This document shows, in pieces, positions 1 to 64,000 of a stretch of 64,000 bases of DNA (the stretch's first letter is position 1; the number at the start of each line of letters is the position of its first letter). The notes below the pieces were generated by a model, which had not been told where the DNA came from, ran no database searches, and saw only the letters and a list, made by a program, of their open reading frames with translations. Source of the stretch: Nocardioides sp. cx-173 (lineage in GTDB: Bacteria > Actinomycetota > Actinomycetes > Propionibacteriales > Nocardioidaceae); contig NZ_CP088262.1 of NCBI RefSeq assembly GCF_021117365.1, forward strand, positions 2,375,001 to 2,439,000. The letters are read 5' to 3'. Both the position numbers and the translations under genes were made by a program.

Positions 1-229
1 GGGCGGCGTACTTGACCGAGAGCCGGTCGCCGTCGACGAGGGTCTGGACCGAGCGCAGGTCGGTGAACGGCGGGCAGACCACCACCTCGACCTTGCCGTA
101 GTCGTGGCGCTTGTCCGACAGCGTCCACGCGAGCTTCTGGACGAGCACCACCGCTTCCTGGTGGTTGAGGTTCATCTTCCAGTTGCCCGCCATGAGCGGC
201 GTGCGGCCGGGAGCCTTCGAGTCAGCCAT
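1..229 (-). CDS. tpiA: Triose-phosphate isomerase, N-terminal part
   Basis: This is the start of a gene that runs off the left edge; about 76 codons are present. The enzyme interconverts dihydroxyacetone phosphate and glyceraldehyde 3-phosphate in the cytoplasm. The N-terminus shows the family motif MAGNWKMN, with the Asn and Lys that bind substrate, followed by [10 protein letters not shown], the second beta strand. The ATG start lies 3 nt after the pgk stop, so gap, pgk and tpiA read as one glycolytic operon on the minus strand. Most of the enzyme, including the catalytic His and Glu, is outside the window. Confidence 0.93.
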
Positions 230-232
230 GGG

Positions 233-1456
233 TCAGTCCTCCAGGACGGTGATGCCGGGCAGTTCCTTGCCCTCGAGGTACTCCAGGCTGGCCCCACCAC
301 CGGTGGAGATGTGCCCGAAGGCGGCTTCGTCGAAGCCCAGGGTGCGGACGGCGGCGGCGGAGTCGCCACCACCGACCACGGAGAGTCCGTCGATCTCGGT
401 CAGCGCCTGGGCCACCGCGCGGGTGCCGTCGGCGAAGGCCGCGACCTCGAAGACCCCCATCGGCCCGTTCCAGAAGACGGTGCGAGCCGACTGCAGGGCG
501 GCGGCGAACGCCGCGCCCGACTCGGGACCGATGTCGAGTCCGAGCGCGTCGGCCGGGATCGCGGTGGCGGGCACGACCTGCGGGTGCGGCTCGACGTCGC
601 CCGAGGGGAACGCGGTGTCCACGACGATGTCGGTGGGCAGCACGATCTCCACGCCGGACTCCTCGGCCCGGGCAAGGTAGGACCGGCACACGTCCAGCTG
701 GTCCTCCTCGAGCAGACTCTTGCCGACCTCGTGGCCCTGGGCCTTGAGGAAGGTGAAGACCATGCCGCCGCCGATGAGCAGCTTGTCGGCCTTGCCGAGC
801 AGGTTGTCGATGACACCGAGCTTGTCGGAGACCTTCGAGCCGCCGAGCACGACGACGTAGGGCCGCTCGGGGTCGACGGTCAGCCGGCGCAGGACCTCGA
901 TCTCCTGGGCGACCAGGCCGCCCATGGCGTGCGGCAGCCGCTGGGCGACGTCGTAGACGCTGGCCTGCTTGCGGTGGACGACGCCGAAGCCGTCGGAGAC
1001 GAACGCGTCGGCCAGGGCCGCGAGCTGGTCGGCGAAGGCGCCGCGCTCGGCCTCGTCCTTGCTGGTCTCGCCGGCGTTGAAGCGGACGTTCTCGAGGAGC
1101 GCGACCTCGCCGTCACCGAGCCCGGCGACGGTCTCCTGGGCCGACTCGCCCACCGTGTCGGTGGCGAACGCGACCGGGGCGCCGAGCAGCTCGCCGAGCC
1201 GGTCCGCGACCGGGCGCAGCGAGTAGGCGGGGTCCGGGGAGCCCTTGGGCCGTCCCAGGTGGGCGGTGACGACCACCCGCGCGCCGGCCTCGGCCAGCGC
1301 GCGGATGGTCGGGACGCTCGCCCGGATCCGGCCGTCGTCGGTGATGACTCGGTGATCATCGGGGCCGTCGAGGGGCACGTTCAGGTCCGAGCGGACCAGC
1401 ACGCGCCTGCCGCGAACGTCACCCAGCACGTCGATCGGCGAGGAGAGGTCGCTCAC
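233..1456 (-). CDS. pgk: Phosphoglycerate kinase
   Basis: The 407-residue protein has normal family length. It transfers phosphate from 1,3-bisphosphoglycerate to ADP in glycolysis. Seen in the sequence are the substrate-binding motif RSDLNVPLD near residue 23, the AHLGRPKG motif near residue 65, KVSDKLGVI in the hinge region, and the Gly-rich GGGDSAAAV nucleotide motif near the C-terminus. The start is GTG, with only 1 nt between it and the gap stop, which points to translational coupling. It is the middle gene of the gap-pgk-tpiA operon. Confidence 0.96.
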
Positions 1457-1457
1457 G

Positions 1458-2605
<1,148 letters not shown>

Positions 2606-2611
2606 CCGGGC

Positions 2612-3598
2612 TCAGCCCTCGTCGGCGAGCATCTCCGGGGTCAGCGAGGACTCGGTGTCGGGGATCCCGAGCTCCTCCGCGCGCTTGTCGGCCATGGCCA
2701 ACAGCCGCCGGATGCGGCCGGCGATCGCGTCCTTGGTGAGCACCGGCTCGTGCAGCTGGCCGAGCTCCTCGAGCGAGGCCTGCTTGTGCTCGAGGCGCAG
2801 GGACCCGGCCAGCTTGAGGTGGTCGGGGATCTCGTCGCCGAGGATCTCCAGCGCGCGCTCGACGCGGGCCCCGGCGGCCACGGCGGCGCGTGCGGAGCGG
2901 CGCAGGTTGGCGTCGTCGAAGTTGGCCAGGCGGTTGGCCGTGGCTCGCACCTCGCGCCGCATCCGGCGCTCCTCCCAGGCCATGAGCGACTCGTGGGCGC
3001 CCAGGCGCGTCAGCAGCTGCCCGATCGCGTCGCCGTCGCGGATCACGACCCGGTCGACCCCGCGCACCTCGCGCGCCTTGGCCTGGATGCCGAGACGACG
3101 CGCGACGCCGACCAGGGCGAGGCCGGCCTCGGGTCCCGGGCAGGTCACCTCGAGCGAGGAGGACCGGCCCGGCTCGGTGAGCGAGCCGTGGGCGAGGAAG
3201 GCGCCGCGCCAGGCGGCGACGGCGTCGCAGCCCCCGCCGGACACGACGGCGGGCGGCAGGCCGCGCACCGGTCGCCCGCGCTGGTCGATCAGTCCGGTCT
3301 GGCGCGCGAGCGCCTCGCCGTCCTTGGTCACGCGCACGAGGTAGCGGCTGCCCTTGCGGATGCCCGCGCCCTGCACCATCACCACGTCGGAGCTGTGGCC
3401 GTAGACCTCGGCGATGTCCTTGCGCAGCCGCCGCGCGGCGGCGCCGGTGTCCAGCTCGGCCTCGACGACGATCCTGCCGCTCACGATGTGGAGCCCGCCG
3501 GCGAACCTCAGCATGGAGGCGACTTCCGCCTTGCGGCAGCAGGTCTTCGTGATCGGGGTGCTGGACAACTCCGCCTTCACCTGGGCCGTCATCGCCAT
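2612..3598 (-). CDS. whiA: WhiA, DNA-binding regulator
   Basis: WhiA is a conserved Gram-positive DNA-binding protein that controls sporulation septation in Streptomyces and division or metabolism elsewhere. The 328 residues match the family length: an N-terminal domain related to LAGLIDADG endonucleases ([17 protein letters not shown] near residue 20), a middle domain, and a C-terminal helix-turn-helix containing [20 protein letters not shown]. The start ATG GCG ATG is preceded by AAGGA. It follows yvcK, the usual rapZ-yvcK-whiA order. Confidence 0.94.
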
Positions 3599-3654
3599 GC
3601 GCCGATCCTTGCACGCGAGTCAATCACCCTCGGGGGCAGGCCTCGTCGCGCCGC

Positions 3655-4608
3655 TCAGGCCCCGCTCATGATCCGGGCGTAGGCCGCGGCCAGCTTCTCC
3701 GGGTCGTGGCGGGCGGTGCCGTCGTCGAGCATCACGTCGTCCAGCACCAGGCGGGCGCCGTACGAGGTCACGGCCCGCTCGAGCTCGTCGGCCTCGTCCC
3801 CCAGCGACCGGGGGTCGGCGAGCACGACGTGGGGCCGCAGGTCCGGGGCGTGCTCGACGAGCACCGCGAGGTGCTCGGCCGGGCCGAACCCGTCGGTCTC
3901 CCCCGCCTGCTCCTCGAGGTTGAGCACCACGATCAGCCGGGCGTCGCTGGTGACGATCGCCTCGCAGAGCTCGCGGACCATCAGGTGCGGGATGACGGAG
4001 GTGAACCACGAGCCCGGGCCCAGGACCAGCCAGTCGGCGGCCCGCACCGCCGCGACGGACTCGGGGCACACCTGGGGGTCCGGGGGCTCCAGCGCGATCG
4101 AGGCGATGCGGCCGGCGGTCGAGGCGACCTCGACCTGGCCGCGCACCGTCACGAGGCGGTCCGGCTCGAGTCCCTCCACCTCGGCGGTGATGACCAGGGG
4201 TGTCAGAGCCATGGGCAGCACCCGGCCCTTGGCCCCGAGCAGCCGGCCCACCCAGTCCAGCGCGTCGACATGGTCGCCGAGCAGCTCCCAGAGGCTGACG
4301 ATCAGCAGGTTGCCCACGACGTGGCCGCGCATCTCGCCGGCACCCTGGAACCGGTGCTGGAGCACGCGCGACCAGGTGACGTCCCAGGCGCCCTCGCCGC
4401 AGAGCGCGGCAAGAGCCATCCGCAGGTCTCCGGGCGGCAGCACCCCGAACTCACCGCGCAGCCGCCCCGACGAGCCGCCGTCGTCGGCCACGGTCACCAC
4501 CGCGGTGAGGTCGTCGACGGTCAGGTCGTCGACGAGGAGCCGCAGCGCCGTGAGCGAGGCGAACAGGCCGTGGCCGCCCCCGAAGGCCACCACCGACTGG
4601 GCACGCAC
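3655..4608 (-). CDS. yvcK: YvcK-type UDP-sugar-binding protein (gluconeogenesis factor family)
   Basis: The 317-residue protein belongs to the CofD/YvcK family. Members are needed for growth on gluconeogenic carbon and for peptidoglycan synthesis, and bind UDP-GlcNAc. Visible motifs are VAFGGGHGLFASL at the N-terminus, VADDGGSSGRLR near residue 45 and PPGDLRMALAALC. Start is GTG, 6 nt after the rapZ stop, with a purine-rich run just before it. It lies between rapZ and whiA in one operon. Confidence 0.94.
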   Translation of the reverse strand: MRAQSVVAFGGGHGLFASLTALRLLVDDLTVDDLTAVVTVADDGGSSGRLRGEFGVLPPGDLRMALAALCGEGAWDVTWSRVLQHRFQGAGEMRGHVVGNLLIVSLWELLGDHVDALDWVGRLLGAKGRVLPMALTPLVITAEVEGLEPDRLVTVRGQVEVASTAGRIASIALEPPDPQVCPESVAAVRAADWLVLGPGSWFTSVIPHLMVRELCEAIVTSDARLIVVLNLEEQAGETDGFGPAEHLAVLVEHAPDLRPHVVLADPRSLGDEADELERAVTSYGARLVLDDVMLDDGTARHDPEKLAAAYARIMSGA

Positions 4609-4614
4609 GCCCCC

Positions 4615-5502
4615 TCACTCCCGGCCGAGGTCGCGGTGGGTCACGCGGACCTCGAGCCCCTCGGCGGCCAGGCGGCGGCCGATCTCCTCGCTCATCGCGA
4701 CGCTGCGGTGCTTGCCGCCCGTGCAGCCGACCGCGACGCGCATGAACCGCTTGCCCTCGCGCAGGTAGCCCTCGGCCACGCCCGCGAGGACCGGGACGTA
4801 GCCGTCCAGGAACTCCTCGGCGCCCTTCTGGGCCCGCACGTAGTCGGAGACCGGGGCGTCGCGCCCGGTGCTCGCGCGCAGCTCGGGCACCCAGAACGGG
4901 TTGGGCAGGAAGCGCATGTCGGCGACGAAGTCCGCGTCGACGGGGATGCCGTACTTGAAGCCGAAGCTGATGACGTTGACGCTCAGCCGCATGGTCACCG
5001 GCGAGCCGAACGCCTCGCCGATCCGGTCGGTCAGCTGGTGCACGTTGAGGCTGGTGGTGTCGATCACCAGGTCGGCGTCGCTGCGCAGGTCGGCGAGCAC
5101 CTGCCGCTCGCGTTGCAGGCCGTCCAGCAGCCGGCCGCTGCCCTGCAGCGGGTGCGGGCGGCGCGCGGCCTCCTGGCGACGGACGAGCACGTCGTCGGCC
5201 GCGTCCAGGAACACCAGCGTCGTACGCCGCCCGATCGCGCCCTGGGCGAGGTTGGCGTGCAGCGTGTGGAAGAAGGACCCGGAGCGCACGTCGACCACGA
5301 CCGCGATCCCCTGCGCGGCGCCGACGCCGTCGTCGACGAGCTTGACCACGTCGGGCAGCAGGCTCGGGGGCAGGTTGTCGACCACGTAGAAGCCGAGGTC
5401 CTCCAGCTCCTTGGCCGCGGTGCTGCGCCCCGCGCCGGTCATCCCGGTCACGACGACGAGCTCACCCGGGTGGGCCGCGTCCACGTCACCTGCGTGCGTC
5501 AT
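4615..5502 (-). CDS. rapZ: RapZ-family nucleotide-binding protein
   Basis: The 295-residue protein is the YvcJ/RapZ type. In E. coli RapZ binds the sRNA GlmZ and tunes glucosamine-6-phosphate synthesis; in Gram-positives it is a nucleotide-hydrolysing protein of less clear role. The P-loop reads GMTGAGRST with Arg in place of Lys, a common actinobacterial form. The C-terminal domain contains VISFGFKYGIP, DMRFLPNPF and VGCTGGKHRSV. I chose the ATG that overlaps the uvrC stop as ATGA; the open frame upstream is antisense-like noise inside uvrC. Confidence 0.93.
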   Translation of the reverse strand: MTHAGDVDAAHPGELVVVTGMTGAGRSTAAKELEDLGFYVVDNLPPSLLPDVVKLVDDGVGAAQGIAVVVDVRSGSFFHTLHANLAQGAIGRRTTLVFLDAADDVLVRRQEAARRPHPLQGSGRLLDGLQRERQVLADLRSDADLVIDTTSLNVHQLTDRIGEAFGSPVTMRLSVNVISFGFKYGIPVDADFVADMRFLPNPFWVPELRASTGRDAPVSDYVRAQKGAEEFLDGYVPVLAGVAEGYLREGKRFMRVAVGCTGGKHRSVAMSEEIGRRLAAEGLEVRVTHRDLGRE

Positions 5503-7508
5503 CAGGACTCCTCGATCTCGCCGGTGGCGGTGTTGACGGAGACAGTCTTGCCGGTCGCCGGCCCCTGGGCCACGGCGTCCTTGATCGCGGTCGCGGTGCG
5601 CTCCCCGATGCCCGGCACCATCGCGATCTCCTCGACCGACGCGAGCCGGAGCTTCTTGAGCGACCCGAAGTGCTTGAGCAGCGTCTTGCGGCGCACCTCG
5701 CCGAGGCCGGGTACGTCGTCGAGGAGGCTCTCCACCATCGTCTTGGAGCGCCGCGAGCGGTGGTGGGTGATCGCGAACCGGTGCGCCTCGTCGCGCACCC
5801 GCTGGAGCAGGTAGAGCCCCTCGGAGGACCGCGCCAGGATGACCGGGTCCTCCTGACCGGGCACCCACACCTCCTCCAGACGCTTGGCGAGCCCCACGAC
5901 CGGGATGTCCACGATCCCGAGCTCGTCGAGCGCCTGCTGGGCCGCGGCGACCTGCGGTGGCCCGCCGTCGACGACCACCAGGCCGGGCGCATAGGCGAAC
6001 TTGCGGGGCCGGCCGGTCTCGGGGTCGACCAGCATCGGCCCGTTCTCGGTGGCGACCTCCTGGCTGCGGGCCTGCTCGTCGAGGAGCCGGCGGAAGCGTC
6101 GGGTGATGACCTCGTGCATGGACGCGACGTCGTTCTGGCCCTCGACGCCGCGGATCACGAAGCGGCGGTACTCGCCCTTGCGTGCCAGCCCGTCCTCGAA
6201 GACGACCATCGAGGCGACCACCTCGGTGCCCTGCAGGTTGGAGACGTCGTAGCACTCGATGCGCAGCGGCACCTCGTCGAGGTCGAGCGCCTGCTGGATC
6301 TCCTCCAGTGCCCGGTTGCGGGTCGTCAGGTCGCTGGCCCGCCGGGTCTTGTGCAGCACGAGCACCTGGCCGGCGTTGCGGGCGACGGTCTCCTGCAGCG
6401 TCTTCTTGTCCCCGCGCTGCGGCACCCGGATCTGCACCCGGCTGCCGCGCAGGTCGCTGAGGAGCGCCTCGAACGTCGCCACGTCCGGCGGCAGCGCCGG
6501 CACCAGGATCTCGCGCGGGATGGTGCTCGCCCCCTCATCGGGCAGCGTGCCGGCATAGAGCTGGAGCAGGAAGTCCTCGACGAGCTCGGGGGTGCCGCCC
6601 TCGTCGACGCGGTCGGCGACCCAGCCTCGCTGGCCACGGATCCGGCCGCCGCGGACGTAGAAGATCTGCACGGCCACCTCGAGCGGGTCCTCGGCCAGGG
6701 CGATCACGTCGGCGTCGGCACCGTCGCCCAGGACGACGGCCTGCTTCTCCAGCGCCTTCTCCAGCGCCCCGAGGTCGTCGCGCAGCCGGGCCGCACGCTC
6801 GTAGTCCTGCGCGTCCGAGGCGGCGTACATCTCCTTCTCGATGCGGCGGACGAACGGCCGGGTCTGCCCGCCCATGAAGTCGCAGAAGTCGTCGACGATC
6901 GCGCGGTGCTCCTCGGCCGACACCTGCCCGACGCAGGGCGCGGAGCACTTGCCGATGTAGCCGAGCAGGCACGGCCGCCCGATCTGCGCGGAGCGCTTGA
7001 AGACCCCGTTGCTGCACGAGCGCATCGGGAAGACCCGCAGCAGGACGTCGACGGTCTCGCGGATCGCCCACGCGTGGCTGTAGGGACCGAAGTAGCGGGT
7101 GCCCTTGCGCTTGGCGCCACGGCCGACCATGACCCGCGGGAACTCCTCGCCGACCGTCACCGCGAGCCAGGGATAGGACTTGTCGTCGCGGTACTTGACG
7201 TTGAAGCGCGGGTCGAACTCCTTGATCCAGGAGTACTCCAGCTGCAGCGCCTCGACCTCGGTGTTGACGACCGTCCACTCCACGCTGGCGGCCGTGGTCA
7301 CCATCGTGGCGGTGCGCTGGTGCAGGTTGCCGACGTCCTGGAAGTACGACGACAGCCGGGCGCGCAGGTTCTTCGCCTTGCCGACGTAGACGACCCGCCC
7401 CTGGGCGTCGCGGAAGCGGTAGACCCCCGGCTGGGTCGGGATCGAGGCCGGCTCCGGCCGGTAGGACAGCGGCCCGCGGGAGGCACGGGACGGGCGGGGC
7501 GGTGGCAC
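5502..7508 (-). CDS. uvrC: UvrABC excinuclease subunit C
   Basis: This 668-residue subunit makes the two incisions around bulky DNA lesions after UvrA/UvrB loading. Domains in order are GIY-YIG endonuclease (GVYRFRD and [14 protein letters not shown], residues 28-60), a Cys-containing region, a UVR motif near 210-245, the RNase H-like UvrC domain ([20 protein letters not shown]) and a C-terminal helix-hairpin-helix. Start is GTG with a TAGGGT hexamer exactly 6 nt upstream, suggesting a leaderless message. No SOS box was seen here, unlike at uvrA. Confidence 0.96.
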
Positions 7509-7520
7509 GCCCCAACCCTA
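7509..7520 (-). promoter_or_regulatory. Leaderless-type promoter of uvrC
   Basis: TAGGGT (7515-7520) is followed by exactly 6 nt and the GTG start, so transcription should begin at the start codon. Confidence 0.6.
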
Positions 7521-7577
7521 CGGTCCGCCGGGGACATGCCGTCGGAGTGGCAACTTCCTCAGCATTGTCGCCTGACT

Positions 7578-7589
7578 TACTATGCTTTC
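7578..7589 (+). promoter_or_regulatory. Leaderless-type promoter of TPR gene
   Basis: TACTAT (7578-7583) is followed by 6 nt and ATG. This supports the start at 7590 over the in-frame ATG at 7536. Confidence 0.6.
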
Positions 7590-8888
7590 ATGCACTGTCG
7601 TGACCGCTACGGGCTCCGGCTCACCACGTCGGACGTCGCCGCCGACTCCTACAACCGCGGTGTGGGCGACCTGCTGCGGCTGCGCGCAGGCGCCGTGGCG
7701 GCCATCGCGAGCTCCGTGGTGCACGACCCGACCTTCGCGCTGGGCCACGCGGCGCTGGCGCTGCTCGGGCACGACCTGTGCGCACCCGTCGACGTCCAGG
7801 GCCGGATGCGCGACGCCGAGCGGCACGCCGCCCGGGCGACCGAGCGCGAGCGCAGCCACGTGCACGCGATCCTGTCGCACCTGCGCGGTGACTCCACGCC
7901 GGTCGTGCGCCACCTCGCGACCTACCCCGTCGACGCACTGCTGCTCTCGGCGGCGGTGCCGACCATCGCCTTCGCCGGGGTGACCGAGGTCCCGCAGCAG
8001 GCCTGGAACATCGTCGAGCGGGCGGCGCCGGCCTACGGCGACGACTGGTGGTACGCCGGCCTGCTGGCCTTCGTCCGCCAGGAGCAGGGCCGCTTCGACG
8101 AGGCGATGGAGCTCTCCTGCCGGTCACTGGAGGTCGAGCCGGGCGCCGGCCACTCCGCCCACGCCCGCGCCCACGCCCACTACGAGACCGGCGACCACCT
8201 GGCCGGCCTGACGTGGATGGACGCCTGGGTGACCGGCGACGGCGCCAGCATCGACAGCCTCAGCCACTTCTCCTGGCACGCCGCGCTGCACGAGCTGTCG
8301 CTCGGCAACCTGGACGCCGTCCGGGCGAGGTACGACGCCCAGCTGCGACCCGAGCACGGACTGGGCTGCCGGGCGCTGGTCGACAGTGGCTCGCTGCTGA
8401 TCCGCTGGGCGATGACCCCCGACGCCGAGGACGTCCCGGACCTCGACCGGGTCGCGCAGGTCGTCGGTCGTGACGTGCTGGAGCGGCCGTCCACGCCGTT
8501 CCTCGCCATGCACAGCGCGGTGACGCTGCTGGCGCTCGGCGACGGGGCCGGCCTGGAGCGCCTGGCGCGCTTCGCCGCCCGTCACCCGCACGCCACCCAG
8601 CGTGAGGTCGTCGCCCCCCTGACCGATGCACTGCGGGCGATGCACGCCGGGCGCCACGCGCGTGCGGCCGCCGCGCTCGGGACGCTCTCCCCCGCCATCG
8701 CGCGACTGGGTGGCTCGGACGCGCAGCGCGAGATCGTCGAGGAGGTGCGGATCGCGGCGCTCATCCGCGCGGGCCGGCTCGACGAGGCGCGCGAGCTCCT
8801 GGACCGGCGACTGGACCGCCGCACCTCCCCGCGCGACGAGCGCTGGCGCGAGGACTGCCTCCAGCCGGCGGCGGGCCGGTCCGGCTAG
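7590..8888 (+). CDS. TPR-type protein, TTC38-like
   Basis: This 432-residue protein is made almost entirely of Ala/Leu-rich helix pairs typical of tetratricopeptide-type repeats. The order of motifs (YGLRLTTSDVAADSYNRGV, then DPTFALGHAALALLGHD, then YPVDALLL and HYETGDHLAGLTWMDAW) resembles the TTC38 family, whose members in bacteria and animals have no settled function. There is no signal peptide or membrane segment, so it is probably cytoplasmic. It is transcribed divergently from uvrC from an 81-bp spacer and its TAG stop overlaps that of the convergent Rieske gene in a CTAG. Confidence 0.7.
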   Translation: MHCRDRYGLRLTTSDVAADSYNRGVGDLLRLRAGAVAAIASSVVHDPTFALGHAALALLGHDLCAPVDVQGRMRDAERHAARATERERSHVHAILSHLRGDSTPVVRHLATYPVDALLLSAAVPTIAFAGVTEVPQQAWNIVERAAPAYGDDWWYAGLLAFVRQEQGRFDEAMELSCRSLEVEPGAGHSAHARAHAHYETGDHLAGLTWMDAWVTGDGASIDSLSHFSWHAALHELSLGNLDAVRARYDAQLRPEHGLGCRALVDSGSLLIRWAMTPDAEDVPDLDRVAQVVGRDVLERPSTPFLAMHSAVTLLALGDGAGLERLARFAARHPHATQREVVAPLTDALRAMHAGRHARAAAALGTLSPAIARLGGSDAQREIVEEVRIAALIRAGRLDEARELLDRRLDRRTSPRDERWREDCLQPAAGRSG

Positions 8889-9319
8889 GCGGCGAGGATC
8901 TTGTCGCCCTGCACGTCGATGCTGACCTCGGCGAGGCCGGACCCGGCCGGCCCACCCTCGACCTTGCCGCTGTCCGCGGAGAACTCGCTGCCGTGGAAGC
9001 TGCAGTGGATGACGCCGTCCTCGACCGAGGTCACGACGTTGTTCTGGTGGGTGCAGACGGCACTGAAGGCCTTGAAGTCACCCTCGGTGGGCTGGGTGAT
9101 CACGACCTTCTCCGCGGTGAGGATGAGCCCGCCCCCGACCGGCACCTCGGAGGTGCTGGCCAGCTCCGCCCCGGCCTCGGGCTGGGCGCCGCCGTCTCCA
9201 CCGCCGCCGCCGTCGTCCGAGGAGCCGCCGCAGCCGGCGAGCGCGGCGGCGATCCCGATGGCGCCGAGACCGTGGAAGACGATGCGGCGGGTGGGCTGGA
9301 ACGTGGGCCTGTCGGACAT
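8885..9319 (-). CDS. Tat-exported Rieske lipoprotein (low-potential type)
   Basis: The 144-residue protein has a twin-arginine leader (QPTRRIVFHG) ending in a lipobox LAGC, a Gly/Asp-rich linker, and a small Rieske domain. Cluster motifs are CTHQNN and CSFHGSEF, giving the two Cys and two His that hold a [2Fe-2S] centre. The extra Cys pair that forms a disulfide in respiratory Rieske proteins is missing, which in known proteins goes with lower redox potential. I chose the ATG with GGAG upstream; a TTG at 9352 would overlap the gene before it. Role in electron transfer outside the membrane is inferred; the redox partner is unknown. Confidence 0.88.
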   Translation of the reverse strand: MSDRPTFQPTRRIVFHGLGAIGIAAALAGCGGSSDDGGGGGDGGAQPEAGAELASTSEVPVGGGLILTAEKVVITQPTEGDFKAFSAVCTHQNNVVTSVEDGVIHCSFHGSEFSADSGKVEGGPAGSGLAEVSIDVQGDKILAA

Positions 9320-9344
9320 GGGTGACTCCGGGTGCTGGAAGGGG

Positions 9345-9818
9345 TCAGGCAAGGCTGATCTGGTCGCCCTCGACGTTCAGCTCCACCGTGCCGAGCGGCT
9401 CGCTGGCCGGGCCTCCCTGAGGGGATCCGTCGGTGATCGAGAACGTGCTGGCGTGGCACGGGCAGTTGATGGTCTCGGTGACCTCGTTGACCGGGCAGCC
9501 GGCGTGGGTGCACTGGATGCTGAAGCCCTGGAAGGTGCCCGCGGTCGGCTGGGTGACGACGACACCCTCGTCGAGGAAGACCGCGCCACCTCCGACCGGG
9601 ATGTCCGCGGCGGTGGCGAAGGCACCGGCGGACGAGGCGGACCCGCTGGGCGTGGGCGTCGGGCTGGGTGAGCCCGGCGGGGACGGGGTGCTCGACCCGG
9701 CCGGGTCCCCCGCCGACGTACTGCCGTCGTTGCCGCACGCAGCGAGCACTGGCAGCGCCAGACCCACTCCTGCGGCTCCGGTGAGTGCCCGGCGCCTGCT
9801 GAGTCCCGATGCGGCCAT
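9345..9818 (-). CDS. Tat-exported Rieske lipoprotein (disulfide type)
   Basis: This 157-residue protein has a Tat leader (SRRRALTGAAG), a lipobox LAAC, a Ser/Pro/Thr-rich linker and a Rieske domain. Motifs are CTHAGCPV and CPCHASTF, so unlike its neighbour it keeps both disulfide cysteines. GGAGG precedes the ATG. It is followed after 25 nt by the second Rieske gene, and the two share the same leader-linker-domain plan, so they arose by duplication. No cytochrome b or oxygenase gene is adjacent. An inverted repeat lies in its upstream region. Confidence 0.88.
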   Translation of the reverse strand: MAASGLSRRRALTGAAGVGLALPVLAACGNDGSTSAGDPAGSSTPSPPGSPSPTPTPSGSASSAGAFATAADIPVGGGAVFLDEGVVVTQPTAGTFQGFSIQCTHAGCPVNEVTETINCPCHASTFSITDGSPQGGPASEPLGTVELNVEGDQISLA

Positions 9819-9840
9819 GAGAGGTACCTCCGAGAGCGGG

Positions 9841-9864
9841 GAGTAGTTGAAAGACACACTACTC
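9841..9864. promoter_or_regulatory. Inverted repeat upstream of Rieske pair
   Basis: GAGTAGT and ACTACTC form a perfect 7-bp inverted repeat around a 10-nt spacer (9848-9857), 23 nt before the Rieske start. It looks like an operator; no regulator is assigned. Confidence 0.4.
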
Positions 9865-9920
9865 ACCAAGATGAGAAGAGCATGAGAACGAGCCGCTACC
9901 TCCCTGTGAATCCGGAACGG

Positions 9921-9932
9921 TAGCCTGAGCCG
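9921..9932 (+). promoter_or_regulatory. Leaderless-type promoter
   Basis: TAGCCT (9921-9926), 6 nt, then GTG at 9933. Confidence 0.6.
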
Positions 9933-11141
9933 GTGGGGGCATGGGGAGCCGACGGGACCGTCGACGCGTACGTCGACGACCTCGACGCCCTCGTCGCTGC
10001 GCTCCGCGAGGATCCCGTCCACGTCCAGCAGGTCCGCGGCAACGGCCACACCGCCGAGGTGGACGCGGCGCTGACCCGGATCGTGGAGTCCTCCGACATC
10101 CCCGTCTACGTCGCGCTCGTCGGCAACCTGCCAGACCTCGCCGTCGACGACCCCACCGAGGACCTGGGCATCCGGCTGCAGTCGCAGCTCGACCCCGACG
10201 CGGTCTACGTGGTCGCCGTCGGCAGCCGCGGCACGGACTTCCACTACGGCGGCTCCGACCCGGACCTCGCCCACGCCATCTACGAGGGGCTGAAGCCCAC
10301 CTACCCCGACTGGGAGGACGAGGACGCGCCGCGCGCCAGCGACGCCGGCCGGGCCGCGATCCTCGCCTCGATCGTGGCCGACGAGGACCACACCGTGTCC
10401 GAGGAGCTCGTCGACACCTACACCTCCTCGGCCACCTGGACGCAAGCGGGCTACCGGGAGAGCAAGCAGCCCTACCTGCATGTGGAGGTCGTCTCGGCGT
10501 CGGTGTTCGTGGGCGTCCTCGTCGCCCTCGTCGGGTGGCGGCTCACGCGCACCTGGGCGCTGCGGGCGGTCACCGCCGCTCCCCCGGCACCCCAGCGCGG
10601 TCGGAAGCCGCCTGCGTCGACCGTCGAGGCAGCCATAGACCGGCCCGGGGCGGACCTCGAGACCGTGCGCCGCGACGCGACCTCGACGCTCGACAAGCTC
10701 GCGGCCGAGCTCACCGCACGTCCGAACGGTCCCGGCGTCGATGACGCCCTGGGCTGTCGGGTTGCGGCCGAGCAGGTCCTCGGCTCGCACGACCTGCTCG
10801 ACGTGGTCGGTGCGCTGGTCCTGGCCCGGACCGGGCGGGCCCTGCTCAAGGACCACGACCGGCCCTACCGGCCGTGCTTCGTCAATCCGCTGCACGGCCG
10901 CGGCTACCTCGAGATCGACCTGCCCGCCGGCGGCGGGTCGGTCGCCGTCCCGGTGTGCCGCCGGTGCAGCGAGGCCCGGTCGTCATCACGCCGCCGCCCG
11001 GACGCACTGCTCGAGCCGCGCTCGTCCTGGCTGCCCATGCCGGATCGTCCCTACTACGAGGGGGACACGGTATGGGCGCGGACCGGCTACGGCAGCCTCG
11101 ACCCGGACCTGTGGCGGCACGTGACGCAGGAGCGGCGATGA
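9933..11141 (+). CDS. Membrane protein of unknown function, first of three paralogues
   Basis: I do not recognise a named family. Residues 1-180 form an alpha/beta domain with the pattern VHVQQ...D...IPVYVALV and AVYVVAVGSRG, somewhat like TPM-type lumenal domains. A single membrane segment follows near residues 187-205. The last 200 residues hold a helical part ([14 protein letters not shown]), the motif PCFVNPLHGRG, a CRRC pair and a closing WARTGYGSLDPDLW. The same C-terminal domain occurs in the third gene here and in the gene at 47412-48215. There is no signal peptide. It starts a three-gene ATGA-coupled operon. Confidence 0.75.
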   Translation: MGAWGADGTVDAYVDDLDALVAALREDPVHVQQVRGNGHTAEVDAALTRIVESSDIPVYVALVGNLPDLAVDDPTEDLGIRLQSQLDPDAVYVVAVGSRGTDFHYGGSDPDLAHAIYEGLKPTYPDWEDEDAPRASDAGRAAILASIVADEDHTVSEELVDTYTSSATWTQAGYRESKQPYLHVEVVSASVFVGVLVALVGWRLTRTWALRAVTAAPPAPQRGRKPPASTVEAAIDRPGADLETVRRDATSTLDKLAAELTARPNGPGVDDALGCRVAAEQVLGSHDLLDVVGALVLARTGRALLKDHDRPYRPCFVNPLHGRGYLEIDLPAGGGSVAVPVCRRCSEARSSSRRRPDALLEPRSSWLPMPDRPYYEGDTVWARTGYGSLDPDLWRHVTQERR

Positions 11142-11785
11142 AGGGCCGGCGGCTGTGGGTCGGCCTCGCGGTCTCGGTCCTGCTCGGCATGGGCGCGGCC
11201 GTCTGGCCGGCCGTGAGCATGGAGACCTCGAAGCATCAGACGATCGACCCGCCCGGCGACCGGGTGCGCGCGGCGATCGAGGAGCTTCGTGTCGACCGCG
11301 TCCACGTCCCGCCCGACGGCAGGTCCATGCTCGACGAGGCCGCGGAGGAGCGGGTCGAGGAGCTGATCGCGGACGCGGACCCCGCTATCTACGTGATCGT
11401 CTGGGCCGAGACCAGCGACGCCGGCTACGGATCGCCGTACGACGTCGTCGACCAGGTGGGGGCGGCGATCGACCCGCGGGCGGTCATCGTGGTGTGGGAG
11501 GGCCCGGGGCGCGGCGACGTCGACGTCTTCGAGGGCTACGTCTACTCGTCGATGGAGTTCGAGGGGGAGCCCGAGGCCCGCATCCGCGAGCTCGTCGAGG
11601 AGCTCGACGGCGATTCCGTCGAGCCGCCCGAGGGCGAGGACGCCGGCGACATCATCGCGGGGGTCCTCCTGGGCTCCATGACCGCGGGCACCGCCTACGG
11701 TCTGCTCATGATGGTCGTCGGCTTCGTACGGCTCCCGTTCGGCCGACCGTTCCTCGTGCCCGGACCCAAGCAGGGAGACCGATGA
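11138..11785 (+). CDS. Membrane protein of unknown function, second paralogue
   Basis: The 215-residue protein has an N-terminal membrane segment or uncleaved signal (residues 5-22), the same alpha/beta domain as its neighbours (VHVPPDGRSMLDEAA, then AIYVIVWAE and AVIVVWEGPG), and a second membrane segment near residues 175-200. It lacks the PCFxxPLHG domain of the flanking genes. Both ends overlap the neighbours by 4 nt (ATGA), so all three proteins are probably made together and may form one complex. Function unknown. Confidence 0.72.
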   Translation: MKGRRLWVGLAVSVLLGMGAAVWPAVSMETSKHQTIDPPGDRVRAAIEELRVDRVHVPPDGRSMLDEAAEERVEELIADADPAIYVIVWAETSDAGYGSPYDVVDQVGAAIDPRAVIVVWEGPGRGDVDVFEGYVYSSMEFEGEPEARIRELVEELDGDSVEPPEGEDAGDIIAGVLLGSMTAGTAYGLLMMVVGFVRLPFGRPFLVPGPKQGDR

Positions 11786-12986
11786 CCCCGACCGACGACC
11801 AGGTCGCACAGCTGCTGGCCACCATCCAGGAGAGCCTCGACGCCACCGGGGTCTACGTGTCGCCTGCCATGCACCGGCTGGTCGACGAGGCCGACGTGGC
11901 GCGGATCGAGGCCGCCGTCGCCCGCTCCCCCGAGCCGCTCTACGTCGTGGTGCACCCCTTCGACTACGACGACGCCTTCAACGGCAACCCGGGCGACCTG
12001 TTGAGCCGGCTGCACGACGCGTCGGGCGACCCCGGTCTGTACGTCGCGAACGCCCAGATCTACCGAGGGCAGGAGTCGTTCCGCATCGACGCACGCGCCT
12101 GGGGCGACTCCGCGGGCGGCCGCTCGGACACCTACACCCTCTCCACGGTCGCGGAGAGTGCCGGCCCGGACGACCTGGGAGCCCAGCTCGTCACCGCGGC
12201 GGAGGCGGTCGCGGACGGCACGGTCGACGAGCAGTACCGCACGCTCGTGGAGGCCGAGGAGGAGCGCGACTCCCCGGCTCCGTCCGGGAGCGGCTCCGGC
12301 GCCTCCGACGACGGCGGCGGGGTGGCCCCGGTGCTCACCGTCGTGGGCGTCCTCGTGCTCGTCGTCGTGCTCTACGTGGCGATCAAGCGCGCCGCCCAGC
12401 GCCCCCGGTCCTCGCGCCCGCGCGAGTTCGCGCTCCCCGCCTCCGTGCTCGACCGGGTGCGCGAGGCCCACGACCAGCAGCTGACCCGTCGTGCGCACCG
12501 CGAGGTGCTGGCTCTGGGCGAGCGGATCGACGCGGCCGAGCTGGACGCCGACCGCGCGCCTGGTTCCTGGCAGGCCGCGCTCGACCACTACGACGCGGCG
12601 CGCCGGGTCCTCGGGGAGGAGGGCACGGAGACCGACGTGCTGGACGTGGTGGGGGCGCTCGTCCTGGCCGAGCGCGGGGACGAGGCGCTGAGCGCGGCCC
12701 TGGCCGGACGGCCGTTCACGCCGACCACGCCGTGCTTCCTCGACCCGCTGCACGGCGCGGCCACGACCGCGGGGGCCATCGAGCTCGTCGGCGACCGGGT
12801 CGAGGTGCCGCTGTGCAAGGCGTGCCGCGAGGACCTGCGCAAGAATCGACGCCCCGACATCCTCGACGTCGTGCGCGGCGGCAAGCCGGTGCACTACTTC
12901 GAGACCGACGACGAGCCCTGGGCCTCCACCGGGTACGGCGCCCTGGCGCCCGACCTGGTCGAGCGGCTGCACCGCCGGCGTCAGGT

Positions 12987-12990
<4 letters not shown>
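11782..12990 (+). CDS. Membrane protein of unknown function, third paralogue
   Basis: The 402 residues repeat the architecture of the first gene in the operon: alpha/beta domain ([29 protein letters not shown]), a Ser/Gly linker, one membrane segment near 194-212 followed by a basic stretch, then helices with [15 protein letters not shown], the motif [13 protein letters not shown] and a closing [11 protein letters not shown]. The basic residues after the membrane segment suggest that the C-terminal domain is cytoplasmic and the first domain outside. The CKAC pair plus the Cys in PCFLD could bind a metal. Its TAG stop shares CTAG with the convergent uvrA stop. Confidence 0.75.
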
Positions 12991-16013
<3,023 letters not shown>

Positions 16014-16040
16014 TGCCGTCCTTCGGGCTAGGTCCTGGTT

Positions 16041-16054
16041 CGAACAAGTGTTCG
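16041..16054. promoter_or_regulatory. LexA (SOS) box of uvrA
   Basis: CGAAC-AAGT-GTTCG matches the Gram-positive/actinobacterial LexA operator. It lies 28 nt upstream of the uvrA GTG, so DNA damage induction of uvrA is expected. Confidence 0.82.
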
Positions 16055-16169
16055 TCATCGGCCGGTGGGAATCAAGCCGACGCGACCGACATCTCAGACT
16101 CTCACGCGCCGCCGACAGTCCGGAATCACGGACTCCCGCCCGCACCACGTCATGCGCGAGGATGGAGGC

Positions 16170-16874
16170 ATGACGACCCCTGACGCGACCGACGAGCTGG
16201 TCGTGGCCACCCAGCGCCTGGTGCGCAGCGTCGACGCGCTCCGGGACGAGCAGTACGGCGCACCGTCGCTGCTGCCGGACTGGTCGCGCGGCCACGTGGT
16301 GGCCCACCTCGCGCTCAACGCCGAAGGGCTGGCCGGGGTGCTCACCGGGGTGGTCACCGGCGAGCCGCGCACGACGTACGCCTCGGAGGCGAGCCGCGAC
16401 GCGGACATCGAGCGGCTGGCCGCCGCCTCCCCCTCCGCTCTGCGCGAGCGCCTCTTCGCCTCCACCTCCGAGCTCGCCGAGGCGATCGCCGCGGTGCCTG
16501 ACGGCGCCTGGGACACCGTCCTCGAGCGAACCCCCGGCGGGACGACGTTCCCCGCCGGCGCCGTCCCCGGGATGCGCCTGCGCGAGGTGGAGGTCCACCA
16601 CGCCGACCTGGACGCCGGCTACACCGCCGCCGACTGGCCGCCCCGCTTCACGGTGCGGCTGCTGCGCTCGATGGCGCGCCGCACCCCCTCGGCGGAGCCG
16701 TTCACGGCCGACCCGCACGACCTCGACGGGACCTGGCAGTGTGGTGCCGTGACCGAGGGCTCCCCCGTCGTGCGCGGCAGCGCCGCCGACCTGGCGTGGT
16801 GGCTCGCCGGTCGCGGCGACGGAGCAGCACTCACGACGGACGGCGGCGCGCTGCCGAGGATCGAGGCATGGTGA
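16170..16874 (+). CDS. Maleylpyruvate isomerase-family, mycothiol-dependent enzyme
   Basis: The 234-residue protein is a DinB-fold (MDMPI) member; such enzymes use mycothiol, the actinobacterial thiol. Typical motifs are [21 protein letters not shown] near residues 35-55, with the metal-ligand His, and [20 protein letters not shown] near 130-150 with the second His pair. A C-terminal SCP2-like segment ends in DLAWWLAGR. True substrate is unknown; maleylpyruvate is only the founding example. Start ATG 16170 has GAGGAT 6 nt upstream; an in-frame ATG at 16152 is possible. It overlaps the MBL gene. Confidence 0.85.
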
Positions 16875-17548
16875 GCGACGAGTACACCGGCGACGTGCAG
16901 GTCGGGGCCGGCCCCGACGTGCGCGAGCTGCCGCACCTGAGGATCACGAAGGTGGCCGTGGACGAGCAGATGAGCAACAACTGCTACGTCCTCACCTGCT
17001 TGGCCACCGGCGATCAGGTGCTCGTCGACGCGGCCGCCGAGCCCGAGACGCTGCTGCCCCTCATCGGGGACGCCGGCCTGACCACCGTCGTCACCACCCA
17101 CCGGCACTGGGACCACCACCGCGCCCTCAAGGCCGTCGTCGACGCCACCGGGGCCCAGGTCGTCTCCGGCGAGCCGGATGCGGCGGCGATCACCGAGCAG
17201 ACCGGCGTCCCGGTCACCCGCACGGTGGGCGACGGCGACACGGTCGCGGTCGGCGACTGCACGCTGGAGGTGATCGCGGTGGCCGGCCACACCCCCGGGT
17301 CGATCACGCTCGTCTACCGCGACCCCGAGGGGCACCCGCACCTCTTCACCGGCGACTCGCTGTTCCCCGGCGGCGTCGGCAGCACCTTCGGCGACGACGC
17401 GGCGTTCGCCCAGCTCATCGACCAGGTGGAGACCAAGCTCTTCGGCACCCTGCCCGACGAGACCTGGTTCTACCCCGGCCACGGCGACGACTCCACCCTG
17501 GGCGCCGAGCGCGCCTCGATCCCTCAGTGGCGCGAGCGCGGTTGGTGA
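16868..17548 (+). CDS. MBL-fold metallo-hydrolase, glyoxalase II-like
   Basis: The 226-residue protein has the metallo-beta-lactamase fold: THRHWDHH near residue 78 binds two metals, GHTPGS near 140 gives a further His, and [10 protein letters not shown] and YPGHGDDS supply the bridging Asp and last His. The glyoxalase II-like form hydrolyses thioesters; with a mycothiol-type enzyme directly upstream (7-nt overlap), a mycothiol thioester is a reasonable but unproved substrate. No signal peptide, so it acts in the cytoplasm. Confidence 0.88.
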
Positions 17549-17573
17549 CCTCGCCAAGCCCCGGGGCGCGCTT

Positions 17574-17597
17574 CATCCCGCCCCGAGAGGCGGGATG
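17574..17597 (+). terminator. Hairpin after MBL gene
   Basis: CATCCCGCC, loop CCGAGA, GGCGGGATG: a perfect 9-bp stem 25 nt after the stop, without a T-tract. Confidence 0.6.
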
Positions 17598-17765
17598 AGT
17601 CGGCGACGCTGCCCCGAGACGTGGGGGGACGGACGGGACAGCTCGCGATGCCGCCTCGGAGGGCCAGCGGGAGGGGGGATTCCCCTGGCCGAGCACCGAG
17701 GCTGCTGGCCACGATTCAACCCGGGAACGGCGCCGCAGTCACCTGTTACCGACCATTTACTTTTG

Positions 17766-17777
17766 TGGACTAGACCA
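17766..17777. promoter_or_regulatory. DasR-like palindrome (weak)
   Basis: TGGACTAGACCA differs by one base from the core TGGTCTAGACCA of DasR-type GntR operators. No gene starts just downstream on the plus strand, so the role is doubtful. Confidence 0.2.
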
Positions 17778-17832
17778 GGTATTTCCGGCCGTCTTTGTTA
17801 CCGATCTGTGGATCTTGTGGATGTCGGGGTGC

Positions 17833-18936
17833 TCAGCTGTAGGTGACCTTGACGGTGTCGGTGACGGGGAGCGCCTGACAGGCGAGGCGGATGCCCTCGG
17901 CGAGGTCCTCGTCGTCGAGGACGTCGTTGTGGATCAGCTTGACCTCGCCCTCGAGCAGGCGGACGGCGCAGGCCGAGCACTCTCCCTCGCGGCACGAGTA
18001 CGGCGCCTTGATGCCCTTCGCCTCCAGGTGGTCGAGCATCTTGGTGCCGCCCTCCCAGTCGTCGAAGGCGTACTGCTCGCCGTCGAGCTCGACCTCGAGG
18101 CGGGCCGGGCCGCGCGAGGTGCCCGCCGCGTCCTCGGCGGCATCCTGCTCGTCGGTCTCGGCGGCGCTGATCTCGCTCTCCGCGACCTCGACGTCGTGCA
18201 GGTCCCCGAACGGGTTGCCGCCGAGCGAGACGAACCTCTCCTGGTGGCGGCGCTCGCGCGGGAAGCCGAGCTCCTTGAGCGCGGCGACCGTCATCTTCAT
18301 GAACGGCGCCGGCCCGCAGACGAAGGCGTCGTACGACGAGTGGGCGGCCGCGAACGCCGTGAGCTGCGCCTGGGTGGGCAGTCCCTGCACGGACTCCAGC
18401 CAGTGGACGACGTGGAGCCGGTCGGGGCGCTCGGCGGCGAGCCTGCTGAGCTCGCCGGCGAAGATCACCGACGACTCGTCGCGGTTGGCGTAGAACAGCA
18501 CGATCCGGCCGGCGCCCTGCGCGAGCGCCGTACGGACGATCGAGACGATCGGGGTGATCCCCGATCCCCCGGCGAACAGCAGCAGGTCGGCGTCCAGCGA
18601 GGCGGGGGTGAAGATGCCGCTGGGCGGCAGCACGTGCAGACGGTCGCCCTGGCGCAGGTGGTCGCAGATCCAGTTCGAGGCGTAGCCCTCGACCGTGCGC
18701 TTGACCGTGATCGTCAGTCGGCCGGTCTCGGCGTAGGTCAGGGGGCTGCTGGACAGCGAGTAGCAGCGGGCCGCCACGCCGGTGCGGTCGCTGGGCACGG
18801 CGACGGTGAGGAACTGCCCCGGCGTGTAGGCGAAGTGGTCGGCGTGCTCGTCGGGCACCTCGAAGGTGATCGAGTGCGCGTCGGCCGTCTCCTCGACGAC
18901 GTCGCAGACCGTGAGGTCGAACGATGCGGTGTCCAT
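17833..18936 (-). CDS. kshB: 3-ketosteroid 9-alpha-monooxygenase, reductase component
   Basis: The 367-residue protein passes electrons from NAD(P)H to KshA. It has an FAD domain (RCYSLSSSP near residue 58), an NAD domain (LLFAGGSGITPIVSIV near 118, FVCGPAPFM near 205), an acidic Glu/Ala linker, and a C-terminal plant-type [2Fe-2S] ferredoxin domain with CREGECSAC and a distant CQA. This FAD-NAD-ferredoxin order is that of KshB/HmpX. It is the last gene of the kshA operon, 5 nt after the small Cys protein. Other class IA oxygenase reductases look similar, but the adjacent kshA supports the call. Confidence 0.9.
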   Translation of the reverse strand: MDTASFDLTVCDVVEETADAHSITFEVPDEHADHFAYTPGQFLTVAVPSDRTGVAARCYSLSSSPLTYAETGRLTITVKRTVEGYASNWICDHLRQGDRLHVLPPSGIFTPASLDADLLLFAGGSGITPIVSIVRTALAQGAGRIVLFYANRDESSVIFAGELSRLAAERPDRLHVVHWLESVQGLPTQAQLTAFAAAHSSYDAFVCGPAPFMKMTVAALKELGFPRERRHQERFVSLGGNPFGDLHDVEVAESEISAAETDEQDAAEDAAGTSRGPARLEVELDGEQYAFDDWEGGTKMLDHLEAKGIKAPYSCREGECSACAVRLLEGEVKLIHNDVLDDEDLAEGIRLACQALPVTDTVKVTYS

Positions 18937-18941
18937 GTGGG

Positions 18942-19244
18942 TCAGTAGCCGTCCTCGGCGCCGATCGGGACCCGGCCCTCGCGCACCGCGGCGTCGATGC
19001 TGGCCGTCAGCCGCGGACAACCCTGGTGGTAGTCGCGACCGTCAGTCCCAGCGTCTCGCCTGGCGAGCTCGGGACACCCATCGCGGGCCTTACGGCTCCA
19101 CTGGATCGAGGTGTGGTGCTCGCTGTTCTTCTTCACGCCCACCCGCGCCAGGCAGTCCAGGCAGGCCACCTCGGTGAGCCGGGCGCTGGTGTAGAGCCGC
19201 TGGTCCTCGAGGGTGTCGGCGCGGGTCGGGACGAAGGACGCCAT
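18942..19244 (-). CDS. Small cysteine/histidine protein between kshA and kshB
   Basis: The 100-residue protein has no known catalytic domain. It carries Cys28 and Cys31 (CLDC), His43-His44, Cys57, His73 and Cys76, a spacing that could bind zinc or an iron-sulfur centre. Its start overlaps the kshA stop as ATGA and kshB follows after 5 nt, so it is co-translated with both oxygenase components. I recall an uncharacterised gene next to kshA in M. tuberculosis (Rv3527) but cannot confirm homology. An accessory or assembly role is inference. Confidence 0.7.
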   Translation of the reverse strand: MASFVPTRADTLEDQRLYTSARLTEVACLDCLARVGVKKNSEHHTSIQWSRKARDGCPELARRDAGTDGRDYHQGCPRLTASIDAAVREGRVPIGAEDGY

Positions 19245-20407
19245 CAGGTGCCCGTCATCACCGAGGGCGTGTCGCTGGAGCTCTCGGCCGAGTCGTCCTG
19301 GGCCTGCCGGGCGAGATTCTGCGCGACCTCCTCCTGCCAGTACTCGTTGGCCTTGGTGGTGTCGACCTCGAACTCGAAGCGGTCGACCATCTCGGGCTGC
19401 ACGTCGGCCCGGTCGACGTAGAACTGCTCGTACCACCGGCGCAGCTGGTAGACGGGGCCGTCCTCCTCGCACAGCAGCGGGTTCTGCACGGGCACCTTGT
19501 TCTTCCAGATGTGCACGTCCTGCAGGAAGCCGCCGCCGAACATCTCGTTGTACTTCCTGCTGATGTAGGCGGCGGTCTTGTCGTCGATGCCCTCGGGCTT
19601 CTTGACCGTGATGCCGTACTGCAGCGTGAACGAGTCGGGCCCGGTCGGGATGTGGCAGTTGATCAGGATGACCTCGGTCTCGAAGCCCTTGTAGTCGACC
19701 TGCAGCCAGTTGACCATGTACGCCGGCCCGAAGTAGGTCGCCTCGGACTTCAGGAACAGGTCGACGTCGCCGTAGCCGCCGCTCATGTCGGGGCGGCCCT
19801 TGGACTCCATGAACTGGGTCGCCTGGTGGCCCTCGAAGACGTTGCGGAAGCTCGTGGGGAACGAGAAGTGCACGTAGTAGAAGTGCGCCATGTCGACGAC
19901 GTTGTCGATCAGCTCGCGGCAGTGGGAGCCCTCGATCGGCACGACCTCCCAGCTCCAGTCGGTGTACGCGTCGGTGCCGACCCCGGGCAGCTCCGGCGGG
20001 AGGACGTCGTGGTCGGGCGCCGAGCCCTCGACGTCGTGCCAGATCAGGAGCTGGCCGTTGCGGACGGCCGTGTCGTACTTCTGGGTGCGGGCGCGCAGCG
20101 GCACCCGGCGGGCGTAGGGGATCGCCTTGCACTTGCCGTCGCCGCCCCAGCGCCAGTCGTGGAACGGGCAGGCGATCTCGTCGCCCTTGACCGTGCCCTG
20201 GGTCAGGTCGCCGCCCATGTGGCGGCAGTACCCGTCGAGGACGTGGAGCTCCCCCTTCGTGTCCTCCCACACGACCAGCTGTCCGCCGAACGCCTCGATC
20301 CGGTGCGGCAAGCCGTCGGTGAAGCTCTCGGCGAGACCGAGGCAGTGCCAGCCGCGGGCGAAGCGCTCCGGCGGCGTGCCCCGGTCGAGGATCCTCGTGT
20401 CGCTCAT
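19244..20407 (-). CDS. kshA: 3-ketosteroid 9-alpha-monooxygenase, oxygenase component
   Basis: KshA hydroxylates C9 of androstadienedione-type steroids, which opens ring B. The 387 residues show a Rieske domain (CRHMGGDL near residue 61, CPFHDWRW near 80) and a catalytic domain with the mononuclear iron ligands in NVVDMAHFYYVH near 170. DNC-type bridging Asp is in this motif. The ATG is preceded by GGAGAG. A KstR operator lies 44 nt upstream, so it should be induced by steroid-derived CoA metabolites. It heads the kshA-small protein-kshB operon. Confidence 0.93.
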   Translation of the reverse strand: MSDTRILDRGTPPERFARGWHCLGLAESFTDGLPHRIEAFGGQLVVWEDTKGELHVLDGYCRHMGGDLTQGTVKGDEIACPFHDWRWGGDGKCKAIPYARRVPLRARTQKYDTAVRNGQLLIWHDVEGSAPDHDVLPPELPGVGTDAYTDWSWEVVPIEGSHCRELIDNVVDMAHFYYVHFSFPTSFRNVFEGHQATQFMESKGRPDMSGGYGDVDLFLKSEATYFGPAYMVNWLQVDYKGFETEVILINCHIPTGPDSFTLQYGITVKKPEGIDDKTAAYISRKYNEMFGGGFLQDVHIWKNKVPVQNPLLCEEDGPVYQLRRWYEQFYVDRADVQPEMVDRFEFEVDTTKANEYWQEEVAQNLARQAQDDSAESSSDTPSVMTGT

Positions 20408-20450
20408 CGTGTGCCTCTCTCCGACCGTGACTGCGGGATGGAGCCGTACT

Positions 20451-20464
20451 AGAACAGGTTATAG
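20451..20464. promoter_or_regulatory. KstR operator at kshA
   Basis: TAGAACAGGTTATA matches TnnAACnnGTTnnA at every fixed position. On the minus strand GTTCTAGTAC places a -10-like TAGTAC across its edge. It overlaps the 3' end of the SDR gene. Confidence 0.85.
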
Positions 20465-21319
20465 TTTTCGGGGCGGAGAGGAAAGTGCCGCGGCGCGGGC
20501 CGCCTGGAGGGCGCGTTGCTTGGCCACGAACCGCACGGACATCCGCTGGGTCGTCACCGGCGCCAGCCGACCGATCAGCCAGGTCGCCCGTGCGGTCCGC
20601 GGCGTCACCAGCAGGCCGCGGTCGTCGCGGACCGCCCGCAGCACCTCCTGGGCGAGGACGTCCGGATCGTGCGGGCGGCGCACACCCTGTCCCTTGAGGA
20701 AGTAGTCACGGCCGTGGAAGCGCCCCACCGCACCCTTGTCCAGGATGGGGGTGTCGACGGCCGAGGGGCAGACCGCGGTGACCCCCACGCCCTTCGCCGC
20801 CGCCTCGGAGCGCAGCGCCAGCGACAGCCCGACGACCGCGTGCTTGGTCATGACGTAGCTGGTGAGCAGGCCCGCTGCCATCAGCCCGCCCATCGAGGCG
20901 GTGTTGACGATGTGGCCGGCCCCTTGCCGCACCATGACCGGGTACGCCGCCGCCACGCCGTGCACCACGCCGCGGATGTTGACGTCGATGATCGCGTCCC
21001 ACTGGGCGAGCGTGAGCTCCTCGGTCTCCCCGCCGAGCGAGATCCCCGCGTTGTTGAACATCAGGTCCAGCCGGCCCGCGGCCGCGACCACCTCGTCGAC
21101 CGCAGCCTGGACGCCCGCCGCGTCCGTCACGTCCAGCTCGAGCGGCCGCGCCGACCCGGGTCCGCGGACGCTGTCGGCCGTCCGGGCCGCGGCGGCCCGG
21201 TCCAGGTCGGCCACGACCACGTGGTCGCCGGCGGCCACCAGTGCCCGGCAGAGGGCGGCTCCGATCCCGGAGCCGCCGCCGGTGACGATCGCCTGCCGAC
21301 CGGCCGCGGGCCCGCTCAC
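20459..21319 (-). CDS. SDR-family oxidoreductase
   Basis: The 286-residue classical short-chain dehydrogenase has the cofactor motif TGGGSGIG near residue 13, NNAG at 89, the Ser in TASMGG and the catalytic YVMTKH near 155. Asp at the end of strand 2 (VVADLD) suggests NAD. A longer C-terminus (RTARATWLIGRLAP) is typical of SDRs in actinobacterial steroid and lipid clusters. Its GTG start overlaps the stop of the upstream SDR as GTGA. A steroid or hydroxyacyl substrate is inferred from context only. Confidence 0.9.
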   Translation of the reverse strand: MSGPAAGRQAIVTGGGSGIGAALCRALVAAGDHVVVADLDRAAAARTADSVRGPGSARPLELDVTDAAGVQAAVDEVVAAAGRLDLMFNNAGISLGGETEELTLAQWDAIIDVNIRGVVHGVAAAYPVMVRQGAGHIVNTASMGGLMAAGLLTSYVMTKHAVVGLSLALRSEAAAKGVGVTAVCPSAVDTPILDKGAVGRFHGRDYFLKGQGVRRPHDPDVLAQEVLRAVRDDRGLLVTPRTARATWLIGRLAPVTTQRMSVRFVAKQRALQAARAAALSSPPRKL

Positions 21320-22039
21320 GCGAACGCCCTCGTCACATGGCCGTGGATGTCGGGGTAACGGGCGAGGTGGGCGCCGCCGTTGAGGTCGAGCACCTCACCG
21401 GTGAGCCACTGCGCCTTGGCGACGTAGACGACCGCCTCGGCGACCTCCTCCGGAAGACCCGCCCGGCCCAGCGGGGTGTTGGCGAGGTAGTCGTCCTCGA
21501 TGCCGGGGATGTCCATAGCGGGCGCCGTCAGCGGCGTGAGGACCAGGCCCGGCGAGATCGCGTTGACCCGTACCCGTCGCGGCGCCAGCTCGAGCGCCGC
21601 GACCTCGGTGAGCATCGCGAGGCCGGCCTTGGCGGCGCAGTAGGCACCCATGCCGGTGCCGGGCTGGCGGGCGTTGAGCGAGGTCAAGGAGACCAGCGCT
21701 CCCCCGTCGCTCACCACCCGGCCGGCGTGCTTGAGCACCAGGAACGCACCCGTGAGGTTGACCTCGATCACCCGCCGGAACTCCGCGGCGTCCAGCTCGG
21801 TGAGCAGCCCGAGCGTGCTAACGCCGGCGCTGTTGACCACGATGTCGACACCTCCGTGCTCGGCGGCGACCGCGGCGAACAGCGCCTCGACCTCCGCCTC
21901 GTCGGTCACGTCCACTGCGGGGTCGGTCGCCAGGTCGGCCACCACCACCGTGCAGCCGTCGGCCTCCAGCGCCCTCGCGGCGGCGGCGCCGATGCCGGAC
22001 GCCCGCCACGACGACCGCGATCCGGTGCTCCTGCTCCAT
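21316..22039 (-). pseudogene. SDR-family oxidoreductase with apparent frameshift
   Basis: From about 22005 downwards the frame reads a normal SDR: ASGIGAAAARALEADG, VVVAD, NSAG, Ser and YCAAK catalytic motifs, and a C-terminal LNGGAH. The expected N-terminus MEQEHRIAVVVAG lies in another frame starting at ATG 22039 with AAGGGTGG before it. The join falls in the Gly-rich cofactor loop, where 7 nt stand where 6 or 9 are needed, best explained by loss of 2 nt in a GC run. Either a real lesion or a sequencing error; a TTG/GTG start in the shifted frame would lack the Rossmann strand. The downstream SDR is coupled to it. Confidence 0.7.
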
Positions 22040-22066
22040 GTCTGCCACCCTTGCTCGGCGCCGCTG

Positions 22067-22095
22067 TTGACGCGTGTCAAATCTCGCCCTAGCGT
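22067..22095 (+). promoter_or_regulatory. Promoter with overlapping palindrome
   Basis: TTGACG (22067-22072), 17 nt, TAGCGT (22090-22095) form a clear promoter for the monooxygenase operon. Its -35 box is inside the palindrome TTGAC-GCGT-GTCAA (22067-22080), a likely operator for the EthR-like regulator encoded downstream; it also lies in front of the divergent SDR. Confidence 0.6.
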
Positions 22096-22137
22096 GCCGC
22101 TGGTCACGTCCCGTGTCCAGCGTTCAGCGGAGGCCCC

Positions 22138-23472
22138 ATGTCACGACGCAGCAACCGGCCACGCGCCGCGGTGATCGGCGCCGGCATCAGCGGGCTCACC
22201 GCCGGCAAGATGCTGGGCGACTACGGGGTCGACTACACCTGCTTCGAGGCCTCCGACCGGGTGGGCGGCAACTGGGCGTTCGGCAACCCCAACGGCCACA
22301 GCAGCGCCTACCGGTCGCTGCACATCGACACCTCCAAGCACCGGCTGTCGTTCAAGGACTTCCCGATGCCGGAGGACTACCCCGACTTCCCGCACCACAC
22401 CCAGGTCAAGGCCTACCTCGACGACTACGCCGACGCGTTCGGGCTGCGGGAGCGGATCGAGTTCGAGAACGGCGTGCAGCACGCCGCGCGTCTCGACGAC
22501 GGCGGGTGGGAGCTCACCGACCAGGTCGGCGACGTACGCCGCTTCGACCTGCTGGTCGTCGCCAACGGCCACCACTGGGACCCGCGGACGGCCGACTTCC
22601 CGGGCGAGTTCACCGGCGAGTCGATCCACTCGCACCACTACATCGACCCCACCGACCCGCTCGACTTCAAGAAGAAGCGGATCCTGGTCGTCGGCATCGG
22701 AAACAGCGCCGCCGACATCGCGGTCGAGCTGTCGAGCAGGTCACTGCAGAACGAGGTCACCCTCTCCACCCGGTCCAGCGCGTGGATCGTGCCGAAGTAC
22801 ATGGGCGGGCTGCCGGCCGACAAGTACTTCGTCACCATCCCCCAGATCCCGCTGCACTGGCAGCGGTGGGTGCTGCAGAAGATGCAGGTGATGGCCGGCT
22901 CCAACCCCGAGCTGTACGGCCTGCCGAAGCCCAACCACAAGTTCTTCGAGGCGCACCCGACCCAGTCCGTCGAGCTGCCGCTGCGGCTCGGCTCCGGCGA
23001 CATCACGCCGAAGGGCGACGTAGCCCGCCTCGACGGTCGGACCGTCCACTTCGAGGACGGCACCGCGAGCGAGTTCGACATCATCGTCTACGCCACCGGC
23101 TACAACATCACCTTCCCGTTCTTCGACCCCGGCTTCATCAGCGCCCCGGACAACCGGATCCGGCTGTTCAAGCGGATGTTCAAGCCGGGCATCGAGGACC
23201 TGGTGTTCATGGGCTTCGCCCAGGCGACGCCGACGCTCTTCCCGTTCGTCGAGGCGCAGGCCCGGCTGCTCGCGGCGTACGCCGTGGGACGCTACGCGCT
23301 GCCGAGCACCGAGGAGATGGAGCGGATGATCGACGCCGACCAGGAGCGCTACACCGGGCACGTGCTCGACCGGCCGCGGCACACCCAGCAGCTCGACTAC
23401 TTCGTCTACGAGCACGACCTGCGCGCCAAGGAGCTGCCCGCCGGCGTACGGCGTGCGGCGGCGGTCCGATGA
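22138..23472 (+). CDS. Flavin-containing monooxygenase (FMO/Baeyer-Villiger group)
   Basis: The 444-residue protein has an FAD-binding GAGISGL near residue 13, the FMO fingerprint FTGESIHSHHY near 160, an NADP motif GIGNSAADIA near 188 and an ATG-type YATGYN near 320. This is the plant/animal FMO-like order rather than the longer EthA type. It would oxidise a ketone, sulfide or amine with NADPH and oxygen; substrate unknown. It forms an operon with the TetR gene (ATGA overlap) and the hydrolase. Monooxygenase plus hydrolase could make and split an ester. Confidence 0.88.
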   Translation: MSRRSNRPRAAVIGAGISGLTAGKMLGDYGVDYTCFEASDRVGGNWAFGNPNGHSSAYRSLHIDTSKHRLSFKDFPMPEDYPDFPHHTQVKAYLDDYADAFGLRERIEFENGVQHAARLDDGGWELTDQVGDVRRFDLLVVANGHHWDPRTADFPGEFTGESIHSHHYIDPTDPLDFKKKRILVVGIGNSAADIAVELSSRSLQNEVTLSTRSSAWIVPKYMGGLPADKYFVTIPQIPLHWQRWVLQKMQVMAGSNPELYGLPKPNHKFFEAHPTQSVELPLRLGSGDITPKGDVARLDGRTVHFEDGTASEFDIIVYATGYNITFPFFDPGFISAPDNRIRLFKRMFKPGIEDLVFMGFAQATPTLFPFVEAQARLLAAYAVGRYALPSTEEMERMIDADQERYTGHVLDRPRHTQQLDYFVYEHDLRAKELPAGVRRAAAVR

Positions 23473-24080
23473 GCACCCAGACCCGCGCCCACCGGGGCGA
23501 CCAGCGCCGCGCCGCCCTGCTGGGATCGCTCGACGAGATCCTGCGCGAGCGCGCGGGCCTCGACGACTCGAGCCTGGACTCCATCAACATCGCCGAGATC
23601 TCCCGGCGGGCCGGGGTGACCCGCTCGGCCTTCTACTTCTACTTCGAGAACAAGCAGGCCGCGGTCGCGGCGCTGATGGAGGAGATGTACGAGGCGATCG
23701 CGACCGGCAACCGGCTGCGCACGGACGGCACCCCGACCGGGCGGATCACCGCCACGATCGTGGGGCTCTTCGACGCGTGGGAGGCCCACCGGCACCTGTT
23801 CCGCGCGATGCTCGACGCGCGGGCGACCAGCGCCGCCGTGCGCGAGCTGTGGGACAGCGACCGGCTGTCGTTCGTGGCGCCGGTCGCCGCGATGATCAGC
23901 GCCGAGCGGGCGTCCGGACGCGCGCCGAACGGGGCCGACGCGACGGCGGTGGCCAGCGTGCTGCTCGAGCTCAACGACCGGATGCTCGAGCGCCTCGCCC
24001 ACGGCGGCGACCGGGCGGCGATCCAGGAGGCCGTCATCGAGATCTGGCTGCGCACGATCTACGGGCGGACCGAGCGGTGA
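23469..24080 (+). CDS. TetR-family regulator, EthR-like
   Basis: The 203-residue protein has an N-terminal helix-turn-helix (INIAEISRRAGVTRSAFYFYFENK, described as residues 38-60) with the YFYF helix typical of the EthR branch, and a ligand domain containing RAMLDARATSAAVRELW and AERASGRAPNG, also EthR-like. EthR represses the monooxygenase gene ethA; here the regulator is co-transcribed with an FMO, so local repression from the palindrome at 22067-22080 is likely. Confidence 0.87.
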   Translation: MSTQTRAHRGDQRRAALLGSLDEILRERAGLDDSSLDSINIAEISRRAGVTRSAFYFYFENKQAAVAALMEEMYEAIATGNRLRTDGTPTGRITATIVGLFDAWEAHRHLFRAMLDARATSAAVRELWDSDRLSFVAPVAAMISAERASGRAPNGADATAVASVLLELNDRMLERLAHGGDRAAIQEAVIEIWLRTIYGRTER

Positions 24081-25009
24081 GCGTCCGCGCCGACGTCCGC
24101 TTCGACTCAGCGGGCGTGGCCTGTGCGGCCTGGCACTTCCCCGGCGTGGGCGACGGGCTCGCCACCGCCGCCGGCCGTCCGGCGGTCGTGATGGCGCACG
24201 GGCTGGGCGGCACCAAGGACTCCGGGCTGGAGCCCTTCGCCACCCGGCTCGCCGCCGCCGGGCTGGAGGTGCTCGCCTTCGACTACCGCGGCTTCGGCGC
24301 CAGCGAGGGCAGCCCGCGCCAGCGGGTCTCGATGGCCGGCCAGCTCGAGGACTACCGCGCCGCGATGGCGGCGGCCGCCGCGCTGCCGGGCGTCGACCCG
24401 CGACGGCTCGTGTTGTGGGGGGTCTCGCTGGCCGGCGGGCACGTCCTGGCCGCGGCCGCGGGTCGCGACGACGTGGCGGCGGTCGTCTCGCTCACCCCGC
24501 TCGTCGACGGGCTGGCCGCCGGCCGGCACGCCCTGGCATCGCACTCCCCCGCCTCGATCGTGCGCTCGACGGTGGCCGGGCTGCACAGCCGCGCCGGCCG
24601 CGTCCCCGTGACGATGCCCATCGTCGGCCGGCTCGGGGAGACCGCCGCGCTCACGCTGCCCGGCCTCTACGAGGACTACACCGCGCTCGCCGGCCCCACC
24701 TGGGTCAACGAGGTCGACGCCGCGGTCGGGCTCAAGCTCGGCGGCCACCGGCCGGGACGGCTGGCCAAGCACGTGCGCTGTCCGATGCTGGTGCAGATCG
24801 CCGACTTCGACCGCAGCGCGCCGCCGCACGCCGCCGCGAAGGCGGCGGTCAAGGGCCGCGCGGAGGTCCGCCACTACCCGTGCGACCACTTCGACGTGTG
24901 GCCGGGCAAGGAGTGGTTCGAGGCGGCCGTCGCGCACCAGGTGCGGTTCCTCGGCCGGCACCTGGCGACGGACCGATCGACAGTGGACCGAAACGAGAAC
25001 GCGTTCTAG
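24077..25009 (+). CDS. Alpha/beta hydrolase
   Basis: The 310-residue hydrolase shows the oxyanion motif HGLGG near residue 38, a nucleophile elbow GVSLAGG near 118, an acidic residue in ADFDRS and the catalytic His in CDHFDVW near 278. There is no signal peptide. The GTG start overlaps the tetR stop (GTGA). Its last codons overlap the KstR-type palindrome that precedes fadE26. Ester or lactone cleavage after the monooxygenase is a plausible but unproved role. Confidence 0.87.
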   Translation: MSVRADVRFDSAGVACAAWHFPGVGDGLATAAGRPAVVMAHGLGGTKDSGLEPFATRLAAAGLEVLAFDYRGFGASEGSPRQRVSMAGQLEDYRAAMAAAAALPGVDPRRLVLWGVSLAGGHVLAAAAGRDDVAAVVSLTPLVDGLAAGRHALASHSPASIVRSTVAGLHSRAGRVPVTMPIVGRLGETAALTLPGLYEDYTALAGPTWVNEVDAAVGLKLGGHRPGRLAKHVRCPMLVQIADFDRSAPPHAAAKAAVKGRAEVRHYPCDHFDVWPGKEWFEAAVAHQVRFLGRHLATDRSTVDRNENAF

Positions 25010-25019
25010 TCTGGCGTGC
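24995..25019 (+). promoter_or_regulatory. KstR-type operator and leaderless promoter of fadE26
   Basis: GAGAACGCGTTCTA (24995-25008) matches the KstR consensus at 7 of 8 fixed positions and contains the palindrome AGAACGCGTTCT. It overlaps the -10 TAGTCT (25007-25012), which is 7 nt from the ATG. Confidence 0.75.
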
Positions 25020-26207
25020 ATGCGCGTCGCCCTGAACGCCGACCAGGTCCGCCTGCGGGAGGAGCTCCGGGAGTACTTCGCCGAGCTCGTCACGCCTGAG
25101 CGCCGGGCCGGCCTCGCCTCGGCCACCGGCGAGTTCGGCGACGCGACGGTCTACCAGGACGTCATCCGCCAGGTCGGCGCGGACGGCTGGCTCGGCATCG
25201 GCTGGCCCCGGGAGTACGGCGGTCAGGCGCGCTCCATGGTCGAGCAGCTGATCTTCACCGACGCTGCGGCCGTCGCCGGCGTGCCGATCCCCTACCTGAC
25301 GCTCAACACCGTCGGACCGACGATCATGCGCTACGGGACCGAGCAGCAGAAGGAGTACTTCCTGCCGCGGATCCTGCGCGGCGAGCTCCACTTCTCGATC
25401 GGCTACTCCGAGCCCGGGTCCGGCACCGACCTCGCGTCGCTGCGGACGAGGGCGGTGCGCGAAGGCGACGAGTGGGTCGTCAACGGCCAGAAGATGTGGA
25501 CCTCGCTGATCCAGTACGCCGACTGGATCTGGCTGGCCTGCCGCACCGACCCCGACCTCCCGCGCCACCGGGGCCTGTCGATGATCCTGGTCCCGGCCGA
25601 CGCGCCGGGTGTCTCCTACACACCGGTGCACACGGTGGCCGGCGTGGGCACCAGCGCGACGTACTACGAGGACGTGCGGGTGCCGGCGGGCAACCTGGTC
25701 GGCGAGCTCAACGGCGGCTGGGCGCTGATGACCAACCAGCTCAACCACGAGCGCGTGGCGCTCACCTCGGCGGCGCCGCTCGTGCACTCCCTGGCGTTGG
25801 TGCGCGAGTGGGCGCAGCAGACCAAGAACCCCGACGGGCAGCGGGTGATCGACTCGGAGTGGGTGCAGATCGCGCTGGGCCGGGCCCACGCCCGGATCGA
25901 GGCGCTGAGCCTGGTCAACTTCAAGCTCGCCGCCGACGCGGACGCCGGGGTCGCGCTGTCGCCGGCGGAGGCGTCGGCGACCAAGATCTACGGCTCGGAG
26001 CTGGCGACCGAGGTCTACCGCTCGCTGATGGAGATCGTCGGCCCCAACGCCGGCATCACCGGCGCGTCCGCGGGGGCGGTCCTCGCCGGTCGTCTCGAGC
26101 GCTCCTTCCGCTCCGCGCTCGTCATGACCTTCGGCGGCGGCACCAACGAGATCCAGCGCGACATCATCGGCTACGTCGGTCTCGGCCTCCCCGCCGCCAA
26201 GCGCTGA
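25020..26207 (+). CDS. fadE26: Steroid acyl-CoA dehydrogenase, FadE26/ChsE4-like
   Basis: The 395-residue flavoprotein subunit has the acyl-CoA dehydrogenase motifs YSEPGSGTDLASL near residue 135, NGQKMWTS near 160, and Glu244 in NQLNHERVAL as likely catalytic base. In M. tuberculosis FadE26 and FadE27 form an alpha2-beta2 enzyme that starts beta-oxidation of the steroid side chain. Gene order fadE26-fadE27-fadD17 is exactly that of Rv3504-Rv3506, which supports the names. A KstR-type operator overlaps its promoter. Confidence 0.88.
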   Translation: MRVALNADQVRLREELREYFAELVTPERRAGLASATGEFGDATVYQDVIRQVGADGWLGIGWPREYGGQARSMVEQLIFTDAAAVAGVPIPYLTLNTVGPTIMRYGTEQQKEYFLPRILRGELHFSIGYSEPGSGTDLASLRTRAVREGDEWVVNGQKMWTSLIQYADWIWLACRTDPDLPRHRGLSMILVPADAPGVSYTPVHTVAGVGTSATYYEDVRVPAGNLVGELNGGWALMTNQLNHERVALTSAAPLVHSLALVREWAQQTKNPDGQRVIDSEWVQIALGRAHARIEALSLVNFKLAADADAGVALSPAEASATKIYGSELATEVYRSLMEIVGPNAGITGASAGAVLAGRLERSFRSALVMTFGGGTNEIQRDIIGYVGLGLPAAKR

Positions 26208-26217
26208 CCACCATGTC

Positions 26218-26268
26218 CGGCGGTCGAGGTGCGAGGCCCGCCAGGGCCGAGCCTCGAGACCCGGTGAG
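26218..26268 (+). repeat. Half-copy of palindromic repeat
   Basis: CGGCGGTCGAGGTGCGAGG, a short divergent middle, then GAGCCTCGAGACCCGGTGAG: the left half of the repeat family found at 29-29.7 kb, sitting between fadE26 and fadE27. Confidence 0.8.
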
Positions 26269-26283
26269 ACGAGAGGCAACCTG

Positions 26284-27387
26284 ATGGACTTCACCTTCAC
26301 CCCCGGGCAGGACGAGGCCGCGACGCTCGCCGCGCGGATCCTCGAGGACCGCACGAGCACCGACCGGTTGCAGGAGGTCGAGGCCGGCGGCGACCGGTTC
26401 GACCGGGCGCTGTGGGGCGAGCTGGCCTCGGCCGGGCTGCTCTCGCTCGCCGTACCCGAGGAGCACGGCGGCGCCGGTCTCGGGCTGGTCGAGCTGTGCC
26501 GGGTGCTGGTCGAGGTCGGGCGCACGGTGGCGCCGGTGCCGCTCGCCGTCCACGGTGCGGCGGCCCTGCTGCTGGCCGAGCTCGGCAGCGACGAGCAGCG
26601 GGCGGCCTGGCTGCCCGGCGCCGCCACCGGCGAGACCGTGCTGAGCGCGGCCGTCGCCGAGGAGCGCGCGCACCTGCCCGCCCGGCCGACGGTGACGGCC
26701 ACGCTCGACGGTGACGGCTGGACCCTGTCGGGCTCCAAGGCGATCGTGCGGGCCGGTCTCGCCGCGGCGGCGGTCCTGGTCACGGCCACGACCCCCGACG
26801 GCGTCGGCGTCTTCCTGGTGGAGCCGGGGGCGGGCGGCGTCGACCTCGTCGAGCAGCACACGAGCGACGGCGACGCGGTCGCGCGGCTCGACCTGGCGCG
26901 TGCGCCCGGCGCGCCGGTCGGCAGGGTGGACGGCACCGCCGCGCAGCGTCTCGGTCTGCTGCTGACGGTGTGCTCGGCCGCCGAGCAGCTGGGCGTCACC
27001 GAGGGCGCGCTGGCCCTGACGGCGGCGTACGCGAAGACCCGCGAGCAGTTCGGCCGGCCGATCGGCAGCTTCCAGGCGGTGTCGCAGCGGCTGGCCGACG
27101 GCTACATCGACGTCCTGGCCCAGCGGCTCACCCTGTGGAGCGCAGCGTGGCGGCTCTCCGAGGGCCTGCCGGCCGAGACCGAGGTCGCGACCGCGAAGCT
27201 CTGGGCGGCCGACGCCGGCCACCGGCTCGCCCACACGACCGTCCACGTGCACGGGGGCGTCGGCATCGACCTCGACGGCGAGGCGCACCGCTACTTCACC
27301 AGCGCGAAGCGCTTCGAGTTCCTCTTCGGGGGTGCCACCGAGCAGGCCCTGACCATCGGCCGCGCGCTCGCGACCGAGCCCGTCTGA
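26284..27387 (+). CDS. fadE27: Steroid acyl-CoA dehydrogenase partner, FadE27/ChsE5-like
   Basis: The 367-residue protein is an acyl-CoA dehydrogenase-fold subunit with short loops: PEEHGGAGLGLVELC near residue 60, TREQFGRPIGSFQAVSQRLAD near 250 and HVHGGVGIDLDGEAHRYF near 320. It lacks the NHER-type catalytic Glu seen in FadE26, in keeping with the heteromeric ChsE4-ChsE5 enzyme in which only one subunit supplies the base. It follows fadE26 after 76 nt that contain a repeat half-element, and precedes fadD17 by 11 nt. Confidence 0.87.
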   Translation: MDFTFTPGQDEAATLAARILEDRTSTDRLQEVEAGGDRFDRALWGELASAGLLSLAVPEEHGGAGLGLVELCRVLVEVGRTVAPVPLAVHGAAALLLAELGSDEQRAAWLPGAATGETVLSAAVAEERAHLPARPTVTATLDGDGWTLSGSKAIVRAGLAAAAVLVTATTPDGVGVFLVEPGAGGVDLVEQHTSDGDAVARLDLARAPGAPVGRVDGTAAQRLGLLLTVCSAAEQLGVTEGALALTAAYAKTREQFGRPIGSFQAVSQRLADGYIDVLAQRLTLWSAAWRLSEGLPAETEVATAKLWAADAGHRLAHTTVHVHGGVGIDLDGEAHRYFTSAKRFEFLFGGATEQALTIGRALATEPV

Positions 27388-27398
27388 GGGCGCCGGCG

Positions 27399-28958
27399 AT
27401 GACCGAGGAGCAGCTGACCGTCCGCAACCAGCTCCTGGCGCGGCGCGGCGACACGCGCGCGGGGCTGCTGTTCGGTGACGACTCCTGGACCTGGGACGAG
27501 GTGGTGGCCGCCTCGTGCGTGCGGTCCGCGGTCGTCGCCTCGCTGCTGCCGGCCGGCGAGCCGCCGCACGTGGGCGTGCTGCTCGACAACACCCCGGAGT
27601 TCGCGTTCCTGCTCGGCGGCGCCGCGCTGGGCGGGCAGGTGGTGGTCGGGTTGAACCCGACCCGCCGCGGCCCGGCCCTCGCGGCCGACGTCGCGCGCGC
27701 GGACTGCCAGGTCGTGGTCGCGGACTCGACCTACGCGGGCCTGCTGGGCGACGTCGACGTGCCCGTGCTCCTGACCGACGGACCGGCGTGGGCGGGGCTG
27801 CTCGCGGAGCACGCGGGCGCCGGCGTACCCGACGTCGAGGTCGGGCAGGACGACCTGATGATGCTGATCTTCACCTCCGGCACGTCGGGCGAGCCCAAGG
27901 CCGTCAACATCACCCAGGTGAAGGTGGCATTCCCCGGCCTCTTCCTCGCCGACCGGTTCGGCCTGGGCCCCGGTCACGTCGCGTATCTGTCGATGCCGAT
28001 GTTCCACTCCAACGCGATCATGGCCGGCTGGGCGCCGGCGCTCGCGTCCGGCACGACGATGGCGTTGGCGCCGCGGTTCAGCGCCTCCGGCTTCCTGGCC
28101 GACGTACGGCGCTACGGAGCGACGTACGCCAACTACGTCGGCAAGCCGCTCACCTACGTCATGGCCACGCCCGAGCGACCCGACGACGCGGACAACCCGC
28201 TGCGCATCGTCTTCGGCAACGAGGCCAACGAGCGCGACATCGACGCCTTCGGCCGGCGCTTCGGCTGCGTCGTCGTCGACTCCTACTCCTCGACCGAGAA
28301 CGCCGTGGTCGTGCAGCGGGTGCCGGAGATGCCGCAGGGCTCGCTCGGGAGGCCCCTGGACGGGGTGAAGGTGCTCGACCCGGTGACGATGGAGGAGACG
28401 CCGGACGCGGAGTTCGGGCCGCACGGCGAGCTGCTCAACGCCGACGCGGCGACCGGAGAGCTGGTCAACGCCCAGGGCGCCGGCGCCTTCGCCGGGTACT
28501 ACAAGGACCCCGACGCGGAGTCGGAGCGGATGCGCGGCGGCATCTACTGGTCCGGCGACCTGGCCTACCGCGACGCCGACGGCTTCGTCTACTTCGCCGG
28601 TCGCACCGCCGACTGGCTGCGCGTCGACGGCGAGAACCTCGCCGCCGCCCCCATCGAGCGGATCCTGCTGCGCCACCCGGCGATCTCCGAGGCGGCCGTC
28701 TACGCCGTCCCCGACGAGTCCGTGGGCGACCAGGTCATGGCCTCGCTGATCACCCTCTCCCCGCTGGGCCCCGACGACCTGGAGTCCTTCCTCGCCGACC
28801 AGCCCGACCTGTCGCCCAAGGCCTGGCCGCGCTACGTGAGGCTCGTCGACTCCCTCCCCCGTACCGCCACCAACAAGGTCCTCAAGCGCCAGCTGTCCGC
28901 CGCCGGCGCCGCCGACCCCACCTGGACCCGCGACCCCCGCGGCACCACCTACCGCTGA
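27399..28958 (+). CDS. fadD17: Acyl-CoA synthetase, FadD17-like
   Basis: The 519-residue AMP-forming ligase activates a carboxylic acid to its CoA thioester. Motifs are IFTSGTSGEPKAV near residue 155 (ATP-binding loop), SYSSTENAV near 298 and YWSGDLAYRD near 385; the hinge lies at GRTADWLRVDGENL and the C-terminal Lys in ATNKVLKRQL. The name rests on synteny with Rv3504-Rv3506; in M. tuberculosis FadD17 acts on steroid side chains. The start ATG is 11 nt after fadE27. Confidence 0.85.
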   Translation: MTEEQLTVRNQLLARRGDTRAGLLFGDDSWTWDEVVAASCVRSAVVASLLPAGEPPHVGVLLDNTPEFAFLLGGAALGGQVVVGLNPTRRGPALAADVARADCQVVVADSTYAGLLGDVDVPVLLTDGPAWAGLLAEHAGAGVPDVEVGQDDLMMLIFTSGTSGEPKAVNITQVKVAFPGLFLADRFGLGPGHVAYLSMPMFHSNAIMAGWAPALASGTTMALAPRFSASGFLADVRRYGATYANYVGKPLTYVMATPERPDDADNPLRIVFGNEANERDIDAFGRRFGCVVVDSYSSTENAVVVQRVPEMPQGSLGRPLDGVKVLDPVTMEETPDAEFGPHGELLNADAATGELVNAQGAGAFAGYYKDPDAESERMRGGIYWSGDLAYRDADGFVYFAGRTADWLRVDGENLAAAPIERILLRHPAISEAAVYAVPDESVGDQVMASLITLSPLGPDDLESFLADQPDLSPKAWPRYVRLVDSLPRTATNKVLKRQLSAAGAADPTWTRDPRGTTYR

Positions 28959-29010
28959 CCGCCCGCATCTCGTCGGTCATCGAGGTGGAGCGGCGGCAGC
29001 GGCCTACTTT

Positions 29011-29184
29011 CGGTGGTCGAGGTGCGAGGAGCGCCAGCGCTTGTCCTGAGGTGCGAGCGCAGCGAGCCTCGAAGGGACGAGCCTCGAGACCGAGTGAGCC
29101 GACAAGCAGCCTGGGGTACGGCGGTCGGGTCGCCGCGGGGGTCTCGAGGCTCAGGCGTTGCACGCCTTCGCACCTCGACCACCG
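29011..29184 (+). repeat. Palindromic repeat, full unit A (174 bp)
   Basis: The unit begins CGGTGGTCGAGGTGCGAGG and ends CCTTCGCACCTCGACCACCG, an imperfect 20-bp terminal inverted repeat. Inside, GAGCCTCGAGACC near 29079 pairs with GGTCTCGAGGCTC near 29139, so most of the unit can fold on itself. Confidence 0.9.
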
Positions 29185-29201
29185 AACGGGGCGCACCACC
29201 T

Positions 29202-29290
29202 CGGTGGTCGAGGTGCGAGGAACGCCAGCGCTCGTCCTGAGGTGCGAGCGCAGCGAGCCTCGAAGGGACGAGCCTCGAGACCCGCGTCCT
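29202..29290 (+). repeat. Palindromic repeat, left half B
   Basis: This copy matches the left 80 or so bases of unit A and stops after GAGCCTCGAGACC, where unit C begins. Confidence 0.85.
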
Positions 29291-29292
29291 CT

Positions 29293-29424
29293 CGGTGGTC
29301 GAGGTGCGAGGAGCGCCAGCGACGAGCCTCGAGACCCAGTGAGCCGACAAGCGGCCCGGGGTACGGCCGTCAGGCCGCGGGTCTCGAGGCTCAGGCGTTG
29401 CACGCCTTCGCACCTCGACCACCG
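29293..29424 (+). repeat. Palindromic repeat, shortened unit C (132 bp)
   Basis: Both ends are intact, but an internal block present in units A and D (the GAGGTGCGAGCGCAGCGAGC segment) is missing, which accounts for the 42-bp shorter length. Confidence 0.85.
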
Positions 29425-29432
29425 AGGCCCTC

Positions 29433-29606
29433 CGGTGGTCGAGGTGCGAGGAACGCCAGCGCTCGTCCTGAGGTGCGAGCGCAGCGAGCCTCGAAGGGAC
29501 GAGCCTCGAGACCTGGTGAGCCGACAAGCAGCATGGGGTACGGCGGTCGGGTCGCCGCGGGGGTCTCGAGGCTCAGGCGCTGCACGCCTTCGCACCTCGA
29601 CCACCG
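29433..29606 (+). repeat. Palindromic repeat, full unit D (174 bp)
   Basis: Same length as unit A and nearly identical to it, so the array probably grew by recent duplication. Confidence 0.9.
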
Positions 29607-29609
29607 AAG

Positions 29610-29680
29610 GGGCGTTGCGTGCCTGCGCACCTCGACCACCGAAGGGGCGCGTTGCACGCCTTCGCACCTCGACCACCGAG
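29610..29680 (+). repeat. Two solitary right ends of the repeat
   Basis: CGCACCTCGACCACCGA occurs twice more, about 38 bp apart, each preceded by GCGTTGC and a variable CTGCG or CTTCG loop. Confidence 0.85.
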
Positions 29681-29761
29681 ACGCAAAAAGTTCTCAGAAC
29701 CCTGTGGACAAAGGGCATTCTCGGGCGCTCGACTGTCGGTGGCGGGTGCTTGAGTAGACCC

Positions 29762-31063
29762 ATGAGCACCCCCGGACCCGACCAGAGCAGGCAGCTGCTC
29801 GACGGTGTCCGCGCCGAGACCCGAGCAGCCACCGACGCCGAGCTGCGACGCCTCCACCTCGTCCACGACTGGTGCGCCCTCCACGAGACCCACGACGATG
29901 CCGACGCCGCGTTCGGCGACCACGGCATCCCGCTCGCCGGCCCCGGGGCACCCATGATCAGCGAGTTCGCGGTCATGGAGCTCGGCGCCGCCCTGGGCAT
30001 GTCGACCGACTCCGCCAAGCGCTACGTCGGCGCCGCCCTCGAGATCAAGTACCGCCTCCCCAGGATCTGGGCCCGCGTCGAAGCCGGTCAGCTCGGGTTC
30101 TGGAAAGCCCGCTGGATCGCCGAGCACACCAAGTGCCTACCCGCGGCCGGCGCCGCGTTCGTCGACGCCCGGGTCGCCTACTGCGCGCACAAGGTCTCCT
30201 ACGCCGAGGTCGAACGACAGATCACCACCGCGATCGCCAGGTTCGACCCCGAGCAGGCCGAGAAGCTACGCCGCCAAGCCGCCGACGGCCGCAAGCTCGA
30301 CATCCACACCGAGGCCATGTCCCTCGAAGGCACCATCGAGATCAACGGCACCCTGGACGCCCAGGACGCCCTCGACCTCGATGCCGCGATCAGCCGGCTC
30401 GCCGCCGACCGGAAGGCGGCGGGGTCGAGCGAGTCGTTGGATGTGCGACGCGCGCAGGCCGCCGGTGATCTGGCGCGGGGACAGGAGACGCTGTCCTTGG
30501 GTGATCAGGACGGTGGGGGTGGTTTCGAGGCTCGCTTCGCTCGCACCTCAACCACCGAGAAGAGCATCAAGATCACCCGGGTCATCGACCTGCACGTCCA
30601 CGAAGCCGGCGTCTTCGGCGACCCGAACGCCACCCTCGGCAGATGCGGCCGCAAGCCGGTGCTCGTCGAGACGATCCGCGAGTGGTGCGCCGCACCCGAC
30701 ACCACGGTCATCAACGTCAAGCCCGTGCGCGACCTGGCCGAGCACGTCCACGTCGCCGGCTACGAGCACCCCGACCGCCTCATCGAGCAGGACGACCTGG
30801 TCGACCACCACTGCGTGTTCCCCTGGTGCACCCGACCCGCCGAACGCTGCGACCACGACCACGTCACCCCCTACAACAAGGGCGGACCAACGTGCTCCTG
30901 CAACTCAGCACCCCTGTGTCGCGGACACCATCGCCTGAAAACGCACGGCCGCTGGACCTACGACGTCCTGGACCGCGGCACGTATGTCTGGCACTCACCC
31001 CACGGCGACGCCTACCGCCGCGACCACACCGGCACCGAACCACTCCAACACCAGAGACCCTGA
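29762..31063 (+). CDS. DUF222 / HNH endonuclease-domain protein
   Basis: The 433-residue protein has an N-terminal DUF222 domain (SEFAVMELGAALGMSTDSAKRYV near residue 65 and RIWARVEAGQLGFWKARWIAEHT near 105) and a C-terminal HNH nuclease domain, CDHDHVTPYNKGG then CSCNSAPLCRGHH, near 360-390. This family is multicopy in Nocardioides and mycobacteria; its job is not known. Residues 253-266 (GGFEARFARTSTTE) are encoded by an inserted palindromic repeat between the two domains, without breaking the frame. It lies just downstream of the repeat array. Confidence 0.88.
   Translation: MSTPGPDQSRQLLDGVRAETRAATDAELRRLHLVHDWCALHETHDDADAAFGDHGIPLAGPGAPMISEFAVMELGAALGMSTDSAKRYVGAALEIKYRLPRIWARVEAGQLGFWKARWIAEHTKCLPAAGAAFVDARVAYCAHKVSYAEVERQITTAIARFDPEQAEKLRRQAADGRKLDIHTEAMSLEGTIEINGTLDAQDALDLDAAISRLAADRKAAGSSESLDVRRAQAAGDLARGQETLSLGDQDGGGGFEARFARTSTTEKSIKITRVIDLHVHEAGVFGDPNATLGRCGRKPVLVETIREWCAAPDTTVINVKPVRDLAEHVHVAGYEHPDRLIEQDDLVDHHCVFPWCTRPAERCDHDHVTPYNKGGPTCSCNSAPLCRGHHRLKTHGRWTYDVLDRGTYVWHSPHGDAYRRDHTGTEPLQHQRP
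30518..30559 (+). repeat. Short palindromic repeat inside the DUF222/HNH gene
   Basis: GGTGGTTTCGAGGCTCGC, then TTC, then GCTCGCACCTCAACCACC form a hairpin of the same family as the array. It starts exactly on a codon boundary and codes for 14 residues. Confidence 0.88.
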
Positions 31064-31073
31064 CCGCCCCACA

Positions 31074-31090
31074 CCCCGCCACCCGCGGGG
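31074..31090 (+). terminator. Weak hairpin after DUF222/HNH gene
   Basis: CCCCGC, five-base loop, GCGGGG, starting 10 nt after the stop. Confidence 0.4.
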
Positions 31091-31190
31091 CCACCGGCGT
31101 GTCCGCCCGGCGTCCGCGCTTGTGATGCGCGACCCCGGGTTGCCGGCTGTGCTCAGAGTCCAAACCCGAGACTGGCGCACGCCGAGCCCC

Positions 31191-31202
31191 TACCCTGATC
31201 CG
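31191..31202 (+). promoter_or_regulatory. Leaderless-type promoter of GH6 gene
   Basis: TACCCT (31191-31196), 6 nt, GTG at 31203. Confidence 0.58.
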
Positions 31203-32270
31203 GTGATCCGCCGCGCGCTCGTCGTCCTCGTGACGCTGGCGGCCGCCCTGACGCTGGCGGCGCCAGCACCAGCGCCGGCCTCCCCCCGCATCGAGGACAC
31301 CAACCCGCTCGCCGGCCGCGCCTGGGGCGTGTACGGCGGTCGGGCCGAGCTGGCGTGGGAGCCGTACGTGCGCGCGACCGGCTGGCGCAAGAAGCTGCTC
31401 GCCAAGATCGCGCTCCGGCCTAAGGCCAAGTGGTTCGGCGGCTGGATCCCCGACGACAAGATCGCGGGCAAGGTGCGCGAGTACGTCGCCAACGCGACAG
31501 GGGGCGACCCCGAGGTCATGGTGTCGATGAGCGTCTTCCGGATGCGGCCGTGGGAGCGCACGGCGTGCCAGCGGCTGCCGACGAAGGAGGAGAAGGCCAG
31601 CTACCGGCGCTGGATCAACCGCTTCGCCCGCGCGCTCGGCGACACCCACACGATGCTGGTCCTGCAGCCCGACGGCCCCTTCGCGCTCTGTGCGCCGGGC
31701 GGCTCGAAGGTCCCCAGCCGGCTGATCGCGTGGAGCGCGCGGGTCCTCAGCGCGCTGCCCAACACCCACGTCTACCTCGAGGCGGGCGCCTCCGACTGGC
31801 TGCGCGTCGACGAGGCCGTGCAGCTGCTGGTCGACATGGGCGTGGGGCACACCCGCGGGCTCGCGCTCAACACCACCCACTACGACTCCCCCGAGGCCAA
31901 CATCCGCTACGGCGCCGAGGTCGCCGACCGGCTCGCGGCGCGCGGCATGCCTGGCAAGAAGGTCGTCGTGGACACCTCCCAGAGCGGCCGGCCGTTCACG
32001 TACCAGGACTGGAGGAGAAACCCCCAGGACCGCGACTACGCCAACGCCGCGCCGTGCCGCAACCGCACCCAGGTCCGCTGCGTCACCCTCGGCATCCCGC
32101 CGACCGCCGACGTCACCGACCCGGCGACCGGTCTCTCCGCCGAGGTGCGCGAGCTCGCGGGTCACTACGTCGACGCGTTCGTGTGGTCGGGCCGGCCGTG
32201 GCTGTTCATGCAGACCGAGCCGTTCCTGCTCAGGCGCGCGCTCAACATCGCCCGCACGACGCCGTACTGA
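31203..32270 (+). CDS. Secreted glycoside hydrolase family 6 (cellulase-type)
   Basis: The 355-residue protein has a clear signal peptide (RRALVVLVTLAAALTLAAPA, residues 3-22) and a GH6 domain. GH6 enzymes are inverting endoglucanases or cellobiohydrolases acting on beta-1,4-glucan. Family features seen are WGVYGG, the VLQPDGP strand, THVYLEAGASDWL near residue 186, LNTTHYDSPEANIRYG near 223 and VVDTSQSGR near 258. No cellulose-binding domain is present, so it is a single-domain enzyme. Start is GTG. Confidence 0.85.
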   Translation: MIRRALVVLVTLAAALTLAAPAPAPASPRIEDTNPLAGRAWGVYGGRAELAWEPYVRATGWRKKLLAKIALRPKAKWFGGWIPDDKIAGKVREYVANATGGDPEVMVSMSVFRMRPWERTACQRLPTKEEKASYRRWINRFARALGDTHTMLVLQPDGPFALCAPGGSKVPSRLIAWSARVLSALPNTHVYLEAGASDWLRVDEAVQLLVDMGVGHTRGLALNTTHYDSPEANIRYGAEVADRLAARGMPGKKVVVDTSQSGRPFTYQDWRRNPQDRDYANAAPCRNRTQVRCVTLGIPPTADVTDPATGLSAEVRELAGHYVDAFVWSGRPWLFMQTEPFLLRRALNIARTTPY

Positions 32271-32277
32271 AGGTTGC

Positions 32278-32325
32278 GGGGTCTCGAGGCTCGGGCCTGG
32301 CGGCCCTCACACCTCGACCACCGAA
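32278..32325 (+). repeat. Right half-copy of palindromic repeat
   Basis: GGTCTCGAGGCTCGGGCC...CACCTCGACCACCGAA fills almost the whole gap between the convergent GH6 and nitronate monooxygenase genes and may act as their shared terminator. Confidence 0.8.
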
Positions 32326-32329
32326 GGGG

Positions 32330-33433
32330 TCAGATCTCGCCGAGCCTGCGGACGGTCTCCTCGAACTCGGCCACCAGGTCGGCCATGACGTCGGCCACCG
32401 GGCGGACGTCGTTCATGCGGCCCACGATCTGGCCGATCGGCATCGAGATGACGTCGGGGTCGTTGGCGGCGCTGATCCGGTGGTGGGCCTGGGCGACGAG
32501 CAGGTTCTGCAGCGGCATCGGGAGCGGCGCGGGCGCGCCCTCCTCCTCCCAGGCCTGAGTCCACTTGGTCTTGAGCAGGCGGGCCGGCTTGCCGGTGTAG
32601 ACCCGGGTGCGCACGGTGTCGCTGCTGGTGGCGCGCGTGAACGCCGTCTCCCAGGCCTCGCTGTTGGCGGCGCCCATGAGCTGGTACTCCTGGGTGCCGA
32701 GCCAGATCGAGCCCATCCAGACGCCCTGCGACCCCAGCGCGAGCGAGGCGGCGACCTGGCGCCCGGAGCCGATGCCGCCGGCGCCGAGCACGGGTACGTC
32801 GGGCCCGACGGCGTCGACGATGTCGGGCTGCAGCACCATGCTGGCGACCTCGCCGGTGTGGCCGCCCGCCTCGTAGCCCTGCGCGACGATGATGTCGACG
32901 CCGTTGGCGACGTGGCTGAGCGCGTGCTTGGCGGCGCCGGCGAGCGCGGCGACCTTGATGCCGTGCTCGTGGCACTTCTCGATGACGTCGACCGGCGGCG
33001 AGCCCAGCGCGTTGGCGATCAGCACCGGCCGGTGCTGCAGCGCGACGTCGAGGTGCGAGCGGGCCACGGAGTGCAGCCAGCCGAGCACGCCCTCGCGGTC
33101 CTCGCCCTCGGGCAGCGGCGGCACGCCGAGCTTGAGCAGCGTCTGGTCGACGAACTGCCGGTGCTCCTCGGGGATCATCGCCCCGAGGTCCATCGAGGTG
33201 CCCTCGGTCGGGATCGTCATCGGCATGACGATGTCGACGCCGTACGGCTTGCCTTCGGTGTGGTCGTCGAGCCAGGTGAGGACCCGCTCGAGATCCTCGG
33301 CGTCGTTGAAGCGCACGCAGCCCAGCACGCCCAAGCCGCCCGCGCGAGAGACCGCGGCGGCGACGTGCTCGGAGGGCGTGAAGGCGAAGATCGGGTACTC
33401 GATCCCGAACTCCTCACACAGCGGCGTCCGCAT
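32330..33433 (-). CDS. Nitronate monooxygenase-family flavoprotein
   Basis: The 367-residue TIM-barrel FMN protein belongs to the 2-nitropropane dioxygenase family. Seen are SRAGGLGVLG near residue 30, AQGYEAGGHTGE near 185 and VLGAGGIGSGRQVAASLALG near 218, which bind FMN phosphate. Several members act in steroid and fatty acid breakdown rather than on nitroalkanes (IpdC is an example). The ATG start lies 20 nt inside the end of fadD19, so the two are coupled and under the same KstR-type control. Confidence 0.85.
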   Translation of the reverse strand: MRTPLCEEFGIEYPIFAFTPSEHVAAAVSRAGGLGVLGCVRFNDAEDLERVLTWLDDHTEGKPYGVDIVMPMTIPTEGTSMDLGAMIPEEHRQFVDQTLLKLGVPPLPEGEDREGVLGWLHSVARSHLDVALQHRPVLIANALGSPPVDVIEKCHEHGIKVAALAGAAKHALSHVANGVDIIVAQGYEAGGHTGEVASMVLQPDIVDAVGPDVPVLGAGGIGSGRQVAASLALGSQGVWMGSIWLGTQEYQLMGAANSEAWETAFTRATSSDTVRTRVYTGKPARLLKTKWTQAWEEEGAPAPLPMPLQNLLVAQAHHRISAANDPDVISMPIGQIVGRMNDVRPVADVMADLVAEFEETVRRLGEI

Positions 33434-35081
33434 CAGGCACCTCCGCCGTCTGCCCCGACCGGGTAGCCAGGGCCATCTGCTTCGCCTTGGGGTACTGCGC
33501 CTTGCCCGTCGCGTTGCGGGGGATCTCGGGCACCAGCGTCAGTGCCCGCGGCAGCTTGTAGCCCGACAGCGACGCGCGCAGGAACGCGCGCAGGTCCTCC
33601 AGCTCGACCGTCTCGCCCTCACGCGGCTGCACGACGGCGGCGACCGCCTGGCCGTACTTGTCGTCGGGGATGCCCACCACGAGGCAGTCGTAGACGGCGG
33701 GGTGGCCCTTGATCGCCATCTCCACCTCCTCGGGGTAGACCTTCTCGCCGCCGGTGTTGACGCAGTTGGAGCCGCGACCGAGCAGCGTGACCCGGCCGTC
33801 GGTCTCGATGCGCGCGAAGTCGCCCGGCACGGAGTAGCGCTCGCCGTCGATCTCCAGGAAGGTCTTGGCCGACTTCTCGGGGTCCTTGTAGTAGCCCACG
33901 GGCACCGACCCGCCGCGGCCGAGGCGCCCGATCCGGCCCACGTTCGTCGCCAGGTCCAGCACGTGGTCGTCGTCGCCGATGACCACGCTGGCCGGCCCGA
34001 GGCCGACGACCGGGCCGTCGTGGCTGATCGCGTTCCGGTCCTGCATCCCCATGCCCTGGAAGCCGGTCTCCGAGGCCCCCACCGAGTCGGTGAAGACGCT
34101 GTTCGGGAACGCCGCCATCCACCGCTCCTTCACCGGCGGGCTGAAGATCGCGGCACTGCTGGAGATCGCGAACAGGCTGGACCCGTCGTACGGCGTACCG
34201 GTCGCGGCCTTGCGCTCGTACTCCTCGATCAACGGGCGGGCCATCGCGTCGCCGGTCATGAAGATCAGCTGCACCTGCTCGCGCTCGATGATCTCCCAGG
34301 TACGCCGCGCGTCGAACTTCGGCTCGAGCACCGTCAGGTGCCCGGCGAAGAGGTGCATGAGCAGCCCGGCCTGCGCGCCGCCGTGCATCAGCGGGCTGAG
34401 CGGGAAGGTCACCATCCGGGGCTCGGTGGCCTGCTTCGACTGGTCGTACTCCGCCAGCGGCTCACCGGTGTAGAAGTCGATGCCGCCGCCGAGCACCCGC
34501 CAGAAGTCCTCGTGGCGCCACATGACGCCCTTGGGGAAGCCTGTGGTGCCGCCGGTGTAGATGATGTGGAGGTCGTCGGGGCTGCGCTCGCCGAAGTCGC
34601 GCTCCTCGCTCTGCCCCTCCAGGGCGGCCTCGATGGTCACGCCGCCGAACGGCGAGAGGTCGGCGACGTTGTCGGGGTCGAGCGCGTCGGGGATGGCGAC
34701 GAAGGTCGTGAGCTTCTCGTGGTTCGGCGCGCAAGCGGCCACCAGCGGCGCGTAGGTGCGCTCGTGGATCAGCGCCACGACGTCGGCGTTGTCGAAGAGG
34801 TAGTTGAGCTCGCCCTCGACGTAGCGGTAGTTGACGTTGATGTTGACCGCGCGCACCTTGACCACGGCCAGGACCGCGACGACGTGCTCGACACTGTTCT
34901 TCGCGTAGACGGCGACGTGGTCGCCGGCCCCGATGCCTCGCGAAGCCAGGTAGTGCGCCAGCCTGTTGGCGTCGCGCTCCAGCTCGCCGTACGTGACGAC
35001 TCGCTCCCCCACCTTCAGGGCGCGGTTGTCGGGCGCGGCGTCGACGGCGTGCTCGAAGAGGTCGGCGATGTTCAGGGCCAC
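33414..35081 (-). CDS. fadD19: Steroid side-chain acyl-CoA synthetase, FadD19-like
   Basis: The 555-residue AMP-forming ligase has IIYTGGTTGFPKGVMW near residue 173, FTDSVGASETGFQGMG near 320 and the C-terminal Lys in NATGKAQYPKAKQ. FadD19 in M. tuberculosis and Rhodococcus activates the C26 or C24-branched sterol side chain. The name is supported by the divergent echA19 neighbour, as in Rv3515c/Rv3516, and by the shared KstR-type site. Start is GTG, 6 nt after TAGTCT. Confidence 0.88.
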   Translation of the reverse strand: MALNIADLFEHAVDAAPDNRALKVGERVVTYGELERDANRLAHYLASRGIGAGDHVAVYAKNSVEHVVAVLAVVKVRAVNINVNYRYVEGELNYLFDNADVVALIHERTYAPLVAACAPNHEKLTTFVAIPDALDPDNVADLSPFGGVTIEAALEGQSEERDFGERSPDDLHIIYTGGTTGFPKGVMWRHEDFWRVLGGGIDFYTGEPLAEYDQSKQATEPRMVTFPLSPLMHGGAQAGLLMHLFAGHLTVLEPKFDARRTWEIIEREQVQLIFMTGDAMARPLIEEYERKAATGTPYDGSSLFAISSSAAIFSPPVKERWMAAFPNSVFTDSVGASETGFQGMGMQDRNAISHDGPVVGLGPASVVIGDDDHVLDLATNVGRIGRLGRGGSVPVGYYKDPEKSAKTFLEIDGERYSVPGDFARIETDGRVTLLGRGSNCVNTGGEKVYPEEVEMAIKGHPAVYDCLVVGIPDDKYGQAVAAVVQPREGETVELEDLRAFLRASLSGYKLPRALTLVPEIPRNATGKAQYPKAKQMALATRSGQTAEVPDADAAV

Positions 35082-35105
35082 GCCGCGAGACTAGAACACG
35101 TTCTT
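35082..35105 (-). promoter_or_regulatory. KstR-type operator and fadD19 leaderless promoter
   Basis: TAGAACACGTTCTT (35092-35105, plus strand) matches the KstR consensus at 7 of 8 fixed positions. On the minus strand it runs into TAGTCT (35088-35093), 6 nt before the fadD19 GTG. It also lies just before the echA19 -10. Confidence 0.75.
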
Positions 35106-35114
35106 GTTTTTCGC

Positions 35115-35126
35115 TAGCCTCGCGTC
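35115..35126 (+). promoter_or_regulatory. Leaderless-type promoter of echA19
   Basis: TAGCCT (35115-35120), 6 nt, ATG at 35127. Confidence 0.6.
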
Positions 35127-35948
35127 ATGAGCAGCCAGGACGTCACCCGCGAGTCCACCGAGCCCGCCCCGCACTGCCTCGTCGAGCAGGTCGGCCACAC
35201 CCTGGTGGTCACGATGAACCGCCCCGAGGCCCGCAACGCGCTGTCCGGCGAGATGCTCGCGATCATGGGTGAGGCGTGGGACCGGGTGAACTCCGACGAC
35301 TCGGTGCGCGTCTGCATCCTCACCGGAGCCGGCGGCTACTTCTGCGCCGGCGCCGACCTCAAGGCCATGGACTCCCGACCCCCGTCGGCCAGCTTCGACT
35401 CCGGCGACTTCGACCCCTCGGTGATCAAGCCCCTGCTCAAGGGGTTCCGCCTCACCAAGCCGCTCATCGCCGCGGTCGAGGGCCCGGCCGTCGCCGGTGG
35501 CACCGAGATCCTCCAGGGCACCGACATCCGCGTGGCCGGCGCGTCCGCCAGGTTCGGCGTCACCGAGGCCCGCTGGAGCCTCTACCCGCTGGGCGGCTCC
35601 GCCGTGCGCCTGATCCGGCAGCTGCCCTACACCGTCGCCGCCGAGCTGCTCCTCACCGGCCGCACCATGACCGCTTCCGAGGCCAAGGAGGTCGGCCTGA
35701 TCGGCCACGTCGTCCCCGACGGCACCGCCCTAGCCAAGGCGCACGAGCTCGCCGACCTCATCGCCGCCAACGGCCCGCTCGCCGTCCAGGCGATCCTGCG
35801 GACCATGCGCGACTCCGAGGGCAAACACGAGGACGACTGCTGGGCCGACGACGCCCGCGTCGGCGCCGCCGTCTTCGCCTCGAACGACGCCAAGGAGGGC
35901 CCCCGCGCGTTCGCCGAGAAGCGCGCGCCGCAGTTCACTGGGACCTGA
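35127..35948 (+). CDS. echA19: Enoyl-CoA hydratase, EchA19-like
   Basis: The 273-residue crotonase-fold enzyme adds water to enoyl-CoA thioesters. The oxyanion-hole motifs are [11 protein letters not shown] near residue 72 and [16 protein letters not shown] near 118; the second catalytic acid lies in [11 protein letters not shown] near 148. EchA19 of M. tuberculosis hydrates C22-type cholesterol enoyl-CoA. The divergent pairing with fadD19 and the KstR-type site between them support the name. Its 3' end overlaps the convergent GH3 gene by 14 nt. Confidence 0.88.
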
Positions 35949-38223
35949 GGCTCACCGTCGGCTCGAGCACCCGGTCGTGGCCGACCTGGCGCGAGGAGCC
36001 GACGAGGTCGAGGGCGACGACGCCGCGGATGTCCTCACTGGACGCACCGACCCGCAGCTCGACCGCTCCCGGCTCGACCACCCGCACGAGGTCGCGGCCG
36101 GTGAGGGAGGTGAGGTCCGCGTGGAGATCGAGGCGCACCCGGGCCCGCTCCCCCGGCGCCAGGTCGACCCGGACGGCCCCGATCAGCTGCTGGACGGGGC
36201 GGACCACCGACGAGACCGGATCGTGCAGGTAGACCTGGACGACCTCGGAGACGTCACGGTCGGCGTCGTTGGCCAGCTCGACCTCGACGGCGGTGGTGCC
36301 GTCGGTGTCCCAGCGCGATCCGGACGTGCCGCTGACGGAGACCCAGGTGGCGCAGGCGTAGGACAGGCCGTGACCGAAGGGGTAGAGCGGCGTGGGGTCG
36401 ACGCTGCTCACGTCGGTGAGGCGGGCCAGGGTCGGCGAGAGGTAGGTCCACGGCTGGGTCGAGCCGGCGTCGGGGAAGCTCACGGGCAGCCGGCCGGACG
36501 GGTTGACCCGGCCGGACAGCACGTCCGCGATCGCCTGGGCGCCCTCCTCGCCGGGGAAGAAGCCGCACACCAGCCCCGCCAGCCGCGGCGCGAACGCGCT
36601 GACGTCGTACGGGCGGCCGACCAGCAGCACCGCCACGACGGGGGTGCCGGTCTCCAGCAGCGCCCCGAGCAGCTCCTCCTGGCGGCCCGGGAGCCGCAGG
36701 TCGGGTACGTCGCAGCCCTCGCCGGAGGTGCCGCGGCCGAAGAGCCCGGCCTGGTCACCCAGGACGACGACGCAGACATCGGCCGCCGCCGCCGTCGCCG
36801 CGGCCGCCGCCAGGTCGGCGTCGTCGCCGCCGAGCACCGGGCAGCCGAGCTCGTAGGAGATGTCGTAGGTGTCGGCCAGCGCCTCGCGCACCGTCCGGAT
36901 GACGACACCGTCCTCGACCTCGGGGTGGTGCACGAGCACGTGCATCGGGAAGGCGTAGCAGCCTTGCATCGCCTGCGGGGTGTCCGCGCGCGGGCCGACG
37001 ACGGCGACCCGGACGCCGTCGCGCAACGGCAGCACGCCGTCGTTGGCGAGCAGCACGACCGAGCGCTGCGCGACCTCGAGCGCCACCGCGCGGGACTCGG
37101 GCCGGTCGAGGTCCACGTCGGCCGGCTCGGGCGGCGCCCAGCCGGGGTCGAGGAGCCCGAGCTCGCACTTCTGCCGCAGCACCCGCGACAGCGCGCGGTC
37201 GACGACCTTCTCGTCCACCTGCCCCTCGGTGACCGCCGCCCGGAGCGGCTCGTCGTAGGCCTTGGGCGAGGGCAGCTCGATGTCGATTCCCGCCTCCAGC
37301 GCGAGGCGAGCGGCCTCGCCGAGGTCGCCGGCGACGCGGTGCAGGCTCTCGAGGAACGCGACCGAGAAGTAGTCGGCGGCGACCGTGCCCTCGAAGCCCA
37401 GCTGGTCGCGCAGCAGGGTCGTGAACAGCTCGGGGTCGGCGGCGGCGGGCACGCCGTCGATGTCGGTGTAGGAGTTCATCACCGAGCGGGCCCCGGCGCG
37501 CAGGGCCATCTCGAAGGGCGGCAGGAACACGTCGGCCAGCTCGCGCGGGCCCGCGGACACGGGCGCCAGGTTGCGTGCGGCGCGGGAGGCGGAGTAGCTC
37601 AGGAAGTGCTTGAGCGTGGCCACCACTCCCCCGGACTCGAGCCCGCGCACGTAGGCGCTGCCGACGAGCCCCACCAGGAACGGATCCTCGCCCAGCGTCT
37701 CCTCCACGCGCCCCCAGCGCGCGTCACGCACGACGTCGAGCACCGGAGCCAGGCCCTGGTGCACCCCGAGGTCGCGCATGGACGCGGCGATCTGCCCGGC
37801 CATGCGCTCGACGAGCGGGGGGTCGAAGGTCGCCGCCCAGCACAGAGGCGAGGGGTAGATGGTCGCGCCCCAGACGGCCAGGCCGGTCAGGCACTCCTCG
37901 TGCGCCTGGGCCGGGATGCCGAAGCGGTTGGCGGCGACGACGTCACGCTGGCGCTGGGCCAGCAGCTCCAGCCCCTCACGGGGGGCCAGGGGCCCGGTGC
38001 CGAAGGTGCGGGTCAGCTGGCCCAGGCCGTCCTCGATCAGCTCGTCCCAGTCGGGCTGGGGCCCCAAGGTCTCGCGCAGCATCGGCGCCATCCCGCCGGC
38101 CTCGGGGTCGAGCCACCAGATGCCGGAGAGCTGGCTCACCTTCTCGCGCAGGGTCATCCGCGGCATCAGGTCCGCGACGCGGGCGTCGGTGCTCGCGGTC
38201 GGGTCGCGCCAGAGCTCGGTCAT
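35935..38223 (-). CDS. Glycoside hydrolase family 3 (beta-glucosidase/xylosidase type)
   Basis: The 762-residue protein has a GH3 N-terminal barrel ([21 protein letters not shown] near residue 160, [10 protein letters not shown] near 203, nucleophile Asp in [10 protein letters not shown] near 280), a C-terminal alpha/beta domain and a fibronectin III-like end. No signal peptide, so it works inside the cell on imported oligosaccharides. The ATG overlaps the lacI stop, and it is the last gene of the sugar uptake operon. GH3 cannot be split into glucosidase or xylosidase by eye, though AADY in place of SDW is common in xylosidase-like members. Confidence 0.9.
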
Positions 38224-39248
38224 GAAGTGCCTCCCGGGGCGGCGGTGGAGTGACGTCGGACGAGCGTCGTCTCGAGGGTCACGTGCGTGTGGGCGAGCTC
38301 CTCACCGGCGACCAGCGCCACCAGCATCTCGACCGCGTCGTGGCCCATCTGTCGGATCGGCTGCTGCACCGTCGTGAGCGGCGGGCGCGACAGCGCGGAG
38401 TCGGGGATGTTGTCGAACCCCACGACCGAGAGCCGCTCCGGCACCTCTATCCCGAGCTGCGCGGCGACCTCCAGGGTGGCCAAGGCGGAGGCGTCGTTGG
38501 CCGCGAAGATCGCGGTGGGCGGCTGCGGCAGTGCCAGCAGCTCGCGGGCCGCGTCGCCGGCCTGGTCGGCCTCGAACGCGCCCAGGCGCAGCAGCGACTC
38601 GTCGACGGGCACGCCGGCGGCCGCGTGCGCCTCGCGGTAGCCGCGCTCGCGCAGGCGGGCCGAGATCAGGTCGGGGCGGCCGGTGACCATGCCGATGCGC
38701 CGGTGCCCCAGCTGCAGGAGGTGGTCGACGCCGAGCCGCGCGCCCTGCAGGTTGTCCGCGGTGACGGTCGGCAGGCTGGAGCGCCCGGTGTGCGGGTCGA
38801 CCGCGACGATCGGCCCGTCGTACTGCACGTCGGTGACGGTGGGCGTCACCAGCACCGCGCCGTCGACCAGGGTGCCCATGACCCGCGACAGGTAGCGCCG
38901 CTCCCAGCCGACGTGCTCGTCGACCCGGCCGCCGGCGGAGTAGGCGACCAGCTCGAAGCCGGTGCCGCGGATGGCGTCGGCGGCCCCCTTGAGCACCTCG
39001 GTGCTGAACGGCTCGAAGTCGGCGACCAGCACGCCGAGCACGTTGGTGCGGCTGTTGCGCAGGCTGCGGGCGACCAGGCTGGCCTCGTAGCCGAGGCGGT
39101 TGACGACCTCGAACACCTGGGCCGAGGTGCCGCTCGCGACGCCGTAGCGGCCGTTGATCACCTTGGAGACCGTCGACACCGAGACGCCCGCCTCCGATGC
39201 CACCTGCTGCATCGTGACCCGACCGTTGCTCGAGCGGCGCTCCGTCAT
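38220..39248 (-). CDS. LacI-family transcriptional regulator
   Basis: The 342-residue regulator has the LacI helix-turn-helix (VTMQQVASEAGVSVSTVSKV, near residues 10-29) with the hinge YEASLVARSLR and a periplasmic-binding-like sugar domain (VVGFDNIPDSALSRPPLTTV near 275). I chose the ATG with GAGAGGA upstream; an ATG at 39308 overlapping the permease stop would add 20 residues rich in Gln, Thr, Asn and Gly. It should repress this operon by binding the palindrome at 42458-42469. Confidence 0.9.
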   Translation of the reverse strand: MTERRSSNGRVTMQQVASEAGVSVSTVSKVINGRYGVASGTSAQVFEVVNRLGYEASLVARSLRNSRTNVLGVLVADFEPFSTEVLKGAADAIRGTGFELVAYSAGGRVDEHVGWERRYLSRVMGTLVDGAVLVTPTVTDVQYDGPIVAVDPHTGRSSLPTVTADNLQGARLGVDHLLQLGHRRIGMVTGRPDLISARLRERGYREAHAAAGVPVDESLLRLGAFEADQAGDAARELLALPQPPTAIFAANDASALATLEVAAQLGIEVPERLSVVGFDNIPDSALSRPPLTTVQQPIRQMGHDAVEMLVALVAGEELAHTHVTLETTLVRRHSTAAPGGTS

Positions 39249-39267
39249 CTCGTCCTCTCCGCGGCCG

Positions 39268-39303
39268 TCCGTCTGGCCGTTCGTCTGGCCGTTCGTCTGG
39301 CCG
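39268..39303 (-). repeat. 12-bp tandem repeat before lacI
   Basis: Three copies of a CGTCTGGCCGTT-like unit stand between the permease stop and the lacI start. If the upstream ATG is used they code for QTNG repeats. Confidence 0.65.
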
Positions 39304-39304
39304 G

Positions 39305-40183
39305 TCATCCCTTCACCGCGCCCTGCAGACCGCCGACGATCCGCCGCTGCAGCGCCAGGAACAGCACCAGGGCGGGGATCATCGCGATCGAGGTGAAGGC
39401 CAGGACGCCGGCCGTGTCCGCCGAGTGCTCGGTGGAGTAGTCGGCGACGCCGAGGGGCAGCGTACGCATGTCCTGCTGCAGGAGCAGGAGCGGCAGCAGG
39501 TAGGCGTTCCATGAGCCGACGAAGGCCAGGACGGCCACGGTCACGAGCCCGGGCCGGGACAGGGGCAGCATCAGCCACCAGAAGATGCCGACCCGCGAGG
39601 CGCCGTCCATCAGGGCGGCCTCCTCGAGCTCCTTGGGGATCGCCATCAGGAACGGGCGCAGGATCACCACGGTGATCGGCAGCCAGAAGGCCGCCTGCGG
39701 CAGCGCCACGCCCCACCAGGTGTTGCCCATCTCCAGGTCGCGGGTGACCAGGATGAACAGCGGGATGATCGCCACCGCCGCCGGGAACAGCAGCCCCAGC
39801 ACGAACACCATGAACAGCGGCTCGCGCAGCCGGAACTGATAGCGCGCCAGCGGGTAGGCCGCCATCACCCCGCAGACAACGGCGACGACGGTGGTGATGA
39901 CCGCGATGGCCGTGGAGTTGAGGGCGTAGCGCCAGAAGTCGGGGTTGGCGAAGACGCCGTTGTAGTTCTTCAGCAGCCAGGGGTCCGGCAGCCCGGCGGG
40001 GTCGGTGGCCAGCTGCTCGTTGCTGCGGAAGCCGCCCAGGGCGCCGTAGACGACCGGTCCCAGCGTCAGGGCGACGACCACCAGCGCGATGCCGTAGGTC
40101 AGCGGCCCACCGGCACCGAAGGGGCGCATCCGACGAGTCGACATCTTCTCCCTGTCCGTTGCGGGCCTGAACGCCGGGCTCAT
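39305..40183 (-). CDS. ABC sugar transporter permease, MalG type
   Basis: The 292-residue inner membrane protein has six predicted membrane segments and the EAA loop EEAALMDGASRVGIFWWLMLP (near residue 200) that contacts the ATPase. It belongs to the CUT1 carbohydrate importers. Its ATG overlaps the stop of the MalF-type gene as ATGA. No ATPase gene is present, which is normal for actinobacteria that share MsiK among CUT1 importers. Confidence 0.92.
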   Translation of the reverse strand: MSPAFRPATDREKMSTRRMRPFGAGGPLTYGIALVVVALTLGPVVYGALGGFRSNEQLATDPAGLPDPWLLKNYNGVFANPDFWRYALNSTAIAVITTVVAVVCGVMAAYPLARYQFRLREPLFMVFVLGLLFPAAVAIIPLFILVTRDLEMGNTWWGVALPQAAFWLPITVVILRPFLMAIPKELEEAALMDGASRVGIFWWLMLPLSRPGLVTVAVLAFVGSWNAYLLPLLLLQQDMRTLPLGVADYSTEHSADTAGVLAFTSIAMIPALVLFLALQRRIVGGLQGAVKG

Positions 40184-41073
40184 CGTTCGACCACCGTGTC
40201 CCGCCGCAGGATCAGCAGCTGGTAGGCCAGCGCCATCACGAAGCTCACCAGGAACAGCACGACCGAGGCCGCCCCGGCGATCCCGTAGTTGTGGCGCTGG
40301 GTGCCCTGGTTGATCAGGTACGTCGCCATCGTCGTCGTCGCGTTGGCCGGGCCGCCGCCGGTCAGCACCCACACCATGTCGAACTGCTGCAGCGAGCCGA
40401 TCATCGACAAGAACAGCCAGGTGCGGATGGTCGGCCCGAGCAGGGGCAGCGCCACCCGGAGCTGGGTCCGCCACCAGCTGGCCCCGTCGAGCTGCGCCGC
40501 CTCGTACAGCTCGTCGGGCACTCCCTGCAGCCCGGCGAGGAAGAGCAGCACCGCCAGTCCGAGGTACTTCCACGTGAGGACGACGAAGAGGGTCGGCAGC
40601 GCCAGCTCCGGCGTGCCCAGGAACCCCTGCTCCGGTGGGGTGAGACCGACGAGCTCGATCAAGCCGTCGACGACGCCGTACTCGGGCTGGAGGAGCTGGA
40701 ACCAGATCACGGCCGCGATGACCTCGGCCATGACGTAGGGGACGAAGACGACGGTGCGCAGCAGCCCGCGTAACCGGATGTTGCGGTTGAGCAGCATCGC
40801 GATCGCCAGGCCCAGGGGCAGCTGCACCACGACGGAGGCGATGACGATGACGAAGTTGTGCGCGACCGCGTCGCGGAACACGTCGTCGCCGAGGACCCGC
40901 CCGTAGTTGCGCAGGCCGACGAAGTCCTCCATCGGGCCGAAGCCCTTCCAGCGGTAGAAGGACATGCGCACCGCGGACACGATCGGCCACACGACGAACA
41001 CGCCCATGAGAGCGAGGGCCGGCGTCACGAAGAGGAGGATCTCCAGTCGTTGACGCCAGCCCCCGCGAGTCAC
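40180..41073 (-). CDS. ABC sugar transporter permease, MalF type
   Basis: The 297-residue protein has six membrane segments and the EAA loop YEAAQLDGASWWRTQLRVALP near residue 195. It pairs with the MalG-type permease to form the channel for sugars delivered by the lipoprotein encoded just upstream (7-nt gap). Confidence 0.92.
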   Translation of the reverse strand: MTRGGWRQRLEILLFVTPALALMGVFVVWPIVSAVRMSFYRWKGFGPMEDFVGLRNYGRVLGDDVFRDAVAHNFVIVIASVVVQLPLGLAIAMLLNRNIRLRGLLRTVVFVPYVMAEVIAAVIWFQLLQPEYGVVDGLIELVGLTPPEQGFLGTPELALPTLFVVLTWKYLGLAVLLFLAGLQGVPDELYEAAQLDGASWWRTQLRVALPLLGPTIRTWLFLSMIGSLQQFDMVWVLTGGGPANATTTMATYLINQGTQRHNYGIAGAASVVLFLVSFVMALAYQLLILRRDTVVER

Positions 41074-41080
41074 GCTCAGC

Positions 41081-42370
41081 TCAACCCTCGTCGTCGGCGG
41101 CCGACTGCGTGGCGGACACGACGTCCTCCGGCGTGGCCTGACCGGCGAACAGCAGGGCGATCTCGTCGTTCATCGCGCCTCCGATGGACTCTCCGAACGC
41201 CGTGTCGAAGTAGAGCTGGACGTACGGCGCCTCGTCGCGCACCTTGAGGAGCTCGGCGAGGGACGGGTTGGCCAGGGAGTCGAAGGCGGCCGGGTTGGTC
41301 GGCAGCCCCATGTCCTTCTCGGCGAAGCCCTGCTGCACCTCGTCGGAGAGCAGGTACTTGGCGAGGTCGACCGCGACGTCGGGGGCACCCTCCGGCACCG
41401 CCCACGCGTCGCCGCCACCGAGCTGGGCAGCCGGGTCGCCCTCGCCGCCCTCGACGGCCGGGAAGGGGAACCAGCCGGTCTTGTCGCCCAGCCCCAAGCC
41501 GTCGTCGGTGAGCCCCTGCATGACACCGGGCTCCCACTGTCCCTGCATCTCCATCGCCACCTTGCCCGTGGCCAGGAGGCCGGACGCCGAGCTCGCGCCC
41601 TCCTGCGCGGGGGTGCTCAGGAAGCCCGCGTGGAACGGCTCGGTCTCGAGGATGTCCTCGACGACCTCGCCCGCCTTCACGAAGCAGGGGTCGGAGAAGT
41701 CGCGGCTGGAGACGGCCTCGGTGATGGTGTCCGGGGAGCATGCGCGCACCGCGGTGTAGTACCAGTAGTGCGCAGCCGGCCACTTGTCACCGGCGCCCAC
41801 GGACAGGGGCGTGAGGTCGGCGGCCTTGAGCTTGTCGATCACGTCGTAGAGCCCGTCCATGGTGGTCGGGGTCTCGGTGATGCCGGCCTGCTCGAACAGC
41901 TCGGTGTTGTACCAGAAGCCCACGACGCCCAGCGAGAACGGCAGCGCGTAGCTGGTGTCGTCGACCTGCCAGCCGGCCATCGCGACGTCGCCGATCTTCT
42001 CGATCTCCTCCGACGCGTCCTCGCTGAGGTCACGGACTAGTCCGGCCTCGACGTGGTCGGCCAGCTCGCCGCCTCCGCGCTCCATGTAGACGTCGGGCAG
42101 GTCGCCGCTCTGGAAGGCGGCGGCCAGCTTGTCGACCATGTCCTCGTGGGCCATGGCGCTGATCTCGACGTTGACGCCGGGGTTGTCGGCCTCGAAGTCC
42201 TTGGCGACCTGCTCGTAGTAGGCCTTGCCGGGGTCGTTGTTCGAGTTGTGCCACCAGGTGATGGTGTCCTCGTCCGCCTCGGACGAGTCGTCGCCGCCGC
42301 AGGCCGCTGCGAGCAGCAGCACTCCGGCGCTGAGCGCGGCGAGGGCCGCGCGTCGGGTCTTCGACCTCAT
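41081..42370 (-). CDS. ABC sugar-binding lipoprotein
   Basis: The 429-residue extracellular solute-binding protein (family 1) has a lipoprotein signal ending in LAAAC at residue 22, then ITWWHNSNN and KAYYEQVAKDFEADNPGV typical of oligosaccharide binders, with many Trp and Tyr residues for sugar stacking. ATG is preceded by GGAGGA. As the first gene of the operon it sits behind a TTGACA promoter and a LacI-type operator. Likely ligands are plant oligosaccharides such as cello- or xylo-oligomers, given the GH3. Confidence 0.92.
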   Translation of the reverse strand: MRSKTRRAALAALSAGVLLLAAACGGDDSSEADEDTITWWHNSNNDPGKAYYEQVAKDFEADNPGVNVEISAMAHEDMVDKLAAAFQSGDLPDVYMERGGGELADHVEAGLVRDLSEDASEEIEKIGDVAMAGWQVDDTSYALPFSLGVVGFWYNTELFEQAGITETPTTMDGLYDVIDKLKAADLTPLSVGAGDKWPAAHYWYYTAVRACSPDTITEAVSSRDFSDPCFVKAGEVVEDILETEPFHAGFLSTPAQEGASSASGLLATGKVAMEMQGQWEPGVMQGLTDDGLGLGDKTGWFPFPAVEGGEGDPAAQLGGGDAWAVPEGAPDVAVDLAKYLLSDEVQQGFAEKDMGLPTNPAAFDSLANPSLAELLKVRDEAPYVQLYFDTAFGESIGGAMNDEIALLFAGQATPEDVVSATQSAADDEG

Positions 42371-42420
42371 GGGGTTCCTCCGTCCCGCCCCAACGCTCGT
42401 TGAGACGTTCGTCACACGGC

Positions 42421-42449
42421 AAGGTGTCACCGGAGACGGCACTTGTCAA
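42421..42449 (-). promoter_or_regulatory. Promoter of sugar uptake operon
   Basis: On the minus strand TTGACA (42444-42449), 17 nt, CACCTT (42421-42426), with a leader of about 45 nt. Confidence 0.5.
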
Positions 42450-42457
42450 TCGTTGTC

Positions 42458-42469
42458 GATAACGTTTTC
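42458..42469. promoter_or_regulatory. LacI-type operator
   Basis: GATAACGTTTTC is centred on AACGTT as in LacI-family sites and lies just upstream of the operon promoter. Confidence 0.6.
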
Positions 42470-42514
42470 CAGATCGGCATTCCGGAAGTCCGGGTGGTCT
42501 GGTCCGGGCTCCTC

Positions 42515-42526
42515 TAGCCTGCTCCC
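42515..42526 (+). promoter_or_regulatory. Leaderless-type promoter
   Basis: TAGCCT (42515-42520), 6 nt, GTG at 42527. Confidence 0.6.
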
Positions 42527-43222
42527 GTGCTCACGTCAGTCTTCGGCGGCAGCTTCGGGCTGCTCTTCCTCGGCTTCATCGCGCTGGTCGTGGTGGTGTT
42601 CGTCGTCAGCATGGTTCAGGCCAAGCGGCGGCGCGAGGGGATGACGGCGTTCGCGGCGGCGCGCGGCTGGACCTACCGGGAGTCCGACGGCTCCCTGGTC
42701 ACCCGCTTCAGCGGCGACCCGTTCGGGACCGGCAGCAGCCGGCGGGCGACCAACTGCCTGTACGGCGCCCACGACGGGCGCCCGATGGTGGCGTTCGACT
42801 ACCGCTACACGACCAGCAGCGGCAGCGGCGAGAACAGCTCCACGGAGACCCACACCTACTCGGTCGTCGCCATGTCGCTCGGCCTGCCCGTGCCGCCGCT
42901 CGCGGTGTCGCCCGAGGGGCCCGTGGGTCGCTTCTTCGGGCGCCTGACCAACCGCGACATCGAGCTGGAGTCGGAGGACTTCAACCGGGCGTTCACGGTG
43001 CTCGCCCACGACCGGAGGTTCGCCTCCGACGTGCTGCACCCGCAGATGATGCAGATGCTGCTGCAGTGGCCGGCGCTCGGGTGGCGCTTCGAGGGCGACT
43101 CGATGCTCATGGTGCGCGCCGGACACCACGAGCCGCACGAGGTCGACGCCACGCTGGCCGTGATGGACGCGATCCTCGACCGGGTGCCCGAGCACGTGTG
43201 GCGCACCCTGCGGGGGCAGTGA
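42527..43222 (+). CDS. Membrane-anchored protein of unknown function
   Basis: I do not recognise a family. The 231-residue protein has one membrane segment (residues 8-30) followed by a basic stretch, then a soluble domain with AARGWTYRESDGSLVTRF near residue 45 and GWRFEGDSMLMVRAG near 190. It overlaps the lemA-type gene by 1 nt (TGATG), so the two are co-translated; proteins of this kind next to LemA are common in actinobacteria. Confidence 0.75.
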   Translation: MLTSVFGGSFGLLFLGFIALVVVVFVVSMVQAKRRREGMTAFAAARGWTYRESDGSLVTRFSGDPFGTGSSRRATNCLYGAHDGRPMVAFDYRYTTSSGSGENSSTETHTYSVVAMSLGLPVPPLAVSPEGPVGRFFGRLTNRDIELESEDFNRAFTVLAHDRRFASDVLHPQMMQMLLQWPALGWRFEGDSMLMVRAGHHEPHEVDATLAVMDAILDRVPEHVWRTLRGQ

Positions 43223-43779
43223 TGGTCGTCCTCGTCCTGGCGTGCCTGGCCGTGGCGCTGGTCCTCCTGCTGTCCGTGGTGGTGATGTACAACCGCTTCG
43301 TGCGCCAGCGCACCCTCGTGGACGAGTCCTGGGGCGGCATCGACGTCGAGCTGACCCGCCGCCACGACCTGATCCCCAACCTGGTCGAGACGGTGCGCGG
43401 GTACGCCGCCCACGAGCAGGCGCTGCTGCAGCAGCTCGTCGTCGCCCGCGAGGCCGCCACGGCGCACTCGCGCGACCAGCCCGCGCAGCGTGAGTCCTAC
43501 GAGGACACCCTCGGCGGCGCGATCGCCTCCGTGCTCGTGCGCGCCGAGGCCTACCCCGACCTCAAGGCCCACAACGGCTTCCTGCAGCTGCAGCGCGAGC
43601 TCACCCACACCGAGGACCGGATCGCGGCGGCGAGGCGCTTCTACAACGGCAACGTCCGCGCCTACAACACCCGCATCCGCACCTTCCCCTCCAACCTGGT
43701 CGCGGGGATGTTCGGCTTCACCGCTCGCGACTTCTTCGAGCTGCACGACCCGGCCGCCAGGGCCGTGCCACAGGTCTGA
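43222..43779 (+). CDS. LemA-family protein
   Basis: The 185-residue protein has an N-terminal membrane anchor (residues 3-22) and the LemA helical bundle: YNRFVRQRTLVDESWGGIDVELTRRHDLIPNLV (residues 23-55), ENLTHTEDRIAAARRFYN-like helix near 130, and FPSNLVAGMFGF near 155. The conserved LIPNLV and FYN motifs make the family call secure. Function is unknown; LemA proteins often accompany membrane stress or TPM proteins. Confidence 0.9.
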   Translation: MVVLVLACLAVALVLLLSVVVMYNRFVRQRTLVDESWGGIDVELTRRHDLIPNLVETVRGYAAHEQALLQQLVVAREAATAHSRDQPAQRESYEDTLGGAIASVLVRAEAYPDLKAHNGFLQLQRELTHTEDRIAAARRFYNGNVRAYNTRIRTFPSNLVAGMFGFTARDFFELHDPAARAVPQV

Positions 43780-43789
43780 GGCCTCCGGC

Positions 43790-45013
43790 TCAGACCGGGG
43801 TGATCGGCAGCGACCGGCGCGGCTGGAAGGCGAAGGTCGCACCCGTGCTGAAGCGGGTGACCGCGACCTCGCCCGCCTCCGGGGCGGCGACCTCACGCCG
43901 TACGACGTGGGCGGTGAAGGCCTCGTCGCCGCCGACGACCTCGACGTCCAGACAGGGGTCGACGGCGCGCACGATCGCCTGGAGCGACTCGGGGCTCTCG
44001 GGCCCGAGAAGCGCGGCCCAACCCCCGTCGGCGGAGGCCGGGGAGGGGCCGACGGTCACGGACGCCTCCCCCACGACCGCGTCGTGGTAGGCCGCCGGGT
44101 TGAGCAGCGGGTGCAGCTCGAGGACCCGCATCGCGCCGGGGATCCCCTCGGGCAGCCGCAGCGCGCGGTGCAGGCGCTCGGCCGCGAGCCCGGCGATGCC
44201 GATGAGCTGCTTGGTGCAGATCTCGCGCGCCATCGCCTCGCTGGTGGCACGCTTTCGCACCGCCACTTCGAACGACAGGTTCAGCAGGTGCATCTGCAGG
44301 CACACCTCGTCGGCGATGCGCACCATCGCGGAGTGCGAGAACGCGGCGAAGTCGAGGTCGGAGAGCAGCGGCCCGGAGTAGTCGGAGAGGCCCGCGTCGG
44401 CGGGGTCGATCGGGTCGAGCGCGACCGTGGCGGCGTACGTGAGCGCCACCTCGTCGTAGGCCGGCAGTGGCGCGACGGGCGGGAACGACTCGTCGATGGT
44501 GACCGTCCAGCGGCAGTGCGGGTGCTCCTGGGGCGAGGACCGGGGCGGACGGTGCACGGGGCGCACCTGCGCCCGGGGGTTGGTCGCGACCGCGGTGGCG
44601 TCGAAGGTGGGGTCCTCGATGTCGTGGCACATCGACACGACGTACGGCTCCCCCATCGGCTCCACGTCTATCAGCGCGCCGCAGTGGTCGAGGTGGAACT
44701 CGCCGTGCCAGGGATCGTGCACGGTGTAGCGGAAGTCCATGAACTGCGGCGGCGCTCCGATGTCGAGCTGCAGTCCCTTGAAGATCGTGACCACGTCGGT
44801 GCCCCGGTAGCCGAGCGCGTCCTGCATGCGGCGCGTGTAGACGGGCGAGGCGCCGGACCACTCCTCGATGGCGACCTGCGCCATCTCCTCGCGTCCCCAG
44901 GCCGAGATGCACCAGGCCATGCCGGAGCGGTCGATCAGCTGCCCGATGAGCAGCAGCTCGGGCACCAGCGTCGCGAGCTCCTGCCGGGACAGCGAGGCGT
45001 AGCGGCTAGCCAA
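43790..45013 (-). CDS. Conserved protein of unknown function, partner of FadD8-like ligase
   Basis: I cannot name a family with certainty. The 407-residue protein has a Cys/His-rich middle, FHLDHCGALIDVEPMGEPYV and SMCHDIEDPTFDATAVA near residues 110-145, then a helical second half. The TTG start lies inside the stop of the upstream ligase gene (TTGGCTAG), an 8-nt overlap that argues for coupling. Through the ligase it falls under a perfect KstR-type palindrome, so a role in steroid or fatty acid breakdown is likely but the reaction is not known. Confidence 0.75.
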   Translation of the reverse strand: MASRYASLSRQELATLVPELLLIGQLIDRSGMAWCISAWGREEMAQVAIEEWSGASPVYTRRMQDALGYRGTDVVTIFKGLQLDIGAPPQFMDFRYTVHDPWHGEFHLDHCGALIDVEPMGEPYVVSMCHDIEDPTFDATAVATNPRAQVRPVHRPPRSSPQEHPHCRWTVTIDESFPPVAPLPAYDEVALTYAATVALDPIDPADAGLSDYSGPLLSDLDFAAFSHSAMVRIADEVCLQMHLLNLSFEVAVRKRATSEAMAREICTKQLIGIAGLAAERLHRALRLPEGIPGAMRVLELHPLLNPAAYHDAVVGEASVTVGPSPASADGGWAALLGPESPESLQAIVRAVDPCLDVEVVGGDEAFTAHVVRREVAAPEAGEVAVTRFSTGATFAFQPRRSLPITPV

Positions 45014-46604
45014 CGGAGCGCTCGCCCGTCCAGTACTGCGCCCGCAGGGCCTTCTTGTCCAGCTTGCCGAGCCCGGTGAGCGGCAGCGCGTCGGCGATAA
45101 TGATCTGCTTGGGGGCGTGGACGGCGCCCTTGCGCTCCTTGACCAGCTGCGTGATCTCGGCCCGGACCTCGCCGGTCAGCTCCGCTCCCGGACGGAGCAC
45201 GACGACGGCCGTGACGGCCTCACCCCACTTCTCGTCCGGCGTCCCGATGACGCCCACCTGGGCGACCGCGGGGTGCTCGGCGACGACGTCCTCAACCTCG
45301 CGGGGGAACACGTTGAACCCGCCGGTGACGATCATGTCCTTGGTGCGGTCGACGATGTACCAGAAGCCGTCCTCGTCCTCGCGTGCCACGTCGCCGGTGT
45401 GCATCCAGCCGTCGCGGAAGGTCTCGGCGGTCTCGTCGGGGAGGTTCCAGTAGCCGCCGGCCAGCAGCGACCCGGACACGCAGATCTCGCCGGGCTCCCC
45501 CACCGGCACCGGTCGGCCGTCCTCGCCCAGCAGCGCCGTACGCAGGAAGGCCGACGGCCGCCCGCACGACGACAGCCGGCGGTCGTCGCCGGTCGCGTGG
45601 TCGGACTTCGACAGGTAGCTGATCACCATGGGTGCCTCGGACTGGCCGTAGTACTGGGCGAAGATCGGCCCGAACCGCTCGATCGCCTCCTTGAGCCGCA
45701 CCGGGTTGATCGCCGAGGCGCCGTAGTAGACGGTCTCCAGCGACGACAGGTCGCGGGTGTGCGAGTCCGGGTGGTCCATGAGCGCGTAGAGCATCGACGG
45801 CACCAGCATCGTGGCCGTGATCCGCTGCTCCTCGATCGTCCGGAGCACCTCGGCCGGGTCGAATCGCGAGAGCACGTGCAGCGACCCGCCCTTGATCACG
45901 GTCGGCACGAAGAACGCCGCGCCGGCGTGGCTCAGCGGCGTGCACATCAAGAAGCGGGGGCGCTGCGGCCACTCCCACTCGGCGAGCTGGACCTGCGTCA
46001 TCGTCGCCATCGCCGCCGCCGTCCCGATGACGCCCTTGGGCTTGCCGGTCGTGCCCCCGGTGTAGGTGATCGAGACGATGTGGTCGGGCGGCAGCACCGG
46101 GGACTGGAGCGGCTGCGCGTCGAACGTGGCGGCCGCCGCCACCAGGTCGGTACCGACGTGCTCGAGCTCCTGCGGCACCGGGCCGATGGTGAGCACCCGG
46201 GTGAGGCCCGGGCACTTCTCGAGCAGCGCCAGCGCACGCTCGGTGAAGTAGGGGTCGATGACCAAGGTCGTGATGCCCGCGTCGTTGATGACGTAGGCGT
46301 GGTCGTCGGCGGAGCCCAGCGGGTGCAGCGACGTACGCCGGTAGCCCTGCGTCTGGCCGGCGCCCAGGACGAACAGCACCTCCGGCCGGTTCAGCGCCAG
46401 CAACGCGGCCGACGTACCCGCCCCGGCGCCGAGCGCCTCGAACGCCTGCACGTAGCGCGACATCTGCTCGGCCACCTCGCCGCCCGTGAGCGTCGTGTCG
46501 CCGAGGTGCATGACGTCCTGGTCGCGGTGGCGCTTGAGCGCGGCCACCATCAGGTTGCCGTTGTGGGTCCCGGTGCGCAGGCTGTCCGTCGCGGTGGAGG
46601 TCAC
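45006..46604 (-). CDS. Acyl-CoA synthetase, FadD8-like
   Basis: The 532-residue AMP-forming ligase has ITYTGGTTGKPKGV near residue 190, AQYYGQSEAPMV near 315, GWMHTGDVARED near 405 and the C-terminal LTGLGKLDKKAL with the catalytic Lys. It resembles M. tuberculosis FadD8 more than FadD19 or FadD17, but this is from memory. Start is GTG, 6 nt after TAGTCT, and a perfect palindrome matching the KstR consensus overlaps that -10 box. Confidence 0.88.
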   Translation of the reverse strand: MTSTATDSLRTGTHNGNLMVAALKRHRDQDVMHLGDTTLTGGEVAEQMSRYVQAFEALGAGAGTSAALLALNRPEVLFVLGAGQTQGYRRTSLHPLGSADDHAYVINDAGITTLVIDPYFTERALALLEKCPGLTRVLTIGPVPQELEHVGTDLVAAAATFDAQPLQSPVLPPDHIVSITYTGGTTGKPKGVIGTAAAMATMTQVQLAEWEWPQRPRFLMCTPLSHAGAAFFVPTVIKGGSLHVLSRFDPAEVLRTIEEQRITATMLVPSMLYALMDHPDSHTRDLSSLETVYYGASAINPVRLKEAIERFGPIFAQYYGQSEAPMVISYLSKSDHATGDDRRLSSCGRPSAFLRTALLGEDGRPVPVGEPGEICVSGSLLAGGYWNLPDETAETFRDGWMHTGDVAREDEDGFWYIVDRTKDMIVTGGFNVFPREVEDVVAEHPAVAQVGVIGTPDEKWGEAVTAVVVLRPGAELTGEVRAEITQLVKERKGAVHAPKQIIIADALPLTGLGKLDKKALRAQYWTGERSVG

Positions 46605-46632
46605 CGGAGCAGACTAGAACGCGTTCTAGATT
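46605..46632. promoter_or_regulatory. KstR operator with divergent promoters
   Basis: TAGAACGCGTTCTA (46615-46628) matches the KstR consensus fully and extends to the 16-bp perfect palindrome CTAGAACGCGTTCTAG (46614-46629). TAGTCT (minus, 46611-46616) serves the ligase; TAGATT (plus, 46627-46632) can serve the hydrolase. Confidence 0.82.
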
Positions 46633-46680
46633 GGGGCAACGGGGGTTGTGCCGGGTGCGGGCGACACCGAGGCTCTCCCC

Positions 46681-47241
46681 ATGACCCGCTACGTCGACCT
46701 GGCGCCCGAGGGCGCGTCCGTCGGCCGCTGCGTGGTGCTGCCCGGGCGGCAGTACACCGCCGACGGCCCGCTGCTCTTCTTCGCCACCCAGGTCGCGCTC
46801 GACCGTGGCTGGGACGTGCGCCAGGTGTGGTGGGAGGCGCCGGCCCGGGGCGGCGGCGCCGACGAGATCACGTGGGTCGGCGACCAGCTCGACGCGGCCG
46901 TCGGCGGCTACGACGGACGGGTGCTCGTCGTCGGCAAGTCGCTGGGCACCCTGGCCGCCGCACGCGCGGCAGCACGCGGGTACGACGCCGCGTGGCTCAC
47001 CCCGCTGCTCAACGAGCCCGACGCCGCCGCACCGCTGCTCACCTACCCGGCCGCGCAGCTCGTCGTCATCGGTTCGGAGGACCCGTACCTCAGCCGGGAC
47101 GTGCTCGACGCCCTTCCGGGCGAGCGCCGCGTCGTCGCGGGCGACCACGTCCTCCGGGTCCCCGGCGACGTCGCGGCTTCGGTGGCGAGCCACGGGCTCG
47201 TCGCCCGGATGTTCGACGCCTGGCTGGCGGGCCTGGGGTGA
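46681..47241 (+). CDS. Small alpha/beta hydrolase
   Basis: The 186-residue protein shows LPGRQYTADGPLL near residue 20, a nucleophile elbow GKSLGT near 88, an acidic residue in GSEDPYL and a His in AGDHVLRVPGD near 160. It is a short cap-less alpha/beta hydrolase of the KANL3/Tex30-like type. It is divergent from the FadD8-like gene across a KstR palindrome, so it may cleave a thioester or ester in the same pathway. Confidence 0.82.
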   Translation: MTRYVDLAPEGASVGRCVVLPGRQYTADGPLLFFATQVALDRGWDVRQVWWEAPARGGGADEITWVGDQLDAAVGGYDGRVLVVGKSLGTLAAARAAARGYDAAWLTPLLNEPDAAAPLLTYPAAQLVVIGSEDPYLSRDVLDALPGERRVVAGDHVLRVPGDVAASVASHGLVARMFDAWLAGLG

Positions 47242-47331
47242 CCGACGATCGCTCCGGCGCGTTGCCGGTCCTCGCTGGCGAAGGGGCGAGCCGGCCGAGC
47301 CGCGGACGCCGTACTCCGCGGGCGATCCTGG

Positions 47332-47363
47332 CGCTTGTCAGGGGTTGCAACCCCTGACAAGCG
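47332..47363. terminator. 32-nt perfect palindrome between convergent genes
   Basis: The arms CGCTTGTCAGGGGTTG and CAACCCCTGACAAGCG abut with no loop. As RNA it would make a strong hairpin on either strand, fitting a bidirectional terminator. Confidence 0.7.
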
Positions 47364-47366
47364 ACG

Positions 47367-47390
47367 GGATACCCGGCTGACCGGGTATCC
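47367..47390. terminator. Second hairpin, bidirectional terminator
   Basis: GGATACCCGG, loop CTGA, CCGGGTATCC: a perfect 10-bp stem 3 nt from the long palindrome and 22 nt before the end of the 47412-48215 gene. Confidence 0.65.
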
Positions 47391-47411
47391 ATCCCGGGTC
47401 AGCCGCCTCGG

Positions 47412-48215
47412 CTAGAACCCGCCGAAGTCGAAGCCGCCGCCGTCGAAGCCGCCCGCGTCGCCACCGCCGTCGAAGCCCCCGCCGGAGTCACCGCCGTCGC
47501 CCCCGCCACCGTCACCGCCGCCGTCACCACCGTCACCACCGCCGTACCCGCCGTCGCCGAAGCCGCCGAACATCATGCCGCCCATGAACATCCAGGTCAG
47601 GGGGCCGAAGGCGCCGAAGTAGCCGGCGGCATAGGGCTCGTAGGCGCGGCCGCCCTGGTAGTACGGCACCCGCTGGGCGCCGACCATCACCTTGCGGGTG
47701 TCGGGGTCGGCGCCGGCGCGCACCCGCTCGGCGTCCAGGGCGCACGCGGGGACGTCCCGCTCCACCCCGTCGGGCGGGACGTAGGGCACGTCGGTCACCG
47801 ACGGCCCGTGGCGCGGGTCGAAGAAGCACGGCGCGCGGCGCGTCGGCAGCGGCGCGCCGACGACCCGGGCGCGCACGCAGGAGATCGCGTAGCGGCCGTC
47901 CTCGATGATCTCGGTGACGTGGCGGACGTCCTCGGGCCGGGTCAGCGCGTCGCCGGCCGCCTTGGCCGACTCGTAGGAGTCGAGGGCCCGCTGGTAGTCG
48001 GCGTTGGCGCCGGCGTCCAGCTCGTGCCCGGCCATCTCCGCATCGAGCTGGCGCAGGTCCTCGCCCAGCGCGGTGATGTCCTCGAAGGCGAGCTTGCGGA
48101 CCGGGGCGAGCTCCGTCTCGCGGCGGGTGAGCTCACCGGACTGCTTGCGCCGCTCGGCCACGAGCCACACCGCGGCGACCGCCGCGACCACCAGCAACAA
48201 CAGGATCAGGTCCAT
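47412..48215 (-). CDS. Membrane protein with PCFxDPxHG domain and Gly/Asp tail
   Basis: The 267-residue protein has an N-terminal membrane segment (residues 3-21), a coiled-coil-like helix (residues 25-95), then APCFFDPRHG near 130, ACALDAE near 158, VPYYQGG near 185, a hydrophobic FGPLTWMFMGGMMFGG stretch, and about 60 residues of Gly/Asp/Phe-rich low complexity. The middle domain matches the C-terminal domain of the proteins at 9933-11141 and 11782-12990. It is divergent from the SPFH gene and probably belongs with it. Function unknown. Confidence 0.78.
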   Translation of the reverse strand: MDLILLLLVVAAVAAVWLVAERRKQSGELTRRETELAPVRKLAFEDITALGEDLRQLDAEMAGHELDAGANADYQRALDSYESAKAAGDALTRPEDVRHVTEIIEDGRYAISCVRARVVGAPLPTRRAPCFFDPRHGPSVTDVPYVPPDGVERDVPACALDAERVRAGADPDTRKVMVGAQRVPYYQGGRAYEPYAAGYFGAFGPLTWMFMGGMMFGGFGDGGYGGGDGGDGGGDGGGGDGGDSGGGFDGGGDAGGFDGGGFDFGGF

Positions 48216-48227
48216 CCCCGGATCCTA
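48216..48227 (-). promoter_or_regulatory. Leaderless-type promoter
   Basis: On the minus strand TAGGAT (48222-48227), 6 nt, ATG at 48215. Confidence 0.6.
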
Positions 48228-48373
48228 CGTCGGCGTGCCAGCGCGTCCGGGTCCTGCCGACGCTCGCGACGCGCCGAGCGGGTGCACCGAAGGCCGTACG
48301 CGGGTCCGGCGCCGACGGTAGCGTGGGGCCGCCGACGGCACACCAGGTGTCGCAGACGAAGGAGCACGACCGG

Positions 48374-49480
48374 ATGAGCTTCATGGACAAGGTGCGCGGT
48401 CAGTTCATCGACATCGTCGAGTTCCTCGACGACAGTCGCGACACGATCGTGTGGCGGTTCCCCCGCCAGGGCAACGAGATCAAGAACGGTGCCCAGCTGA
48501 TCGTCCGCGAGGGTCAGACGGCGGTGTTCGTGAGCGAGGGCCAGATCGCCGACGTCTTCACCCCGGGCACCTTCGAGCTCACCACCCAGAACCTGCCCAT
48601 CCTCAGCACGCTCAAGGGCTGGAAGTACGGCTTCAACTCGCCGTTCAAGGCCGAGGTCTACTTCGTCGGCACTCGGCAGTACACCGACCTGAAGTGGGGC
48701 ACCCAGAACCCCTTCACCGTGCGCGACGCGGAGTTCGGCATGGTGCGCCTGCGCGCCTTCGGCACGTACGCGCTGCGGGTCACCGACGCCGCGGTCCTGC
48801 TGCGGCAGCTCGTGGGGACCGACCCGGACTTCCGCACCGACGAGGTGTCGGAGTTCCTGCGCCAGAACATCGTCGCGGCGGTCACCTCGGCGCTCGCCAC
48901 GGCCAACGTCCCGATGCTGGACCTGGCCGCGAACCAGCAGGCGATCTCGCAGCAGCTCGTCGGGACGTTGAGCGCCAGCCTGGCGGAGTTCGGCATCGCG
49001 CTGCCGCGCTTCGTCATCGAGAACATCTCGGTGCCGCCCGAGGTCGAGGAGGCGCTGGACAAGCGCAGCCAGATGGGCATCCTCGGCAACCTCGACCAGT
49101 ACACGAAGTTCCAGGCCGCCAACGCGCTGGAGGACGCCGCCAACAACCCGGGGGCCGCCGGGCAGGGCACCGGCATGGTCGTGGGGATGGGTCTGGGACA
49201 GGCGGCGGCCGGTGCCGTCGCCGGCGCCCAGCAGGCCGCCCCGGCCAGCCCCCCGCCGCTCCCGGGCGGGGGTGGTACGCAGTGGTACATCGCCGTCAAC
49301 GGTCAGCAGGCAGGCCCCTTCGCGGCCTCCGCGCTGCCCGCCAAGGTCGCCGCCGAGCAGCTGAGCCGCGAGACGCTGGTGTGGTGTGAGGCGATGTCCT
49401 CCTGGCAGCCCGCCGGCGAGGTGCCGGAGCTGGCCGGGCTCTTCGCGAGCACCCCGCCGCCGCTTCCCCCGGAGGCATGA
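48374..49480 (+). CDS. SPFH-domain protein with C-terminal GYF-type domain (YdjI-like)
   Basis: The 368-residue protein starts with a virion-core-type SPFH domain (residues 1-250; IVWRFPRQGNEIKNGAQLIV and NISVPPEVEEALDKRSQMG are typical), then a Gly/Ala/Pro linker and a GYF_2 domain (WYIAVNGQQAGPF near 304 and WCEAMSSWQPAGEVPEL near 340). In Bacillus YdjI of this family works with PspA and the zinc-ribbon protein YdjG in membrane stress. Here the zinc-ribbon gene follows with an ATGA overlap. AAGGAG stands 10 nt before the ATG; a TAGCGT hexamer is at 48319-48324. Confidence 0.88.
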   Translation: MSFMDKVRGQFIDIVEFLDDSRDTIVWRFPRQGNEIKNGAQLIVREGQTAVFVSEGQIADVFTPGTFELTTQNLPILSTLKGWKYGFNSPFKAEVYFVGTRQYTDLKWGTQNPFTVRDAEFGMVRLRAFGTYALRVTDAAVLLRQLVGTDPDFRTDEVSEFLRQNIVAAVTSALATANVPMLDLAANQQAISQQLVGTLSASLAEFGIALPRFVIENISVPPEVEEALDKRSQMGILGNLDQYTKFQAANALEDAANNPGAAGQGTGMVVGMGLGQAAAGAVAGAQQAAPASPPPLPGGGGTQWYIAVNGQQAGPFAASALPAKVAAEQLSRETLVWCEAMSSWQPAGEVPELAGLFASTPPPLPPEA

Positions 49481-50652
49481 GCATGTCCAGCACGCCTCCC
49501 CCGCTCACGCCGAGCGAGGCGCTGTTCGCGTCCTGCCCGACGTGTGGCTCCCAGGTGACCTACGCCCCGGGCACGACGCTCCTTCGCTGTGGCGCGTGCG
49601 GTGCCGAGCACAGCATCGAGGCCGGCGCCGACACCACCGTCGACGAGCACTCCTTCGACGAGTGGATGGCGCGCAACTCCCACGCCAAGGTGGCACTGCT
49701 CGGCAAGCAGGTCCTGCGCTGCCAGGGATGCGGGGCGCAGGTCGAGACCTTCGACCTGGCCGAGACCTGCCAGTTCTGCAGTGGCCACCTGATCGCGCTC
49801 TCGACGCCCGACGGGGTGGTGGCCCCCGAGGCGGTGGTCCCGTTCGAGGTCGACAGCGGCGCCGCCCAGAAGGCCTTCAAGGGCTGGATCGGCTCGCGGT
49901 GGTTCGCACCCAACGCACTGAAGAAGATCGGCTCGACCGAGTCGCTGGTCGGCACCTACGTCCCCCACTGGACCTTCGACGCTCGGACCGCGACGGACTA
50001 CCGGGGCGAGCGTGGGGAGCACTACTACGTCACCAAGACCCGGCAGGTCTCCGACGGCAAGGGCGGCACCCGCACCGAGACCTACCAGGAGCGGCACACC
50101 CGGTGGTACGACGCCCAGGGGCACGTCACGCGCGCCTTCGACGACGTGCTCGTCCCGGCGACCGAGCGCCTACCGCAGAAGCGCCTCGACGAGATGGGGC
50201 CCTGGCGCCTCGAGACGGCCGTCGCCTACCAGCCCGAGTACCTCTCGGGCTACTCCGCACTGCGCTACGACGTCGAGCCGCAGGACGGCTCGACCCAGGC
50301 TCGGGAGGAGATGCGCGGCACCATCGAGCAGGACGTGCGCAGCGACATCGGCGGCGACGAGCAGCGCGTGCACCACCTGGACGTGACCTACGCCCAGGTG
50401 CTGTTCAAGCTGGTGCTGCTGCCGCTGTGGCTGGCGACGTACCTGCACGCGGGCAAGCAGTGGCAGGTGATGGTCAACGCCCACACCGGCAAGGTCACCG
50501 GCGACCGCCCCTACTCCGCGGTGAAGATCACCCTCGCGGTCCTGGTCGCCCTGGTCGTGATCGCCCTGGTGGTGCTCCTGGTGATGAACGCCCGGGACTC
50601 CTCGGCCACCGGGGCGATCGGCGCAGCGATCGGCGGCCTGTCACCGGGGTAG
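49477..50652 (+). CDS. Zinc-ribbon membrane protein, YdjG-like
   Basis: The 391-residue protein has two zinc ribbons at the N-terminus (CPTCG and CGACG near residues 20-42; CQGCG and CQFCSG near 82-105), a beta-rich middle domain (GTYVPHWTFDARTATDYRGE near 163), and a C-terminal hydrophobic region with one or two membrane segments (near 308-325 and 350-372). The order matches YdjG-type proteins, which recruit SPFH partners to the membrane. It is coupled to the SPFH gene. No pspA gene is seen in the window. Confidence 0.86.
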   Translation: MSMSSTPPPLTPSEALFASCPTCGSQVTYAPGTTLLRCGACGAEHSIEAGADTTVDEHSFDEWMARNSHAKVALLGKQVLRCQGCGAQVETFDLAETCQFCSGHLIALSTPDGVVAPEAVVPFEVDSGAAQKAFKGWIGSRWFAPNALKKIGSTESLVGTYVPHWTFDARTATDYRGERGEHYYVTKTRQVSDGKGGTRTETYQERHTRWYDAQGHVTRAFDDVLVPATERLPQKRLDEMGPWRLETAVAYQPEYLSGYSALRYDVEPQDGSTQAREEMRGTIEQDVRSDIGGDEQRVHHLDVTYAQVLFKLVLLPLWLATYLHAGKQWQVMVNAHTGKVTGDRPYSAVKITLAVLVALVVIALVVLLVMNARDSSATGAIGAAIGGLSPG

Positions 50653-50674
50653 CGCCGGCCCGTCAGCCGGCCCG

Positions 50675-51580
50675 TCAGCCAGCACCGTCCAAGACGGCTC
50701 GCAGCCTGGCGGCGAAGGCCTCCGGCTGTCCGGCGTACCCGTGCTCGCCGCCGAGGAACCCGCCGTGGTGGCTGGGGAACACGGTCGCCTCCTGGCCGAG
50801 CAGCGCGGCGGTCGCGAGGGACGTGCGTCCGGTGAAGGTGCCGGCCGACTCCTCCCCCACGGCGACCACGACCCGGGTGGGCGCGGCCGCCAGGGCTGCC
50901 GCGTCCGGCCGGTACCCGCTGACGGCCCACGAGCGGTCCGAGAGCAGGGGGTCGTCACGGGTGCCGTCGTCCTCGCTCGGCAGCCCGAAGGACGCCGGGT
51001 CCGGCGCGGGGCGCGCGAAGTACTCGTCGGTGTACTCCCCCTGCCAGGAGGTCATCGCGATGAAGGTCGCCATGCCCGCGCCCATCCCGCTGGCCTCGTA
51101 GGCGTCGCGCACGGCCGCGCGGGCGCGCTCGGCGGCCTCGGCGTCGGGCAGCACCGGGATCAGCGGCGGCTCGTGCGCGACCAGCGCGAGCACGTCGCCG
51201 GGGTACGCCGTGACGAGCGCGAGGCCGGTCACCGCGCCGCCGCTGCTGCCGAACAGGTCCACGGGGCCGGCTCCGAGCGCCTCCACGAGCGCGTGCAGGT
51301 CCTCGGCCTGCGACTCCGGCGTGTGGTCGAGCCGTCCGTCCTTGCGGGTGCTGCGGCCCAGGCCGCGGGGGTCGTAGGTGACCACCGTGCGGTCCGGGAG
51401 CAGCGAGGCCAGCGTGGCGAACCCGCCGGCGTCCATCGGCTGGCCGACGAGGAGCAGCGGGGGTCGTCCGTCGGCGCTGGGCAGCGGGCCGTAGACGTCG
51501 TAGGCGAGGTCGACCTCGGGGGTCTCGAGCACGTGGGTGGTGGGCATGCACGATGGACCGGGGCCGCCTGGCAAACTCAT
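50675..51580 (-). CDS. Alpha/beta hydrolase
   Basis: The 301-residue protein has LLLVGQPMDAGGF near residue 42, YDPRGLGRSTR near 70, nucleophile elbow FGSSGGAV near 110 and the final His in FPSHHGGFLGGE near 275. The ATG at 51580 overlaps the stop of the small membrane protein gene as ATGA; an ATG at 51547 (MPTTHVLETP) is the alternative. Cytoplasmic; substrate unknown. Confidence 0.85.
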   Translation of the reverse strand: MSLPGGPGPSCMPTTHVLETPEVDLAYDVYGPLPSADGRPPLLLVGQPMDAGGFATLASLLPDRTVVTYDPRGLGRSTRKDGRLDHTPESQAEDLHALVEALGAGPVDLFGSSGGAVTGLALVTAYPGDVLALVAHEPPLIPVLPDAEAAERARAAVRDAYEASGMGAGMATFIAMTSWQGEYTDEYFARPAPDPASFGLPSEDDGTRDDPLLSDRSWAVSGYRPDAAALAAAPTRVVVAVGEESAGTFTGRTSLATAALLGQEATVFPSHHGGFLGGEHGYAGQPEAFAARLRAVLDGAG

Positions 51581-51924
51581 CGCTCCCGGGCGCGGACCAA
51601 CCAGGCGCACAGGCCCCACAGCGCGACGAACATGGCGTTGACGCCCAGGACGTCGACGACCGAGGAACCCTCCGGCGGCAGGCCTGTGGCGAGGGCCGCG
51701 GCGGTGACCGCGGCCTGGGTGGCGGCGGTGGCGAGCAGCGTGAGCGCCATCCCGGGCGACCGGAGCCGGGAGAGGGCGGCGCCGAGCACCAGGACGGCGA
51801 GGACGGCGGCGTAGACCCGGTCGGGGCGTCCCCCGGGCCCCAGAATGCCGAGGGCGCCCGAGGCGAGCACCAGGAAGAGCGCCGTCGCGCCGGTGAGGGC
51901 GAGACCGAGCCGGTGGCGGGTCAT
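51577..51924 (-). CDS. Small membrane protein, four segments
   Basis: The 115-residue protein consists of about four hydrophobic helices (near residues 7-27, 38-52, 60-80 and 90-110) joined by short loops. It has no motif I recognise. It is translationally coupled to the hydrolase downstream. Confidence 0.7.
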   Translation of the reverse strand: MTRHRLGLALTGATALFLVLASGALGILGPGGRPDRVYAAVLAVLVLGAALSRLRSPGMALTLLATAATQAAVTAAALATGLPPEGSSVVDVLGVNAMFVALWGLCAWLVRARER

Positions 51925-51987
51925 CGGTCCACGTTCGCTGCGAAGGTCATGCGTCCGACGCTAGGGACGGCGCCGGTGAGGAGGTGG

Positions 51988-52500
51988 TCAGGACGTGTGG
52001 AGGTCCTGTGCAGGTTGCCGCACGTGGCGCCACTCGCGGGCGAGGTGGAGTGCCAGCAGTCCGAGTACGGCACCGATCACCGACCCGACGCTGTTGGCCA
52101 GCCAGTCGTTGGTCGAGCACGAGCGCCCCAACGCGGGCAGCAGCGCCTGGACGGCCTCCACCGCCGCCGAGAGGCCGGTGCCGAAGGCCAGGGCCAGCGC
52201 CGGGCTCCGCGTCGCCACCGCAGCGAGCAGCACCGGCGCGACGAAGAGGACGACGTTGGCGGCCAGCTCGACCCGCGCGATCGTGGGCACGCTCCAGGCC
52301 ACCTCGCAGCGTGAGTACAGCTGCCGGTCCACCGGCACCAGGGTCAGCAGCGCCACCGGGACGAGCGAGGCGCAGGTGAGCGCCCAGGCCAGCCCCCGCC
52401 GGGTGCTCAGCCAGGCCCCCGCGAACGGTCCGACGACCAGCAGCAGCGTGAGCGCCGCCGGGGACAGCCACGGGTGCTCGATGAGGATGGTGGTGATCAC
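51988..52500 (-). CDS. VanZ-like family membrane protein
   Basis: The 170-residue protein has five hydrophobic segments and the VanZ-type ending SCSTNDWLANSVGSVIGAVLG near residue 128, where Asp and Asn are conserved. VanZ gives low-level teicoplanin resistance in enterococci, but most members have no known role. Start is GTG with TAGGCT exactly 6 nt upstream. Confidence 0.82.
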   Translation of the reverse strand: MITTILIEHPWLSPAALTLLLVVGPFAGAWLSTRRGLAWALTCASLVPVALLTLVPVDRQLYSRCEVAWSVPTIARVELAANVVLFVAPVLLAAVATRSPALALAFGTGLSAAVEAVQALLPALGRSCSTNDWLANSVGSVIGAVLGLLALHLAREWRHVRQPAQDLHTS

Positions 52501-52512
52501 GAGTCGAGCCTA
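52501..52512 (-). promoter_or_regulatory. Leaderless-type promoter of VanZ-like gene
   Basis: On the minus strand TAGGCT (52507-52512), 6 nt, GTG at 52500. Confidence 0.6.
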
Positions 52513-52573
52513 GGATCCGCCTCCGGGCGCGGCCTCCACCCTGGGTACCGACGCGTGGCCCGCAGGTGCCTGC

Positions 52574-53593
52574 TCAGCCCAGGAGCCGGCGCACCTCGGG
52601 CGAGGAGTAGAACGGCTCGAGCCGGGCGCGCACCAGCCGCTCGAGGTCGCCGGCCTCCCGCAGCGCGTCCACGACGCCGGGCGCGAGCCGCACCAGGTCG
52701 GCGACCAGCTCGTCCCGGTCCAGGTCGAGCTCGTCGAGCAGCTCCGGTGCCGTGTAGCCGCCGAAGCGCTCCAGGAGGGCGTCCACGACGGCGTCGCCGA
52801 GGCGCGCGACCTCCTCGTGGGCGAGGGTGGAGACGACGAGCTCGTGCACGGCGTCGACCAGCCCGGCGAGCTCCTTGCGCGTCGCCGGGTCCTCGACCCC
52901 GACGACCGGTCGCTCGGCCGCGAGGTCCCAGACCTGCAGGACCGCCGCGCGGGTCGTCGGGTCGCGCAGCGTCTCGATCACGATCCGGTTGAGGCGGCCC
53001 ACGGCGAAGGAGCCGCCCTTGCCGACGGTGTCGCCGATCAGGCCCTCGAACTGCTTGTCGGCGGCGCCCATCATCCGCGACGCCGCGCTCGTCCCGAACG
53101 ACATCAGGCTGCCCAGGCCCGGCACCTTGTCGGCGACGGCCTTGTTGGCCTGCAGCACCTCGCCGACGATGCGGCCCATGAAGCGCGAGGCCATCGTCCC
53201 CACCAGAGGGCTGGCCGTCAGCCGTGCCAGGCCGCGCTCCAACGCCGGCGTGAGCGCCAGGAGCTCGTCGAGCACGGCCGCGACCTGGTCGCGGTCGACG
53301 AGGTCGCCGAGCGGGTACGCCGCCGCCGGTCCGTCGTACACGACCTGGGCGGCGAGCTCGACGAAGCCGCCGACGGCCGCGCTGCCGGGCACCGTCGCGA
53401 GCGAGCGCGCGACGATCTCCTTGACGGCGTCGGCGTCGACCAGGTCCCCGATCGGGTGCCGGCCGGCGGCCTCGAGGGCATCCTGCGCCAGCCGGGTGAC
53501 GGTCTCGGCCAGCCGGTCACCGCTCAGGTGCTCGAGGTGGAAGGCGACCTGGGCGTCGAGGAGCTGCTGCGCGAGGGACTCACTGGTGGGCAC
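52574..53593 (-). CDS. Helical protein of unknown function
   Basis: I do not recognise a family. The 339 residues are almost all helical, with two similar stretches that read IGDLVDADAVKEIVARSL and LGDLVDRDQVAAVLDELL, suggesting an internal repeat, a Gly/Phe-rich middle (MSFGTSAASRMMG near residue 170) and an acidic C-terminal part. No signal peptide or membrane segment. Start is GTG with TACGGT 6 nt upstream. Confidence 0.72.
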   Translation of the reverse strand: MPTSESLAQQLLDAQVAFHLEHLSGDRLAETVTRLAQDALEAAGRHPIGDLVDADAVKEIVARSLATVPGSAAVGGFVELAAQVVYDGPAAAYPLGDLVDRDQVAAVLDELLALTPALERGLARLTASPLVGTMASRFMGRIVGEVLQANKAVADKVPGLGSLMSFGTSAASRMMGAADKQFEGLIGDTVGKGGSFAVGRLNRIVIETLRDPTTRAAVLQVWDLAAERPVVGVEDPATRKELAGLVDAVHELVVSTLAHEEVARLGDAVVDALLERFGGYTAPELLDELDLDRDELVADLVRLAPGVVDALREAGDLERLVRARLEPFYSSPEVRRLLG

Positions 53594-53605
53594 GGCATGA
53601 CCGTA
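53594..53605 (-). promoter_or_regulatory. Leaderless-type promoter
   Basis: On the minus strand TACGGT (53600-53605), 6 nt, GTG at 53593. Confidence 0.55.
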
Positions 53606-53615
53606 CGGGAGCGGG

Positions 53616-54644
53616 TCAGACGTCGGCGACCAGCGGGACCACCTCGGTGCCGAGGAGCTCGATGCCGCGCAGCAGGTCCGCGTGGGCCAGTCGCGGGTTG
53701 GTCATCTGCAGCGAGAGCCGGTCCACGCCGCCCAGCTGGTCGGCGACGCGCCGGATCTTGTCCGCCACGGTCTGCGGGTCACCCATGAAGAACGCGCCGT
53801 CGGGGCCCGACGTCGCGTCGAACTGCGCGCGCGTGGGGCGCGGGAACCCGCGCTCGCGAGAGACCTTGGTGAACATCTCCTCCCAGCCCGGGTAGATGGT
53901 GTCGGCGGCCGCCCGGGTGCTCTCGGCCACGAAGCCGAACACGTGCAGCCCGACCTGGAGCCGCTCGGGCGGGTGGCCGGCCTGCGCGCCCGCACGCCGG
54001 TAGAGGTCGACGAGCGGGGCGAACTGGCGCGGCTCCCCACCGATGATCGCGACCATCAGCGGCAGGCCGAGCAGCCCCGCCCTGGCGAACGACTCCGGGG
54101 TGCCGCCGACACCGACCCAGATCGGGAGCGGGTCCTGGAGCGGTCGCGGATAGACCCGCTGCCGGTCCAGGGCCGGGCGGTGCCGCCCGGACCAGGTGAC
54201 CTCCTCGTCGTCGCGCAGGCGCAGCAGCAGCTCGAGCTTCTCGGTGAAGAGCGAGTCGTAGTCGGCCAGGTCCAGCCCGAACAGGGGGAACGCCTCGGTG
54301 AACGAGCCGCGGCCCACAACCAGGTCGATCCGGCCCTTCGAGAGCAGGTCGAGGGTGGCGAACTGCTGGAAGACCCGCACCGGGTCGGCCGCGCTCAGCA
54401 CGGTCACGGCGCTGCCGAGCCGGATCCGCTCGGTGCGGGCGGCCGCGGCGGCGAGGATCACCGGGGGCGCGGAGTCGTAGTACTCGCTGCGGTGGTGCTC
54501 CCCGATCCCGAACGAGTACAGGCCGACCCGGTCGGCGAGCGCGATCTCCTCGAGGAGGTGCTCCAGGCGCTCCGCGGGGCCGACGACGTGGCCCGTCCTC
54601 GGGTCGGTGACCGTGGACACGAAGCTGTCGACGCCGAGATGCAT
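53616..54644 (-). CDS. LLM-class flavin-dependent oxidoreductase (luciferase-like)
   Basis: The 342-residue protein is a bacterial luciferase-fold monooxygenase: GIGEHHRSEYYDSAPPVILA near residue 46, RIRLGSAVTVLSAADPVRVFQQFATLDLLSKGR region near 73-105, and DLVVGRGSF near 108. The alkanal monooxygenase-like branch uses FMN, other branches F420; which one cannot be read here. The ATG lies within a 9-bp inverted repeat that may be its operator. Confidence 0.88.
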   Translation of the reverse strand: MHLGVDSFVSTVTDPRTGHVVGPAERLEHLLEEIALADRVGLYSFGIGEHHRSEYYDSAPPVILAAAAARTERIRLGSAVTVLSAADPVRVFQQFATLDLLSKGRIDLVVGRGSFTEAFPLFGLDLADYDSLFTEKLELLLRLRDDEEVTWSGRHRPALDRQRVYPRPLQDPLPIWVGVGGTPESFARAGLLGLPLMVAIIGGEPRQFAPLVDLYRRAGAQAGHPPERLQVGLHVFGFVAESTRAAADTIYPGWEEMFTKVSRERGFPRPTRAQFDATSGPDGAFFMGDPQTVADKIRRVADQLGGVDRLSLQMTNPRLAHADLLRGIELLGTEVVPLVADV

Positions 54645-54666
54645 GCTGCGATTCAACCAGCATGCA
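54640..54666. promoter_or_regulatory. Inverted repeat over the LLM start
   Basis: TGCATGCTG (54640-54648) and CAGCATGCA (54658-54666) form a perfect 9-bp inverted repeat around a 9-nt spacer. The left arm contains the start codon of the LLM gene, so a bound repressor would block transcription start. Confidence 0.5.
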
Positions 54667-54717
54667 ACGATTCGGGCCGCCCGAGCGTCGTAGCGGGTAG
54701 ACCTGGGGAGGGGCTCG

Positions 54718-55266
54718 ATGCACGTGAGGTGTGCCGCACTCGCGGCGACGCTGGTCCTGGCGCTGTCCGCGTGCACCGGCCACGAGAACGGGCCGCCGTC
54801 ACCCGCGGCCGCCGACCGGGCGGCCGCCGCGGCCGACGCCGCCGCCGCGTTCGTCGCCTTCGCCCAGGGCGAGGAGTCGCAGGTGCGGTGGGCGGGCGTC
54901 GTCCGCTACTACGTGCACGGCGCCCTGGTGGCGGAGTTCGTGCCCTCCTTCGCCGACGACCCCGACACCTGGGACGGCTGCCACGCCGGCGATACGACGT
55001 ACGAGGGACGCGACTGCCCGGTCTCCCCGCTCTCGACCATCGGCCAGGACGAGGCGCCCGGCGCCGGACCGGTGGTGGAGGAGGCGGCCCCGCAGACGGT
55101 GGGGTGCACAGCCGACCTGCCGCGAGCCGACGTGGACGCGACCCCGCTGGCGTGGATCCGGCCGGACCCGGACCTGCGCGACTGCTTCAGCGACTACGCG
55201 GTGACGCTGTACCTCGACGACGACGAGCGGGTGAGCGCCGTCGACCTCGTGCTCAGCGGGCCCTAG
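54718..55266 (+). CDS. Secreted lipoprotein of unknown function
   Basis: The 182-residue protein has a lipoprotein signal ending in LSAC near residue 19, an Ala-rich helix, and a small domain with six or so Cys residues (DGCHAG, RDCPV, VGCTAD, RDCFSD) that could form disulfides outside the cell. GGGGAGG precedes the ATG. Its TAG stop shares CTAG with the convergent membrane protein gene. No family recognised. Confidence 0.75.
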   Translation: MHVRCAALAATLVLALSACTGHENGPPSPAAADRAAAAADAAAAFVAFAQGEESQVRWAGVVRYYVHGALVAEFVPSFADDPDTWDGCHAGDTTYEGRDCPVSPLSTIGQDEAPGAGPVVEEAAPQTVGCTADLPRADVDATPLAWIRPDPDLRDCFSDYAVTLYLDDDERVSAVDLVLSGP

Positions 55267-56144
55267 CAGCATCCCGGCTCGGGTCCCTCGCCCGCGGACA
55301 GTCGGGTGACCACGGCGCCCGCAGGCGCCGACCTCGGGCGGGTGCCGTCCGAGGTGCCGGACAGGCGCCAGGCGCCCACCCCGTCGAAGATGCCGGGCCA
55401 GGGGGTCTCGTCGACCACCACGGAGGCTCCCTCCCCGCCACCCACGACCGTGCCGGGGTAGGCGGCGTGCAGCCGCTGCCAGCTGTCGCCGAGGCGGAGC
55501 CCAGAGCCGGCCAGGCTCACGTCGAGGCGGGTGGCGGCCTTCGCGGAGTCCTCGGTGGCCGCCCATCGCCGCCTGTCCGACAGCTCCCAGCCGCGCAACG
55601 CCAGCGCGCCCGCCTCGTCCCCGCCGAAGACCAGGCACAGCTGCCCCCAGCAGGCCACCGAGACCACGGGGTACCCCCAGCTCAGGGAGGTCGGGTCGTC
55701 GGCCTGCTCGAACCAGCCGTCGCTGCCCGGGATCTTGGCGTAGGAGATCGGGCCGACCGTGAGGTCGGGCTCGCCGAGCCGGGTCGTGACCGCGGCCAGC
55801 ACGCCCTCGGCGGGGGCGCCGAACGCCTGGTCCCCGACGCCGTTGCCCGAGACGCGGACCGGGCGCTGGACCACGCTCTGGTCCGAGGTCGGCGCGGAGG
55901 TGGGCGCCGAGGTGGCCCGATCGGCGGGGTCCGGAGCCCCACCCCGCCCCTCGTCGCCGAGCCGGGAGGCGACGCCGATCCCTCCGATCGCCACCGCCAC
56001 GGACGCCGCCACCGCGAGCACGCCTCGGGTGCGGTGGGAGCGGCGGCGGCGCCGGCCGTCCTGGAGGATCGCGTGGACGGGGGGCAGTGGGACATCGAGG
56101 TGCTGAGCCTCGTCGCGGAGCAGGTGCCGGAGCTGGTCGGTCAT
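55263..56144 (-). CDS. Membrane partner of SigE-type sigma factor
   Basis: The 293-residue protein starts with a short cytoplasmic helix (LRHLLRDEAQHLDVPLPP), a basic RRRRRSHR stretch, one membrane segment (residues 41-58) and an extracellular domain with Cys pairs (ACWGQLC near 165, EPGCC at the end). The layout is that of membrane proteins co-expressed with SigE-family ECF sigma factors, which often act as anti-sigma factors. The typical zinc anti-sigma motif HxxxCxxC is absent, so an anti-sigma role is uncertain. ATGA overlap with the sigma gene. Confidence 0.75.
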   Translation of the reverse strand: MTDQLRHLLRDEAQHLDVPLPPVHAILQDGRRRRRSHRTRGVLAVAASVAVAIGGIGVASRLGDEGRGGAPDPADRATSAPTSAPTSDQSVVQRPVRVSGNGVGDQAFGAPAEGVLAAVTTRLGEPDLTVGPISYAKIPGSDGWFEQADDPTSLSWGYPVVSVACWGQLCLVFGGDEAGALALRGWELSDRRRWAATEDSAKAATRLDVSLAGSGLRLGDSWQRLHAAYPGTVVGGGEGASVVVDETPWPGIFDGVGAWRLSGTSDGTRPRSAPAGAVVTRLSAGEGPEPGCC

Positions 56145-56656
56145 GACGGCGTCCCTTCGGTGCTGAAGTCGATGGAGTCGCCGAGGAGCGCCCGGAGCCT
56201 GCCGAGCCCCGCGGAGGTCTGGCTCTTGACGGTGCCCTCGCTGCACCCCAGGACCCGGGCGGCCTCGGCGACGCTCAGGTCCTCGTAGAAGCGGAGCACC
56301 ACGACCGCGCGCTGCCGGGGCGGCAGGTCGCCCAGCGCGGCCATCAACGCCGGCCGCACCGAGTGGTCGGGTGAGTACGGCGTCTCCGGGAGGACGTCGG
56401 TCAGGTGCTCGGGGCGACGGGCCCGGCTGCGGAACCAGGACATGGCGGCGCGCACGACCGCGGTCCGCGCGTAGGCCCGGGCCGCGCCCAGGTCCCGCAC
56501 CCGGTGCCACGAGACGTAGGTGTTGGTCAGCGCGGTCTGCACGAGGTCCTCGGCCAGGGCATGGTTGCCGACCAGGAGGTACGCCGTGCGGTACAGCGGC
56601 CCCCACGCCGCCGTCACGAGCGCGGCGTACTCCTCGTCCGTGCGCCGGCTGCTCAC
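56141..56656 (-). CDS. ECF sigma factor, SigE family
   Basis: The 171-residue sigma factor has region 2 (YRTAYLLVGNHALAEDLVQTAL near residues 22-44) and region 4 (LPPRQRAVVVLRFYEDLSVAEAARVLGCSEGTVKSQ near 112-147). The YAALV...LYRTAYLLVG start is typical of the SigE/SACE_1270 group in actinobacteria. GTG is preceded by GGGAG. It is coupled to a membrane protein gene downstream, the probable signal receiver. Confidence 0.9.
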   Translation of the reverse strand: MSSRRTDEEYAALVTAAWGPLYRTAYLLVGNHALAEDLVQTALTNTYVSWHRVRDLGAARAYARTAVVRAAMSWFRSRARRPEHLTDVLPETPYSPDHSVRPALMAALGDLPPRQRAVVVLRFYEDLSVAEAARVLGCSEGTVKSQTSAGLGRLRALLGDSIDFSTEGTPS

Positions 56657-56762
56657 GGCGTCTCCCTCATGTTCACACCACTGAGGACGCCGGCGGAGCG
56701 GGTCCGGTTGGGCGGCGCACCCCAGGAGATCTCCGAGACGGCATCCCCATGGGCCACGGGCG

Positions 56763-57806
56763 TCAGGCCAGCACCTCGGCGATGGCGCGGACCTCTGCGG
56801 CGTCGCGGCAGCTGAGCAGCAGCGTGGTCACGCCGGTCTCCTCCCACTGCGCGGCGCGCTCCCTGACCTCGGAGGCGGTGCCGATGATGTGCATGTCGTC
56901 GACGAGGTCGTCGGGGATCAGCGCGACCGCTCGGTCCTTCTCCCCCTCGAGGTAGAGCCGCTGCACCTCGTCGGCGAGCGCCTCGTGGCCCATCCGCTCG
57001 AAGACCTGCTTGTGGAAGTTCTGGGCCTTGGCGCCCATGCCTCCCATGTAGAGGGCGACCACCGGCTTCATCCCCGCGAGCACCGCGGCCTTCTCCTCGG
57101 ACCCGGAGACGATCTGTACGTGGCAGGTGGCGGCGATCTCGAAGTCGTCGCGCGTACGACGGGCGCCCGGCCGCGCGAAGCCCTCGTCGAGCCAGGGCTG
57201 GTACATCGCCGCGGAGCCGGGTGTGTAGAAGATCGGGATCCAGCCGTCGGCGATCTCGGCCGTCTGCGCGACGTTCTTGGGCCCCTCGGCGCCGAGCCAG
57301 ATCGGGATGTCGGCGCGCAGCGGGTGCACGATCGGCTTGAGCGGCTTGCCCAGGCCGACCGAGCCGGGGCCGGCGTACGGCAGCGGGTAGTGCGGCCCGT
57401 CGTTGGTGACCTTCTCCTCACGGGCCAGGACCTGCCGGATGATGTCGACGACCTCGCGGGTGCGCGCCAGCGGCTTGGAGAACGGCTGGCCGTACCAGCC
57501 CTCGACGACCTGGGGCCCGCTCACGCCCATGCCCAGCACGACCCGCCCGCCACTGAGGTGGTCGAGGGTCAGCGCATGCATCGCGATGGAGGTCGGAGTG
57601 CGGCCGGACATCTGGACGATCGAGGTCCCGAGGCGCAGCCTCGAGGTCTCGCGACCCCACCAGGCCAGGGGCGTGAACGCGTCGGAGCCCCACGCCTCGG
57701 CGGTGAAGATCGCGTCGAAACCGGCGTCCTCGGCCGCCGCGACCAGCTCCGCGGTCCCCGTCGGGGGCTGCGCGCCCCAGTAGCCGAGCTGCAGTCCGAG
57801 TTTCAT
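56763..57806 (-). CDS. LLM-class oxidoreductase, Rv3520c-like
   Basis: The 347-residue luciferase-like protein has LGLQLGYWGAQPP at the start, AWGSDAFTPLAWWGRETSRLRLGT near residue 40, ALTLDHLSGGRVVLGMGVSGPQVVEGWYG near 80-108 and IPIWLGAEGPKNV near 165. These fit F420-dependent members. Its length and divergent placement next to a DUF35 gene and two Ltp thiolases match Rv3520c-Rv3523, part of the KstR regulon. I chose ATG 57806 with AAGGG upstream; GTG 57815 is possible. Confidence 0.87.
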   Translation of the reverse strand: MKLGLQLGYWGAQPPTGTAELVAAAEDAGFDAIFTAEAWGSDAFTPLAWWGRETSRLRLGTSIVQMSGRTPTSIAMHALTLDHLSGGRVVLGMGVSGPQVVEGWYGQPFSKPLARTREVVDIIRQVLAREEKVTNDGPHYPLPYAGPGSVGLGKPLKPIVHPLRADIPIWLGAEGPKNVAQTAEIADGWIPIFYTPGSAAMYQPWLDEGFARPGARRTRDDFEIAATCHVQIVSGSEEKAAVLAGMKPVVALYMGGMGAKAQNFHKQVFERMGHEALADEVQRLYLEGEKDRAVALIPDDLVDDMHIIGTASEVRERAAQWEETGVTTLLLSCRDAAEVRAIAEVLA

Positions 57807-57840
57807 GGCGCCCACCCTTCCAAACGCTTGCCCCGAAATC

Positions 57841-57864
57841 TAGAACGTGTTTCACTTTCGAACC
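57841..57864 (+). promoter_or_regulatory. KstR operator, LLM/DUF35 divergent promoter
   Basis: TAGAACGTGTTTCA (57841-57854) matches TnnAACnnGTTnnA at every fixed position. CACTTT (57853-57858) is 6 nt before the ATG at 57865 and may be the -10 box of a leaderless message. Confidence 0.8.
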
Positions 57865-58923
57865 ATGTCCCGCACTCTGTCCGCGCCGGTCACGGTCGCC
57901 TTCGACTACACCAGATCCACCGGGCCGGTGCTCGGCCGGTTCCTCACCGGGCTGCGCGACGGGGTGCTCGTGGGCGCTCGCACCTCGCAGGGCGAGGTGG
58001 TCGTCCCACCGCTGGAGTACGACCCCGTGACCCACGAGCAGACGGCCGACTTCGTGGAGGTCGAGCCGGTCGGGACGGTCACGTCGTGGTCCTGGGTCCC
58101 GGAGCCGGTCGCGGGACAGCCCTTCGACCGGCCGTTCGCCTTCGCGCTGGTCACCCTCGACGGCGCGACGAGGCCGATGCTGCACGCCGTCGACGTCGCC
58201 TCCCCCGCCGAGATCCGCACCGGGATGCGGGTGCAGGTGCGCTGGGCCGAGGAGCGGGTCGGGCACATCACCGACATCGCATGCTTTGAGCCCGAAGCCG
58301 GCCGCGACGAAGGAGCGGACGGCGCCACGGAGCTGTCGAGACCCGGTGAGGCGGACGCGGACGGTGGTTTCGAGGCTCCCTTCGAGGCTCGCGGGCTCGC
58401 ACCTCAGGACGAGCGCTCCGCTCGCACCTCAACCACCGAGGGCGACGTGACCGGGGTGGTCACCCCGGTCTCGCTCGACTACGTGTACGCCGCCTCGCCT
58501 GAGGAGTCGACGTTCTACCGCGGTCTCGACGAGGGCCGGATCCTGGCCCAGCGCTGCCCGACCTGCGACAAGGTCTACGTGCCGCCGCGCAGCGCCTGCC
58601 CCACCGACGGGACGCCGACCGAGGGCGAGGTCGAGCTCAGTGGGCTGGGCACGATCACGACGTTCTGCATCGTCAACGTGCCGTTCCTGGGCCAGAAGAT
58701 CGCGCCACCGTACGTCTCGGCGTACGTGCTGCTCGACGGCGCCGACATCGCCCTGCTCCACCTGATCCTGGGCGTGCCGGCCGACGAGGTCCGGATGGGC
58801 ATGCGCGTCGAGGCGGTGTGGAAGCCCCGCGAGGAGTGGGCGTACTCGCTCGAGAACATTGACCACTTCGCGCCCACCGGCGACCCGGACGCGGACTACG
58901 ACACCTACCAGCGCCACCTCTGA
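57865..58923 (+). CDS. DUF35-type OB-fold protein, Rv3521-like, with repeat insertion
   Basis: The 352-residue protein holds two OB-fold/DUF35 parts: residues 1-150 (RFLTGLRDGVLVGARTSQG, ending in VGHITDIACFEPE) and residues 198-352, which carry a rubredoxin-like zinc ribbon CPTCDKVYVPPRSACPTD. Such proteins are obligate partners of Ltp-type thiolases or aldolases. Residues 167-192 (GGFEAPFEARGLAPQDERSA then RTSTTE) come from an inserted palindromic repeat in the interdomain linker, making the protein longer than the roughly 300 residues I recall for Rv3521. Confidence 0.87.
   Translation: MSRTLSAPVTVAFDYTRSTGPVLGRFLTGLRDGVLVGARTSQGEVVVPPLEYDPVTHEQTADFVEVEPVGTVTSWSWVPEPVAGQPFDRPFAFALVTLDGATRPMLHAVDVASPAEIRTGMRVQVRWAEERVGHITDIACFEPEAGRDEGADGATELSRPGEADADGGFEAPFEARGLAPQDERSARTSTTEGDVTGVVTPVSLDYVYAASPEESTFYRGLDEGRILAQRCPTCDKVYVPPRSACPTDGTPTEGEVELSGLGTITTFCIVNVPFLGQKIAPPYVSAYVLLDGADIALLHLILGVPADEVRMGMRVEAVWKPREEWAYSLENIDHFAPTGDPDADYDTYQRHL
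58363..58440 (+). repeat. Palindromic repeat inside the DUF35 gene
   Basis: GGTGGTTTCGAGGCTCCC ... CGCTCGCACCTCAACCACCG: a 78-bp family member with an extra inner arm (CTCGCACCTCAGGACGAGCG). It begins on a codon boundary and keeps the frame. A flanking TGTCGAGACCCGGTGAGGCG at 58337-58356 also resembles repeat sequence. Confidence 0.87.
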
Positions 58924-58933
58924 GGACGAGAAC

Positions 58934-60000
58934 ATGAGAGACGTCGCCGTCGTCGGGTTCGCCCAGCGACAGATGCCGGACTTCGACGGGTCCCCGACCT
59001 GTGTGGAGATGCTGGTCCCGATCCTGGCCGAGTGCTACGAGCAGACGGGGTGGACGCGGCGCGACGTCGGCTTCTGGTGCTCCGGCTCCTCCGACTACCT
59101 CGCCGGGCGCTCGTTCTCGTTCGTGCAGGCGGTCGACGCGATCGGCGTGACCCCGCCGATCAACGAGTCGCACGTCGAGATGGACCTGGCCTGGGCGATG
59201 TACGAGGCCTGGATCAAGATCCAGACCGGCGAGGTCAACACCGCCCTGGTCTACGCGTTCGGCAAGAGCTCGGCCGGGGTCCTGCGCCGGACTCTGGCGC
59301 TCCAGCTCGACCCCTACACGATGACCCCGCTGTGGCCCGACACCGTGTCGCTGGCCGGGCTGCAGGCCCGTGCCGGCATCGACGCGGGGCTCTGGGACGA
59401 GCGGGCGATGGCCGAGGTCGCGCACCGCTCGCTCACCGACGCGGAGAAGAACGACCACGCGATCCGCAAAGGCGGCTCGTCGGTCGCGGACCTGCTCGCC
59501 CGGCCGATGTACGCCGACCCGCTGCGCAAGCACGACTGCGCGCCCGTCACCGACGGCGCGGCGGCGCTGGTGCTCGCCGCCGGCGACCGGGCGCGCGACG
59601 TACGGGATCGGCCGGCCTGGATCACCGGCCTGTCCCACTTCGTCGACTCCCCCGGGCTCGGCACTCGAGACCTCACCCGCGCCCCCAGCGCGGCCAACGC
59701 CGCGGCCAGGCTCGACCTCGACGGCGTCGAGGTGGCCGAGCTGCACGCGCCGTTCAGCCACCAGGAGCTGGTGCTGCGCCGCGAGCTCGGCCTGGCCGAC
59801 GACGTGCGCATCAACCCGTCCGGCGGCGCGCTGGCCGGCAACCCGATGTTCTCCGGCGGCGGCATCCGCATCGGCGAGACCGCGCAGCGGATCTGGTCGG
59901 GAGAGATCGGCAAGGGGGTCGGCCACGCCACCTCGGGCGCAGCCCTGCAGCAGAACCTCCTGTGCGTCCTGGACGCCGACAACGGAAGGGTCGGTGCGTG

Positions 60001-60001
<1 letters not shown>
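58934..60001 (+). CDS. ltp4: Ltp4-like thiolase-fold protein
   Basis: The 355-residue thiolase-superfamily protein belongs to the SCP-x/lipid-transfer group. It has VVGFAQRQMPDFDG at the N-terminus, the WCSGSSDYLAGRSFSFVQAVDAIG region near residues 36-60, PVTDGAAALVLAAGD near 205, AELHAPFSHQELVL near 265 and NPSGGALAGNPMFSGG near 290. These proteins act as steroid side-chain aldolases or thiolases with a DUF35 partner, here the gene 10 nt upstream. Placement and size match Rv3522 (ltp4). AGGA precedes the ATG. Confidence 0.87.
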
Positions 60002-61164
<1,163 letters not shown>

Positions 61165-61211
61165 GCGTTCGCCCACCGCGAAAGGCGCGGACGCGGGCGC
61201 GGCGGCGAGCC

Positions 61212-61223
61212 TAGGCTCCGTCC
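61212..61223 (+). promoter_or_regulatory. Leaderless-type promoter of Xre gene
   Basis: TAGGCT (61212-61217), 6 nt, ATG at 61224. Confidence 0.58.
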
Positions 61224-61538
61224 ATGGGTGAGCTGATCTCGTTCCCGAAGCCGGCCGCGGCCCCCGAGCCGACGGCCGAGCCGCTCTGGCGCGTGGCCGT
61301 GGGCCGCGAGCTGCGAGAGGCGCGCACCGCCGAGGGCCGGACCCTGGCCGACGTGGCGGGCGACGCCGGCGTGTCCACGCAGTACCTCTCCGAGGTCGAG
61401 CGCGGCCGCAAGGAGCCGAGCTCGGAGGTGCTCTCCGCCGTGAGCGGAGCCCTCGGCCTGCGGCTGGTCGACCTCACCGCGCGGGTGACCCGCCGGCTCG
61501 CTGCCCGGCCGAGCGGCCCGGTCTGCCTCGCCGCCTGA
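61224..61538 (+). CDS. Xre-type regulator, ClgR/PopR-like
   Basis: The 104-residue protein is a single helix-turn-helix: RELREARTAEGRTLADVAGD, then STQYLSEVERGRKEPSSEVL, residues 29-75. The phrase YLSEVERGRKEPSSE is characteristic of ClgR, the activator of clp genes, and of its paralogue PopR, which controls the second clpP pair in Streptomyces. The clpP pair lies directly next to it in the convergent direction, so regulation of those genes is likely. Confidence 0.82.
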   Translation: MGELISFPKPAAAPEPTAEPLWRVAVGRELREARTAEGRTLADVAGDAGVSTQYLSEVERGRKEPSSEVLSAVSGALGLRLVDLTARVTRRLAARPSGPVCLAA

Positions 61539-61577
61539 TCACGGCAGCGGCAGCCGGCCCCAGGTTCCGCGCGGAGG

Positions 61578-62186
61578 TCAGGCTGGGAGCGTCGACGGCT
61601 TGCGGCTGCCCAGGACGGCGTCCGCCAGCCCGTAGGCGACGGCCTCCTGCGCGCTCAGGATGAGGTCGCGCTCGGTGTCCTCGCGCAGCCGCTCGACGCT
61701 CTGGCCGGTGTGCCGCGCCAACACCTGCTCCATCTCGGCGCGCAGCCGGACGATCTCCTTGGCCTGCAGCGCCAGGTCCGGGAGCGTGCCCTGTCCCCCG
61801 CCCGAGGGCTGGTGCAGGACCACGCGCGAGCGCGGCAGGACGGTACGCCGACCGGCCGCTCCGCCCGCGAGCAGGAGCGCCGCCGACGACGCGGCCTGCC
61901 CGACGCAGGTCGTCCCGACCGGGGAGTGGATGAACTGCATCGTGTCGTAGATCGCCAGCGTCGCGGTCACCGAGCCGCCCGGGGAGTTCAGGTACAGGTC
62001 GATCTGGGTGTCGGGGCGCTCCGACTCGAGGTGCAGCAGCTGGGCGATGACGACGTTGGCCACGCCGTCGTCGATCTCGGTCCCGACGTAGACGATGCGG
62101 TCGCTCAGCAGCCGGCTGTAGATGTCGACGGCCCGCTCGCCGCGCGGGGTCTTCTCGACGACGCTGGGGATCGGGTAGCTGCTCAT
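61578..62186 (-). CDS. clpP: ATP-dependent Clp protease proteolytic subunit
   Basis: The 202-residue serine peptidase has the fold motif [19 protein letters not shown] near residue 63, nucleophile Ser in [15 protein letters not shown] near 95, His in [11 protein letters not shown] near 120 and Asp in [13 protein letters not shown] near 170. The nucleophile loop reads QAASSA in place of the usual MAASMG, a sign of the divergent subunit of a ClpP pair. ATGA overlap with the other clpP gene. Confidence 0.93.
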
Positions 62187-62803
62187 CGGTGGATCCCGAA
62201 GCTCGCGCTGCCACGGGCCGGCGTGACGGCCTCGAGGTCGGTCAGGACTTCGTCGACGAAGCCGTAGGCGCGCGCCCCCTCGGCGGTGAACCACCGGTCG
62301 CGCAGGGCGTCCTGCTCGACCTTCTCCACCGGCTGGCCGGTGTGCTCGGCGATGAGCCCCATCACCACGTTCTTGGTGTGCTCGAGGTTCTCTGCCTGGA
62401 TCTCGATGTCGATGGCGGTGCCGCCGATGCCGGCGGAGCCCTGGTGCATCAGCACCCGGGAGTGCGGCAGCGCGTAGCGCTTGCCGGGCGCGCCGGCCGA
62501 GAGCAGGAACTGGCCCATGCTCGCCGCGAGGCCCAGCGCCAGCGTGCTGACGTCGTTGGGGATGAGTCGCATGGTGTCGTAGATCGCCAGCCCGGAGGAG
62601 ACCGAGCCGCCGGGCGAGTTGATGTAGAGGCTGATGTCGCGGTGCGGGTCCTCGGCGGAGAGCAGGAGCAGCTCGGCGCACAGGCGGTTGGCGATCGCGT
62701 CGTCGACCTCCTGGCCGAGGACGATGATCCGCTGCTGGAGCAGCCGGCCGGTCAGCTGGTCGTCGTAGGAGCCGGTCAGGGCCGGAGTGGCGGGAGTGGT
62801 CAT
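62183..62803 (-). CDS. clpP: ATP-dependent Clp protease proteolytic subunit
   Basis: The 206-residue subunit has [19 protein letters not shown] near residue 60, Ser in [12 protein letters not shown] near 92, His in [15 protein letters not shown] near 117 and Asp in [18 protein letters not shown] near 170. It keeps the canonical AASMG loop. Together the two genes should form a mixed tetradecamer. They stand without clpX or tig, and next to an Xre gene, so they look like the secondary pair (clpP3/clpP4 type) rather than the housekeeping one. Confidence 0.93.
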
Positions 62804-62859
62804 GGCGCCAGCCTGTCCGGCGTACGCCGTGGGAGCCAGGGAATCTGCCGAGGGCGGTT

Positions 62860-62875
62860 CTGCCGTCAGCGGCAG
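62860..62875. promoter_or_regulatory. Inverted repeat upstream of clpP pair
   Basis: CTGCCG-TCAG-CGGCAG lies between the clpP operon and map. A second CTGCCG is at 62844. It may be the site for the Xre regulator at 61224; TCTGCC/GGCAGA arms are reported, as I recall, for PopR. Confidence 0.45.
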
Positions 62876-62882
62876 GACTCCG

Positions 62883-62894
62883 TAGGCTCGTGAC
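62883..62894 (+). promoter_or_regulatory. Leaderless-type promoter of map
   Basis: TAGGCT (62883-62888), 6 nt, GTG at 62895. Confidence 0.6.
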
Positions 62895-63662
62895 GTGATC
62901 GAGCTCCGTACCCCGACCCAGATCGAGCAGATGCGTCCCGCCGGCCGCTTCGTCGCCTCGGTCATCACCGCGCTGTCCGAGAAGGCCGACGTCGGGGTCA
63001 ACCTGCTCGAGCTGGACGCGCTGGCCCACGACATGATCCGCGCCGCGGGAGCCGAGTCCTGCTACATCGACTACCACCCGTCCTTCGGCGCCATGCCGTT
63101 CGGCAAGGTGCTGTGCACCTCGGTCAACGACGCGGTCCTGCACGGCCTCCCCCACGACTACGTGCTGCAGGACGGCGACCTGCTCTCGGTCGACTTCGCC
63201 GCCAGCGTCGACGGGTGGGTGGCCGACTCCGCGCTGTCCGTCGTCGTCGGCACCCCGCGCCAGGAGGACCTCGACCTGATCGAGACCACCGGCCGCGCGC
63301 TCGACGCGGGCATCGCGGCCGCGACGGTCGGCAACCGGATCGGCGACATCTCCGCCGCGATCGGCGGGGTCGCGCACGACGCCGGCCTGCGGGTCAACCT
63401 GCAGTTCGGCGGCCACGGCGTCGGTCGCACCATGCACGGAGACCCGCACATCGCCAACGACGGGCGCGCCGGCCGCGGTCTCAAGCTCCGCCCCGGCCTC
63501 GTCATCGCGATCGAGCCGTGGTTCCTGCACACCACCGACGAGATCTACATCGACAAGGACGGCTGGACGATCCGCAGCCAGGACGGCTCCCGCGGGGCGC
63601 ACATGGAGCACACCGTCGCCATCACCGCCGACGGCCCGCTCATCCTGACCGCCCGGGACTGA
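62895..63662 (+). CDS. map: Methionine aminopeptidase, type I
   Basis: The 255-residue metalloenzyme removes N-terminal Met from new proteins. Ligands are visible in [17 protein letters not shown] (two Asp, near residues 97-108), [11 protein letters not shown] (His, near 173), IEPWF (Glu, near 205) and MEHTVAI (Glu, near 240). It is a short type I enzyme without the N-terminal zinc/SH3 extension. This may be a second map copy, since the housekeeping map normally sits with adk and secY in ribosomal operons. Confidence 0.92.
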
Positions 63663-63672
63663 CCCCTCCGCC

Positions 63673-64000
63673 TCAGCCGGCGACGACCTCGAGCAGCTGC
63701 TCGCCCCACTTGTCGAGCTTGCCCGCGCCGATGCCCGAGATCGTGGCGAGCTCGTCGAGCGAGGCCGGGGTCATCGCGGCGACGCTGCGCAGGGTGGCGT
63801 CGTGGAAGACGACGTACGCCGGGAGGCCGGCGTCCTTGGCGGTGGCGGCCCGCCAGGCGCGCAGCCGCTCGAACAGCTCCTCGCCGGGGGTGTCCAGGGG
63901 TACGGCGCCGGCGACCTTGCTCTTGGCGGCCCGCCGCCGGCTCGGCGCCCGGGTCTCGGTGCGCAGGGAGACCGCCCGCTCCCCGCGCAGCACGGCGTGG
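63673..64000 (-). CDS. recQ: RecQ-family DNA helicase, C-terminal HRDC end
   Basis: Only the last 108 or so codons are in the window. They read [13 protein letters not shown], a basic linker RRRAAKSK, and an HRDC domain [20 protein letters not shown] then [20 protein letters not shown]. The HRDC domain binds DNA at the end of RecQ helicases. The VLRGER segment before it belongs to the RQC/winged-helix end. A non-RecQ HRDC protein is possible but less likely. Confidence 0.82.

What the first reader, a model, noticed from the sequence alone, without database searches (positions are those of the whole stretch)
30518..58440. Palindromic repeats inserted in frame into two unrelated proteins
The DUF222/HNH gene (30518-30559) and the DUF35 gene (58363-58440) each contain a member of the same repeat family that is otherwise intergenic. 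Both begin with GGT GGT TTC GAG GCT on a codon boundary and end with CGC ACC TCA ACC ACC GAG, adding GGFEA...ARTSTTE peptides of 14 and 26 residues. Both sit in linkers between domains. The only close precedent I know is the Rickettsia palindromic elements, which also insert in frame in genes. The shared phase suggests that the element keeps a stop-free frame that proteins tolerate, or that only such insertions survive. This looks like an actinobacterial system of protein-tolerated mobile repeats.
Basis: partly seen in the sequence, partly recalled or inferred. Interest (0 to 1): 0.78.

Follow-up and report, generated by a model that had tools for sequence, protein, structure and literature searches.

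The report
Palindromic repeats that become protein linkers
In the bacterium Nocardioides, short self-complementary DNA repeats that mostly sit between genes have landed in frame in flexible linkers of several unrelated proteins, and some of the same linkers carry such repeats in several species.

Summary
Both genes carry an in-frame member of a palindromic repeat family: 42 nt in the DUF222 gene, 78 nt in the DUF35 gene. The DUF222 copy is identical over 40-42 nt to copies at nine other places in this genome. Both inserts fall in stretches predicted to be disordered.

The reading needs three changes. (1) In DUF222 the repeat sits at one site shared by 9 of 10 close paralogues, so it spread with the gene family. 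(2) The shared phase is not general. Other copies use other entry phases and both orientations, although certain frames dominate. (3) It is wider than claimed. This genome has two more host families, an APS kinase-phosphatase fusion and an MFS transporter. In other species the same linkers hold two or more repeat ends in 9 of 29 (kinase fusion), 3 of 29 (DUF35) and 3 of 29 (MFS) loci (own genome left out).

In-frame REPs are in print for Rickettsia and other bacteria (PMC3733652), so this is a new variant of a known kind. The REP transposase family PF01797 was found in 0 of 118 genomes of the genus. Repeats stand just upstream of 16 of 23 DUF222 genes here. What moves them is unknown.

The parts
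29012..29677 (.). Array of palindromes of the GGTGGTCGAGGTGCG type in both orientations (hairpins and spacers), ending about 85 bp before the DUF222 start codon
   Evidence: Nine arms listed; sequence; arms within 450 bp upstream of 16 of 23 DUF222 genes of the genome
29762..31063 (+). DUF222 gene (PF02720) with a C-terminal HNH-like Cys/His motif (motif recognised by eye; no Pfam HNH hit)
   Evidence: nine close paralogues in the genome
30518..30559 (+). In-frame palindrome, 42 nt, peptide GGFEARFARTSTTE, residues 253-266, inside a stretch with pLDDT below 50 (246-274)
32281..32322 (-). Isolated copy of the C-type palindrome outside both host genes
57865..58923 (+). DUF35 gene (zf-ChsH2 PF12172 + OB_ChsH2_C PF01796), host of the second element
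   Evidence: start codon as in P0001 (352 aa)
58363..58440 (+). In-frame palindrome, 78 nt, peptide GGFEAPFEARGLAPQDERSARTSTTE, residues 173-198 of the 358-residue reading from 57847, inside a stretch with pLDDT below 50 (159-215)
58379..58414 (+). Second palindrome of 36 nt nested inside the first; the outer 42 nt are the short element with one mismatch
   Evidence: comparison of the two elements; a similar nested unit is seen in the upstream arrays

Best explanation
The elements are REP-like palindromes: hairpins of about 30-45 nt, mostly outside genes, present in most sampled Nocardioides genomes. Shown: copies occur in frame inside genes, in both orientations, nested and in tandem, and some inter-domain linkers carry them in several species. 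Inferred: copies arrive without regard to genes; those that break a domain, shift the frame or bring a stop are lost; those in disordered linkers or loops, in a tolerated frame, survive and then serve as linker. The window's DUF222 element is a family trait: it was carried by gene duplication, and the element at that site was exchanged among versions (42 nt, 78 nt, and a version with a GGACTTCGTCC hairpin), probably by recombination or gene conversion. The DUF35 element looks younger: the orthologue of the nearest named relative (cx-169, 85% identical) has no such peptide there. What copies the repeats is not known; it is not a transposase of family PF01797.
For: Copies. Hairpin under constraint: in 117 distinct hairpins the stem position Y..R is C-G 52, T-A 51, C-A 10, T-G 4 (Fisher p 4.7e-18, not corrected for shared descent; a few coding matches are among the 117). 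Genus-wide: pattern in 94 of 118 genomes, reversed control 0 in all. Depleted from genes but not absent: 11 of 104 matches (10 sites) against 144 of 204 control positions. Repeat in the gap between two Pfam matches: APS kinase / LMWPc in two species (L042, L310), CbiA / GATase_3 (L282), Molybdopterin / Molydop_binding (L274), UvrD_C / PDDEXK_1 (L305), and just before the second ABC domain of L132. Same linkers, 30 loci each with the own genome included: two or more repeat ends in 10 (APS kinase fusion), 4 (DUF35), 4 (MFS), against 1.7%, 0 and 0.2% of control windows. Disordered sites. Frames: reverse copies read GTG GTY GAG in 8 of 9 and forward copies leave in ACC TCR ACC ACC in 10 of 12 cases. 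No PF01797: 0 of 118, control genomes 5 of 14.
Against: No exact pre-insertion site at DNA level was obtained for either window element; cx-169 was seen only as protein, and the one DUF222 paralogue without the element (L015) has a TTTCGAGGCTCC stretch that could be a remnant. Not all hosts are hit between domains: in L151, L155, L264, L270, L255, L205 and the two MFS proteins the repeat lies inside a Pfam match. The APS kinase and MFS linkers were chosen because copies had been found there, the own genome and G080 (L331) among them, so the 30-locus tests are partly circular; orthologues share descent. The reverse element in the APS kinase linker of G009 is also in the cx-169 protein, so loss in the window's genome is as likely as gain elsewhere. 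The phase bias rests on 9 and 12 cases, three of the 12 being DUF222 proteins, and misses are known that the pattern did not catch (L101, L322). Hydropathy does not explain the favoured frames: the favoured reverse frame is the most hydrophobic of the three and has a stop in 17% of hairpins. With one repeat end as criterion the DUF35 excess is small (5 of 30 against 4.7%). No evidence of translation of the inserts.
Confidence: 0.75

Rival explanations
1. The linkers are ordinary low-complexity linkers of a high-GC genome, and the resemblance to the repeats is convergent composition.
For: Many orthologues have linkers of similar length and character without any repeat.
Against: The DUF222 element is identical at DNA level, 40-42 nt, to copies at nine other places; both window inserts fold better than shuffled sequence (z -2.9 and -2.2, 2 of 200 shuffles each as good); control windows carry two repeat ends in 0 to 1.7%.
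Confidence: 0.04
2. DUF222/HNH proteins are the partner that spreads these palindromes, in the way RAYTs serve classical REPs; the arrays upstream of DUF222 genes and the palindrome inside them are its recognition and source sequences.
For: 16 of 23 DUF222 genes here have repeat arms within 450 bp upstream of the domain match, in two distant paralogue groups (9 of 10 and 7 of 7), 0 of the other 6. At least 101 of the genome's 165 arms lie within 3.2 kb upstream of a DUF222 gene; none was seen downstream in the 0.65-2 kb fetched there. In 6 of 20 named loci of other species (N. abyssi, N. oceani, strain IC4_145) repeats of other sequence stand at the same place. No PF01797 in 118 genomes.
Against: In 54 DUF222 loci of other genomes with full flanks the excess is small: repeated content upstream in 7, downstream in 3; three or more repeat ends upstream in 27, downstream in 20. 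N. szechwanensis and N. psychrotolerans loci show none upstream. One of the six array-less genes (L010) has a single arm under a looser pattern, and one of the 16 has a single arm under the strict one. DUF222 relatives are in 117 of 118 genomes in each of two searches, so presence does not discriminate, and numbers could not be correlated because the searches score about 14-17 candidates a genome and the repeat pattern misses other families. Co-duplication of gene and array explains the own-genome association without an enzymatic link.
Confidence: 0.2
3. The palindromes were spread by a dead or very different transposase (MITE-like) and are now only shuffled by recombination between copies, without active transposition.
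For: No PF01797 in 118 genomes; arrays with a 153-bp period, nested copies and three versions at one DUF222 site fit recombination.
Against: Elements identical over 40 nt at ten places suggest recent multiplication. Target duplications and terminal signatures were not looked for systematically.
Confidence: 0.35
4. The intragenic hairpins are kept because they act in the mRNA or DNA (pausing between domains, protein binding), not because the peptide is tolerated.
For: Hairpins keep their pairing; several sit between domains; the GGACTTCGTCC version is identical in 7 paralogues and its peptide recurs in other species.
Against: Orthologues without the repeat are more common than those with it in all three linkers by the two-end criterion; the frame bias points to selection on the reading.
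Confidence: 0.12

Closest known systems
Rickettsia palindromic elements (RPE)
   Same: Palindromic repeats inserted in frame in unrelated protein genes (PMC10969869, passages read; PMC3733652, section 15 read).
   Different: RPEs are described there as about 150 bp with a conserved peptide; these are units of roughly 30-45 nt in several frames and both orientations, in an actinobacterium, nested or tandem, with some linkers used in several species.
REP / BIME elements with intragenic copies (GTAG- and CGTC-tagged families)
   Same: Short imperfect palindromes, high copy number, mostly intergenic, in alternating orientation; some lie inside ORFs and at about the same site in two Xanthomonas species, in recB (PMC3733652).
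   Different: GTAG or CTAC lies within a few bases of an end in only 7 of 336 matches; no PF01797 transposase in 118 genomes; the conserved ends are GGTGGTY and RACC.
RAYT / TnpA-REP systems (REPtrons)
   Same: A gene with repeats clustered beside it (PMC8266576, passages read).
   Different: The gene beside the arrays is DUF222/HNH, not an HUH transposase; no link beyond position is shown.
REP13E12 / DUF222 repeats of Mycobacterium tuberculosis
   Same: DUF222/HNH genes as repeated sequence (PMC10589994, passages read).
   Different: No mycobacterial copy was compared here for arrays or in-frame palindromes.

Membership tests
REP (repetitive extragenic palindrome) | Short palindrome, high copy number, mostly intergenic | tested here: met
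   165 arms in the genome; 94 of 118 genomes; 93 of 104 sampled matches not called intragenic; covariation
REP (repetitive extragenic palindrome) | GTAG or CGTC tag beside the palindrome | tested here: not met
   GTAG/CTAC within a few bases of an end in 7 of 336 matches; CGTC was not scanned
REP (repetitive extragenic palindrome) | RAYT (Y1 HUH transposase, PF01797) in the genome | tested here: not met
   0 of 118 genomes, 5 of 14 control genomes ring; own genome 0
BIME | REPs of alternating orientation with spacers, in tandem | tested here: met
   Alternating arms; 153-bp period, 16.3 copies, in L012
Rickettsia palindromic elements | In-frame insertion in unrelated protein genes | tested here: met
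Rickettsia palindromic elements | Element of about 150 bp with one conserved encoded peptide | tested here: not met
   Hairpin cores of 28-47 nt (longer ones were cut off at 50); several frames
Rickettsia palindromic elements | Sequence homology to RPE families | not tested
   No RPE sequence was compared
MITE | Terminal inverted repeats matching an autonomous transposon, target duplication | tested here: inconclusive
   No empty DNA site for the window elements; no parent transposon sought beyond PF01797

The most novel reading that the evidence does not exclude
Nocardioides runs a RAYT-independent palindrome system in which amplified DUF222/HNH genes are partner and reservoir, and which keeps supplying new protein linkers: repeat insertion, nesting and tandem growth rebuild the same linkers of conserved enzymes in each lineage.
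Probability: 0.2. Interest if true: 0.87.

Novelty: new variant of a known kind. Interest (0 to 1): 0.64.

Why it matters
It extends protein-tolerated palindromes from Rickettsia and scattered REP cases to an actinobacterial genus with many orthologous filled and empty linkers to compare. That makes an open question testable: how do repeats become protein sequence, in which frames, and how often. The lack of PF01797 transposases together with repeats beside DUF222/HNH genes also offers a concrete candidate for an unknown mobiliser and a first hint at a role for DUF222.

Tried and rejected
Convergent linker composition: rejected, because the DNA copies are identical. RAYT as mobiliser: rejected for PF01797. 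DUF222 as general mobiliser: left open; own-genome association strong, genus-wide one weak. Known RNA family: no Rfam match above gathering in the window. NCBIfam or PADLOC name for the DUF222 protein: none.

Rows set aside: of 336 repeat-like matches, 90 had no stop-free frame or lay too near an edge. Of the 32 called intragenic I set aside L130, L141 and L146 as plain coding matches without a palindromic middle (two of them would have added to the favoured reverse frame, one to the favoured forward exit), counted the DUF222 group I paralogues once and the two overlapping L310 matches once. Copies seen in an earlier locus were counted there, so the 104 are not all copies in the 100 stretches. 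The 100 stretches come from the listing; G058, G005, G113, G088, a few contig-edge hits and some coding-looking hits of the same listing were left out. In one search the expression found the linker in 56 of 120 proteins, 32 with repeat-type words; the 64 misses were not examined and the words were chosen by eye. Four of the 58 loci given to one search lacked flanks and were not counted. In the literature searches no listed title or abstract start is about in-frame palindromes in Actinobacteria; most subscription journals are not held.
Full report
WHAT IS THERE. The two elements exist as described. The window is part of a single-contig 4.45 Mb genome close to Nocardioides sp. cx-169: the DUF35 protein is 85% and the APS kinase fusion 92% identical to that strain's. 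At 30518 the element is GGTGGTTTCGAGGCTCGCTTCGCTCGCACCTCAACCACC plus GAG. At 58363 the same ends enclose a second palindrome of 36 nt. Both fold better than shuffled sequence (z -2.9 and -2.2). The 12-base left end occurs 27 times in the genome, control 0; the other arm 165 times with one mismatch allowed, control 1.

DUF222: ONE SITE, MANY PARALOGUES. The host gene at 29762-31063 has nine close paralogues (81-92% identical by tblastn). Nine of the ten genes carry a palindrome at this site, in three versions: the 42-nt version of the window, a 78-nt version (L022), and a version with a GGACTTCGTCC hairpin in seven genes, identical in all seven over 42 nt. The tenth, L015, lacks it and also lacks the array upstream; but its linker holds TTTCGAGGCTCC, so it may be a remnant rather than an original empty site. 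So the DUF222 case is mainly one old insertion, multiplied with the gene and later exchanged. The window's version is identical over 40-42 nt to copies at nine other places, while the 78-nt version of DUF35 has one relative among the 40 fetched own-genome stretches and the window, in the DUF222 gene L022 (97.4%). Copying between DUF222 and DUF35 linkers is therefore possible. In homologues of other species the linker shows related peptides in some and none in others, even among paralogues of one species (N. lijunqiniae P0132, P0136 without; P0137-P0139 with).

DUF35: A VARIABLE LINKER THAT IS HIT REPEATEDLY. The insert lies before the zinc ribbon match; the model puts residues 159-215 below pLDDT 50 (the alignment had 37 sequences, mean pLDDT 70.8). 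In 120 homologues the linker is highly variable. Several carry peptides that match readings of repeats: GGFEARSARTSTT, GGFETGASAPSSTT, VEEVAQQPSRNPS (twice in P0007, three times in P0008), VVEVRGAPATSLETT, VVEPVETP (three times in P0068); these were seen as protein only. cx-169 has GEVPTDGGDEQGDVTG where the window has GEADADGGFEAPFEARGLAPQDERSARTSTTEGDVTG. At DNA level, of 30 loci the linkers of L099 (window), L102, L104 and L113 hold two or more repeat ends, against 0 of 555 control windows; with one end as criterion it is 5 of 30 against 4.7%. By eye L101 and L117 also hold an element. L101 has the window's type of element in another phase.

OTHER HOSTS. I fetched 100 stretches around repeats of nine other genomes. 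Of 104 repeat matches there, 11 (10 sites) lie in frame inside a gene by codon usage on both sides, against 144 of 204 shifted positions. Twenty proteins with intragenic copies were scanned with Pfam (repeat positions). Between two domain matches: APS kinase-LMWPc fusion (own L042 and L310), CbiA/GATase_3 (L282), Molybdopterin/Molydop_binding (L274), UvrD_C/PDDEXK_1 (L305); just before the second ABC domain (L132). Inside a domain match: MFS transporter (own L047 residue 234, L280 residue 233; probably the central loop, not tested), class I tRNA synthetase (L255), pyridine nucleotide reductase (L151), hydantoinase (L155), aminotransferase (L264), FAD-binding protein (L270), DUF222 (L205). Outside a single match: tetrapyrrole methylase (L281), glycosyl transferase (L248), lipoyl ligase (L154), DUF222 (L202 and the window), DUF35 of the window. 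So this genome has at least four host families, and linkers are favoured but not the only sites.

SAME LINKERS IN OTHER SPECIES. In 30 loci of the APS kinase fusion 10 have two or more repeat ends in the linker and 17 at least one; controls 1.7% and 8.4%. For the MFS loop 4 and 10 of 30; controls 0.2% and 3.8% (Fisher tests). Without the own genome the two-end counts are 9, 3 (DUF35) and 3 (MFS) of 29 each. The APS kinase and MFS linkers were chosen because copies had been met there in two species, and orthologues share descent, so these are not independent events. Sequences show both orientations, tandem copies (L331, L354, L370) and mixed pairs (L320, L334). G009, the genome of the 118 with the most similar proteins, has a forward element where the window's genome has one and in addition a 39-nt reverse element further on; the cx-169 protein has both too, so the window's genome may have lost the second.

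PHASE. In the intragenic set, reverse copies read GTG GTY GAG in 8 of 9 cases (p 0.001 for three equal phases, 0.02 for two) and forward copies leave in ACC TCR ACC ACC in 10 of 12 (p 0.0005; three of the 12 are DUF222 proteins). In the three linkers 17 of 19 reverse entries are in the first frame. Forward entry phase is mixed. Over 117 hairpins the third reverse frame has a stop in 52%, the favoured one in 17%; the favoured reverse frame is not the most hydrophilic, but has the best codon score of the reverse frames. So a filter on frames is supported, its cause is open, and the single shared phase of the finding is not general. Counter-examples: L255, L248, L132, L101, L322.

HAIRPIN. The stem position Y..R covaries: C-G 52, T-A 51, C-A 10, T-G 4 in 117 distinct cores of 28-47 nt.

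ARRAYS AND DUF222. Arms in alternating orientation form arrays, with a 153-bp period and 16.3 copies in L012. In one search, 16 of 23 DUF222 genes have at least one arm within 450 bp upstream of the domain match: 9 of 10 of the window's group, 7 of 7 of a second group, 0 of the other 6 (a looser pattern finds one arm at L010). At least 101 of the genome's 165 arms lie within 3.2 kb upstream of a DUF222 gene (144 arms were in fetched stretches), expected share 1.7%; none was seen downstream, where only 0.65-2 kb had been fetched for most genes. In N. abyssi (L056, L060-L062), N. oceani (L063) and strain IC4_145 (L054) repeats of other sequence stand at the same place, 6 of 20 loci. In 54 other loci with full flanks the excess is small: 7 upstream, 3 downstream. 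Gene-plus-array duplication is the sober reading.

NO RAYT. PF01797 gives 0 of 118 genomes, with 5 of 14 control genomes positive.

WHAT IS KNOWN. PMC3733652 (passages and section 15 read) reports REPs inside ORFs of several bacteria and in recB at about the same site in two Xanthomonas. PMC10969869 (passages) reviews RPEs. PMC8266576 (passages) describes GTAG recognition by TnpA-REP. PMC10589994 (passages) mentions REP13E12/DUF222. Other papers were seen only in search listings, none of them with a title or abstract start about in-frame palindromes in Actinobacteria.

VERDICT. Real, general in the genus, and broader than the finding; a new variant of the RPE / intragenic REP kind. Mechanism of spread unknown.

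Noticed in passing
L054-L057, L059-L063, L065, L191-L194, L210, own L024 and L029, upstream of the DUF222 gene: A CGAAC-N4-GTTCG box, which fits the LexA (SOS) box of Gram-positive bacteria as I recall it, stands upstream of DUF222 genes in 10 of 18, 5 of 58 and 2 of 13 loci and of 0 of 10 group I genes; downstream in none of these windows. DUF222/HNH may be damage-inducible in some lineages.
   Followed up: partly
window 29012-29677; L012:2015-4495; L019: Arrays of composite palindromes stand directly upstream of most DUF222/HNH genes of two paralogue groups of this genome.
   Followed up: partly
L100 and proteins P0002, P0004, P0018, P0020, P0022-P0023, P0026, P0028 (DUF35 linker): A second recurrent linker module (such as RARPQPRDEAATEQSRSG) and a third (such as DEASARPAGGGLLEDHLV) occur in DUF35 linkers; not matched to a repeat family.
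   Followed up: no
window about 31064-31105 and the same place in the other group I DUF222 copies: The ten group I DUF222 copies share a similar tail (CCGCCCCACACCCCGCCACC.GCGGGGCCACCGGC; L018 only in part) after the stop codon before the flanks diverge, which looks like the 3' end of the duplicated unit.
   Followed up: partly
L035 (1.846 Mb): One DUF222 paralogue is frameshifted near codon 139.
   Followed up: no
proteins P0126, P0135, P0140, P0141 and others: The peptide GGFETGLRPSSTT recurs at the DUF222 linker in homologues only 62-71% identical, so this version may be old or functional.
   Followed up: partly
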